This document shows, one piece after another, positions 1 to 64,000 of a stretch of 64,000 bases of DNA (positions within the stretch are counted from its first letter, which is position 1; every line of letters begins with the position of its first letter). Location of the stretch: positions 30,623 to 94,622 of the forward strand of contig BQKZ01000358.1 in NCBI GenBank assembly GCA_036244855.1. Reading direction: 5' to 3'. A model generated the notes under the pieces. It was not told the DNA's origin. It ran no database searches and worked only from the letters and a program-made list of their open reading frames with translations. The translations under genes were made by a program, and so were the position numbers. This DNA comes from Temnopleurus reevesii (taxonomy: Eukaryota; Echinodermata; Echinoidea; Temnopleuroida; Temnopleuridae).

Positions 1-3000
1 AAAACAAAAGAATCTTAATAATGGTGCATTGGAATTATAATCCAAACAGATATGGCACTCTGATGGGGCTGCTGGTATGCCATAAGACTTCAGACGGATC
101 GCAAGCCCATGAGCCCTGTTTGTTATTATAGAGGTAACATTTCTTGGACATCACTTCTAATGACCTCATTAAAGGTCTCCTCAGATTTGGCTGTTATCCA
201 CTTTCAAAATGAAATAATATGGAATTGATTCCTCGTTTGAAAAGTTCGCGTTAAGGCTTGATTAGCAGTAATGTATATGGTTGTGATAGTTTCTTTTCAT
301 CAAAATCACATTTCAATCAATGTGATTATTTGGATTCTGGAAGAAGTATTGAACATGGAAATTTCCTGGAAGTTTCTCATTGTACGCCCATCGAAATATA
401 TTGTATGTCCATCGAACTATATTGTATAAATGAAACAAAAACTTATGAAATAAATAAACGTTAACTAGCATATAATGATGTAGGAAAATATTAAACTTTT
501 CCGTTTTCGTATGCTCCGACTTTTTGAAAGTTACCAAATGCCATGTTATTTTCAGAATATTGAACTATTGTTTACATATGTTGTCATGAAATAACAATTA
601 TCACATCATTATATGTATCCAGTCTTTCATGATAATGAAAGTTTCGAGGTGGAATCTATTTTCAGGAAATCTCAAACTACACAACGGAAGTGTAGGAAAG
701 CTTGAGAATCCTTTGTTCAATTCCAATCCATAAATCATTTCAATTCATGTCACATAGCCTTCACATGATAATAAAGTACAGCATATGGTTTTCTTCGAGG
801 AGATTCGCTTATTTTTCTATCGACAGATATGATAAAGAAAAGGATACAGCGGATGTGCATCTCCCTCATCACCTTTGTTTATATTTATTTTAAGAATCAC
901 TGCACCATAAAATGTTTGAACCCCCCAAAAAGTGTTGAATGTATCAATCTGAATTATTTTTGTGAAATAAATGCACCATATATTTTGCTACTACTTCCTG
1001 GTTGATATAATATTGCAATTCCAAACTACATACTTTTATCTTTAGATATTGATCCTAACATTAGCCGAATGTATGGTTTTTCACAACAAAAACGTCGGAT
1101 CAGTTTCATAAACACTACAGGAAAATGTTGTATTGTTACAATAATGATGTAATAACATATAGACATAATATCGAACTTATACACAACCATTTATCTCCGT
1201 TAAAATATGACATTATAACATATTTACAGACAAATAAATCTAAGTATTTAATTGGAAAAGGAAAAGTGCGATGGATGAATGTGATGTTGTCCTTTATAAG
1301 CAGGAAGGAGGGGTAATCCACGGTCACATCCATTAAGATCAGCTTATAATCACAGGCCTTTCCAAAAGATTATAATCATTAGGTCACTGGTAAATGAAGA
1401 TTCTTTCGTTATCTGGCAAAATTGGTAGCAAGATGAGTCATCGTAATCACTTCAGCGTCATGCTAAAAATACCGCTAAAATTTAATGTGCAATTTTTATT
1501 GAAAAGTACAGGCCATGGTGTGCTTATTTTTTTAATTCACTTTTAATTGGTGCAGCTAAACTAAAAAAAATACCCAATTTGGTCTGAAAAAAATAGGCAC
1601 CAATCCGGAATTAACTTCTGTTCATAAAGTTGCGGACATATAACCACTCACAGATTTGGATTGCCCAGCTCAGCCGTCGGCTGATTTTAAAAGATCCATG
1701 ATATACATATACAGTATACAATCCATTTTCCTCAAATGTCAAATCACACAGTGACCGGGTTTGGGTTACTAATCCAACTATTGTACTCGAACAATATCTT
1801 GTTAACCGAAAAAGTCCACCTTCTAATGAAGACGTGTAACTCCCATTACAATTAAGACAGTAAACAGTCACGATTACGACAGTAGACGGTCTGCTTTAAC
1901 TTAAAAGTACGTTCTGATGAAAGCAGTCATTTTAGACTGAAGTTCTAAAGAGTTATGACTATCTGAATAACAATATTCACAATCGATATTTTCTAGAATA
2001 ATACAGAGAAAAGGTTCCATGTCATACCTGTGAAAATCACTTTGCGCATTTCATGTATTCATTTAGAAATTGACATCACCTTTCATTTTGGGGCTGAGTC
2101 TTCTGTAATCTCGTCTTGGCAACTCCATCGCGAAGAGAGCTAGCTAACATGTCTAATGAAGCTAGCTCGTCTCTAATTTGAAAACCATCTGTTGAAGGTC
2201 TGATGAGTTTTGCATCTATAATAACCCTTCAGATCCCGTGTAAAACCTGAAGAAAAATTGCATTTGAAGGTGACGAGTAATGGCTTGCATCGTCCCGTCA
2301 CTAATAGCTTGATTACTGTTTGCTTTTTCTGGTGCTTCTTCTTCAAATATTACCTAGACATTGTGCTTGAAGGATGCGGTATATCTCAATTATGTTGATA
2401 GCCAAAGATCCATGGGTATTCTTATGATTAAATATCAGATTGATATCAGTCTCTAGTATCATTGCTTCCCATAATCATAGACCCATTCATACAACACAAA
2501 CATGTTTGCTACAAGAACATGATAGTAATATTTCTAACATTCAACCTCAATGCAAGCAACATTATTTGAGGGCTAACTAGAGCAATTGACAAGTTAATCC
2601 AACTTATAAGAAGAGAACATACCCATGAAGTGATCTTTATTACGAAGGTCAACGGCTTACAAGTCCTAAACAAATGTGATATTGTCAAAAATGCTGGATA
2701 TCTGACATTGCTCATCATATATGTATATTATCAAATGCATATTTTTGTTCTTCATCATGTGAACTAAATTCAAATAATATACTAGGCAAGATCACGAGCT
2801 ATATTACTTAAAACGTATGATGTTGTGTTATTTGTACGTTATTTAGAGAATCATTAATAAAAGTAACAACGGTGAATATAATAATCAAAAGTAGAATAAA
2901 AATAACAAAAAATAGAAAACAATATATAATTAGATAAATGTCCCTACAATCGCAGCACATCTTTCTAGATGTGCTAGGTATTTCACATCTATTTGGTGAA

Positions 3001-6000
3001 TAGCATGCATTTCACATCTATTTGGTGAATAGCCGGAAAAAATTTGTACATCGTTATAGCTCTATCGCCTATGTACACATCCCATTATGAACTTACAAAA
3101 GGGTGGCGTCGCTACATATACAAATGCCTGAATCCATATCTGTCCTTGATGCAAAAACAATAAATAGAGGTTGCATAGACCAACTATCATTATTGATTTG
3201 GTGTGTTTGGATAAGAGAGACGCACGGAAGGAAGATCATCATGATGGTCAGTAGATGTATGATCCAAGGTAGATATAAACTTGGTGGTCCTATGTAATTA
3301 AAAGTGGTCAGCTGCTGTTAAATGCAATCTATTCGCGCTTGCTATATGTGAATTTCTCTTTCTTTCATATCCATTTATTTCTATTCAGGTTTGTAAAAGC
3401 GAGACAATATCGTTCCCCATTCCTACCGTCTGCCATTCTCAATCTTCTATCCTACATTTAACGTGATTCTAAGTTCAAGATTTAAAAAAAATCGTTTAAA
3501 GAAATCTGTCGTTTCCATAACTCAACGAGTCCCCCAATGTTTAACCATTAGACTGAACCGAAATCACTCCGTATTACATTTTCTCAAAGTCAATAAGTCA
3601 ATCTTTGACTTATTTTATTATTTTTTAATCAATTTCCGATTACCATTAGAATAATTGAATTCCAAATTGATTTGTTGAAATCTTGATTGCACAAAATGCT
3701 GTATAAAATGACAAGGTTTCTACATTGGCACTAGCTAAGGAAGGGAGGAGCTGGAAATATGTATTAAAAGATTTCCATTGGATATAAACTCAAAGGAAAA
3801 GTAAACTCGTAATCACATCTTGAAGACTTGTATAAACAAATACATACGGGGGGACGTCCCTGTCAATTCCACCGACATATGAAAGTAGGTTAAATACATA
3901 TCCATATTCTAATAATTCCATAACTATATATACTTTCTTCTTCTGGATGTACTACTTCCTGAATAGACACTTTGTTATAGAAGGATGTCATTCACCTGTC
4001 TCGCTGTACAAGGCGGAAAACCATCAATGGTTATGGTTGTTTATATAGTCCTTTCGTGATGACCGATTATTACATCAAGGTGTGCTCAATATGATATTGA
4101 ACTTGTCTTGTCTGTTTCCCTTGGGTCGTGTGTCCGAAGTTTCTTGTGAGAAAGTGCACCGTGTGGACCATCCCTTTTCCGATTACGCCAACGTATAAAG
4201 TAACCTATTGGGCGAGGGTCGTTCAAATTAACTGACTACTAGCTCTCTACGAACATTTCCTCTATTTTGGAATATCAAAAAAGAATGCAGACTACTGGGG
4301 GTTAGAAGGGAATGACATACTTTTCTGTCCTATTGGGCAAAATGTTATGGATATCCAATGTCAAGATTGTGAAACGTTACCTTTAAATATGACAATTAAA
4401 GATCAAATCAAAAAATTGATTTTGACATATACCTAAAACAATGATTAGAATAGAGTAAATCACAAACAAATAGTAGGCGTAATTCCTAATACAACAGTAT
4501 CCACGGCACATGTTGACAAAACTCGAAAGACACATTACTACATGTATATGTCACGCAGAATGTTCTTCAGCTTCACTTTTTTTAAAATCTTGATCACCAT
4601 CTTAGTTAAGTGCTGTATAAAGTGATATAGTAAATGGGGAATAACATGTTGAAAATGTACGACATAAAAGGTATACACCATTTTCCATTGCGATAATCAT
4701 CTATTATAATTTGATTTAAAATATTTCATATATCCATTGAAAGTAACGGGGTATGTCAATATAGATAACTGTAGTTATCAGGAGCAAATGCTCATTTTTT
4801 TTGTAATCTGAAATAGATGGGAAAATTAAATATGTTGTGAAAATTCTATACTGTAGAGCAAAAACACTTCATAATTATATGGAAAACAGTATTTCCAAAA
4901 TAAAATTTTAGGAGACATATAGATCTATGATCATAGCTTCAGAAATATATATAACATTTCATCTCGCTTTTACTTGAATGTTTTAACTGGAAATATCTGA
5001 AAAATTGGGGAACTTCACAACATGAAATCACCATTTTTTTTCTGACAGCATATCACTGTTATACTCAGCACAAGTCCCACACACGATGTGGTGAAGATAC
5101 AGTGAAGACATTGTACGCATCAATCCAAACAGTGATGGACGTGGCAGATATCTAAATGGTGCATTGTTTGTGATTACAGGTGCGATTAAGTATCTCTCTA
5201 CCTCTCATCCTATCTTTTGATTATTACCAGAAAGATGATTATCATTCATAGAATGCCTTCTGAATGAAGCCACGCGGTGTGTCACTGGGTTCTTGACACA
5301 ATTAACATCATTTCTAATTAGATAGAAGGGATAGTAATCATATGGTATGATGCATGGTTGGCCACACAGGTATGACGGTTTACTGATCCGGAGTAAAAAT
5401 GTAGTCAAGAGATATTGCGTAATTAATCATGTACACAACATACCCTGGGTATATTGAGAAAGAGTAACACAAAATACCTGTACAAATCAAATCGGCGAAT
5501 GTGCTTAGACTAGACGTACATAACAAACGGACAAATACAAAAAACAACATACACGTAAACATACAGACGTGTACGTACATACAACTGTTAGTCCTAATAC
5601 TTTCTCACTGGCACTAACTATTGCACTGCTTGAAGACTGCTTGAAGAAATGTGCTTAAAATAATTAATCCATACTTTCATTATGTATATTTGTGTAATTT
5701 GATTGTTGTATCGTTGTCTTTGTTGAAATTGCCGAATGAATAATAATAATAATAATACCATGCAAAGCTACAACATTATCTCTATATCAAATCAAAGTAA
5801 AATGCATTTTTACATAATTATGTTTTCCCCATTTTCTTTGGCGTTTCCTTGTTTCAGTGCACATTCTCGTCTAATGAACTCACATCAAGCAGGATATAAA
5901 GGCTGCCTATATAGTTTCTAAATTTTGTGTAGATATTAGTTATGAGTGTATTTTGCCAAAATATTATTTTTAACTACAAAATTATTATCAAATGTCAGGG

Positions 6001-7599
6001 ATAATCACTTAAGTCAACACCATTGGCTTGGCTTGGTGTCATCAAAACCATATTTAGAACACTCAAGTGATGTTGATAGTTACAATCTCGAAAATAGGGA
6101 AACGTTCCCTATTTCGCTTTATTATTTACATTAACACATGGATCCACGGTTCAGAGCTTAGAAATGGATATTTCCATGGAAATGTGTTATTGATATCGAA
6201 TCGGAAAACAATATCTTCCTTTAGCTATTTGGGACCAATGTGACCGAAAAAAGTAGCATCACACAACCATAGCTACCATTACGTTCCGGAGGCGTTGCAG
6301 TTGAATGATTGACAGGGAGAATAAATGAAGACTGTCTCTTGACAATAATTAAAAGCGATATTAGTGATACCCTTTATGGTTTCAAGGCGAGGAATTTCAG
6401 TCTACATGCAATACACACAATATATATATTTTTCATACTTCTCCCTCGATCTTCATCCTAATACGCTTATCCGCGCTAATCCACGCACGAGTGATGTGGA
6501 TTAGGAGCCCTAGAATCTGGGGAGTAAACCCAAACACAAGGGTCTGTTGCATCAAAATGGCGCAAGTTAAAGCCAAAGTCTTGAGAAACGGAAATGTGGT
6601 ATTACCTTATTCTATCCCGTAGAGTCCCAATGATTATACGTCTTTCTCCTCCCTCCAAAAGGTGAAGTCCTTAAAGGGAAATAATCAAAGGAAATAAACG
6701 TTTATAAGAGACATTTCTTTAAAAAAAATGTTTTTGAAGGCAATGACATTTTCCTCTATTATTTGCTCATACCACGTAGTATTAACACAAAAATCTGCGG
6801 ATCGGCAGAATTCATTTCTACCTCAACACCTTTCAAGATGCTGGAAAATGTTCGTAAGGCAAAGCCATTTCTTTATGTATACACATGTAAAAAACCTAAA
6901 AAGTATAGACCTTTGATGAATTTTAAAGCGGTAACCATAACAACATTATTATTACACTCTCAACACTTTGGGCAAAACGTTAACTCAATACTTTCCACAT
7001 AACTATTGGTTAAAATATGTCAGATTTATTGTTGAATTGAGCATTTCCGCAAAAGGTATGGCAGATTGTGTGGAGAGTGGGTTGTCCAGTATAGGAAAAA
7101 AAAGAGCACCAACTTTTTAAAGAAGGTATAATATATTAAAAACCTAACATTACAGATGTAAGTTTACAGATTTGTCATTTACAGTCCATCTCTGGGGTTT
7201 ATAATACAATCATGATACAACTGTGCGGTTCTTGATAGTGCAAAAATAGGGTTCTTCATACTACCGTTAATTCCAAAGGAATAATACAAATATGCTTCCA
7301 ATTATGCAAACATAATCGTGATTCATAATTACCCCGGAACATAGACCACATCAAAACATCATAACATTATTCACTCAAGCTTTACTCGTCGAGGTTGTTT
7401 GCAATATAATGTTTATCTCATGGGGGAATATGTCATTCGCAATGTGTGAACATATCAAATCATGCAGATATTCTTCGTATAAAATAACATATTATTCAAG
7501 GATTTGGTCTCTTGTCTATCATACCGGTTCATTACACTCTTAAAAAGCATGGCAAAAGTTTATCCAAACACTTGGTAACAGACTGTTCACACACGAGTC

Positions 7600-8672
7600 T
7601 GATTGAAATATGTCCAAGTTATCGTGGAATTCTACATGCCCTATTCGTATAAAGTTCTTCCAACTTACGTTCGGATTTTTAAATCTAACCATATGTTGGT
7701 AAATAACTGATGGTTATGTGCACCGTATTTTGGCCAGTGTTGGGTAAACATTTGTCCATCTGTTTTTTATGTGTGCATGTAAGAGTTCCCTCTTTGCTCC
7801 TCATTAAGTAATTAATGTCGTTCCTAGTATTTCCTCAATTTGTCTGGAGAGCCCATTCTACGATCTTTACGGTCACGGCTCTGCCATTCTAGGAAAATTG
7901 CAGTTCATCTTTGTTCGTGTTATAATTCTTTTGATAATAGCTACCGTGCAATATTCGACAAAATACCCCCATCAATATTTTCGTTCGTAATTCTCTTTCG
8001 TTGGAAAATGTCTTCTTAGAACTGTTATCACCATAAAATGATCTCTGAGATTACCCATGCACTGATCCATTCGATATACACCGTCATTTGCTCATTTCTC
8101 TTGGAAATGATCCACGTAAAAATGTTCTCCAGATGTTATTAATGTTTGGTTACATGCACGTTGATATGCCTCACGAAAGTTCGTGTTGTCCTGGCCCCTG
8201 TAACCTAAAGCGTTCCAATCGATCGTACGACTGATATCAATCACAAGTCTATGGGATATCATGTAGAAAAATTTGCGATTGGTTGCAAGTTTGTTTTATA
8301 TTACAGTCCCCTGAACTTGTTGAAGGATCCCAGTGAGGGACAACGACAATCAAAAATTTCGTCATCGTTTTGACTGCTCCAGGGATTTGTTCGGAAGCAC
8401 ATTGTTTCATGGAACTGCCCTAGCCAGTTTAGCAAACAATCGAAACTCCTGGATGTTGCATCCCATCGGGTAGAGAAGAAGTTCAAGTACAAGACATGAT
8501 CAACATCCTCAAAGAGTAACACTTGTTTTTGGTTGTCAAAAATCTCCTGGGGCTTTTCAACCATGTATCTTATCATCATGATCATAGTAAAACAATTCTT
8601 GCGTATCATCATCTTCACTATAATAATTGCCAAAATTGTCAAACATCTCCTGGGGCGGGAAAAACCCATCAT
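7600..8672 (-). pseudogene. Possible decayed coding tract, unidentified
   Basis: Read on the minus strand, this stretch holds several open segments with protein-like composition, interrupted by stops and frame changes. One covers 8672-8301 and includes the run FFSTRWDATSRSF and the run LGQFHETMCF. Another at about 8250-8095 includes NALGYRGQDNTNFREAYQRA. A third lies near 8020-7860. I do not recognise a family. It could be a dead gene, a transposon relic or chance open frames in AT-rich DNA. Part of the first segment overlaps a tandem DNA duplication. Confidence 0.2.
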
Positions 8673-8755
8673 ATTTCAACCATGTCCCTTATTATCATGA
8701 TCATGGTAAAACAATTCTTGCGTATCATCATCTTCACTATAATAATGATTTTGGC
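8533..8755. repeat. Tandem duplication, two copies of about 105-120 bp
   Basis: Both copies begin with a TCTCCTGGGGC motif (about 8543 and 8645) and share a nearly identical stretch of about 60 bp that includes AAACAATTCTTGCGTATCAT. The second copy has a short insertion after the first motif. Confidence 0.85.
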
Positions 8756-9785
8756 CTATAGGACTTTGAGAAGATGGGTATAACTAGGCTAGTAGAGCCA
8801 TTACCTTATGTCCAAGTTGGCTCATGTTAATTGGTGTTCCGATATGATTTAAGTGGACCGTGCATTAATAACGTCGTATATAGGTCAAAATCAATCTTGC
8901 ATGTTGTTGGAAGGATTTTCACCCGCCTTCCTTTGTTAACAAACCCTAATATAGATTTTATAATGTTAATAGCTGGACACTGACGAAATGCATTTGGATA
9001 GATAAGAACAACTACTTTCTATTCCTTGGGTGGATACATTACTATTAATTTCTTTGTCAAAATATTAGTTCATCATTGATCCGTAACTTACAGAGTTAAC
9101 GACGCAATAACTAATTTTTCGATTCTCCTTATACTGATATTGCCATTGTGGCTTAAATAATTTTGTTGGGTAAGCGTATAATTAAATATTACATCCTGTT
9201 AACTTACATGTTTGTTGTAAATTATATTTTCAGCATTAATTAATCATATCGAAATCAAATTGTCTTCGTCTTTAAAGAAGATCTATCAAGTAGTCTTGCT
9301 TTGCCTAATGAAGTTTAAAGTCAAAATACATAGATTTCATTCATACAAACATTCGAATTTAGGTACATAAGACCAATATTCTGATATTTGATACGGTTCA
9401 TTAGGACGATGAACTATATTTGCATGAGGGCAAAAAAAAATTATGTGCTAAGTGCGTGGAGTTCTCAAATAACATATGTAGGAATTATACAAATCTGTTG
9501 TCAAAGCGACAATAAACAAACAATTTCAACAAAGGCGATGCACCATTGGATCGATAAAAGAACAATTGACCCAAACCACAACACGGAAATATTTGATGCA
9601 AAGACCTTGTGTTGAGCTCCATATGGTAAAGATTATTCAACGTTTTTGAATAATAATTTATTACACATCAATGATGGGTGGTTTGTTATGTTTGTATGAA
9701 AAATGTAAAAGTTTGATGAATATCACCTTGGCAATGACTGTCGATCCGTCTCGCCCTTTTTTGAAGATAAATAACGAACACAATA

Positions 9786-9965
9786 TGAACTATTTCCGTA
9801 AAATAAAGTGGGGCATGGGATAATAGAATCTGTATGAGGTGTATTGAACTGTGCGGATACATCAATTACAAGCCAGTTCCTATTTGAATAGCATTACAAA
9901 AGAGCATTAAATGTGTGTATGTCGACTTAATTCTACAGAAATAAATTATATCGGATTAATGAAGC
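9786..9965. repeat. Interspersed repeat, copy A
   Basis: About 180 bp sharing ordered blocks with 11526-11680 and 50178-50326: ACTATTTCCG at the left, AGCATTACAA in the middle, and a right part with GAAATAAATTATATCG. The left and right ends are weakly complementary (TTTCCG and CAGAAA), so it may be a small inverted-repeat element. Confidence 0.6.
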
Positions 9966-11059
9966 AATCATTATAACGCGTGGTACACGTCTCGACATGG
10001 CGAGTCGGAATTATAATAACCATGACATTAGTTGTGGGGTTCACATTTAGAGCCAAAACTATGAGGTTTCAGAAATTATGACATTCCTATGGAGGCTTAT
10101 ACCTGCAGCGCAAAGGCGATTTTGTACAAGTCGCCTTTTCATCTTAAACAAGGCGCCAAGGAGAGTTTGTACAGGTCGCCTTCTCACGTTGTCGACTGAG
10201 ACAAGGCATCAATGTGAATAAGAACAAGCTGCCTTCTCCCCTTCACATTCGCGCTGCACGATCAAGCTTTCTAGAGATAGAAAGACGGACAGTGCTTTCA
10301 TGTCTTTATTAGATAACAGCACCAGGGAATAAAGTCGGAGGTATCATCCGAATAATTACATAACTGTTCACCAGCTTGACTAATAGGGCTGTCATATATT
10401 TCATACCGGGACACAAACAAAGCTACTTTTCATGAAACCGACTGAGGAGCTATAATCATGATGGTTTCGTGAAACTCATCAAACGGGCCCTTGGGATGCA
10501 TGTGTGACAGCCCCCATCACAACACCCACTTAAATGTAAATTCATGGGTGTCATTCATATATATGTATAAATACTAGTATGTGTTTTAGAACAATTACCA
10601 GCCATTATGGTGGTAAAAACTGAATGTGAGTAAAAAAAAACTGAATGTGAATTATGTTGTTGAACAATAAAATCTTCTCAATAAAGCATGGATGCGGAAA
10701 ACGCTTGATCTGTCACTGGCAACTAAATCAATATGTAATCACGTTCTTGTATGTAAACATTGCACGACATTGATAAAAGTGTATCATGGTGTTGGTCAAC
10801 CGCAAACCATCAATAAGCTAAATACAGTTCAGTGATGAACAAATCATCGACCTTCTTCTCATCAAACTTTGGCCACCATCTAATTGACATGATTTACATG
10901 CTCATATTGTCTGGCACAATTCACACTCCCTTTCACGAAAAGACACGTATTGGTGCCAATTACCAGCAATAACTCATCAAAAATGCAAGTTTTTTTTTGT
11001 TCGCATGCATGGACATGAAAGAAATTAAAATGAATTCGTACTTACATTGATTGGTTCAT

Positions 11060-11170
11060 ACTATTATTATTATTATGTTTACTGTTGAGCGCCATGAGCG
11101 TCAGAGCCTGGCGGATACCGGCGCTATATAAAATATTCATATTATTATTATTATTAACATTATTATTATT
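11060..11170. repeat. GCGCTATATAAA-type repeat flanked by ATT microsatellite
   Basis: Two (ATT)n tracts surround a core containing GAGCGCCATGAGCG and GGCGCTATATAAA. Similar TATATAGCG(C/T) cores next to AAT tracts occur near 15905 and 42660, so this is a dispersed repeat rather than a gene element. Confidence 0.6.
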
Positions 11171-11525
11171 AATATAGAACTACCAAGACCCATATTACGT
11201 TTGAAGAGTTTTAGAATGGTCAATAATAAACATCCATATGGACACTCCCCAATTCTTTCTCTCTCTCTTTCATCCTATATATTTTTCATCAAATGTTTCA
11301 CTTTATTTCCTTTTCTTATTTTTCCTATATTAAGGCTCATTAGTTAGTACAATAGTCAAGTTGAAATATCACGATAGTTATGGTCTTTCAACTTGATTAT
11401 TAACGTTAATGAATATAACCGAATATTACTGATATATATATAGACTGCAATAAATTATGAAATAAATAAACAAATAAATAAATGAATAAACAAATAAATA
11501 CAATAATTACAATAAAGCACGGTAT

Positions 11526-11680
11526 AAATTATTTCCGCAAAATAAAGTCGATCATGGACAATAGAGCCGTATTAAACTGTGCGGACACAACAATGACAAT
11601 TATAGCATTACAATGGAGCATTCAATTGGCGTTCGTCTTAATTTTTCGGAAATAGATTATATCGTTTTAATAATGGGTTC
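11526..11680. repeat. Interspersed repeat, copy B
   Basis: This is a related copy of the repeat at 9786-9965 (shared ATTTCCGCAAAATAAAGT and AGCATTACAA blocks). It ends immediately before the first degenerate copy of the gene 1 MNNL exon. Confidence 0.6.
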
Positions 11681-11694
11681 TGTACTCTTTTCAG

Positions 11695-11750
11695 GGTGGT
11701 ATAATGGATAACGATGATCAACCTCTCCCTACTGCAAGACTACTCGGCCA
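11695..11750 (+). pseudogene. Degenerate MNNL-exon copy 0
   Basis: It follows a TTTTCAG acceptor-like sequence. The segment GATGATCAACCTCTCCCT then ACTGCAAGACTACTC aligns base by base, with many substitutions, to the functional exon at 12168 (GATGGTACAACTGTCCCT). It is the most diverged of four copies, and no splice donor or remainder of the exon is present. Confidence 0.6.
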
Positions 11751-11826
11751 GTCAGTTGAATGGTGCAGATTATTGTGATCTTGACAGATCTTAGTTGATA
11801 GACCCAATGTTTTGTCTCTGTTTTAG

Positions 11827-11910
11827 GGTATCTCGATGGTAGCTGGGGTGACGTTGGTACAACTGTCCCTTCTGGAGTACGACAACTCATGGAGCCGTTC
11901 GAGTAAGAGA
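11827..11910 (+). pseudogene. Partial MNNL-exon copy 1
   Basis: Preceded by a good acceptor tract (TTGTCTCTGTTTTAG). The first 75 or so bases are almost identical to the exon at 12168 and encode GISMVAGVTLVQLSLLEYDN. The sequence then diverges before the cysteine-rich part, and no donor is seen. The preceding intron sequence (GTTGAATGGTGCAG and what follows) is also duplicated, giving a unit of about 176 bp. Confidence 0.8.
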
Positions 11911-12003
11911 GTTGAGTTGTGTAGTCACTCAGTTGAGTGGTGCAGAGTACTGTAATCTTGATAGAACTTAGTTGATAGACCCCATGTTTTGTCTCTGTTT
12001 CAG

Positions 12004-12060
12004 GGTATATCGGTGGTAGCAGGGGTGACGATGGTACAACTGTCCCTTCTGGAGTACTGA
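12004..12060 (+). pseudogene. Partial MNNL-exon copy 2
   Basis: Same acceptor context as copies 1 and 3. It encodes GISVVAGVTMVQLSLLEY followed by an in-frame TGA. The rest of the exon and the donor are absent, so it cannot replace the functional exon without loss of frame. Confidence 0.8.
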
Positions 12061-12167
12061 CTAAGCTAGTCGACTGAGTAACATAGTTGAGTTGAATAGT
12101 CAGTCATTTGATTGGTGCAGAGTAATGTAATCTTGATGTATATCCAAATGTCTTGTGTCCGTTTCAG

Positions 12168-12337
12168 GGTATCTCGATGGTAGCTGGGGTGACGATGGTA
12201 CAACTGTCCCTTCTGGAGTACGACAACTCAGGGAGCCGATTGAGTAACGGAGACTGTTGCGATCCCGGCAGATCAGAAGTGTGCAGGGATAAGTGCGACA
12301 ATAGGTTTGAGATCTGCATCTCTCGTCCAGCCACAGG
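12168..12337 (+). CDS. Gene 1 exon: MNNL domain, part 1
   Basis: Starts after a TTTCAG acceptor in phase 0 and ends at GTAAGT after two bases of a codon (170 bp). It encodes VTMVQLSLLEY, then the paired cysteines GDCCD, then CRDKCDNRFEIC. This is the hydrophobic strand plus CC...C...C..F.(V/I)C pattern of the N-terminal domain of Notch ligands. It corresponds to gene 2 exon 47131-47297, which has the same phases. Confidence 0.88.
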
Positions 12338-13596
12338 GTAAGTAATAATACTTGAATTTATACTTCGGAATAGTCAATGTTCTTTGTCTACTGTTAACAT
12401 TACGTTAAAAATTTCAATAAAATATAAACTTGACGGAAATAGACTGTTCAGGAACATGAGGGTTAAAATAAATCAAATAAAAACTGTTTGAAATCGACAC
12501 TTTGTACCAACTGATGATATTTTCATCTATTACATTTGTTACACGGATAGTGCAATTATACGACATATGATTTTATGTTACATCAATTACTTATGTTGAA
12601 TGGGCTACCCCGGAACAATAAATAAATAAAAAATAAAAATGTGAGCGCAGGCAGTCTCTGGCCCGAGAAGGGGTCGGTTACCTTTATATTTTTGTACGCC
12701 CAATTATGACAATTTCCTTTTCTCTGTATCATCAGAGAGTAAATATGCAACGACTTGGCTCACAGATTTGGCGTAAGATATCAGCGTTCACTTGGGCCAA
12801 AAACGTAACTTAAAATGTAAAACCAATATATGATACAATTTGTTTAATTCAGTTGTCTCGCAACGACCTATAATGGGGTCACACACGCTTCTCCTGCATG
12901 TGTGATAAAGTGCTCTGATGCTGTGACAAATCCAAAATCTTAACTTAAAAGTCGATATAGTCTTATCTTTTCAGCCATGATTCATATTTCATAAGCCGTT
13001 TGTCATTTGTTATTCATGTTATCTAAAATTGTTGACTTCATTATTTTCTCGTTTTTATCAAATCATTTCAGGGATCTCGACATGTCATTATGTCATTTTT
13101 TCTCAGCGAACACATCGCTAATACTGGACAATACAGACCACGTACCATTCCCAGCATCTTTGCCGATGCAAGATGGCAGCACTCTGGGTAACCCGCTGAC
13201 CATTCCTATACCTGATGCATGGGTAGGTCAAGATTCTGACATCTTTTATTTACTCGTATACGATTTTCTTTTTAATAACATTTCTTTATTTGAGTAAAGT
13301 GGTCTTCTATAAATTCAGGGACATAGTGCGAATGCTCCCCCTTTCGAAATCTGAGCGAAATAAAGCTTATGGGTGCAAAAAAACTTACTTTTTTTTTGGG
13401 GGGGGGGGGGGGGTCGTGAAACCCAAGTGCGGACTTATTTTTGCTTGTCAGCTCATGGGCAAGATATAAGATAACGGCTTGCCAGACAATCTTTTTGAAC
13501 GCAACCCACTCTGAGAAAAAAGCTGGCGACGACCCTACGTCTTGATCTCTTGTAGCTACACTTTTATATAGTTAATGATTAATGATGATAATAATA

Positions 13597-13629
<33 letters not shown>

Positions 13630-13725
13630 ATGATAATAATAATGATAACAATGATAATAATGATGATAATAATAATGATAATAATAATAATAATGATAAT
13701 AATAATAATAATGATAATAATAATG

Positions 13726-13762
<37 letters not shown>

Positions 13763-15845
13763 TAATAATAATAATAATGATAATAATAATAATAATGATA
13801 AACAATATCTAAGATTTTTTACCAAATTGTTCAAAGCCCACAAAGAAAGTGAAGAATATAGCAAATAGAATTAAAGCCATTTAACAGTTAAGCAGAATTT
13901 CCCATTTGAATACAGCCTTTTAAGATTTTTATAGGATATATGAGGAAAATGACAATCGACAGCTTTCCCCTTTAAACAATTGCATTTATTTACACTTGTA
14001 AACCAAGAACATACAAGTAAGCAAGAATACTCCTTTGTTAAATAAATTCTATGCTCATGAGAGAAATGAAATGACACGACATTTTCTTACTCATGAAACT
14101 TCTAAAATTAAACACTTTTCAGAGAAAGACACAGAAACCTTAGATAATAATGTTCCGTCATTGCCATATCACTTTCTCTACTTTCATTTGGCAACTAATG
14201 ACGAGCCTACAGGAAGAGGATCACACTGAATGACACAAATGAAGGGTAAAGCTTTTGTTAGTAAGCAATAGAAAACAGAACGACCCAGCGGAACCTTGGT
14301 AAAACAGGATGCCAAACATTAAAAAAAAACAGTCACGTCTACTACATCACAAACATTCCCATCAAGATTTTTTTTCTCGAATAAAGATAACGCCAGAATA
14401 AACTGACTTTGCAACTTTGTTCATAAAATTTAATTCAGAAATAAGCTAAAAAACATAAAGGAAGGTAAAGTTGGTAAAATAAGCGTAACACTAGATTTCT
14501 TTTTTACATCTTCATGTTCAATATTCTTTACACCACATATTATTTTCAATGATAGTGTTAGAGGTATCATTTTAGAGAGAGATAGAGACATAGGTGGAAG
14601 AGACAGGGAAAGGGGTAACGAAATGCCTGCGATAGATAAAAGGTATAGTAATGTTTTTTGCAACACATGGAGCACCTTTTGGGCGCAATGTATTTTTTTC
14701 CAAAAAGATTCGAACCAACACCATGCAGGATCTCTTTATTCCAAACCAAAACTCTCAACTGAACTGTTTGCTGCTTTCGACTGACGAAAGAAAACAAACA
14801 ATACTCCACATACGTAAACGGTGACAATACATTTCCCGTAAAAATATGTCAAAGTATCCGTTCGTGGCTAACGACAGCTCTACTGTAATAATGCCCCTCG
14901 CTCAATAAGAGCAGATACATAGTTCAGTCGATAGATCGCCTGACCTGGAACGAGGTAATTCTTCACGGCGCGTGTTTGAACCACTCCACTGCAGCATTTG
15001 TGGATATGTGTATCTTGTAAAATATTGCACCCTTGGAGATGCCCCAGTGTACGTTGCATCACTTTGCACCCTTAATTGTGCACAGTTGCATCCTTTTTTC
15101 ATGTGTGTGGGATCTATGGGGTTTTTTAAATCTAAATATTAAAGGGAAACCCACCCCTGGGATTATCGTGCTCTTATTGAATGGAGAAAATCAGATGAAC
15201 AAACTGTGAAAATTTGAGCAAAATCAGACAACCCGTTCAAAAGTTATGACTTTTCAAAGTCACAGAGATATGACGATCCCTACCGCTCATGGGGATCCGT
15301 GCGATCGGCAATTTCGACGGAGTACGTGACGTCATGTCGGACAACTCCTTATTCACTCTGTACACAAATTGTCACATTTTCTGCTTTTTTTCAGAAAAGT
15401 CAACAAAATGCTGATTTTCGATTGGGTTATAGCATTTCTGTATTGACTCTGCATGTATTTTGAGAAGAACGATGTCGCAACCTTACTCTAAAATTTACAT
15501 TTATCCATTTTCTTTTAATTATATGTGCAAAGTGAATGAGGAGTTGTCCGACATGACGTCACTGATTCCGTCGAATTCGCCGATCGCACGGATCCCCATC
15601 AGCGATAGGAATCGTCAAATCTCAGTGACTTTGAAAATTCATAACTTTTGAACGGGTTGTCCGATTTTGCTCAAATTTTTACAGTTTGTTTATCTGATTT
15701 TTCTTCATTAAATGAATGCACGATCATTCCAAAGGCTGGTTCCCCTTTAATGTATCTACCAATAATAGTGGTGGTGATGATTATGAGAATGATATCAATA
15801 ATAATAATGATAATAACGATAGTAATACTGAAAATAATAAGAAGA

Positions 15846-15898
<53 letters not shown>

Positions 15899-18800
15899 TA
15901 CATGGATCTTATATAGCGTACTTTCTATTCTAATTAGATGCTCAAGGCGCATATTATCAAACAGAGACTGCTACCATGGGCAGAAAATGCGTGGCATGTT
16001 TGGTAAAATACATTTTCAACACTACTTCTCACATGGCGAATGTTCAATCCATGATCTTGATTAATTCGATTTCGTATGGGGCTAGGAAGGCATATCCAAG
16101 TGATATAAAGTATGTGTTTCCCATTAGACTCAATTAAATTCAATAAAGATGAGCCTCAAATTGATTTCGATGGTATTATGTTGCATGTATCGTGCAGGCG
16201 TGTTGATTCTCCATATTAGTCTATATACAATATATAATGTATATATAGGTTCATTAATAGGGATATCCTAATGGCATTTCTATTAAAATAATTTTGTTTC
16301 CTTTCATAGATGATAACAAAAGGAGTTGGGCACGATTTTGAAAATCACGACCATATAATAAGAGAGAGGGAGAGAGAGAGAGAGAGAGAGAGGAAGAAGG
16401 AGATGTCAGGATAAAACCTTCAGACAATCTGTATGCAGGACAGGGAGATAGGGACCAATGCGTCTTACAATAGGTTGGAATTTGGTTTAACGTGACATTT
16501 TGCAATCGTTCTTATAAATTTTGACTCTGTTAATATGTTGGATTATTTTACAGGCAGGAATACGAGCTAAGATACGCGTCTGGGATGTTGATAATAATGG
16601 TGAACAGGAGGTGGATATTGTGTCAAAAAGCATCAATTATTACCCGGATCCAAACCTCCAATACACCATCCAATGGAAGCCATTGCTATCAGGGACTGCT
16701 GATACGAGGTAACTGTTTGAATTGCTCTATGAACTTATCTTTACATTATTCTTTTTAAACAATGTTTGTCTGATATTGAAAATACCATAATGATAACAGA
16801 TATGGAAATTTAAATTTTGACAAATATGCTCACACCTACACGATTCCAGGTGAATTCAAGCTGCCATACATACGCATGGACACATACATGTAATCGTCCA
16901 TTCGTTAGTCCGTTCGTTGCATTTATATACTCCAACCCCCTCTCTTGCTGAGTTACATCCTTCGAAGAAAGACTCAGTTTTCAACTGAGTCAATAGAAAT
17001 GAAACACAGTTCTTATATGGGACGCATCACCTTTTCAGCAGAAACCGTCAAGCGTTCTAAAGTCAACGTAACATAATTACCTCAGATTTAGTAAGAGCAC
17101 GTGTCGGTCAGTTTTGAAATTCAATGAAATCATATTTCTGTCAGATACCATTCTCATCACCTCGGTTGAGTGCAAGACAATGCGAAGGAATTTCTTGTGA
17201 AAGGAAATTGCCGCCGTTCCCAGATGGGTAGGATTCGAAACGCGACCCTCTGCTTGAAAGGTATGAATCGGAACCACCGCACCAAGCAGCCACATTGGGA
17301 GATCAAACTTACAATATTATATTCTTTTCAACAGATTGAAGACAGCAATGAGAGTATACTGTGCGGATGGATATTATGGCCCACGGTGTCATGTCTACTG
17401 TGCGGATACCGACACCTACACATGCGAACCTTTTACTGGTAAAAAGCTTTGCGTGGCGGGTTTAGAAGGTACAGAATGCGATCAGGTGAGATTTGCTATG
17501 ATACTACATAAAACGTGTTTATCACATGAATGTAATATCATTATCATTTTGTAAACGCTTTACAATAACCAAGTGGGTATTTCCCATGATAATACAAAAA
17601 AAATCAGGAGTAGTTATTATACTGGTATCCTTTACATAAAACGGTAGTACTTTTAGTAAGGCCTTTACACGTTAATATTAGATAATGCTATTACAGCTTG
17701 TTTATAATCTTCAAGTACATCACTTTAAAAAAAAATATTATTATTATTATCAAATATCATTCATAATAAAGTAGATGCTCTGATTTATTTTCTCCCCAGG
17801 ACATTGCTGAATGTGCATCATCCCCTTGTCAGCAAGGGAGCACATGTGTAGACCTCTTAAATAGCTATCGTTGCGAGTGCATTGGAGGAACATATGGTAC
17901 GTTTTCAGTATTAAAAGCCATGTTTTTGCACCAATGGCAGAACTATGGTTCCTCAAGGAACGTTTGTCATTGCAGATAAACTTTTTAGTCGCTAAGATGG
18001 TTGATGGCGGTTTTGGTTGTCATATCAATAAATGTATCGCCGAATGACAATATAATGGTCAATATCATAATCATACAATTAGTACTTTCGCTATTTGACT
18101 TCGAATAGCTAATGTCACGAACACGCGTATTACTAAATTATACTATTTATCATTTTGAGTCTTGAAGCTTTGAAATACACTGGACCAAAAGTTTATTAAA
18201 TTTTTGTTGGGGGAAATACTGTTCCAGTATAATTGTAATGCAAATTGTGTTCCAGAGCGTTTTTCTAAGAGAGGAGGAAGCACAATCAGAGAACTAATCA
18301 TGTTTGAAAGGTCATTATAGATCCATAGTTATGTAAAACTCTACTTGAATGGGGTCGTCTAATAGTGCTTATAGAATATGTATAGTTATTTTGTCAGTGA
18401 AAAAATATGCTTACCATTCAAATAAATAAAAAGCACTTTCTGTCAAGAGTTAGTGAAAAAATAATCCTTTCGAAGTTTCTTTAGATAAAGGTAAATATCC
18501 TAATTACCTTCTTAAAATTAAATATCTTTTGATATTCTTCTCTATTTAAAATTTCGTTACAGGAACCCATTGTGAAAACAACCATAACGACTGTACCAGT
18601 GTGGTTTGCATGAACGGTGGGACGTGCCAAGACGAACTCAATGACTTTCAGTGCTTCTGTACGGCTAATTATGAAGGTCGCTTCTGTGAGTTGCTCATAG
18701 ATGAATGCGTGACAGATCCTTGTCAGAATGGTGCGACTTGTGTGGATGGAGTTCTCGAATACAGATGCGTTTGTCCTGCAGGCTTCGAAGGAAGAGACTG

Positions 18801-21800
18801 TGAAATCAACATCAATGAGTGTGCTAGCCTTCCGTGTTTAAACGACGGGACCTGTGATGATGAGGTGGCGGGTTTTGAATGTAAATGTGTTCCAGGATTT
18901 GTAGGGGACTTATGCCAGGTGAACGTCGATGAATGTGAGAGTATGCCGTGCAAGAACGACGGGGCTTGTATTGATCTTGTAAACTCTTTCAGGTGCGCTT
19001 GTACGGCCGGTTATGAAGGTACATTCTGTGAGGATAACATTGATGAATGCGTGTCGTCGCCATGTCAGAATGATGCCTCTTGTATCGACGGCTTAGCAAG
19101 CTATACGTGCGAATGTAACCCCGGATTTTCAGGAGTCCATTGTGAGATCAATATCAATGAGTGTTCGAGCAATCCATGTGAGAACCAAGGGATCTGTGAA
19201 GATAGGGTGAATTCATTTGAATGTACCTGTCAACCAGGATTTAACGGTACTCTCTGCGAAAATGACATTAATGAATGTAGCGGAGATCCGTGTCACAATG
19301 GTGGTTCTTGTCGAGACCTGGTAAACGATTTTGCCTGTGATTGTGTTGCTGGTTTTGAAGGAGCATTGTGCCTTACCAACACAGATGAATGTCTTAGTAA
19401 CCCATGTGATAACCAGGGCACATGTAACGATGAAGTAAACGAGTTTTCATGCAGTTGTGCCGCTGGATTCCGTGGGCCGTTCTGTGATGAAAACATTGAC
19501 GAGTGTGTAAGTCAGCCTTGCCTAAACAGCGCCACCTGCCAAGATGGTATAAATTCATTCACCTGTCAATGTAGAGACGGTTTTCATGGTTTGTTATGCG
19601 AAAGCAACACGGACGACTGTGCTATTAATCCATGCATAAACAATTCAACCTGTGTTGATCAGATCAATTCTTTTGTTTGTGTCTGTGCGGAAGGATTCGA
19701 GGGTATGTACTGCGAGGTCAACACTGATGAATGCCAAAGTAATCCTTGTCGTAATGAAGCAAGCTGCATGGATGAAATAAACGGTTACATTTGTCAATGT
19801 AAGGAAGGATTCGACGGGACCCACTGCATGATAAACATCGACGAGTGTTCCAGCAATCCTTGCGAGAACAGTGCTACTTGTATTGATGAGGTAAACGGGT
19901 TTATATGTAACTGCCCTGTTGGATTTGATGGTTTAACATGCGGGAATAACATAGATGAATGTGCTAGCCAGCCCTGTCTGAACGGAGCAAGCTGCATGGA
20001 TGGAATCAACGACTACACATGCAAATGTAATCCCGGTTTCAATGGCAGTCACTGTGAAATTAATATGGATGAATGTCACAGTTCACCATGCCAACATGAA
20101 TCAACTTGTATGGATGAGATCAACGGGTTTAGGTGTGAATGTACTGCAGGATTTGAAGGCATTCTTTGTGAACTTAACATTAATGAATGCACAAGTCGCC
20201 CTTGTTTGAACAATGGGGCCTGTGAGGACAGAATCAATGGCTACACATGTGAATGTTTACCAGGCTACATTGGAATCCATTGTGAAACCGACGTAGATGA
20301 ATGTAGTAGTATGCCGTGTCATAATAATGCTACTTGTATCGACGAGGTCAATAGTTTCCGATGCCAATGCAAACCAGGATTTGATGGGACACTCTGTGAT
20401 ATTGATACAAATGAATGTGCCAGCCTACCGTGTTTGAACATGGCCACCTGCCATGATATCATAGACGCTTACACCTGTGAATGCGCCCCTGGTTACAACG
20501 GCGTCCGCTGTGAAAATAACATTGATGAATGTGAGAGTTCACCTTGCCAACATGACTCCACCTGCATAGATGGGGTCAACGGTTTTACTTGTGAGTGCAC
20601 ACCTGGGTTCGAAGGAATCCACTGCGAAGTGAATATCAACGAATGTTCAAGTCAGCCTTGTTTGAATAGCGGCACGTGTCAAGATGGGATCAATGAATAC
20701 ACTTGCGAATGCGTTCAGGGATTCAGTGGTAGCAGATGCCAGGTTAACATAGATGAATGTGAAAGTTCTCCTTGCCAATATGGCTCGACGTGCGCTGATG
20801 AAATAGATGGATTCCGTTGCCAATGTGCAGCAGGATATGAAGGTACACTCTGCGAGATAGATATTAACGAATGCATTGGCAACCCTTGTGAGCATGGTGG
20901 CACGTGTGTAGATCTCATCAACTCTTACGAGTGTCATTGTGTGGATGGATGGGAAGGAGCCCGCTGTGATAACGACACCGACGAATGCCTTAGCAACCCA
21001 TGTCTTCATGGGGGAACATGCATTGATCAGATCGATGGGTTCCAATGTGCCTGCGTCCTTGGGTATACAGGGGTAAGATGTGAAACAGACATCAATGAGT
21101 GTTTGCAAGATCCCTGCTTACATAATGGCACGTGCCAAGATGAAATCAATGGCTACACTTGCCACTGCTCACCTGGATTCACAGGCAAGAAGTGTGAGGA
21201 AAACATTGATGACTGTTTAGAGAACCCGTGCCAACACAACGCAACATGCCTGGACCTTGTAAATCATTACGTATGCTTGTGCAGACATGGTTATGAAGGT
21301 TCGAACTGTGAGATTGACATTAATGAGTGCTTGAATGATCCATGTCTAAACAACGCGACATGCATTGATAAGGTAAATAACTTTGCTTGTGAATGCAAGC
21401 CTGGATTTGAAGGCCGTTTCTGCGAACAGGATACAGACGAATGCGCGAGTCGACCATGCTTGAACGGTGGAAGCTGCACTGATTTAGTCAATGGATATGG
21501 ATGTCTTTGTGATTCTGGTTACGACGGCATGAACTGTGAAGTGGATATCGACGAGTGCAGTCGTTCCCCTTGTCAGCATGGTGGGACTTGTCAAGATCTC
21601 ATCAATGAATTCCAGTGTTCATGTCCTGATGGTTACAGTGGGATATCATGTCAGCACAATATTGATGATTGCCTCTCTCAACCCTGCCAGAACGAAGGGC
21701 TTTGTTTAGATGGAGTTGCTTCATACCAATGCCGGTGTCTTCCAGGATTCGAGGGCATCAATTGTGAGATTAACATTCAGGAATGTGACTCGTCACCCTG

Positions 21801-24567
21801 CACTGAGAACAATACTTGCGTGGATGAAGTAAATGGATACCATTGCGAGTGTCTTCCCGGGTTTCAAGGCATCCACTGCGAGGAAGAGACGAACGAATGC
21901 CTTTCATCTCCATGTAAACACGAGGGGACGTGCTTGGATCAAGTCAATGGATTCACATGTGCATGTCAATATGGTACCACTGGAAAACTCTGTGAGATCG
22001 TTCTGGATGCATGCATCACACATCCTTGTACCAACAACGCAACGTGTCTAAGTTCTGAGAACGGAACAAGGTACATGTAGAATGATTATTCAAATACACA
22101 AAATAGGCAACTACATTTTAACATCAGAGGTCGTGTCGTTTATGAAAATCTACTCACATAAATAGGGATGTTCATCACATAACAAATTGAAGACTTTATG
22201 AATATTTCAAAGGAGAAGAGGGAAATAATAATTATTAATATACCTCTTTACCACGACCTATAGAACGAGTCCATTGACATGAAACCAATTGAAAGTCTAA
22301 TTTGCATTTGAATATAACGTTTTACAGTAAATTTTTGTCAATGTTATACATTATGTGATTGCAGACAGGGTGGGCTTTGACACATTTCTTAATCAAATCA
22401 TCCATGACTAGAAGATGGACTTTGTCCTGTCCACATGATGGAATTGCATTTCTTGTTCGATTTCTTGTAAATATCGATAACTGTCTTTCACGTTTACATA
22501 CTTTCACCAATGTCAATTCCTATCTAATTCTACAGGTGTGTCTGTCCCGAAGGCTACACCGGTGAGTTCTGTGAATCACTGGATCTTGGACTATGTGGCA
22601 CATCCTGCATCAATGGTCGGTGTGCAGTCTCCTTTAGTCCCGGCGGCGGAGTCATCCACACATGTCTATGTAATGAGGGCTACGTCGGAAGCAACTGCGA
22701 ACTGGGTAATTTTCTTACTTAGTATTTGTATTGATGAATATTCGTAACCTGTCTGTGTACTGGTAAGACACAAAGACATGCTAAAGATAAACTTTTGACA
22801 TGGAAAAATCAATGAACAGACATGTTTCATTTCTTTTCAATCTCTTTTTATCCTCTGTAAAGTATTTTGCATGGTTGCTCTCAAGAACAACTTTACCAAC
22901 GACTGAGGACCTTGTCTTTCTTCGAATGATCGAGTTGCCCCTGATTATAAATATCACATAGTAACATATCCCATTTGTTCTTTAAGAATTCTTGGTCTTA
23001 CGAAACATTAATCTGCTTTTGTATTTCCAGATATCGCGTCCATCTCTTCAAACATCTTACTAACCAGCCATCATCCTTCAAACAACATGGTGACTGTTGC
23101 GACCAAGCTCAGCAAAGTGCTTAAGATGTCATACGGTGATAGCCTGAAAGAATCACAAAACGTCAAAGTAGTCATCATTGCCTCTTCGAATGAAAGTTCA
23201 CACCTTTCGGGGTAAGTCTAAAAACAACTCATTTTCAGATGAAATTAATACAATTGAATCCATTGTTATCTGCAATAAACAGATTAATAGTAAAAATTCA
23301 ATGAAATACAGTTATAGATGATTAACATAATGGGATGTTAAATGGAGCTGTACTTAATAATCCCCCAAATCCTACGTGTCTTGGGACAAGTAAAACGTTG
23401 GCAAATAAACAAGTAAAAAATGTCCATTTAAAACTTTGCACTGGCTCTAGAACACAAAAGGAATTTTCTTCCCAGTTATTCTGCAACGGGCAGAACAGGT
23501 GTTGCACTTGTCTACTAAATAATATTATAGATATTTTCTTTGGCATTTCTAGAGTCACTGTGGAGTCTTGAACAGGAAGTGCTTTATTTTTGCAAATGTA
23601 TTTGCCCTTCTTTTTCAGTGAGTAAGCAGTGCTTAGAAATCACACGTGCTCTACGGATTACTCGTAATAATCACTCTGACATTATTTTCTGTGTTACGCC
23701 TTTCCAGGAATCCATATACAAATGCAACCTTCTATACGATGGTGAACGACAGACCATTAAGACATGACGAGCAGGAGAAACTCCTTAATAAAATGTCAAA
23801 CAAGGAAAAAGACGCCATCTTGGATCCGTATGAAATTTTTGAAGACTCTCCGATAGTTCCAGAAGAAAGCGGGCAGAAGGTATGTATCTAATTACGTTTG
23901 CCACAAAAATCGCTTTCCATTTTCATTCGGAACCTTTTGGTGCCCATTACCTCATCAATTTCCTTAGTCTCATTAATTTTTCTCCTGTATTTTCCTCCTT
24001 TTTTGTGGTGAGATTCACAGATATTCACAGACCCCCCCCCCCCCTTTACTTGCCCAAACATGAATATCGTAGATACTTTTTTCCCTAACTGACAAACGCT
24101 ATTTTTCCTTTAAATGACACTTATAATGTCTCTTGACGGTTCTCAAATGTCATACCTTAATTATAACCGACTTTCCAATACACGCTGTTTGCAATATCGG
24201 GTTTGACAAGCATGATTGTTGCTACACTCTATTTAGTAGAACTTATATAGCAAAAGCTGTTCTACAAGTTAAATCACACGTTACATTGAGCCCAAGCAAA
24301 ATTCTCACGGATTTGTGCTTGTGTATAGTATTTTTCACAAGGATAGTCAATAAATACTGTCCCTAGATATACAGCGTGTCTTGGACTTTCTGCGCGACTC
24401 TTTATTTTAATTTAAAAATGTTTTAGACGAATAATGATCTCATTCTGTCTTATTTTTTGTTATATTTTCAGAATGGCTGGGGCTGGTTTAACTGGGTGAT
24501 GCTGGTCACACTCGTCTCCATCATCATAATTCTACTCATCGCTATCGTATATGTGGCATGCAGATAG
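12168..24567 (+). CDS. Gene 1: DSL-domain membrane protein with 33 EGF repeats (spliced)
   Basis: Ten exons are supported by splice sites and phase continuity: 12168-12337, 13072-13222, 16554-16708, 17335-17485, 17800-17896, 18563-22070, 22536-22705, 23031-23211, 23708-23879, 24472-24567. They join in frame to 1616 codons plus stop. A signal-peptide exon ending in phase 0 is missing upstream. Order, in residues from exon 12168: MNNL/C2-like 1-158, DSL about 160-209, 33 EGF repeats 210-1467, juxtamembrane region 1468-1585, membrane segment 1586-1616. MNNL plus DSL plus EGF plus one membrane pass is the layout of Delta/Jagged-type Notch ligands, so a cell-surface role in Notch-type signalling or adhesion is inferred. 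Notch itself is ruled out: no LNR, no ankyrin repeats. Unusual points are the number of repeats, a shortened DSL loop and almost no cytoplasmic tail. Confidence 0.88.
13072..13222 (+). CDS. Gene 1 exon: MNNL domain, part 2
   Basis: After TTTCAG, one base completes the previous codon, and the exon then encodes DLDMSLCHFFSANTSL through LTIPIPDAW, ending in phase 0 at GTAGGT (151 bp). One cysteine and a potential N-glycosylation site (NTS) are present. Gene 2 exon 47753-47891 has the same phases and a similar ending (IEDWQ). Confidence 0.82.
13386..13414. repeat. Poly-T / poly-G homopolymer pair
   Basis: A T run is directly followed by a G run of about 16. Such tracts are prone to length error. 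Confidence 0.8.
13580..13803. repeat. AAT/GAT microsatellite, about 220 bp
   Basis: Imperfect (AAT)n with interspersed GAT units. It opens frames encoding poly-Asn/Asp on the + strand and poly-Ile or Leu/Ser runs in other frames; these are not genes. Confidence 0.95.
14920..15000 (+). repeat. Possible tRNA-derived SINE fragment
   Basis: TAGTTCAGTCGATAGATCGCC resembles an internal A box, and the downstream GTGTTTGAACCAC resembles a B box at about tRNA spacing. The intervening sequence does not fold convincingly as a tRNA, so a SINE remnant is more likely. Confidence 0.35.
15139..15750. mobile_element. TTAA-ended MITE with about 210 bp inverted arms (copy 1)
   Basis: Starts TTAAAGGGAAACCCA and ends GGTTCCCCTTTAA. 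The left arm (15139-15350) and right arm (15538-15750) are near reverse complements, including ATGACGTCA, GATCGCACGGATCCCCAT and the distal ends. TTAA at both ends suits a piggyBac-like target choice. There is no coding capacity. It lies in the gene 1 intron 13223-16553. Confidence 0.85.
15846..15897. repeat. (AAT)n microsatellite
   Basis: About 16 near-perfect AAT units, followed by a TATATAGCG-type dispersed repeat core around 15910. Confidence 0.95.
16358..16392. repeat. (AG)n microsatellite
   Basis: Run of AG units with one GGG interruption. Confidence 0.9.
16554..16708 (+). CDS. Gene 1 exon: end of MNNL/C2-like domain
   Basis: Begins in phase 0 after ACAG, encodes AGIRAKIRVWDVDNNGEQEV and onward to SGTADTR, and leaves two bases at the GTAACT donor (155 bp). 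IRAKIRVWDVD looks like a beta strand of a C2-like fold, where Notch ligands carry a strand ending in I.AWH. Gene 2 exon 48484-48644 ([11 protein letters not shown]) is the counterpart. Confidence 0.82.
17335..17485 (+). CDS. Gene 1 exon: DSL domain
   Basis: Six cysteines in DSL order: VYCADGYYGPRC, HVYC, DTYTC, KKLC, GTEC. The hallmark YYGPxCxxYC is intact. Compared with gene 2, the loop between cysteines 3 and 4 is shortened (ADTDTYT), and the R-P-R...D...H pattern typical of Notch-binding DSL loops is missing. The WMG/YTG position before cysteine 6 is LEG. Phase 2 in, phase 0 out, as in gene 2. Receptor-binding ability is therefore uncertain. Confidence 0.88.
17800..17896 (+). CDS. Gene 1 exon: EGF repeat 1
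   Basis: 97 bp, phase 0 to phase 1, encoding [20 protein letters not shown] and the following YRCECIGG. It holds cysteines 1-5; the sixth is in the next exon. Exactly the same length and phase as gene 2 exon 49889-49985. Confidence 0.9.
18563..22070 (+). CDS. Gene 1 main exon: about 31 tandem calcium-binding EGF repeats
   Basis: A 3508 bp intron-free exon with no internal stop, phase 1 in and phase 2 out. Repeats have a period of about 38 codons (114 bp) and the pattern (I/V/T)(D/N)EC-x-S-x-PC...C.D.(V/I)N.(Y/F).C.C..G(F/Y).G..C(E). The DxDEC start and D/N plus Y/F between cysteines 3 and 4 match calcium-binding EGF domains with the Asn/Asp hydroxylation consensus. Most repeats also have the O-glucose site C-x-S-x-P-C, and many have the O-fucose site C-x4-(S/T)-C, as in Notch and its ligands. 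The last repeat is split by the intron, at CLSSENGTR. Confidence 0.93.
22536..22705 (+). CDS. Gene 1 exon: last two EGF repeats
   Basis: Completes the split repeat with CVCPEGYTGEFCE and adds a divergent final EGF with CGTSCINGRC and CLCNEGYVGSNCE, which has a longer loop before cysteine 4. Phase 2 in, phase 1 out, matching gene 2 exon 59985-60157 ([18 protein letters not shown]). Confidence 0.88.
23031..23211 (+). CDS. Gene 1 exon: juxtamembrane region, part 1
   Basis: 181 bp, identical in length and phase to gene 2 exon 60540-60720. It has no cysteines. It encodes an amphipathic stretch (VATKLSKVLKMSYGDSL) followed by a hydrophobic strand VKVVIIASSN and an NES site. The alpha/beta pattern resembles SEA-like membrane-proximal modules, but this is only an inference. 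Confidence 0.82.
23708..23879 (+). CDS. Gene 1 exon: juxtamembrane region, part 2
   Basis: Encodes NPYTNATFYTMVNDRPLRHD, then DPYEIFEDSP and ends SGQK at a phase-0 GTATGT donor. The motif YTNxTxYxMxxD(R/K)P and the later (D/H)PYxIF are shared with gene 2 exon 61433-61643, showing a conserved fold. NAT is a potential N-glycosylation site. Confidence 0.85.
24472..24567 (+). CDS. Gene 1 last exon: membrane segment and stop
   Basis: Phase-0 start after TTTTCAG; 31 codons and TAG. NGWGWFNW leads into a strongly hydrophobic helix (MLVTLVSIIIILLIAIVYV), and the protein ends ACR. No cytoplasmic tail worth the name is encoded, and no good donor lies at the boundary. Gene 2 has a stop at exactly the same codon. 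Confidence 0.83.
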   Translation, partial: NGWGWFNWVMLVTLVSIIIILLIAIVYVACR

Positions 24568-25600
24568 TACACACTACAATCCCCAGTACTCTTTTTTATA
24601 TTCCACATCATGGTACTTTTTTATAATGACTTAAGGAACAATATTTCCTAAATGCTTTTGTTTTGACTTGTGTCTTTCGTTTTGCTCATTATATAGCCGT
24701 GGCCGCTTCACCGTTGGTATATCTTCTTATTGCTACCATTAGTAACGGTGTTCTTTATCATCTTCATCATCACTATCATAATCAGGTAGATAAGCATCGT
24801 TGCATGAACACATAATTGCACTTCCCGGCATCTTCCATTGGTCTGCATTTTGAGTACCAGTATTAGAGTTTCGCTGATACAATGAGTTTATCATTGAAAT
24901 AACAAGATATTACTGAAAAACACCACATTACAGCAATAACAGAAACACATGCATGAAAATGATAAAACATTTCAGAGGTATAAATCGCGTCCAAGTAATT
25001 TTCCATGCTTACATGCAGATTCTTTAAGTTTTTGACAATTTGAAACATTGAAAAATTCATTTCTAATAATACAAACATAGACCAAATTCAATTAAACAAG
25101 TCCAAATTAATCATAAATCTGTTTTAGTACGGTCCAAATAGGGTACAGAATTTTGATTTCTCTTCTGTTATGGGGTGATTGATCGATTATTGATTAAATG
25201 GCAATTCATGTAATGGTACAAACGGTGTTTTGGAGTTGCAGATGCAATGTATGTTCTATTCTTCATGGACCTTCGAGATTAAGTGAATGCATAGATATTC
25301 TCCATTTCTGGAATTTCGTTTTGGACGCACGTGCTTTTGATTTTGCAATATTTTCTTTTCATTTATTTGTTTGTTTGTATTTTTTGAGGGGGAGTTACGA
25401 CTTTATTATTAAGGTTGCATGTTGCATCATTTTACGATTATTTTAGCAAATTTCCCTACGCGGAAATGGCTTTATAATGCAACAGTTTCGTGCACGGCCT
25501 TGTTGACAACACAGCAACCTGAATAAAAATTGACCAAATCATCATTTATCATCCTCATCCCATCTCGCAGCAAATTGAAAAAGGAGCCTGTCCAATGATC
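24568..25600 (+). other. Probable gene 1 3' UTR and downstream DNA
   Basis: No coding sequence follows the TAG. The first clear AATAAA is at 25522-25527, with another at about 25983, so either could serve as the polyadenylation signal. No further support is available. Confidence 0.35.
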
Positions 25601-26347
25601 TACGTTACATCTTAGCTTGTGATCAGCAAATTTGGACCATCTAAATAGGAGAGCATTGGTTTCTGGACATGGGACTTAAAATTCAATAATAGTTGTGGTT
25701 TGTTTATTTTTATACCAAAACATTGTCTAAAAATACAACCTTCCATATATATATATAAACACAATAACAAAAAAATCTTTTTCGCTAATTGAAAGTAACA
25801 TATATTTGTAAAGGTGGAGTCTCCAGTAACTCACTTTACAGATAATGTTTATGGACTATTGGTAAGCTTCTGCATAAAAAGTAAAACAACAACAACAAAA
25901 AACCCTACTTTTCAAAAGTCACAAGGGTCTTATTGTGAGCATCATTTACCAAGAATTACTTAAAACGATGGTTATCGTGTACAATAAAATTCCAATTTGT
26001 TTTATTGTCAATTTTCAGACTGCTAATCACAAAGTCATGACAGATTTGTTTGTATTGCTGAGAATATCAAATCCCTAAATGCCACAATTGTGGCTAGGCT
26101 GGATTTTTTCATGAAAATATTAGGAAAGTGCATTTTCAATCAAAATATCTGTTTCTTCAATTTTACTGTAAAACCTGTCAAAATTGATAGAATGCATTTC
26201 TCAATAATAGACTTGCCTTTAAATAATAATATGCCCATTTTGTGCTGTTTATATCCTTAAAAAGGAATTAATGTGACTTTTAAAATAAATGAGACTTTTA
26301 ATGTCATATACAGTCAATGATGCATATTATATTGCATATTTATCACA

Positions 26348-26480
26348 AGGCAAACTAGCAAGACAAGATAGTTCATGAACTTCACCTGGAAATCTTTCAC
26401 TGGACACCCCCCCCCCCNGCAAACTAGCAAGACAAGATAGTTCATGAACTTCACTTGCAACTTTTGAGCAACACCCCCCC
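26348..26480. repeat. Short direct duplication around an ambiguous base
   Basis: GCAAACTAGCAAGACAAGAT and the following TAGTTCATGAACTTCAC occur twice, each followed by a poly-C run. The single N of the window (26418) sits at the junction of the two copies. Confidence 0.9.
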
Positions 26481-27788
26481 CCCCGCGTTAAAAAGTTATG
26501 TTTCTTTCAATGTTGAGGGGGAGGGGGCGGCGAGAGGGAATTTTTGTTGTTGTGTTTATGTTTATCATATATCATGTATATGGTGCAATTAACTTACTGT
26601 GTAATATATACTCTACATGTATTTCATCGAAGTGTTTCGATTAAATAATAGCCTACGAATATATCTCGATAATTTTCAAATGAGCTTGTTCCAAAATTTC
26701 CAAACTTCCTGATATGGAGTAGTGCACCGGGGAAATGCAATTATAATTTCAATATCTAGCACCAAGATCTAGCCCACATACATGTTTGAATGAATATGAA
26801 GTTTGTTACAGCATATAATTTGCGGTTTAATAAGTCTAATAAATGTCTTAAAAGGTAAGAAAGGAGGATAATCCACTTCAAAAACAAAATTGATTGCATT
26901 ATCACGTAGGCCCAATCTCTCCTTCTATAAATGCCTCGTTTTGACATAAAATGTAACCAAATTGTGTATGTAAATAGTTCGTATCTGTAAATATCTGAAA
27001 TATTTTGTATTTGTAAAGAGACCAAATTACCAAAAGTTTTAGATCAGTATTTATTGAGATGATTGTATTTGCAAGGTTAGATGAATTTAGAAAAACACCG
27101 TCGAAGGTTTCTGTTATGTAATTATGTGGATATTGTAATTATATTTTGATTGATATTAGAGAAAGAGCTATACATTTATCCCAATATGTTTGATAGATAT
27201 CTAGATTTAAAAGGGTTTGTGTCGTTGGTTTTCGTGTTACCATATATGCACTGTGAGTAGAAGGGACAAAGAGGTCGGATAAATTAAAAAAAATTAAGCA
27301 TTCACAAAAGCGCTATGCATGCGAAATAATCTCCTTCCCTCTTATTGTGTTGAGAAATGTCGAACGTGTGTCACACATGCTCGCTGAATCAACAAGGAAA
27401 CTACTTTCTTGTGTGCGCATATAGCTTTTGTGAATTTTTTGTGAATGGTAGTAATTCATCTTGTCCATTTAATTTGTACTTCTGTTCACAGTTATGTTAT
27501 ATATCGTTTGAAGTAGACGTACATGTATACGTACATGTATTATTGTCACTGCTAGTTTAATCTTGTTAAAATCTCTTATTCAATGCCTAATCAGACCATG
27601 TTAATTACTGACCAAGTTCTGAATGTTTTTTTCAACTAAGCTCAGATACCTTCAAATGAAATTGGCATATTGGCGTATTCCACTGCATTGTAGACTTAAA
27701 TCTCTTCCTCTAATCGCAATTGCAAGGCATTCATAATTGGACCAGATAGAATATCATACCACTTCTCGTTATAAACATGATATAGTAA

Positions 27789-28279
27789 TTAAAGGGGAGC
27801 AAACCCCTGGAATTATCGGGCTCTCATTGAATGAAGAAAAATCAAATGTACAAACTGTGACAATTTGAGCAAAATCGAAACACCCGTTTAAAACTCCTAA
27901 TTCACTCTGTATACGAAATTTCACGAATTTTGACTGTTTTCGGTTTGGGTATAGCATTTGTTTTTCGATTTTGCATGTATTTTGAAGAAAAAAAAAATCA
28001 TTTTAAACCATCTTTCTAAGTTTTCTTTAATCCATATTTTTTTTAAATTCTATGTACAAAGTGAATGAGGAGTTGTCCGACATGACGTCACAAATTCCGT
28101 CGGTGTTGCCGATCGCACGGATCCCCATGAGCGGAGGTGATCGTCAAATCTCTGTGAATTTGAAAATTCCTAACTTTTGAACGAGTTGTCCGATTTTGCT
28201 CAAACTTTCAGAGTTTCTTCATCTGATTTTTCTCCATTCAATGAGAGCACGATAATTCCAGGGGTTGGTTTCCCTTTAA
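27789..28279. mobile_element. TTAA-ended MITE (copy 2, left arm deleted)
   Basis: Same family as 15139-15750: starts TTAAAGGGGAGCAAACCC, ends GGTTTCCCTTTAA, and shares GATCGCACGGATCCCCAT and GAGGAGTTGTCCGACATG. The left arm lacks its inner part, so the arms are unequal. Confidence 0.85.
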
Positions 28280-28619
28280 GTAAATTTGGTATCAGGGTGA
28301 AATCTGTTTGGCATATCATCTGATGCCTCGACCCTACACAATGGGGGCCAACTTTTTATACAGGTGCTATATTCCTACCCAATTGCACATACAGAATACC
28401 ACTATAATTGCAATCATTCTGCTGGACTTTCCTCTCTAAGAAAAATCATCTTGCGGTCACAGATATATAGCTGCATTGCCATTCCTTGATCTGACCCAAC
28501 TCTGAAAAGCACGACATTATAAATCATGGAAATGGGACTAATGAACTGACTTCCAACTTGACATGTATGCGAAATTCTTTCTACGTAGTCTACGAGTTCA
28601 GATGGGTAGCAATATGTCA

Positions 28620-28896
28620 CATGTGGTCACCTCATGCGCGCACCCAGGATTTTGATACCAGGGAAGGGGGGGGGGGGGCTGGGCACAAATTTGGCGCCCC
28701 CCTTACCGACTGAGCTGACAAGCAACGAAAAAGGTCATCGCCTACAATTTTGCGCCCCCCCTTTCAACGTTTAGGCGCCCCCTTATAAGCACTTTTGGTC
28801 ATCAAATTTTGGCACCCCTTTAGCTCTGACCCGCGGGGCTAGCGCCCCCAAAGTCCACCCCCAGTCCCCCCACGGTGCGCGCATGCACCTGGTCAC
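28620..28896. repeat. GC-rich element with short terminal inverted repeats
   Basis: Left CATGCGCGCACCCAGG and right GGTGCGCGCATGCACCTGG are inverted. The interior has repeated GGCGCCCCC blocks and a G run of about 13. Composition is sharply different from the AT-rich surroundings. Confidence 0.6.
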
Positions 28897-29252
28897 AAAA
28901 TTTAAATAATAACACATATTAATGTATAAATGGATCGAACAGGGTTGGCCAAACTCAGTTACAATACAAAGTGAAGAGCGCCATCTGCAAAATACAATTC
29001 GTACACAGCTAATAATGCTTCTGAAAATAAGGGGAGGTATAGATTCTATGTATAGATATGTTAAATGAGTGTTGGTGTTTTGACTACGGCAAATTTTCAT
29101 CAATTGTAAGAAAATATTAAAATTTAAAAAATATAAAGAATCAGTGCCTTCAGCATTTCTTTGTTCATTTCATAGTAATTGTATAGGGCTAAGTCAGCTA
29201 TGTACAAATTATTGTGATCACTGAAGGAAGGTAGACAGAGAGGGAGTGAAAA

Positions 29253-29365
29253 ATAGAGAGTGAGAGAGAGAAAGGAGAGAGAGAGAGAGAGCTCGAAATG
29301 GTAAAAGTGTGAGAGAGAGAGAGAGAGAGAGACAGAGAGCGAGAGGGGGAGAGAGAGAGCGAGTG
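29253..29365. repeat. (GA)n-rich tract
   Basis: Purine-only GA/GAGA runs with small interruptions. Confidence 0.9.
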
Positions 29366-30203
29366 AGTACGGGGATGGAAAAAAATAGTGAGAATCAGAA
29401 GATGAGTAGGGGTTTTAGGAAAGGGTTTTTAGAAATCATTCATTGTGTCAAAAACATTAAAAAAAAAATGTTTGAGGCTTAATCTAAGGGTGTGTGGGAA
29501 TGAAGAAGGCTAATAATCAAAGTTTCTGGAACAGGATACAGAAAATCAAAGGCTGAAAATTCAAACATCGACGATTGTTTTTTCAGATCTGGAATGTCAT
29601 TCATAACGGATGACAAACACTGCCAATCTAATCTAATATATAACAAACAAGTTTAAAAAAAATAATGTGGGGCTGCGCAATGTTCGCGCAAATAGTAATG
29701 ATTTCCTTTCCTCCACAAATACACATTGCTAAAAATGGCCAGACAATATATGAGTTATCATTGCTCTCGAACAAAACGAGATAATGTTTTAAACTTGATA
29801 AAAGACAATGTTTATCAAATTACATTACAGGACCACGACTCATCTAATTTCCTCGTAAATTGAATGACACTCCACAAATATGCTTCCATCTTGAACGAGT
29901 ATGTTCCATCAATGTCAAAATTCTCAAATCAAGAACGAAAGACAGGCGCGACTGTATGCTTCAATTGCTCATCGTCATGTGTTCAGTATCTGTTCACCAA
30001 ACATTTGTTAACAACGTGGTAAAAAACATAACATTGAACAGCACAAACCAACTGAGTCAAACTGTGTCGGGAAAGAGTTAAAAACACACTAAACAGGCGA
30101 AAGGAAACTGTCTAAGGATACATGGGAGTTAACCAGCACGTAGGCTATGAATATTTAAACAGAATGAAGTACTGAATATGAATGGATTAAGAGATTTTCT
30201 AAG

Positions 30204-30790
30204 TTAAAGGTCCACTATTATGAAAATACAAGTTGATCTGTATTGATGTATTATACTATTATCAATACCCTTTTCAGAGAAAGAGGGCCCAAATGTGTTT
30301 CATATATTTTATATTTTTTTCATTTTTATGTCGGCTTTGTAGGGAAAGCCCCTAAAGATTTCTTTCAAATGTCAATCCTGTTGTGACATCACAAGAGTCA
30401 AGTTTGTTCACCTTTCTAGATCATGTTTCAGAGCTGGTTCTATAAATAACAAAAGGAAATATGTGGATCAATGCAGGGATTTCAATTCAGGTGATGGCGC
30501 ATTCCAATTCCATTTCATTGGTCCACATATTTCCTTTTGTTATTTACAGAACCAGCGCTGACACATGATGTAGCAAGGTGAACAAACTTGACTCTTGTGA
30601 TGTCACAACAGGATTGACATTTGACAGAAATTTTTAGGGGCGTTCCCTACTAAGCCAACATAAAATTGAAAAAAAAATATTATTAAATATATGAAACACA
30701 TTTGGACTCTCTTTCACTGAAAAGGGTATTAATAATGGTATAATACATCAATACAGATCAACTTGTATTTTCATAATAGTACCCATTTAA
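30204..30790. mobile_element. Palindromic TTAA-ended MITE of 587 bp
   Basis: Two arms of about 270 bp are near reverse complements: ACTATTATGAAAATACAAGT at the left and ACTTGTATTTTCATAATAGT at the right, with TGTGACATCACAAGAGTCAA and its complement further in. TTAA lies at each end. No coding capacity. Confidence 0.85.
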
Positions 30791-31049
30791 AGGGTGCCAT
30801 CATGTCTTCAAGGCGCAACATCACAGATCAATCCACGCTCTAAGAATAAAATGGTTCAAATCTAAATATCTAACATGGTCAAGATACACAGTAATGCATT
30901 TTGGGTAATAAAAGTACACTTCTTTTCAGAAAGGTGCAATAATGCAGCTTTTCATCAGTGTTCAGTATTCTACAAAATATAAAAACATAAAAAAATATAT
31001 GGCAGTTGTAAGGTTCTAACTCAACCCATTAAGAATCTCAAGCCATAGT

Positions 31050-31456
31050 ATCTACATGGAGAACTCCTCATGTACTTTGTATATAAATTTATTGAAAATG
31101 GATCAATATCACATTTCAAATGATGAATCAACATCGTTCTTTCTGGAATGCTTGCAGAATTGATTTGGCTATAATATATTTAACCGAAGAAACAAAATGT
31201 TGTCTACTTTTCTGGAAAAAAAGGAAAATGTGAAATTTTGTGTACAAAGCGAATGGAGAGTTCCCCATGTTGGCAGCCATTTTGTGCCTGTACGTTTGCC
31301 AATTTAAGGAGATCATGAGGAATGTAAATCAAAAATTTGAAAATTCAAAACTTTTTAATGGATTATCAGATTTTGCTCAAACTTTCACAGTTTGTTCATT
31401 TTATTTTTCTTCATTTAATGCTAGCAATTTAATGTCTGAGTGTAGTTCCCCTTTAA
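31050..31456. mobile_element. Degenerate relative of the TTAA MITE
   Basis: The right part matches the 15139/27789 family (GATTTTGCTCAAACTTTCAC, CAGTTTGTTCAT) and ends GTTCCCCTTTAA. Inner arms ATGGAGAACTCCTCATGTAC and AGAGTTCCCCATGT are inverted. The left end is not clear. Confidence 0.6.
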
Positions 31457-31619
31457 CGAAAAGGGTCCAATATTTCAATCAAAAGGGTGCTCCCATTGCT
31501 ACAAGATCCACATTTGTTCTTACGGCATGTGAGCAAAGATAAATAAACAACGCAATTTAACATGGGTCGAAGCCATCAAATGTTTTGAGAAAAAAACCTT
31601 AGGTGATTTATAAACAGCA

Positions 31620-31620
31620 A

Positions 31621-31667
<47 letters not shown>

Positions 31668-31697
31668 AAAAATGATGATAATAATAATAATAATAAT
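31620..31697. repeat. (AAT)n microsatellite
   Basis: Two AAT tracts separated by a short GAAAAAATGATG spacer. Confidence 0.9.
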
Positions 31698-32814
31698 TAT
31701 AATCATACATAAAAGAAACCACTTGATTAAAAATAGGTTAAAAATAACGTACATAAAGTAATTTTTTTTTTTTTTGGGGGGGGCGATGTGGACATATTGC
31801 TAATAAACTCCCTAAATGATCTTCCACCCGTTTGGTTAGAATTTCCCTGAATGTACTACAGAATGAGTAAAAAAATGTCTACTTTAAAATGCTTGTATTA
31901 TGAAAATAAAATTATGTATAGAGACTCGATATGTCCTGGGGAAAGATGATGACTTGGTGCACATAAAAGTTTAACATTTTTGGGAAGATTTGTTGGTCAG
32001 TCATACACAAAAATAAAAATTCAAGCGAAACTAGGGGTACCAAAATATTCTGCCTTTGTATACTTCAAACGATAGATATTCCAAATGAGAATACATTTCT
32101 GCAAGGTTTTAATTTGAGATATTATTTTTTAACATAAAATTATATAAACAAACATTAAAATTATAAAATATAATCCGCATTGTGAATAAGATATTTATAT
32201 AACAATCATCATAAATGCAAGTGGATCACTATCCTTCCATCCGTTTGCCTTACTTTTGGACATCCGTCCACTCATCAACTTCTAATCCAGAGTGACTACT
32301 TCTATTGAACTTGTGTAGAAATGAGGACAACAAAGCTTCTACAAGAATGGTTTAGGAGAGATCATACATCAGAGGTGCACCTGCAAACCATTGAAGCTAC
32401 AGGTAGATCATGCATGCAGCTGTCACAACATATCAACCTGATGGGGTTTAGGTTGATTCTTCTCATATAGAAGGGGCGAAGCTCGACCCTAATTCGTTGT
32501 CAACGTTCATTAGCATTCGACACTCATATCAAATCACCGCAAACTTGGTTGGTTTTTCATACATCCGATATCTACCACAACATGATTTTGGATAATTCGC
32601 AAGATGAAAATATTTCGATATTGATCCCTAACAACACGATGTTTACAGCGGAAGAAATAAACAAATCGGGTGTGAAAAGGAGGGATATTCATATATCTAG
32701 AGATAAATAAATGACTTTTGATACATAGCTGTAGTACATTTATTTTAGTTAATCAATTTTACCGCCTCTTTGTGCAAGAAACATCCAGAGCTCGACCAAC
32801 ATAAAACTGGTAGT

Positions 32815-32833
32815 ACCCCCCCCCCCCCCCCCC
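32815..32833. repeat. Poly-C tract
   Basis: About 18 consecutive C residues. Confidence 0.9.
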
Positions 32834-32931
32834 TTTCTCTTCGAGGAGCTGAAAAGCAAGCAAAACAAATTGTCAGTACATCGGAGCGAGACAAGTGCCA
32901 ATCAAGCAATCGAAATTGTGCAAAACTCATA

Positions 32932-33243
32932 GGCCCGTATTCTGAAAGCAGGTTTAACTTCAACTAGAGTTTAAATCTCTGGTTTAAGTATGGTAAGCCA
33001 AAAGAGGCTTGAATCTATAACAGTCGGTGTTTAATTTACCAGCTCATTTGGCACTCGTAGTATTAAAAACTGTCTTGGAATAAAAACTTAAATAATTTTC
33101 TACATTATTAGAGCATGGGAAAAGAGAGCAGTTAACATAAGAATTATTCAGTTTAAATAAAGTTTTGGCACTTTGGGCCACCCATACTTAAACCACAGAT
33201 TTAAACTCTAGTTTAAGTTAAACCTGCTATCAGAATACGGGCC
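32932..33243. mobile_element. MITE with GGCCCGTATTCTGA terminal inverted repeats
   Basis: Left arm GGCCCGTATTCTGAAAGCAG and right arm ending ATCAGAATACGGGCC are reverse complements, extending inward over about 70 bp (AACTAGAGTTTAAATCT and AGATTTAAACTCTAGTTTAA). There is no coding capacity. Confidence 0.85.
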
Positions 33244-35950
33244 ATATGGCAAAACTTTAGTATGCGGCGTACTGCGCATAATATTATGAAGAGTAGATGT
33301 TAGTGTTTTTCTCCTCCAATTCTTAACCCAAATCATGATTCAAATCAAATTCTTAACCCTTCACTGGGCATGTCGAAATGACACTTTGGAACAGACGTTA
33401 ATAAGTGTTTACATTTGTGACGAATTTTGTTAACTTTGTTCATTGTGAATGTTCCATTCTTTTTCCTATGCAGCGAAAGATATCGTAATTTTAAACCGTT
33501 TAAAATAAGTAAATAGAAGATTGAATACATAGATAAATGAATAAATAAATGAATACGCTTGAAGATGGATGATCATTCATATATGATATGACTGAACACA
33601 AAATAAAGTCAAGTTGGTAAAATGTTGTTACTGACCGAAAATCCCTTGCCATATACTATGAACTGTATTCTGTACACAGTAAAGTGTGCCAAACATTTGG
33701 GATTGACTTTCACAATTTAAATTATTGATTTCTACAATAGGGAGCAAATTTAATTTAGCCAAGACGGTTCAAATTATTTAAAAGATCAATAGAGTGTATC
33801 ATGAAATAATCAGCACCTTTAGATTTTACGCAAATTCAACAAGCAATATCTATATATTGTCTGTAAAAGAGTTATTATCATGATCTCTCAAACATGGACA
33901 TTTCCAATAGACTTGAAAAATAAAACTATTAATATTCAGATGATGGTGCTGTACATACGCTGCACTGTTGCATATCGCATGTTGTATTTGCATGGATATT
34001 TTATTTAATTCTAAAGGTAAAGTTAAGTAATGGTCAGGATGTAGAAACTGATGCGAAATGAACTATGCACAAATAGAAAGATGAAATTCGGAGAAGTTTT
34101 TCGTACGTAAATACCAACAGACCGTTATTCCTATGGAGGGCTAGAGGAATGAACCGCCAGCGGACACGGGACAAGATGAATGGAGTTTCAGGTGGTATTG
34201 CGTGTGGATAGTGAATTCGCATTCATTTTGCAAGTGAGCCATTGCACTGTCGAAGAAAACGACGCATGTCGTTATTTTTGTTTTGCGATAATTGTCGATT
34301 ATCATTTCATTTCAATAAATGCAAGTTGGTAAAAATACCACCCCAAAACGCACATTTTGGTGTACTGTGCTCGGTGAAGCATTTCAATGTACATGATATT
34401 CACGGATCTTGTTGGTAAACAACTACGAAAACTTTTGGTATATTTCTTCAATTGAAAATCATTTAAGATCTCTAATAAGTTACTTCTCGATTTTTTGTTA
34501 TCTAAAATTATTTGAAAATAGCAGAATTCCAGAACTTCACCGACCCCTTTAAAACAGAAGTAAAAAGAAATATAAAAAGCATAGTCAGTCGCTGTACGAG
34601 AATCCAGAAAAGAGGAAACATCAATGTAATTTGCAAAACATGGAACTCTGGTTCATCGAATGAGCAGACAGGACATTGTCTGGTTGAACACAGGCGATAT
34701 GACGTTAATAAAAAAAGATGACTCAAAATGATTGACCAATTTTCACGAGGGCCTAAAGCAAGTGAATCTGTCATCAAAGGGAAAGACAAGCTGTCAGTAC
34801 GGTCGCCAAACCCTGCCTCTCACTGAACCAACTTCTCTGTAATATTGCCTGTGGATCTATCTCGCTTACGTCATTGACATTGGCTACACGTACAGAGTAC
34901 AGTCTATTGTATTTGCCATTATTTTTATCACATTTTCTTCTGTTTCTTAAAATTTCTTCTTTTCCTTTTCTTTTTAAATAAAAATTATCTTTAAAAATCT
35001 ACAAGTAACTATAAATGAATGACACAATATTTAAAAAAAACCATGCGATTCAAATTATAAACTTACCAACAAAGGTAAAATTGTCGAAGAATGCGAGGGG
35101 CGGCGGGATAACAACATATACACATGAAAAATATAATAAATACAAAATATAAACCGATTAATTAAAAATTATCTGGGTTATATGATGCTCTAATGTTTCC
35201 AATGCATAAGTGTAACATTGTACCTTTAAATGTTGGGTCTAAATCAGAAAAATCTAGCTTAAATGGTTAAAAGTAGAATAATCAGACGAACAAATTAAAA
35301 AAAAATATCATACTTGTCCAATAATTCATAATTTCATATTTCATATGGGACTCAATTTGTAAAGCTATGCATTCTTTAATCACAATTGTTGATACATTAA
35401 GCTGTATGACTTCCTCGACAAACAGTGATTTTTTTCTTAAAAGAATTAGAAGAAAAACACTAGGGTTTAAAATAAATGGGGTGCAATAAGCCAATTGTAG
35501 AGAAGTGACGAACATATGGTCACGTGACCTAAGATTGCCAATTTGCCAAAAAAAAAAAACCATTTGAATAATGTTTAGTTGTTTTTGTTGTAACTTAGGT
35601 GTTTATTATCCGATGATCACTCAATTTTTTTAAAATATATATGTCCGTTTAATTGTTGCACTTTTAATCAAACCATTTAAAGGCTACATAATTAGATCGG
35701 CTATTGCTAAATTTACAAGTGCGAATATATCAAATAATTTACTTCTGATATTAGATAGGTAATAGATTTATAATTGGAGAGTCCGAATAACTTTTCGAAC
35801 TAAGAGAGATTAAAAAGATTTACACACCTACAATTTTTTTTTATAACGAGAAGAAAGACTGCCAAAGAGAAGGAACTCTTCCGAATTTACAAACGACATG
35901 ATTTTTTAAATTCTTCTTCCTTCTTATGAGCTGACTCCTACATTTCCTTT

Positions 35951-37010
35951 TTAAAGAGGAACCACGGAGGAAATCACGAATATCAACATATTGTACATCT
36001 ACGAAAAGATGATCACGTAAATAAGATGTTGAAATAACTGTTTTTAATATATCAAATACGATCAAGTAAACCAAAAAACTTCATTTTAGGGCTCGGTTTT
36101 GCATTTCGGTGTCGGGATCTTTTGAGTTATTTCGTGTTAATTTGGCAATGACGTCAAAGAAGGGAAATTTGCAGAAGGAACCCTCCAGCTTAATTTCAGA
36201 GGGCAAAATGTCTTTATCTGCATGCTTTGAATTATTTTATCTATTTACTTCGGATATCTTTTATGTCATGTAAAGCCTATCCAAAATACTTTGACAGCAA
36301 ATGCTCTTAAAAGCAAGCTGCAAGTGCATTGTTTTCGTAAATCAAATGTTACGCTCGCACATTCTTACCTTTATTTCTTATGCCTTTTATATCTGAGAAA
36401 ATAATTGCCACACTCCAGCAGTCGTGTTGTTATTGTAACATTTCATTTATTGGACATTTCTATTTACTGAATTTTACATCCTTTCAGGCAGTGCGTTGTG
36501 GATGCATAGCTCTATTATGTGCACAAAAGAAAACTCCTCTTATTCTGCTGAGAAATGTTAAACAGGAATACACCAACTCAATAGGCGGGTTTACTTATAT
36601 ATTCAAATTTATGTGCGTTAAACGTAGTTACGTGGTATTCCAAAGACTGGTTGATAACAATAAGACTACAATACTTGGAATCCAGTTTGCATACATTAAT
36701 TGTTGCTATGTCGGGCAAGCCTCGGGCAAGCTTTGGGGTTGTCAAGAACAACCTTTGTGTTAGAGGTATGCATAAAATTTGCATCTATTTGTAAACCCGC
36801 CTATTGGGTAAATACTTTCTTTTGTGTGCATATAACCATTTCGAAGGCTTCAGTGGAAGTTGTTTAGTTCGTCCATTTTTCCCAACTCTGCTTAAAATGT
36901 TTTCCCTTTTTTGACGTCACGATACCAATCATTTTTCGCACTCCGTTCGCATTTCGTTCGTCAAACCTGCACGTTCCATGCTTGATAATGCCTTCGTGGT
37001 TCCTCTTTAA
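35951..37010. mobile_element. TTAA-ended inverted-repeat element, about 1.06 kb
   Basis: Starts TTAAAGAGGAACCACGGAGG and ends CGTGGTTCCTCTTTAA. Further inverted pairs lie inside: ATGACGTCAAAGAAGGGAAA (near 36148) with TTTTCCCTTTTTTGACGTCA (near 36900), and CAATAGGCGGGTTTAC (near 36580) with GTAAACCCGCCTATTG (near 36792). No transposase frame is seen. Confidence 0.75.
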
Positions 37011-38219
37011 GAGTAGTAGCTTTATGAAAATATCTTAAAATAAAACGATCTTAATGAATCGATTTCGAATTAATATTCACTGGGACCTCTAAATCATCAT
37101 AAATAAATACATACAGGTATTTGCAAGGGGATCTCCTGAAAATCAAATAGGGGGTTTGGTTACCCTTTTCAAACTAACAAATTCATGTTTGATAAAAACT
37201 TAGCTAAAATCCAACTGGGATACATTTCATCAAACATTAAAACTTTCTCATATCCTTGGAGTACCAAAAATCTAGTCTCAATTATTCAAACACTATATAT
37301 GACCACTAAGAATAAAATAGACATGACTTGTATTTTGAGCGAGGAGATTTATTGAAGTAGGGATTGGACAGCGCCTAAAGCCGAGAACATTTTCCATATA
37401 AATTCCGATGAGGCATGGATCTAAAAAGATGCCAAAATTAATGTATTGTTTATGAGAGGTGCTTATCACATAATGAAAACGAGATATCATTAGAAACATA
37501 GTATTCCATACGAGATCGACATTTTCTTTAAATGAAGCCCAACACACTAATTCAACATTTTTTCCAAGAAGAAAATCTATTCCGGACTTCTTTTAACATA
37601 TGGATAATCCATTTTCAGGGCTCCTCTTATTGGCCAATGTTTTTTTTTCGTAATTGCAAATTTTAAGTCGTTTTTTTCGTCCACAAAAGTTCCCAATAAT
37701 ATTTCCTTTCCTTCCTCCTAACTTATGTGAAACTATTCAATAGTTCCTGGTCAGTTTAAACATAACTGTTACATAAACGTAAGAAAAAATGCTTCGTTGC
37801 ACATGCATAACATCTGCAAAAGTTTTATGAGTCTGTGCCAAGAGTGAAGTTCTTAATTTTTTAAATGATTTCCGGAGATAAAAATTAACATGATCCTAAT
37901 CATATTTTCAAGTACCTTTATTTGATATAAGGTTACCATTGCCAAATCCCCATCAAGTTTGTCACAATTTCTTTTAAATTATGAATTCCTGGCGTAACAT
38001 GATGAACAAATTGAACAATAAAAATAAATGCAAATTCTAATATATAGGAATGTTCGAAAATTTCCTGGCGTACGTAACATGACGAACAAATTAAACAAAC
38101 AAAAATACATACAAATTCTAATCTGTAGGAATGTTCTAAAATAAAAGCGTAAGGGGTGTTGCTAGACATTGGCAATCGATCGTAAATCAGCAGCAATACT
38201 GTAAAATTCGTTCTAGCTC

Positions 38220-38387
38220 GATAATAGGGACCTTTAGCATGTACAAGACGGTAGTGCCGATCACAACGTTAGCTCTAAGGTCCATTCAAGAAGTAGTGTT
38301 GTGTTGGTGCACCCTTCTGGAACGGACCGTAGAGCTAACGTTGTGATCAGCCATACCGTCTTGTACATGCTAAAGGTCCCTATTATC
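38220..38387. mobile_element. 168 bp near-perfect hairpin element
   Basis: GATAATAGGGACCTTTAGCA at the left pairs with TGCTAAAGGTCCCTATTATC at the right. The arms run about 65 bases each (GATCACAACGTTAGCTCT with AGAGCTAACGTTGTGATC), leaving a loop of roughly 35 bases. Confidence 0.85.
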
Positions 38388-38802
38388 TCACCCCATGACG
38401 GCAAGACTGGCATTATATTATTGTTATTACTATTGTCTAACTATCACCAACCGTCCAAATAACACGGTTCTTAACTTCTTAAACACCTCGATTGAACTCA
38501 TACTTCGAGCATTTAACGGGGGCGAGGGGGCGGGGGCATCGGATGTATACTGGCATCCGTGGCGTGACCCGCCATTTATAAACCTTGACACCGTTTGCTA
38601 TTCAATCGCAGGTTCGAGAAATTAATCTTCACAATCACGTTTTTTCAACTAGTTTATCAAAAATTCATATAGAATCTGATTGAATCAAGCGATAATTCTG
38701 AGAAAGAAGCATCCTTTGCACTCTTAAATTCTAAGAAGTATAACCTTTGCTAATCCTGTAACAGAAATAGCTGTCAACTAAGAGAGGGGTCAGTCTCGCA
38801 AG

Positions 38803-38810
38803 TCACGTGA
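38803..38810. promoter_or_regulatory. TCACGTGA palindrome (E-box-like)
   Basis: It lies about 370 bp upstream of the gene 2 start codon, in a region with slightly higher GC than its surroundings. A bHLH-type site is possible, but an 8-base match alone is weak evidence. Confidence 0.25.
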
Positions 38811-39128
38811 CATCCTCTGCCCCGAACCAAACTATACCACTGTCTCGTTCGACTCACGCAAGCAAACTCGTTTCGAACTAACTCAACTTCTCATACTAAA
38901 CTTGTGTGACGTTTTCTCCTATCTACACACGATCTATTTTTAGTATGATCAATATTGCTTATTCTTCTGGATGATCATTTTAATTTGGAAGTAATCAATT
39001 TATTGACTACAATAACATGATTGGCTTGATTGTACTTGTGATAGAGGAACGGGTGAAATAAAATTATTCGATGCAGACTTTTAACATTGTTCAGTACAGC
39101 TGACTGGCATAGCAGACGACAAAACCCC

Positions 39129-39171
39129 ATGTCGATTCAACGTTGATCATTACGTGATGTTACAATATTGA
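39129..39171 (+). promoter_or_regulatory. Two tiny upstream reading frames before the gene 2 start
   Basis: ATG at 39129 (stop TGA at 39144-39146) and ATG at 39157 (stop TGA at 39169-39171) lie just before the start codon at 39180. They would matter only if the 5' UTR includes them; the transcription start is not known. Confidence 0.3.
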
Positions 39172-39179
39172 CAACCGTA

Positions 39180-39218
39180 ATGAGGGTCCTGCAGCTTACT
39201 TTGATCTTTCTCCTTCAG
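39180..39218 (+). CDS. Gene 2 exon 1: signal peptide start
   Basis: ATG followed by [13 protein letters not shown] and a consensus donor CAG|GTAAGT in phase 0. Joined to the next exon it gives a hydrophobic core ending IIIATEA, a good signal-peptidase site after residue 20, placed directly before the MNNL strand. The fit to the exon at 47131 is the main reason to accept this exon 8 kb upstream. Confidence 0.82.
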
Positions 39219-42200
39219 GTAAGTGCAATTATAATCTTATTATATACTTGCCATGTTCTTACTCGTCCAAAAATATGACTTTTTTTTTCGTTTGTAATGA
39301 ATGCCGAAACGATCGAAGACGTTAAAAAAAAGAAATCATATCATTCGGTAAAACATTATGATGAAATTACATACAAGTCCGATATGAAATCTTTTATGAC
39401 GTTATTCTAATAAAACCAATGCTTTAATGAAATTAATGCCACACTCTACTCAAATAATAAGCATGCATACCTTTGAATTACGACGTCACGTGGTTCGAGT
39501 TGATCATTTGTATGAGACGCCATTGCCTTCGACAATGCTGGGGAAACCACGAATACTGTTCTGTTGACAAAATCACAAAACACATGCGAACATTTATTTT
39601 GAATGTTTTATTGATTTCTTGGTGAATTCAATACAATAAATATCATGAATATACATTCGATATTTCATTCAAAAGTCGCCATGTCGCTGTGTGATACGAA
39701 CAGCATCACGTGAATACTAATTTCGGACCAAATTATTATCATAACTTCACTGAAAGAACAAAAATTGATAACCTGAGTAAAATCTACAACTGGCAATTTG
39801 TGTATAATCTAAGTACATGACAAGTTGCCTAGAGTAGACATACACATGACTATTATTCATACAAGATGCCCACCTGTGTGTCATTATAGTATCTGTTTGC
39901 CAAATTGTACTCATACTGAAATCACAACAGAAAAGTTTATATAACATCCGTTCGGAATGAAATCTGTGTACATGACATAGGCCTATTTTAACCCCAACTT
40001 GTGTTTATTAGGGATGTTTAGATATATTGAATTGGGTCAAAAAGGCTGGCATTTCAATAACTTTCTGATATGGTCATACATAGATTCCGGATGATTTAAC
40101 AGTGTAATTAAACAAAAATTAACATTCGGAGTATTTGGAGTGCGTTACCTCCATTTAGACGCTCATACAACAACACATAATAATTGATATAATGCTTTCT
40201 AACTAAATTTACACAATAATTTCACATAGTTTTCAAATTTGATTTCGCGCAGAATTCATAGAAACACGGAAGATTTTGGCGAAATTGAATGATCGAATAG
40301 TTGAGAACGGTTGGCTGGGAAAAATCTATAAATAACCGTTGTTCATAACAGTCTATGAAAATACTAATTCTCCAAATCTAAATTACCTATATTTGAGTTC
40401 ACTGTGTTCTTCTTGTTTCAAAACATTATGAATGAATAATGACTCACAGTTCGGATACTAAAAGTAGACTACTCCAACAGGTGCTCGTACACTAAGTGCA
40501 CCATAAATGTACCAGTGCAAGTGAGCTTATTTCTTGCAATTACAGTTTAGTCGAATTAAGTAAATTCTATCTCTTTATAATCGCGAATTGAAAGTTAGTG
40601 TTCAATGCGGCAACATCGTTAATTTTCAATCAGCACATTCCAGTGCGGGGCTCGTATCCGATGCATGCATTTTACATTTCAGCAATTGATCTGAATATAG
40701 GCAGTGAGCGTAGAATTGAAAACAAAAATGCAGCAAAAACCCAACACTACTGAAGGAAAATATGTCATAGAGAAATGAACAGAATGTGGACCCTATCGTA
40801 CTTAGCGAGTAGACTTATCGGATACAACATTACGCAAGATTTGAACCCTTCCCTGATTTAAATCAGCGTCCCGTTCCCGCTAAGATCCTGGACCTTATCA
40901 CTTGTCATGTGGATTAGATGGATAACCAATTAACAGTTAATTTACGATGTGATCGCTGAGGTGACATTTGACACGTGTCAACTCCTCTCTGAATTCCGGA
41001 GAGATACATCTTACGACCTTGATGAAACGCGTGATATGTTGAATTCTCATTGTTAATGTATTGGCCGTTGGGGTAAAAGATCTCTTTGAAAGACTTAATT
41101 TTGTATATTTAAAAAAATACACATAGACCTACTGACATAGAGTTTGTGAAAGTATCAGGTGGTAGTGGCTCTGACTCTTGTATTTCAACCAGAGGGTCAC
41201 TGTTCAAATCCCAACCATGGCTTTAATTTTCTTGAGCAAGAAATTAAATTGTATCAAAATACTTTCAGATGTTTGTTTGTATACGTCAGCTAAAAACCCT
41301 CCCACCATGCCCAATAAAAATAATACATTATTAAAAAATGTTAAAATTCGAACCAACATATTAATGATATCTATCATATACCCAGTTATCACTGTATGAA
41401 ACAAATCGTAAGAGTAAATCAATATTCCTTCTTGAGCATCTTATATAAGAATTCAACTCCCAGAAATAAAAGTAAAACTATCATTTTATTGATTGATGAT
41501 GGTTTGAAACATGAATCTTGCTCCGGGTCTACCAATGAAATTATTCACATTGTCATCAGCTGGTACACATGTTTTCAAGATCGTGTATAAAATTGTTCCA
41601 CCATCTATGTTTGATAAGGGTCTTCCGTTAATCGTTGATATTGGCATACGGCCACACACATCATCCTTTTCAAGGAAGCAAAGAGGGCAAAAGGTTTCTA
41701 TTTTCTTAAATGGAGTTTAAAAGCCTTTTCCAAAGATATTATATTCTAATAGTGAAGGGAGGAGTTGACTATTATTACCAAAAGACACCAAATTACAATT
41801 ATAGTGTCTTTAGTGATGAGTTGAGATGTTTATGCCCCGTTATAGATTATGATTTTTGTTGGCCTTATATAAAAAAAAGTCACATGATGAATAATGATAT
41901 TATTGTATCATTATCATTTTTCATGGCATAGAATAATAGAAATTCTCACATTTCAATGAAATGGAACCAACTTTAATACCAAGTCTAGTTAACTCTCATT
42001 AATGTGATGATCCCAATAACGTAATAATGAAGACAGCCTGCTAAGTGAATGTAATACACCTGTCAACATATACAATAACGAGGCCATAACAACTGAACAC
42101 TAATTAATAGTTCCATCTAGTAATCAAAGAACCTACCAAGACTATCGACAATGCACATATAGATACACCTGTTTAATCTGGTGCTTCTTGGGTCCTAAAT

Positions 42201-42878
42201 AAGCACCTGTAACTTTTACCTACTTAAACCTTCAATGAAATCATACGCAAAAAATAGATTGGATTTCGTTGAAATACTCTACTCCATGAAGTTCATGTAA
42301 GGTTTTCATCGGATTAATGACTTACACAATATTAATCAATATAGGGCAATTATGAACATGAGATACTTTTACACGTTTGTGAAACAGTGTAGATAATGTG
42401 AAATTTCACTCAAACTCTTTATTTTGTAATATATATTTATATCCTGTACATTGCTGCTAGGGTAAACTTGATTACTTTAACGAGCTCATATTGCTTGTGT
42501 AATACAGTGATATTGGGTATCATAGATATTGTTATGTTGGTTCGAATATTGCAAATTTGTATGAATGTATGAACTTGTACATTATATCTTTATGTTGATG
42601 AAATTTGGTAAAATAAATTCGATATGAATGAAAAAAAATAATAATAATGAAACACTTTTATATAGCGCATAACACAATCATAGCGCTACTTAATTGGCGT
42701 AAATTCAATTCAGACTTATATTGTGAATTCGCGTGGTATTATTATGTTATAATTATGGTTCACTCTATTTTGTGTGGTCTACTACAAAAGCATATTGTAA
42801 AAACACATAATATTTTTTACGTCAGATAGTGGGGATGGGCGAGAGGAGGAACAACAACTATCATCCTTATCACTGATA

Positions 42879-42917
<39 letters not shown>

Positions 42918-45900
42918 CCATCATTATTAATATTACCATTTTTATTATCCTAAGTGGTAGAAGTAGTAAAATAATTATTATCATCATTATTAATATGACC
43001 ATTATAATTATTTCTATCATCAACATTGTCATTAAAATTATCATTGTTGTCAACATTGATGTAATTATTTTTGTCATTATCATTAAGTTCACTACCACAA
43101 CTTCTATTTTCATCACTACAGGCACTGTATTTACAACAATAGACGAGAAAAAAAGTTCTGCAGACAGGCCTCAACTTAAGATGAATCAGACAATAAAGTC
43201 TGTTGACGTCTCTCAGTTGCCTGTGTTTGCATTACCCAATTCCTAACTTAGAGACACATCTATTAAACGGAAATTCTGGGAATTAGTAAGGGAAATTAAA
43301 GACGGAGGGGTAAAGTGACAGGCTACTTTGCAATGGTCACATTTTGCTTAAAAGTGCCCTCATTCCTCCAAACCTATCTTTGTTCAGGTCTGACGGAATA
43401 TAGTTGTGCTACGTTACAGTTATTTGTCTAGTATATGATAAAAGTAGGAATTAAAGTAGGAATGTTCTTTCGGAAGAAGTTCAATCAGATGAGAATTTTT
43501 TTTTTTTTTTTTTTTTTTAGAAAGAATAGAATTCAACTAGCAAGAGTTAGTAATCAATGGGTTAAGAACTAGATGCTGGTTCAGCAAATCTTTAGAAAAT
43601 ATGAGATGATACTCAGACAAGTCAAACGAATATACAAAATAATAACATTATTTAAAAAATGGCGCATCGCACCTTGCTTTTTTGCACACTGCATGTTCAC
43701 GTGCTATTGTACGAACATCATGATTTTTAAGCAATTATTTCATAAGAAAGTTCTTATCGAATCCTTGTCCAATAACTTTTTTTTTATTTATTACTTCTCA
43801 TACGTACTACTGTAAATTTTCGAACCTCCTTTTTTGTTATGTAAAAATAGCGATTTGATATAGGAAATTACGAATATGCGAGAGGGTCCATAAATAGTAT
43901 AATCCAGTAAATTGTCAATATGTGTCAAAACGCGAATCACGAAAAGGGGCAAATAGCAGACAATGCTATGCAGAATCCTAATTGAGTTTCTGTTCCAACC
44001 TTTTTTGTAGATCAAAACCTGCCCCCAGTGCCCTCGTGTCCTAATTTTGTTTTCATATTTCCCGCTATTCATGATGCTAAAACCCGGAACTTCAGAATAT
44101 TGTGCGTTTTCATTTTACCTATAAATGTTCGTGTTATCTGTTCTGTTTTTGAAAAATTATCCATTAATTAAACCAAGGCATATCTTTAATTGAAATATAA
44201 CTATATGGAAAGAATATGAAATAATATACACAAGAAATTAATCCATCTGGATCTCGAACATTCGGCCGATAACATCCTTATATAAATTGGAGTATATAAT
44301 TCAATTTCAATTTCAATTCGCACATTTATTTGGCAAAATAAAAATCAAACAGGTTAAACAAACAATTATAATGTTAAAAGGCATGCCGGGGCTGCTAAGA
44401 AAGTTGAGAACTTGTAAGTATGCACCCCCTTAAAAACAATCGAAATTACATAGGTAAAACAAAAACAAAAAAAAGGAGAAAAGCTCCATAGACAAAAACA
44501 ATAAGATACAAAATGAGATACATAACAAATGTAACATATAGATAAATCAAAATTTGAATTAAGATTAGAATTAAAATATAATAAGACAAATTAATGATTG
44601 ATATAGATGCATAAAACATAAGGAAAGATATTGCACTGAGTCAGGCATTATAACTGGCAAGAATATTTCTAATAACCACTATTATTACTTTTAAGATATA
44701 TTTTTTTATATTCATCATCATTATTATTATTATTATTACTAGTAGTAGTAGTAGTATTACTACTATTTCATTTCATTTTAAATTTTATTTCGTTTCAAAC
44801 AAAATACAAATCAATACAGTATGACAAAATAAATGTAATATACATAACTCAAGATTAATGTAATATACATAATTCAAGATTAATACGCATAGTTTTTTCC
44901 AAACTGATAAGTGTTCAAAATCATACTGAAATGTAGTATCTATAAGTTACAAACTAAGGTAAAAGAAAACATTAATAAGTACTATCGTTGTCATTATCAT
45001 CATCATTTTACTTATGTCACTGGGTGGAATTAAACGTTTTCATATAACCCGCCGAGATTCAAAATGCGTGTATCAAAATTTTCATGTTGATTGGCATGTA
45101 CATAACATTTCCGCTCACCGCGTTACCATGGTGATTTATCTACCTGTGAGTTTAGAGACGGAACAAGGCAGACGATACCAAGTGATACCTCCCCCTATCG
45201 AGGATTTTTATTTTATTGGGCATATCCTAAGGCATATCATTTTAATGAAAGATAAATAATGACGGATTAACGTCATTTTATGAGTCTGACAAACTCTTGA
45301 ATCTTTGCCGATAGCAATGACAAAGCAGAAAAAAAATGCTTTCCAGATACTACTCCAATTTTAATGGAATTTGAATAATTTTAATTAAAAAACAGAAAAC
45401 CTTATCACGTGCTGCTTTACTATTTTTTATATATAACAAAATGAAATGTATAAATCCATGAAGCCATTGTAAGTAATATATACAAGTATAGAACCCCGTA
45501 TGACTCTCATGGTGGCATATATATCAACCCTTAAACTAGGATCTTGAAAGATTGACATTTATTAAGGTTTATTAAAGTTCTAGAATTATGTTACAAAAAC
45601 ATTTATTTCAATTTTGTATGTTGACGAAATCGGTGAAACTACTTAACGGTAGTCAACCCTTTAAGATAAAATTGGTCTTAATTATTGGATTGTTTCATGC
45701 CTTGAAGTTCCCATTTTCAAGCGCCTGGGTTGATTCAAGCTGATGTTTATGTTTTCCTCGGGATGCTAAATTGAGGTAAAAATTTATAAAATGATGATTA
45801 TTCTTCCCCCTACCAATATATTATAAAACAAAACCGTTGAACAAAATATGCAATCTTGAGATCATGATCTTTACGTATATCAAGAGGAATATGGGAAGTA

Positions 45901-46555
45901 AGATCCCAAAGCCCCCTCCTTCCTATTAGCAAAGTGGGGCTATATCTGTCATAGCTGATATCCGCAAACATCCCCGGAGGGTGGTATTCCAGCAGGCAGA
46001 ATGGGGTAGTCAAAAGCTTGGTCGCCCTTTGGTTCCGGATCTATGTACGTTTATATTTGGGGTTAGGGCCAGGATGAGAAATTTAAGTTTCTCCACGGGC
46101 TAGCTATTTTATGATGCGTCCTAAATTTGCTAATATAATTAACCATGGCAATGTATGAAAATATTGCAATTTTGTGGCTTGCCTTTACTTTGTCCACAAA
46201 TTCAACGCGGATGCTTGAAAAGGGATACAATTTTCGCTACATGAACATTACAGACATTTTTGTGCATTTTCAACAGCACGCTTTACTTCGTCAGGAGCCA
46301 GTTGAATTGTCTTGGAACGGTTCCAGAGATCAGAATCTTGAGCTTTGAGGAAAAAGATATTTCAATCAGGCCAAAGCAAATAAGCCAACAGTCCACCTGA
46401 ATTTGATTTTACTGATTGAGTATTCAATCAACACTGATATTGCCAAATTATCCCGAATTGTATTGCGGTTAATGCTGTATACTGAGGAAATTCAGGTTAG
46501 GCTATAGACACTGTCCATCCCCTCCTATATACATATACAGACGCAAGTGCACACA

Positions 46556-46596
<41 letters not shown>

Positions 46597-49500
46597 CCGT
46601 ATGACGTTTATCATATACCAAATCAATGTATGCAAAACTTAGAATACTGATTATAAAAATGTAAATAATCATTAAATCAGGAAATACCATCATTTGCATA
46701 AAAGTAATAGTCCTTATTTGATGGAGAATCTATCAAATTAATATTACCTTCTTTTCATCAATTAGTCTTGTTTCGTAACATCATTTGAGCTATTTTAGGG
46801 TGTGAATAAAGATATTCTTGAAAACTGACCTTATATCGAATGTTTACTAAAAATTTTGAAGGTAATCATGTGTCTGTTACTCAGCTTCTTGACTTGTGGT
46901 CAAGCAAGCAGGTGCATCTGGACAAACTCTTTAAATTAAAAAAAATGCTGACTCTTGGGGATTTTCTTTCGTAGCGTGAAATGTTACTATAAAACATCTT
47001 CCAATTTCTAATGTTGTTTTTATTTTCAATTTTAAAAACATTTCTTGAGCACATGAATGTGGAAATATTTTGGAGAATAGATCTCTGTAACTGATAAGAT
47101 TCGTTTCCTTTTTATTGAATTCTTTCACAGATCATCATTGCAACTGAAGCGACGGTAGTGGTATCCTTTTATCTCCTGACGTATCTCAATCCTTCTAGCA
47201 AGCAGCTTAATGGCGTCTGCTGCGATGGCATCTCTACAGATATCTGCGACACCAAATGTGACAACAAATTCGAAATATGCTTTGGCCCACTCGGAACGTA
47301 AGTCCGATACTCTTCAAATAAGTTTTTTGTTACGTTCATGTCCTTTAAAAATATTATTTTGTTGTGCCATTATCATGACATATCCAAATTGTTGACATGA
47401 TTTTACCCGTATGTGCTAACATGTAATGTAATGCTGAAAATATTCACGCCATATATTCACTCTTTGTAGGACCCACACACATAAAATAGGTCAAAACGAT
47501 ACAATTCTAACTGATTCGGAATTACGTGACTTGCATAGAAAAAACGTTATAATTCATTCACTAAGAATTAATTATACACAAGCAAGTGAAAATAGTTTTC
47601 AAAGACAATCAAGTATTTGGTTCCATTATTACGTAACAATACTCACATAATAGGTCACTTTGTCGATATTCATTGTCTTAAATTAAATTAATGACCAAAG
47701 GATCGTTAAGTCATTCTAATTATTTTAAATTGTTAACCTTTTAAATTTTCAGTGGCAACAGTACGGAAGATTGTCCATATGGAAAGTATAAGACAAGGAA
47801 GATCCATGAAGATAGGGATTTATTCCTCTTTCCTTCTCCTCTTCCCGGTGGAATACCCAATCCAATGATCATCAGCATTGAGGACTGGCAGGTAGATGAA
47901 TAATATGTAGAGACTAATACATGTCATGCTTGACTTGACTCCACTGTGCAGTAAAGCATATATATTGGCACATGAAATTTTTCTTTCATTATCACTGTAG
48001 AATTATGGTATTAATAATTGCTAAATCAATGAATATACATGTTCATTTACACTCTTTGTATAATTTGTGTATGTGCAATTTACAAAACTTATCTTCAAGG
48101 TAATGTCTCCTGCATATTTTTGTTTTGTTTATCTTGTGAGAACATGAGAGCGGATTTTGAGAAGGATTATTTCATAACAATAATGATTGCACTTCTTTTA
48201 CGATTTTCCGAACGACCCATGTTGGCTTACAGCACTTTATATTTCTATTTTCTTTTATAAATATATTTATTCATACAGTTGATACGTCCATCAAAATGTA
48301 ACGCAGGAAAACAGACACAGTCATCAGCAAATAAAGATATTTGGATTCTTGATTCTCAGTGTTCATCATCTGAAGCATTTGTCACTTCTTAAAATTTCGA
48401 TGTGTATTAACAATCTATCTTCATCATATTCACTAAATATATTCTCTATCTCTAAATCACTTGTAAATCTATCCTGCTTACAGAAAGGTTTTCGAATGAA
48501 GATGAAGGTATTGGATACTAATGCATTTTATGACCCGGAAGTACTCGTGGATGTATATGGACACAACTTCCACATGCAACCCGGAAGGACTCCTGCCAGG
48601 GCTCGGAAGAACAGAATGGTCATCGACGGGGAAGGCTCCTCAAGGTGAGCTGAAATCTACTAAAATTGTTCTAAAATCTAGCAAGAATTAAGGCTTAACA
48701 AAAGATGCTCGTGGACAAACTGAACAAACTAATACTGAAGATCTTTTATATGATATATCGTAAAAACATCACCTGATTAACCCACGGCAAGCAAGAAAAA
48801 CTAATCTTTTTTAATCTATAGCTTTCAGCTTGAGCATTGATTGATTGGCTTAGAGACACCTAATCAATCTAATATTCTTAAAAATAAATTCATTTCTGAG
48901 GCAATGGACACGCCTTTAAAAACTAGGTTTTCGGACAATCGCGTACATTCGAAACAACACAGGATCTACGCCATTTTCCTTCAATTTGTTTACTCAATTA
49001 TTAATTTATGTATAAATTAATCTATCATTTGATTACAATTGTAAATTGTTAGCCTGTACACCATTGATTTATTTTTGTTGCTGAAAAAGAGTTTTAAAAA
49101 ATGTTATATTTAATTGCATTGAATGGAACGTTTACATATTTTCTAAATTGTCCCTATTTCATCAGGCTTATGATAGACGTTAAGTTGTACTGTGATTCGC
49201 ATTACTACGGTCCAGAGTGTTCGGTGTACTGTCGACCTAGAGGAGATGGAATAGATCACTTCTACTGTGACCCTCTGACAGGGGACATCATCTGCCATGC
49301 TGGATATACGGGAGAACGATGTGAAGTGGTATGTATCGAATCATCACCACTATCACCGCCTCATCCATCATCATCATCATCATCATCACATTCATCATCG
49401 TCATCACCAGATTCACTATCATCATCATCATCATCACCATCATATGAACATCTCGTATAATCATACAACTGTTCCATAATGTGTTGTGCAAATAAAAGCC

Positions 49501-52500
49501 AAGCGATCTTCAACAGCCGAGTCCCTCTCAGTACAAGGCAGTTGACCTAGAGGAGATGGAATTGATCGCTTCTACTGTGACCTTTTGACAGGGGACATCA
49601 TCTGCCATGCTGAATATACGAATCATCACAATTATCACCACCACCATCACTACCACTAACATCACCACTATCAACATCGTCGCCATCACCATCACCATCA
49701 TCACATCCATTGTTTGATGGCTATAGATTGAGATGGATGTGCTTTAATGGCTTAACTATCATTCAGATGCCTGGAAGCACAATATGGTTAACGAGAAGTA
49801 CATCGATAATGACTTTGTCCTTTCAATGTGTCCCTATCATTAAAGTTCTATTTAACTCAACGTATTAAAAACATTTAATCTTCTTCAGGAAATTGATGAA
49901 TGCGTTTCAGGACCCTGTCAAAATAACGGAACGTGTCATGATGTGGTGAATGGTTACTGGTGTACCTGTCAGGAGGGAACTACCGGTGAGTTACATTCTA
50001 TTATTCTGTATAAGAGTAAATTAAATTGACACACAATGTCAACATAGAATTAGAAGAAATTGAGTTAGTACACACATTAAGCAGAACGTACAAACAAATT
50101 GGACAGATTACACAGCTCCCATACGATTATTCACAATAGCTGTTGAATAAATAGTAAATAAATGAATAACACGATGTTAACTATTTCCGAAAAGTTAACT
50201 CGAAGGCAAACAGTAGATCCGTACACCGTGTATTCAACACGGTACCGATTTCAATAGCATTACAAAAGGCCATTGAAATTGCGTTTGACTTTACTTTTCG
50301 AAAATACTTTATATCGTGTTGAATGAATTTTTCCTTATTTTACGAAAAATTGTCGGACAGGTGTCGCACCTTCGATAATCACATCGGTTAATCTTTGATA
50401 AAACATGTTTGTCAGTTGAAACATTTATATCGCTGATAACTTATTATATTTATGTACTATATTTACGAAATAATGAAAATTGTTTTCACAGGTAATGTGT
50501 GTCAAAAGAACCCCGATGACTGCTTACGTCACGAGTGCATAAACGGAGCATCGTGTGTTGATGGGTATGCAGATTACACATGCATCTGCCCACCTGGATT
50601 CAATGGCCGATATTGCGAGTTCAACATCAATGAATGTGCCAGCTATCCATGTCAGAACAGCGCTATCTGTTCAGACGGAATCGATGGATACATATGTCTT
50701 TGTGTTCCTGGATACACTGGAAGCCACTGCGAAATTAACATTGATGAATGTGCTAGTGATCCTTGCTTCAACGGTGCAAGTTGTATTGATAGGGTGAAAA
50801 GGTATAACTGCAGATGCATCAAAGGATATGAAGGGGTGCACTGTGAAGTGGACATAGACGAGTGTGCCAGTGATCCCTGTCAACATGGGGCAACCTGCAA
50901 GGATGAAGTCAATGGATTTGAATGTGTATGCAATCCGGGATATCAGGGAAAGTTTTGCCATGTAAACATAAATGAATGCAAGAGTAGTCCATGTTTGAAC
51001 GGCGCCAGCTGCTTAGATGGAATCAATGGATACAACTGTAGTTGTGTCCCTGGGTATGATGGCATACACTGTGAGGTCAACATTGATGAGTGTAGCAGCA
51101 GTCCTTGTATCCATGGAAGCACCTGTAATGACCTTGTGAATAGGTATCGATGTGATTGCCTCCCAGGGTATGAGGGAGACGAATGTCAGATTGAGATAGA
51201 CGAGTGTCAGAGTGATCCTTGTCAGAATGAAGCTCCGTGTGTTGATATTGTTAATGGTTATCTTTGTGAATGTCTACCTGGATATGAAGGAGTACAATGT
51301 GAGACAGATACGGATGAATGCCATAGTAGCCCATGTCAAAATGCCGGTAGCTGTTTGGATAGAGTCAATGGATACGTCTGCGAATGCGTTGATGGCTTTG
51401 AAGGAACTAATTGCGAAATAAACATAGATGAATGCGAAAGTGGACCTTGCCACAACCAAGGAACTTGTGAGGATCGAGTTAACGGCTATACTTGCACCTG
51501 TATGCCAGGATTCACAGGAGTGGAATGTGAAATCAACGTAAACGAATGTGCTAGTTCCCCTTGCAAAAACGATGGGTCTTGTGTAGATCAAGTGAATGGT
51601 TACATCTGTGAATGCACTCCTGGATATACTGGCGTCTTGTGTGAAATAAACATTGATGAATGCGCTTCATCCCCTTGTATGAATGATGCAACCTGCACCG
51701 ATGAGGTTAATGGATACACATGCACTTGTAGTCCAGGATACACCGATATACACTGCGATGTTGAAATCAACGAATGCGCTAGCGTCGTTTGCCAATACGG
51801 CGGGACATGTGTTGATTTAATCAATAGATATGAATGTATCTGCTCACCTGGATATAATGGATTACAATGTGAAAATAATATCGATGAATGCGCTAGTGAA
51901 CCGTGTCAACATGGCGCCACTTGTGAAGACCGCGTCAATGCATATCAATGTAACTGCGTGTCCGGCTACGAAGGAGTGGACTGTGAAATTGACATTGATG
52001 AGTGCTCCAGCTCACCATGTGAGAATCGTGCAACTTGTGTGGATAGGGTCAATGGATATACATGCACATGTCTCCCAGGATACGAAGGTGTGCATTGCCA
52101 GATCAATATTGATGAATGTTCCAGCAACCCTTGTGAAAATGGTGCGCTCTGTGTTGACAAGGTCAACCAATATCGGTGCAAATGTAAGGCAGGATACACA
52201 GGAATACACTGCGAAACTGAAGTTGATGAGTGCTCGAGCAATCCTTGCGAAAACAATGGTCTGTGTGTGGATAAGATAAACGGATATACATGTGAATGTG
52301 TTCCAGGATATACAGGGACACACTGTGAAGTAAACATTGATGAGTGTGCTAGCTCACCCTGTCAAAATGAAGCGACTTGTGAAGATGGTATCAATCAATT
52401 CAGCTGCATCTGTCTACCAGGTTACAAAGGACCAATATGTGAAATTAACATTGATGAATGTGGAAGTAATCCGTGTTTGAACAATGCTACATGCCAGGAC

Positions 52501-55500
52501 GAAATAAATAGATATAGTTGTTTGTGTGTTCCTGGATTTGAGGGTGTGCACTGTGAGACAAACATTGATGAATGTTACTCTGACCCCTGTGCCAATGGTG
52601 CTTCTTGTATGGATGATGTCAACGGCTATACATGTGAATGTGCTCCTGGTTATGATGGTGTCCACTGTGAAAATGACGTCGATGAATGCCACAGTTCTCC
52701 GTGTTTGAATGGTGCTCAATGCATTGACCGAGTTAACCGATACAGGTGCAAATGTCTACCCGGATATGAAGGTACTCATTGTGAGGTTGATATTAATGAA
52801 TGTGAGAGCGATCCGTGTTTGAACGGCGCTTCGTGCGTAGATGAAGTCGACCACTATGTTTGTATCTGCATTCTGGGGTTTGAAGGAGTTACGTGTGAAA
52901 CCAATATAGATGAATGCAGCAGCAATCCATGTCAGAATAATGCCACGTGTGTGGATCACATCAACCGATACACATGTGACTGCTTACCAGGATTTGACAG
53001 CGTACATTGCCATGTGGATATAGATGAATGTGCAAGCGACCCGTGTCAACATGAATCCATTTGTGATGATCAGATCGATAGGTATCAGTGCCACTGCCGT
53101 CCTGGATACAGGGGAATCCATTGTGAAAGCGAGATCGACGAGTGTCAAAGTAACCCCTGTCTTCATGGTGCAACCTGCATGGATAAAGTCAATCGTTATA
53201 AATGTAAATGCTTGCCTGGATACTCAGGTGACCACTGTGAAGTAAACATAGATGAATGTGAAAGTTCACCTTGTGAAAATAACGGGATATGTGAGGACCA
53301 TGTCAACCATTATACTTGCCTGTGTCAACCAGGATTCAGTGGGCGAGTTTGCGAGGTCAACATTCAAGAGTGCAACAGCAATCCTTGTATGAACAATGCC
53401 ACTTGTAATGATGGTATCAATGAATACCAATGTGACTGTCATTCTGGTTTTGAAGGAACACACTGTGAGGTGAACATTGACGAGTGTGGATCAAATCCTT
53501 GCCAATATGGATCAACATGTTATGATGGGATTAATGGCTATACCTGTAACTGTGCTCCAGGGTACATTGGCCTCCACTGTGAACAGGAAGTTGATGAATG
53601 CGAGAGCTTGCCTTGCCAAAACGATGCTAGATGCGTGGATCGTGTAAATGGATACCACTGTAGATGTGTTACAGGGTTTATTGGTATTCACTGTGAAACT
53701 GAAATCAATGAATGTGAATCAGGACCATGCCAGAACGGTGCGACTTGTCTTAATATGGTTGGGAGATTCGTTTGTACATGTACACCAGGATATAACGGTA
53801 CACACTGTGAAGTAAATATTGATGAATGCGAAAGCTCTCCATGTATGAATGGGGCTACTTGTAGAGATGAAGTCAACGGATACACATGTGAATGTGTAGA
53901 TGGATATGATGGTATACATTGTGAATCGGAAATTAACGAATGCTCAAGTAGTCCATGTCAGAATGGTGCTCTCTGCTCCAACCTTGTCAATGAATATGAA
54001 TGTATCTGCAAAGCAGGCTTTACCGGTGTCCATTGTGAGATAGATATCGATGAATGCATCAGCGGACCTTGCATGAACAATGCAACTTGTGTCGATCGTG
54101 TCAATAGATATAAATGCAAATGCGTCCCAGGATATGAAGGAACGCATTGTGAAACTAACACCGATGAATGTAAAAGCCTACCATGTCAAAATAATGCAGT
54201 TTGTGTGGATGAAATCAACCAGTTTTCTTGTCAGTGCCTTCCTGGATTCGAAGGCACTCTCTGTGAAGTAAATATCGATGAATGCAGTAGCCTTCCATGC
54301 CAGAACAATGCAACCTGTCTAGATCAAATCAATGGATACTCCTGTGCCTGTCTTCCTGGTTTCGAAGGAATTCATTGTGAAACAAATATTGATGAGTGCT
54401 CCTCATCTCCGTGTCAGAATGAAGCAACATGTACAGACGCCATTAATGGTTTCTACTGCGATTGTTTATCAGGGTACGTAGGGATACACTGTGAAACAGA
54501 CGTCGATGAATGTTCAAGTGGTCCATGCCAAAACGGGGCGCTTTGTGTCGACCGAGTGAACAAATATAAATGTCGATGTTTGGACGGTTTCGAGGGAACA
54601 CACTGTGAGATTAATATCGATGAATGTGAAAGCAACCCATGTCAAAATGATGCTACCTGCATGGATATGATCAATGGTTTCGAATGTACCTGCGTTCCTG
54701 GATTTACCGGTTTAATTTGTGAAACAAACATAAATGAGTGTATAAGCGAGCCGTGCCTTAATAACGGAACTTGTGTAGACTTAATTGATGGATATAGATG
54801 CCTTTGTCTTGATGGGTACAATGGGCGGCATTGCAATAATGACATTGATGAATGCGATAGTAGTCCTTGTTTGAACAATGCTACATGCATTGATCTTGTT
54901 GACAGATACGAGTGTCGATGTAAACCTGGATATGAAGGAGTACATTGTGAAGGGGACATCAACGAATGTTACTCTTTCCCATGTGAAAATGGTGCGACGT
55001 GTATAGATATGATTAACGGTTACGATTGTGAATGCCTTCCAGGATACGAAGGGATCCATTGTGGGATAGAAACAGATGAGTGCGAAAGCAATCCATGTCA
55101 AAACGCGGGAACGTGTGTCGATCGAATCAACAAATACAAGTGTAAATGTAGGGCTGGATTTGAGGGAAATGAATGCCAAGTTGACATAGATGAATGCAGC
55201 AGTGATCCATGTACTAATGGTGCGTCTTGTTGGGACGTTATCAACGGATTCGTATGTGAATGCGCTGAAGGATATGATGGAATACACTGCGAGATCAATA
55301 TTGATGAATGCGAAAGCGGTCCTTGTGAAAACGGTGCTACGTGTGTAGATGAGGTCAATGGATATACGTGTACCTGTGATTCCGGATTCGAAGGCACATT
55401 CTGTCAGATAAACATCGATGAGTGTGAAAGTAGCCCATGCTTGAATGGAGCAAGCTGTCTTGACAAGGTAAATGGGTACAGGTGCCAATGTGCAGAAGGG

Positions 55501-58500
55501 TACGATGGAATTCTGTGTGAGATCGACATCGACGAGTGTGCATCTTTACCTTGTCAAAATGGTGGTCGATGTGAAGACATGGTGAACGCTTATACCTGTC
55601 ACTGCGAAGAAGGTTTCGACGGAATACACTGTGAATATAACATCAACGAGTGCCTCAGTAATCCATGTTTGAATTCGGCGACCTGTTTGGATATGATCGC
55701 TGGATATCTTTGCGAATGCAGCCCGGGTTATACCGGTGTCCACTGTGAAACTGACATTGATGAATGTACTAGATCTCCTTGTGCGAATGGAGCAACATGC
55801 ATGGATGAGGTTAACGGGTATAGATGTTCATGCGCTCCCGGCTATAAAGGTGTCCTCTGCGAAGTGGACATTGACGAGTGTGCCAGTAGTCCATGCCAGA
55901 ATAACGCTACATGTGTGGATAAAGTTGATAGATATAAATGTATATGTGTTGCTGGTTTTCGGGGAAAGGAATGTCAAACTAACTATGATGAATGCACTAG
56001 CAATCCCTGTTTGAACAATGGTCGGTGCGAAGACGGTGTGAATGACTACATATGCCATTGCCAACCAGGATATACCGGCATTCTCTGTGAAACAAATATC
56101 GATGAATGCGAATCATCCCCATGTGAAAATAAAGCCTTATGCATAGATCATGTCGACGGTTTTACCTGTGATTGTATGGATGGTTTCGATGGAACCTTCT
56201 GCTCAAATGATATTGACGAGTGTTTTAGTGATCCGTGTTTGAATAACGGAAGCTGCTCTGACTTAGTAAATGGCTTTGAATGCAGTTGTGTACCAGGATT
56301 TGAAGGACCAATATGTGAAGCAAACATAAATGAATGTCGAAGTAACCCATGTCTTAACAATGGAGAGTGCGTTGATTACATCAATAAGTATTTCTGCCAA
56401 TGTGCTGCAGGATACGAAGGAGTACAGTGCGAATATGAAATTGATGAATGTGCTAGCAGTCCTTGTCAGAATGATGCCGACTGTCAAGATCGAGTTGATG
56501 GCTACCATTGCGAATGCGTTCCCGGGTATGAAGGTACCCACTGTGAAATAGACATAGACGAATGCTCAAGTCAACCGTGTCTTAACAGAGCTACTTGTCG
56601 CGACATGATAAATGGATACGAGTGTCTGTGCAGAGACGGCTATGACGGGGTGAACTGTGGAAATAACATAAACGAATGCCTCAGTGATCCTTGTTTTAAT
56701 CAAGGAACCTGCAAGGACAAGGTCAATCGATATAAATGCTTATGTCAGGATGGGTTTGAAGGAGTCCACTGCGAAGTAGATATTAATGAATGCACGAGTT
56801 ATCCTTGTGTGAACGCGGGCTTATGTTTTGACCAGGTGAATGGCTACCAGTGTTCCTGCCAACCGGGATTTACTGGTGAACACTGCGAATTAGAAATCAA
56901 CGAATGCAGCAGTGAACCGTGTCAAAACAAAGCGTCTTGCGTTGATTTTGTTAACAGATATGAATGCGAATGCAGACCTGGATATAAAGGCCTTCACTGT
57001 GAAATTGACATAGATGAATGTGGGAGTAATCCCTGCTTAAACGACGCAACATGCATTGATAAAGTGAACCGGTTTCGATGTTCCTGTGCTCCTGGCTACA
57101 CCGGGGAGTTGTGTGGAATAGATATAAACGAGTGTCAGAGTTCCCCGTGCCAAAATGATGCAAGATGTCAGGACCAGGTCAATGGATATATGTGCATATG
57201 TCCTTTTGGATTTGATGGACGGCATTGCGAAGTTAATATTGATGAATGTGCAAGCTCCCCTTGCCAGAACGAAGGACAATGCATAGACAGAGTAAACGGC
57301 TACGACTGTCAATGCGAAGCGGGTTTCACCGGAACGGAATGCGAAACGAATGTGAATGAATGCTCAAGCAATCCTTGTCAGCATGATTCGGAGTGCATGG
57401 ATGAGGTCAATGGATACATATGCATATGCAGCCCTGGTACAGAAGGTATACACTGTGAAATTGACATCAATGAGTGCATAAGTCAACCATGTGAGAATGG
57501 AGCGAGGTGCAAAGACCAGATGAATGGTTATAGATGCCGATGTTCAACCGGGTTCGATGGTGTACATTGCGAAATCAACATAGATGAGTGTGGGAGCTCA
57601 CCGTGTCAGAATATGGCATCTTGCCTGGACGCTGTGAACGGATATTCCTGCAATTGTCGGCCAGGATTTACAGGAACACATTGTGAAGTGAATATCGACG
57701 AATGTGCAAGCGACCCGTGTGAACATGGAGGCATGTGTAGGGATCAGGTCAATAGATACACATGCCAATGTCCTGCAGGATACGATGGCAGTCGTTGTGA
57801 AAATGATATCGATGAGTGTGAAAGCTCCCCTTGTCAGAACGGAGCAGACTGCACAGACTCCATTGATGAATATACATGTGAATGCTTAGATGGATACTCT
57901 GGAACGAATTGTCAGGTTGATATTGATGAGTGTGCCAGCCAGCCATGTAGGAATGATGGAAGATGTTATGACAAGACCAATGGATACAGTTGCTCCTGTG
58001 CTGCTGGCTTTGAGGGAACTCAGTGTCAAATCAATGTGGATGAATGCAACAGTTCACCATGTCAGAACAGAGGGTATTGCAGAGACCAGATCAATTCATT
58101 TTTATGTGACTGTGATGCAGGATATGAAGGGACCTTCTGTGAAATCAATATCGATGAGTGCGCTAGTAATCCATGTGAATATGCCTCTACCTGCTACGAC
58201 AAGATCGACGGATATGGGTGCGAATGTCTTCCCGGTTACTATGGAGTGCACTGCGAATATGAGAGAGATGAATGCCTGAGCGAACCATGCGGACATGGTG
58301 GGAAATGCATTAACGAGATAGACAGATTTACTTGCAACTGCTCAGCTGGATATGAGGGGATAACTTGTGAAATTGATATAGACGAATGCCACAGTCAACC
58401 ATGTCAAAATGAGGGAATTTGCTTTGACAGAGTCGATGGTTATGACTGCAAATGCGTTGATGGATATGGTGGAAAGGATTGCCAGTTTGATATTGATGAA

Positions 58501-61500
58501 TGTGCTAGTGATCCCTGTCAGCATGGTGCTACTTGCAATGACTTTGTAAATGGATACACCTGCACATGCCGGGTTGGTTTCGAGGGTACTTTTTGTGAAA
58601 CGAATATCAACGAATGTGCAAGCAACCCTTGTTCAAGCTATGGGCGGTGCGTGGATGGAATTAACGGATACCGGTGCCGATGTAGACCTGGCTTCATGGG
58701 TCGTCTTTGTGAAATCGACATTGACGAATGTCAAAGTAATCCATGCTTACATGGAAGTAGGTGAGTCGATGGCCTAAATGGATACAGGTGCCTGTGCAGA
58801 GCGGGCTATCAAGGGTTCCGCTGCAGAGATGAAGTGGACGAGTGTCTCAGTAACCCATGCTTGAATGGCATATGCCTTGACAGACTAAATGGATATCGCT
58901 GTCATTGCATCAAGGGATTTTATGGTAGAAATTGTGGAATTAACAGAGATGAATGCGACAGCGAACCTTGTCTAAATGGTGCTACATGCCAAGATGGAAT
59001 TGACAATTATTACTGCGAATGTCCACCAGGATACGAAGGAATCCACTGTGAAATCATAACCGACGAGTGCCAGAGTAGACCGTGTATGAACGGTGCAACC
59101 TGCGTTGATGGTTTTAAGGAGTATACCTGTAAATGCATCCCTGGGTTCGAAGGTAACAACTGTGAGATAAACATAAATGACTGTGCAAGTAATCCATGTC
59201 AAAATCGAGCTACTTGTCTGGATGGTATTGAAAGCTACTCATGCCAATGTGTCCTCGGTTACAGAGGTGAACACTGAGAGATTGAAATCAACGAATGCGA
59301 CAGTCAACCCTGTAAGAATGATGGAACATGTCTTAATGGTGTGAACAGTTTCTTTTGCTACTGCCCACAGGGCTACGAAGGTTGGTTGTGTGAGATAGAA
59401 ATAGATGAATGTGAAAGCAATCCTTGTCTTCATGGAGGAAAATGTAAGGATGTTACGGCCGGATTCACCTGTCAATGTGAAGATGGATTCAATGGAACAC
59501 GGTGCGAGACAGTTCTTGATCAGTGTAAACTCAACCCATGCTACGGAAATGCTACTTGTGTTACCAAGGATAGCAATTTCAAGTAAGTGCGAGATAAAGT
59601 ATAGGGAAGGATTTTACCTTTCGGACTCTACAAAGTCCAAATAGTCGAAGAAAATGTCTAAAGTAAAAATATATTTCATGATAAGAAATCAGATAGTCTA
59701 TGCAGCATAATGTAAATTGTTATATTCACTACAATTTTCTTGTCTTGTTTTCAGTCTTGGAATCATGTGATAATCTAAATGCACGACTATTTCAGACGTT
59801 TAATATTATGACATCAAGTAGTCTATACAGTCTAATGTAGATTATTTACCTCGCTACAGTTGTAAGAATCGTTAAATCATGGGATGATAAAAAAGCATGA
59901 ATGCTTCAGGGAATTGATAATTACAAAAAAGAAATACGTTATAAAGAGCATAATATCCATATGAACTATATGTTTTATTTTTAGCTGCCTCTGTCCTCCT
60001 GGGTATTCGGGGCCAGATTGTGCCGACTATGACGAAGAAGGATGTGGGTCAATAAAGTGCTTCAACGGTCAGTGTCTACTCGACAAAAGAAGAGAATATA
60101 TGGTGACATACATCTGTCAATGTATTCGTGGATTCATCGGAGTCGAATGCGACACATGTGAGTGATGTTTCTCATACAATACATATTCTAAAATGAATTA
60201 AAAGACAAAAATATTAATAAATAGACAAAAAAGAATACTTATAACAACTTGGGATAATACCGGTTTTCTCATTCTGTCATTAATTAGAATGTTTCAGGCC
60301 AGTAATGAATTTCAATTTTCCCAATACAGTCTTGTCTGAAAAAATAAGGAATGTATGATATCAGCATTGCTCAAGCAATTCCATGAACACTGTAAAATTG
60401 ATAAGACTGCAAATTGAGATGAAGACGGTCATAGGAAAGTATTACATAATGCGGTTGGTGAAGAGTAAGACATTAACCATTCCATCTCTTTCTATTTCCT
60501 CCTCTCTTCCTCTTGATTCCTTACTCTTAATAATTGAAGATGTACCGAACATCACTGCAAGCGTGTTGATTGAGGAGAAACACACTCAACTGAGAGAACT
60601 GGAATACAAGATGAAGGAAGTCTTAATAGAAGCCATGGAGACAAGCGAGGACATGCATAATTGTTCCAATGTGGACATCTCTATAATAGATAGTACCACG
60701 GGCAATGGAGCTTTATCAGGGTAATCATGACTCAATAAACTCAGTGACAAATCCTAACTAGATCTTCATTTTACCCATTCTTATTAGGGAAGCATGACAT
60801 TCGACATCTCTTTGACACTTCTAAAATGATTGGATAAGAGATAACACATTCAAGTAAACTTTATTCTTTATTGTCTGCTTCTTGGATATTATGAATCAAA
60901 TTTGAAGGCCCTGTATTCATAAGTCCATTGAACAAGCTTGTCTGTCGCTTTATCAAAAATTGAAGATGACACTTTTTTTTGTATTGAGATATGTAAGCGA
61001 TCGAAATACAATAAAACCTAAATCAAGAATACAGGCTTTCATAGATGACGCTACTTACTTGCTGTAAAAAGATTAAAATTCAACACTAATATATTTTACT
61101 CAGATGAAAAACAAATAAAATATCATGATGCAAAGTACAGAATAAATATTTAAAAAATTGTGTAAAAGGAATTGTGGAGAAAAATATTGGCGATACAATT
61201 TAAAAAAGACATATAAGTATGGTCCAGTATCTGAGGTCTGCACCTTTTCTCATTACCAAATAGAGTACCGTGATGAATAAACTATAAAGTTGAAAGGCAA
61301 TTCGTTGCTTTGCCTATGATTTGTGGTAATGATCTGGATGAAGACAATATATTATTATATAATAGTATATTATATCATATTATATTATATTATATATGAT
61401 ATTTTAGTTTTTGTGATTTCACCTTTAAACAGGATGGAATACACGAACGTAACGATCTACGCCATGCTGGATGATAAGCCCGCCGATCGGGACGCCCTTT

Positions 61501-63710
61501 CACTGATGTTGAGAGCCCTACCTCCTTCCCATGTCAACAAACTGATCCACCCGTATCGCATCTTTATCGACAAGAAGGTCCCGAACGATGTGAAGACAGA
61601 AATCAGCATCAACAATGATGTTAAGAATAATACGAAAAAGAAGGTACGGGACTACTATACGAGTTTGAATTAAGTCCTTTTGGTTTTCCCTTTTCAGAGA
61701 GATTCTTTAATAGACGTGCACATCGTCAACTCTACATGTAGAGAAAATTGGGCAATATGCTGTCAACTCATTTTGTTAATAAAAGAAGCTACCCACTTCT
61801 GTTGTTTTGGCCTTACGGACTAAATCAAAACTATAATGATCAAAATAGTATAGTCGGTTGGAAATATTCTAACCAATAGTTATGTGGAGGGTATGTTTCC
61901 AAGAGTTGGGTAAGCTTGTGCACAATTTTTTTTTAAAAAGTTGAATTTTAGGCTTGCAAACAAAATATTTATGATATTGGTGCAATAAAATGTTACATGT
62001 TACCACCAAATGTGAAATAGTGTTGGCAAGCATCCCAATCGGTATTAATGGCTTGATATGAAGGGTAGATTGCAAAATTGGTCCGGAAATTTCAATGTTC
62101 GGTTCGTTACCTGTTTATTGTTCTATAGGGAATAGTTTGGGAAGTCTTCATGACGTAAGTTTGAACGGTGAATCATTCCCATGGACTCAAAGGCTTTATG
62201 TTGTTATAGGCTGTCTAATACAACCTGTCCTCCCCATGCGCTGTTTTGATTCTGTCTGAGTAAGGAGGGCGTGAAGGGTCAAACCAAATTCGTTAAGAAT
62301 TAACCTAAAATGCGCACCCTCCCGATCCGACACTCTAGTGACATCCATGATACCTCCGACTCATAAATTCACCCTTAAAGTTACAACTTTCTAGACATGA
62401 TACACCTAAAAGATGCGAACATGACGTGGGAAGATGGAACGTTTTGTGTTCGGGAAAGGAGGTTATGAAGGGGAGAAAATCAAAACCATTTCGAACATAT
62501 TGAATTCATGCGGAAGGGACGTTGTCATGGAAACGCAAGACAACACTTCCTCGTTCGTTGATCCCCAGTTCCCTAGAATGATCATAATATCATGTAGCTT
62601 CCGACTGCTCGTCTTTATCAGATCCATCGAAAATTTAGGATAAGATCCAAACCTTATGTGGTATATCGCCTAAATACAAAAGCGTAATGAGTAAGGTCTA
62701 ATCACCAATAAGAATATTAATCACTATAGCTACCTGCGTGGTTGATTATAAACTTCCGCTTTACGCATTTATCATTTCTATATTGTCTTATCACTGCGTC
62801 ATCAAGACAATACAATTGGGTATCCAGGTTTTTGTATGTACAAATAAGAGCGTCCATAGAGGTAAAGGCCAACTCACCCCTTTGCGTTTTTAGCATGCGT
62901 CGGTTTAACGGTTTTGAAAATTAAAAACGCTCCATGTACGCTGATCAGACCTGACGTTCGGCTTGCGCTGAAGGAGCGTACGCCGTGTAAGTCGGCCTTA
63001 AGACGCGGTATTGCGGTGGATTATGTTGAAATTGTGTTTCTTTATATTCAGGGATAAATTCATGCCGTTCCAGAAATAATCTAAATAAATGCCCTTATAA
63101 AACAATGTATTTTCAAGATGCAAAATATAAATGTCACATATTCGACTTCACCGTTCGAACGTAACATTACAGGGACGACTGGACCAACCGGTTGACTGGA
63201 CCGAGGCCAAGGGGGTTGCAGGATCCCCTTGCCCACCTTTCCTTTTTTTAAGTAAGCCTATGCGACTGTGTAAAATGGTATTACACATCCACACCTACTT
63301 TTCAAAAATGATCCGCTAAGCTCACATAACTCGGAGGACTTCTTGTTTCTGTAAGGTTAAAAATATTTGTTTTCTATAATCAAAACAGACCAAAATAAAA
63401 TTTTTTTTAAAAAAGGTTAAACTATTTTAGTATAAACTGTGCTAAAAGTCGATAGCTGTGTGCAGTGTATTAAAGTATACGACGTCACAATTCAATCTCT
63501 GCTAAGATGGTTGAACTACAAAGAGCACTAACGTGACGTTTTGCTTGATTTGTAAGAAAAAGGAAAAATTTTCTACTTGATATTCATGAATGTGTTTCCT
63601 TTTTATCCCATCAGTCATGGGGACAGCAAAATTGGTATGTCTTCTTCATCATTATCATCCTCGTTGGAATTGGAATCGCAGGAGCTGTGGTGTACGTCGT
63701 TAGGAGGTAA
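39180..63710 (+). CDS. Gene 2: giant DSL-domain membrane protein with 82 EGF repeats (spliced)
   Basis: Eleven exons: 39180-39218, 47131-47297, 47753-47891, 48484-48644, 49166-49328, 49889-49985, 50492-59582, 59985-60157, 60540-60720, 61433-61643, 63615-63710. They join in phase to 3505 codons if two internal TGAs (58762, 59275) are read through. Order: signal peptide 1-20, MNNL/C2-like to 168, DSL to 223, 82 EGF repeats to about 3343, juxtamembrane region to 3474, membrane segment to 3505. This is a Notch-ligand layout enlarged far beyond Delta or Jagged. As stacked calcium-binding EGF units, the protein could reach some 200 nm from the cell (inference). A donor at 58761 would give a 3231-residue form without either stop. 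If neither splicing nor recoding applies, the gene is a truncated or dead allele. Confidence 0.85.
41157..41218 (+). repeat. Possible tRNA-derived SINE fragment
   Basis: GGTGGTAGTGGCTCTGACTC followed by CAACCAGAGGGTCACTGTTC and AAATCCCAACC resembles A and B boxes of a tRNA-like head. It is not intact enough to call a tRNA gene. Confidence 0.4.
42640..43090. repeat. AAT/ATT-rich region with TATATAGCGC core
   Basis: A short AAT tract at 42640 is followed by CACTTTTATATAGCGCATAA, a core shared with 11.1 and 15.9 kb. Imperfect ATT/ATC runs occupy about 42875-43085 and create low-complexity open frames in several frames. Confidence 0.7.
43496..43518. repeat. Poly-T tract
   Basis: About 23 consecutive T residues. 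Confidence 0.95.
44714..44765. repeat. ATT then AGT trinucleotide repeat
   Basis: A (ATT)n tract passes directly into (AGT)n and back toward ATT. Confidence 0.85.
46547..46592. repeat. (CA)n microsatellite
   Basis: About 21 CA units with one TA interruption. Confidence 0.95.
47131..47297 (+). CDS. Gene 2 exon 2: end of signal peptide and MNNL part 1
   Basis: Begins after TTCACAG in phase 0 with IIIATEA, then [20 protein letters not shown], the paired cysteines GVCCDG, and [12 protein letters not shown]. The CDNxFEIC motif is identical in pattern to gene 1. Donor GTAAGT after two codon bases. Confidence 0.88.
47753..47891 (+). CDS. Gene 2 exon 3: MNNL part 2
   Basis: Encodes [16 protein letters not shown] and on to [15 protein letters not shown] and IEDWQ. 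CPYGKxKT matches the C.YG...T segment of Notch-ligand N-terminal domains. NST is a potential N-glycosylation site. Phase 2 in, 0 out. Confidence 0.86.
48484..48644 (+). CDS. Gene 2 exon 4: end of MNNL/C2-like domain
   Basis: Encodes [20 protein letters not shown] through basic [10 protein letters not shown] to GEGSSR; phase 0 in, 2 out, donor GTGAGC. The basic stretch before the DSL domain is absent from gene 1. Confidence 0.84.
49166..49328 (+). CDS. Gene 2 exon 5: DSL domain
   Basis: Six cysteines in canonical DSL order: [42 protein letters not shown]. The CRPR.D...H..C loop of functional Notch ligands is present, although the aromatic that follows the acidic residues in Jagged/Delta is a glycine here. 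163 bp, phase 2 in, 0 out. Receptor contact is inferred from the family. Confidence 0.93.
49345..49445. repeat. (TCA)n microsatellite just after the DSL donor
   Basis: TCA/TCATCA runs start about 16 bases after the GTATGT donor. They keep the frame open with Ser/His-type codons, so the open frame beyond the donor is not evidence of coding. Confidence 0.9.
49543..49700 (+). pseudogene. Partial duplicate of the gene 2 DSL exon inside intron 5
   Basis: 49543-49620 repeats 49234-49310 with few changes (GACCTAGAGGAGATGGAAT, then TTCTACTGTGACC and GGGGACATCATCTGCCATGC). It lacks the 5' half of the exon, the last cysteine and the donor. The following TCA-rich repeat was duplicated with it, giving an offset of about 310 bp. 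Confidence 0.85.
49889..49985 (+). CDS. Gene 2 exon 6: EGF repeat 1
   Basis: 97 bp, phase 0 to 1, encoding [20 protein letters not shown] and [13 protein letters not shown]. It has the DxDEC calcium motif, the O-fucose site CQNNGTC and the N-glycosylation sequon NGT. Confidence 0.92.
50178..50326. repeat. Interspersed repeat, copy C
   Basis: Related to 9786-9965 and 11526-11680 (AACTATTTCCG, ATAGCATTACAAAAG, TTCGAAAATACTTTATATCG). It lies in the intron directly before the giant EGF exon. Confidence 0.55.
50492..59582 (+). CDS. Gene 2 giant exon: about 80 tandem calcium-binding EGF repeats
   Basis: A 9091 bp intron-free exon, phase 1 in, phase 2 out (GTAAGT at 59583). Repeats of about 38 codons follow (I/V)(D/N)EC-x-S-x-PC-x-N-x-(A/G)-(T/S)-C and then D..N.Y.C.C..G(Y/F).G.(H/L)CE. 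Calcium-binding, Asn-hydroxylation, O-glucose (CxSxPC) and O-fucose (Cx4T/SC) motifs recur in most repeats. One repeat near 58861 has a loop one residue short (CLNGIC). The frame is open from 50492 to 58761 with no frameshift. TGA codons at 58762-58764 and 59275-59277 then replace cysteine 3 of one repeat and cysteine 6 of a later one, with EGF coding continuing in frame after each. Confidence 0.92.
58761..58766 (+). promoter_or_regulatory. Candidate internal splice donor overlapping the first TGA
   Basis: GTAG|GTGAGT: the six intronic bases are consensus. Splicing from 58760 (phase 2) to the acceptor of exon 59985 (which supplies one base) keeps the frame. It would remove 822 bp (274 codons) that contain both TGAs, at the cost of an EGF hybrid with five cysteines. 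Use of this site is an inference. Confidence 0.4.
59985..60157 (+). CDS. Gene 2 exon 8: last EGF repeats
   Basis: Completes the split repeat with [12 protein letters not shown], then a divergent final EGF with [11 protein letters not shown] and [12 protein letters not shown]. Phase 2 in, 1 out at GTGAGT. The fit to gene 1 exon 22536-22705 is good. Confidence 0.87.
60540..60720 (+). CDS. Gene 2 exon 9: juxtamembrane region, part 1
   Basis: 181 bp like its gene 1 counterpart. Encodes [20 protein letters not shown], an amphipathic helix ([17 protein letters not shown]), then [11 protein letters not shown]. One cysteine (HNCSN), two N-glycosylation sequons (NIT, NCS). Acceptor is TTGAAG, weaker than the others, but phase and length support it. 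Confidence 0.78.
61433..61643 (+). CDS. Gene 2 exon 10: juxtamembrane region, part 2
   Basis: Encodes [20 protein letters not shown], then [10 protein letters not shown] and a basic, Asn-rich end [11 protein letters not shown]. The first part aligns with gene 1 (YTNxTxY.M..D(R/K)P); the last 13 or so residues are extra. Phase 2 in, 0 out at GTACGG. Confidence 0.84.
61644..63614 (+). other. Gene 2 intron 10
   Basis: No coding sequence recognised. A small inverted-repeat element lies at 62863-63001. The frame at 62434-62643 has no recognisable domain. Confidence 0.6.
62863..63001. mobile_element. Small GC-richer element with imperfect terminal inverted repeats
   Basis: Left TAAAGGCCAACTCACCCC and right end GTGTAAGTCGGCCTTAA are imperfect reverse complements. 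Interior GGAGCGTACG and AAACGCTCC also pair. No coding capacity. Confidence 0.5.
63615..63710 (+). CDS. Gene 2 last exon: membrane segment and stop
   Basis: Phase-0 start after CATCAG; 31 codons: SWGQQNW, a hydrophobic helix ([18 protein letters not shown]), YVVRR and TAA. The stop is at the same codon as in gene 1. The bases AG|GTAAAT at 63705-63712 also form a fair donor, so a longer form with a cytoplasmic tail encoded beyond the window cannot be excluded. Confidence 0.75.
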   Translation, partial: SWGQQNWYVFFIIIILVGIGIAGAVVYVVRR

Positions 63711-64000
63711 ATTCATTTCATAACATCTATTTTCCATTTGACTAACACAGTCACGAAAAGCAACAAACTAATTTGATAAACCATTCTTTGATTTAAGAAT
63801 AGCATTTGATATTTTGAAGCATAGTTTGGCTTTCATTCACCAAGTATTAATTATCGTTATTAATTATTTTCCTTATTTGTTTCGTAATGCTCTTGTATAT
63901 ATTCATTAGAACTTTGCATGCACATCTAATTCTACTGAGTTGTTGCAAATTACCGAGTAGTTGCAAATTAGCAGCGTTTTACATCTCCTCAAAAAATGTT
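63711..64000. other. Downstream of gene 2 stop
   Basis: AT-rich DNA with no recognisable feature; either 3' UTR or an intron, depending on whether the stop or the overlapping donor is used. Confidence 0.5.

Follow-up and report, generated by a model that had tools for sequence, protein, structure and literature searches.

Two genes of the echinoid Temnopleurus reevesii, within a stretch of 64,000 nucleotides (contig BQKZ01000358.1, positions 30,623 to 94,622 of the forward strand; hereafter the window), encode an MNNL-DSL head followed by a very long array of EGF repeats, a juxtamembrane region and a membrane helix; they are duplicates with a common exon layout and they stand apart from both Delta and Jagged. 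We propose, with a probability of about one half, that they represent a divergent and tailless DSL subfamily which would exert no endocytic pull on Notch and whose members may serve as decoys or cis-inhibitors, or else in adhesion. In the current view, a Notch ligand acts by exerting a pull on its receptor, with endocytosis driven by the ligand's tail. If our reading is correct, these genes are a natural, multi-copy set of tailless DSL proteins with stalks exceeding that of the receptor, and they raise the questions of what a DSL domain does without pulling and at what distance from the membrane a DSL head remains active.

The ten exons that the initial annotation had assigned to each gene, with their lengths and phases, were all found, with AG/GT borders and consistent phases, and all lie on the forward strand. 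Gene 1 opens with the first half of MNNL in exon 1 (12168..12337, placed by its borders, its phase and the MNNL match of the spliced protein), continues with MNNL in exon 2 (13072..13222) and reaches the end of the MNNL region in exon 3 (16554..16708); the DSL domain occupies exon 4 (17335..17485), as judged from phase, the Pfam DSL profile and a search of the animal's own genome (31.9 bits). Exon 5 (17800..17896, 97 bp) holds the start of the first EGF repeat, exon 6 (18563..22070, 3,508 bp; open frame, phase and EGF pattern) the bulk of the 33 repeats and exon 7 (22536..22705) the last of them, while the two halves of the juxtamembrane region are divided between exon 8 (23031..23211) and exon 9 (23708..23879), and the membrane helix lies in exon 10 (24472..24567), which ends in VYVACR and a stop codon. 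The frame of the spliced gene 1 model is open throughout, with 1,616 residues before the stop.

The same order is found in gene 2, where exons 1 (47131..47297, again placed by borders, phase and the MNNL match), 2 (47753..47891) and 3 (48484..48644) carry, respectively, the first half of MNNL, MNNL and the end of the MNNL region, and exon 4 (49166..49328) carries the DSL domain, on the evidence of phase, Pfam DSL and the own-genome search. The start of the first EGF follows in exon 5 (49889..49985, 97 bp), the bulk of 82 repeats, together with two in-frame TGA codons, in exon 6 (50492..59582, 9,091 bp; open frame, phase and EGF pattern), the last repeats in exon 7 (59985..60157), the first and second halves of the juxtamembrane region in exons 8 (60540..60720) and 9 (61433..61643), and the membrane helix in exon 10 (63615..63710), which ends in VYVVRR and a stop codon. 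Exons 2, 3, 5 and 7 to 10 of both genes are defined by borders and phase, and the last exon comprises 93 bp and the stop codon in each. Both models begin at the MNNL exon, without a start-codon exon. Scanning the 215-kb contig gave no start-codon or signal-peptide exon for gene 1 and, for gene 2, a candidate signal-peptide exon of 13 residues (39180..39218, forward strand; donor CAG/GTAAGT). Under criteria set after a looser scan, the contig has one other exon of this kind, which precedes a third gene (gene 3).

All four Pfam scores of the head domains in the spliced proteins exceed the curated cut-offs (MNNL, E=3.3e-12 in gene 1 and 1.2e-9 in gene 2; DSL, E=5.7e-6 and 1.4e-11), so that the earlier claim of MNNL and DSL in both genes holds, and the profile search that had been suggested as its check recovers DSL in both. 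These scores, together with open stretches of 1,168 codons (gene 1) and 2,774 codons (gene 2) in the EGF exons, place the MNNL, DSL and EGF assignments beyond chance. The cysteine-spacing pattern returned the same EGF counts as before, 33 and 82, a stalk far above that of an ordinary Delta or Jagged. The repeats are 32 residues long in 32 of 33 and 80 of 82 cases, and by a consensus pattern 27 of the 33 repeats of gene 1 and 63 of the 82 of gene 2 have a lead of the calcium-binding type. On a calcium-stiffened rod of this kind the MNNL-DSL head may be displayed far from the cell surface. A recent tandem expansion of the gene 2 array was considered and rejected: its repeats share a DNA identity of 0.73 at best, with a median of 0.58 and no lag outstanding.

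The 82-repeat form of gene 2 stands as a count but not as an uninterrupted reading, since the two TGA codons (58762..58764 and 59275..59277, forward strand) mean that such a protein is not readable straight from the DNA. Each occupies the expected place of a conserved cysteine, the third of EGF 74 and the sixth of EGF 78. The first overlaps a strong donor-like site in phase 2, TAG/GTGAGT (58758-58766), which is the only AG/GTRAGT in exon 6 and has the same phase as the normal exon end; two other sites in the exon equal it on a nine-position donor count. Splicing at this site would remove both TGA codons; the resulting frame has no stop before its end and contains 74 EGF repeats by the same pattern, and one EGF is left with five cysteines. 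We predict that in the likeliest form of gene 2 positions 58761-59984 are spliced out, giving about 74 repeats. Acceptors inside the array after the second TGA were also tried: none of the four in-phase AGs restores a regular six-cysteine EGF, and their pyrimidine tracts are all poor.

Single in-frame stops are present in the arrays of two paralogues as well (TAA and TAG in C1097A and C1097B, not at cysteines), so that decay or sequence error is possible. The rather unlikely reading that gene 2 is a pseudogene or null allele, its array a relic beside a live gene 1, has in its favour these stops along with its own two TGA codons, but it has to be reconciled with the lack of any frameshift or other lost cysteine across the 82 repeats, with intact splice sites in all ten exons, with the coincidence of the first stop and an in-phase donor, and with the fact that the sequence offers 2.1 possible cysteine-missense changes per nonsense change, yet shows none. 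Two random nonsense changes would both fall at cysteine codons with a chance of 0.09, which makes the coincidence of TGA and cysteine weak evidence in either direction. It is this coincidence that would speak for readthrough of TGA, or its decoding as selenocysteine, at EGF cysteine positions. Such recoding is very improbable and was rejected, because the paralogue stops are TAA and TAG and lie away from cysteines, and because no SECIS element was matched at the Rfam cut-off in the window or was present among the matches with E<=10 in positions 90001-100000 of the contig (C358), which cover 5.7 kb past gene 2.

At the C-terminal end, a single membrane helix is seen by eye in exon 10 of both genes, and each protein stops a few residues after it on that exon, a further spliced exon being possible. 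The unnamed juxtamembrane region of about 115 residues, encoded by exons 8 and 9, separates the EGF array from this helix. By eye, its order of strands and helices resembles that of a SEA domain. A SEA assignment was not supported, there being no Pfam SEA match and no PDB match below E=0.76, and an hhalign comparison with one SEA sequence was no better than shuffles; a PDB search with the two juxtamembrane sequences gave no match up to E=10. A pair of side matches of the juxtamembrane pieces in Pfam (ATG27, E=0.017, below the cut-off) falls over the membrane helix and was dropped as composition. Nor did Pfam give a VWC match in two C-terminal pieces of genes 1 and 2, taken without exon 7. According to excerpts of four reports, ligand tails drive endocytosis and activation (PMC5675594, PMC12577249, PMC11887331, PMC1965462). 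Without a tail for ubiquitin-driven endocytosis, the proteins described here would exert no pull on Notch and, if they bind it at all, would be expected to block, buffer or cis-inhibit it.

The two genes had been described as a tandem pair, and the tandem arrangement stands, but the pair is incomplete, the row having at least three members of which the third lies beyond the window. An own-genome search found eight DSL genes, seven of which have one type of DSL sequence and one exon layout and are arranged in three clusters; the remaining one is an ordinary Delta, in which 162 residues follow the helix. In all seven the DSL domain has its own exon, behind a phase-2 intron, whereas in the genome's Delta it shares one. 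The EGF number of the seven varies from about 10 to 82, and on the helix exon few residues follow the helix in five of them, while two have longer ends of 14 and about 17 residues. Identity over MNNL-DSL is 34-38% among genes 1, 2 and 3; at 34%, and with the same exon phases, genes 1 and 2 are indeed duplicates of one ancestor, as had been claimed, and the sequences support an ancient duplication.

A phylogeny of the MNNL-DSL part, also suggested in the initial annotation, sets the seven genes apart from five Delta and Jagged rows with a support of 100/100 (unrooted tree of 12 rows), and the same split on DSL alone has 84/85. The claim of a separate architecture therefore stands as regards the tree, which places the genes outside Delta and Jagged, but not as regards the giant EGF number, which is already in print. 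A protein database search with the MNNL-DSL of gene 1 gave 558 candidates, none at E<=0.001, and, having no positive control, is uninformative.

Five DSL residues bind Notch: F199, R201, R203, D205 and F207 in Jagged1 numbering (PMC3415683). In our alignment none of them is kept in gene 1, gene 3 or C1097A, two are kept in each of C1097B, C449A and C449B, and three in gene 2, which retains the equivalents of R201, R203 and D205; the genome's own Delta keeps three. The equivalent of Phe207, on the Notch-binding face of Jagged1, is missing in all seven genes and present in that Delta. Gene 2 equals the count in Delta and the three genes with two residues come near it, so that these members may still bind Notch. 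The earlier description as Notch ligands is thus right as to the MNNL and DSL domains, but ligand function is not demonstrated by this, since the proteins lack the endocytic tail and have largely lost the residues that bind Notch.

Within the preferred reading, it is probable that certain members, including gene 1, which keeps none of the five residues, no longer have Notch as their partner. A possible, though doubtful, alternative is that the proteins are no longer Notch ligands but EGF-rod adhesion or recognition proteins that retain MNNL-DSL as a head for binding something else. The three genes without any key DSL residue, the missing tail and the seven divergent copies, whose number and rapid divergence fit recognition, are in its favour, but both head domains continue to pass the Pfam cut-offs and gene 2 keeps three binding residues. 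Proteins of this kind would be located at the cell surface or, if cleaved, in the extracellular matrix. It is improbable that the genes encode far-reaching Notch ligands of the ordinary, activating kind: the MNNL-DSL head and membrane anchor would suit that role, but the cytoplasmic tail is absent, key residues are lost, and no short-loop EGF1-2 pair is present, at most two repeats per gene deviating from 32 residues.

The preferred reading, a divergent tailless subfamily without pull on Notch, can be widened tentatively so that these proteins form a DSL class of their own, next to Delta and Jagged. Such a class would lack a tail, be anchored in the membrane and carry an EGF array at least as large as the receptor's, as well as a juxtamembrane domain of its own, and its seven genes in three clusters might act as built-in Notch decoys or as a fast-evolving surface recognition set, the array length being tuned by duplication and by the turning of array exon into intron.

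With Delta, genes 1 and 2 share MNNL, DSL, EGF repeats, one membrane helix and, as far as the searched C-terminal pieces go, the absence of VWC. They differ from it in their 33 and 82 repeats, against an average of 7-8 in deuterostome Deltas (excerpt of PMC2770060), in having no cytoplasmic tail on the helix exon, in the extra juxtamembrane region, in the DSL domain on its own exon and in their position outside the Delta rows of the tree. They also differ in the short-loop (DOS-type) EGF1-2, which is missing in both, EGF lengths being nearly all 32; the genome's Delta has short-loop EGFs after DSL, by eye, and the pair occurs in Jagged1/2, Delta and DLL1 (PMC3415683). DLL4 is likewise without the DOS motif (excerpt of PMC6986876), so that its absence alone cannot exclude membership of the canonical DSL ligands. 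Jagged/Serrate resembles our genes in its MNNL-DSL head and in an EGF array longer than that of Delta, with 12-18 repeats (excerpt of PMC2770060), but genes 1 and 2 have no VWC found and no tail, and are separate in the tree.

Both outstanding features of these proteins have a known counterpart. Gazave et al. 2009 give the EGF number in Delta as 0 to 75 (excerpt of PMC2770060), and their 75-EGF Delta, as there described, likewise combines DSL with a giant array of EGF repeats. The early-terminating molluscan Delta2 is said to have arisen within molluscs through late stops and, compared by description, differs in that it is said to keep the domain architecture of Delta1; like the products of our genes, this DSL ligand ends soon after the helix region, about 1-10 residues past the arginine downstream of it (PMC8166818).

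The DSL subfamily described here, which is tailless and carries a giant EGF stalk, is real and occurs in at least three tandem copies at this locus. The window (C358:30623-94622 of an assembly of 558,132,977 bases in 10,433 contigs) carries two of these genes on its plus strand, gene 1 at 12168..24567 and gene 2 at 47131..63710, each with ten coding exons whose borders are all AG/GT. The exon lengths agree exactly, in both genes, with those of the initial annotation: 170, 151, 155, 151, 97, 3508, 170, 181, 172 and 93 bp (plus stop) in gene 1, and 167, 139, 161, 163, 97, 9091, 173, 181, 211 and 93 bp (plus stop) in gene 2. Gene 1 splices to 1,616 stop-free residues and gene 2 to 3,492 codons, including two in-frame TGA. 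That both encode MNNL and DSL domains, as had been claimed, was borne out by a profile search of the spliced proteins, with every match above the Pfam cut-off (MNNL, E=3.3e-12 and 1.2e-9; DSL, E=5.7e-6 and 1.4e-11, for genes 1 and 2 respectively). A profile of the two heads (MNNL + DSL) matched Delta, Jagged-1, Jagged-2, DLL1 and Serrate chains in the PDB, with 12 matches at E<=0.01 and the best, to fly Delta, at 3.3e-19. By their cysteine-spacing pattern there are 33 EGF repeats in gene 1 and 82 in gene 2, of which 32 and 80, respectively, are 32 residues long.

Neither ten-exon model contains a start codon. The whole C358 contig (215,234 bases, 47,726 of them N) was scanned on both strands for a short exon that begins a hydrophobic segment with ATG and ends at a donor of full consensus, and two candidates were returned, one of 13 residues at 39180-39218, upstream of gene 2, and the other, MTSVWIFSLLLSLQ, upstream of a third gene; this count is partly post hoc, since the criteria were fixed after looser scans that gave 0 and 25 candidates. 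The scan found no start exon for gene 1.

Searching the genome with PF01414 gave eight matches, all above the cut-off: three on C358 (gene 1, gene 2 and the third gene), two on contig C1097 (C1097A and C1097B), two on C449 (C449A and C449B) and one on C2441. The C2441 gene is an ordinary Delta, with short-loop EGFs behind the DSL, a membrane helix and then 162 residues to the stop. The MNNL exon of the third gene lies at 126072 of C358, 31 kb past the window end, and the layout is that of genes 1 and 2, with exons of 164, 139, 158, 157 and 97 bp and then a 2,430-bp EGF exon; it has 21 EGF repeats by the same pattern, the same juxtamembrane region and a C-terminus reading WYLDK-stop. Only stretches of the C1097 and C449 genes were fetched, and their pattern counts are lower bounds because repeats spanning exon joins are missed: at least 20 in C1097A (in two large frames), 31 in C449A, 17 in C449B and 7 in C1097B, where inspection by eye suggests about 10. 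Not every member of the family is thus giant. The 97-bp exon follows the DSL in six of the seven and was not found in the C449A piece. Few residues lie past the helix in genes 1, 2 and 3, C449A and C1097B, with 14 in C1097A and about 17 in C449B. None of the eight DSL genes was identified as a Jagged, and a genome-wide MNNL search found only Delta and gene 1; as that search misses the real MNNL of gene 2, a Jagged may have escaped it. Eight loci among the genome's 30 homeodomain matches were read, and several posterior Hox exons, together with one that encodes a 34-residue stretch, look ambulacrarian and probably echinoderm.

The phylogeny placed these genes apart from Delta and Jagged, as the initial annotation had left room for. 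In an unrooted tree built from the DSL together with the last part of the MNNL region (12 rows, 109 columns, with C1097B covering less than half of the columns and gene 1 a long row), the seven separated from the genome's Delta, fly Delta, DLL1, JAG1 and JAG2 with support of 100/100, and the DSL alone gave the same split at 84/85. MNNL-DSL identity among the three tandem genes is 34-38%.

Partial copies of head exons accompany all three. Directly upstream of the first MNNL exon of gene 1, at 11708-12057, the 5' part of that exon is repeated in tandem up to three times (period 177 bp), in partial and decayed form; the intron after the DSL exon of gene 2 holds, at 49541-49620, a partial copy of that exon (93% over 80 bp) in which, by eye, a stop replaces an arginine codon and the exon end is lost; and two copies of the second MNNL exon of the third gene precede the intact one, at about 127619 and 127838 of C358 (L016, the fetched stretch C358:120001-130000), a scan finding usable splice sites only in the last of the set. 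Elsewhere, two or three dispersed copies of a repeat, 77-86% identical (15507-15755, 28036-28284, 31334-31461), are accompanied by inverted ones in the vicinity (15187-15364, 27786-27893) and resemble the remains of a transposon; nested, palindrome-like inverted repeats occupy 30204-30790 (arms of 164 nt at 92% and 122 nt at 89%), and the second intron of gene 1 contains a 222-bp TAA-type trinucleotide array (13580-13801).

The TGA codons of gene 2 replace the third cysteine of EGF 74 (58762-58764) and the sixth of EGF 78 (59275-59277); two random nonsense changes would both strike cysteine codons with a chance of 0.09. Gene 2 may be dead or polymorphic, or the sequence in error, and the C1097A and C1097B arrays likewise have one in-frame stop apiece (TAA at 2705-2707 of fetched stretch L026; TAG at 1044-1046 of L027) and no frameshift; for rough comparison, no stop interrupts 28 of 30 homeodomain, 8 of 8 DSL and 2 of 2 MNNL matches in the genome. 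All the other repeats of the 82 have their cysteines intact, again with no frameshift. The first TGA sits inside TAG|GTGAGT, the sole AG|GTRAGT in the 9,091-bp exon and one of three sites there scoring 8 on a nine-position donor count (natural donors of both genes, 6 to 8). A cut there leaves phase 2, as at the normal exon end, and joining 58760 to 59985 keeps the frame open to the end, giving 3,218 residues and 74 EGF repeats by the same pattern, with one EGF left with five cysteines. Judged from sequence, gene 2, if live, most likely takes this predicted spliced form.

Genes 1, 2 and 3 and C1097A share a juxtamembrane region, with identities to gene 2 over the region and helix of 27% (gene 1), 24% (gene 3) and 19% (C1097A). 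It matched no Pfam family above the cut-off and no PDB chain (best E=0.76). Its order of strands and helices is SEA-like by eye only, and aligning it directly to one SEA sequence did no better than shuffles.

In excerpts of PMC3415683 the Notch-binding face of the DSL is given as Jagged1 F199, R201, R203, D205 and F207. By alignment, gene 2 keeps three of the five, C1097B, C449A and C449B two each, and gene 1, gene 3 and C1097A none; the genome's Delta keeps three, among them F207, which is missing from all seven. Notch is activated through ubiquitin-dependent endocytosis, which the tails of its ligands drive, according to abstracts of PMC5675594, PMC12577249, PMC11887331 and PMC1965462. Given these losses and this role of the tail, the mechanism we infer is that the tailless DSL proteins would not be expected to activate Notch in the usual way, binding being a separate question.

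In the open-access literature, mostly as titles and starts of abstracts, we recognised no description of a giant EGF stalk on a tailless DSL protein. The size of the array by itself is already in print: excerpts of Gazave et al. 2009 (PMC2770060) give 0 to 75 EGFs in Delta, the species with 75 not being named in that text, against 12 to 18 in Jagged; deuterostome Deltas average 7-8, and Lottia has seven Delta copies. A DSL expansion is described for lophotrochozoans in excerpts of PMC8166818, where the molluscan Delta2 ends shortly past an arginine that follows the helix region.
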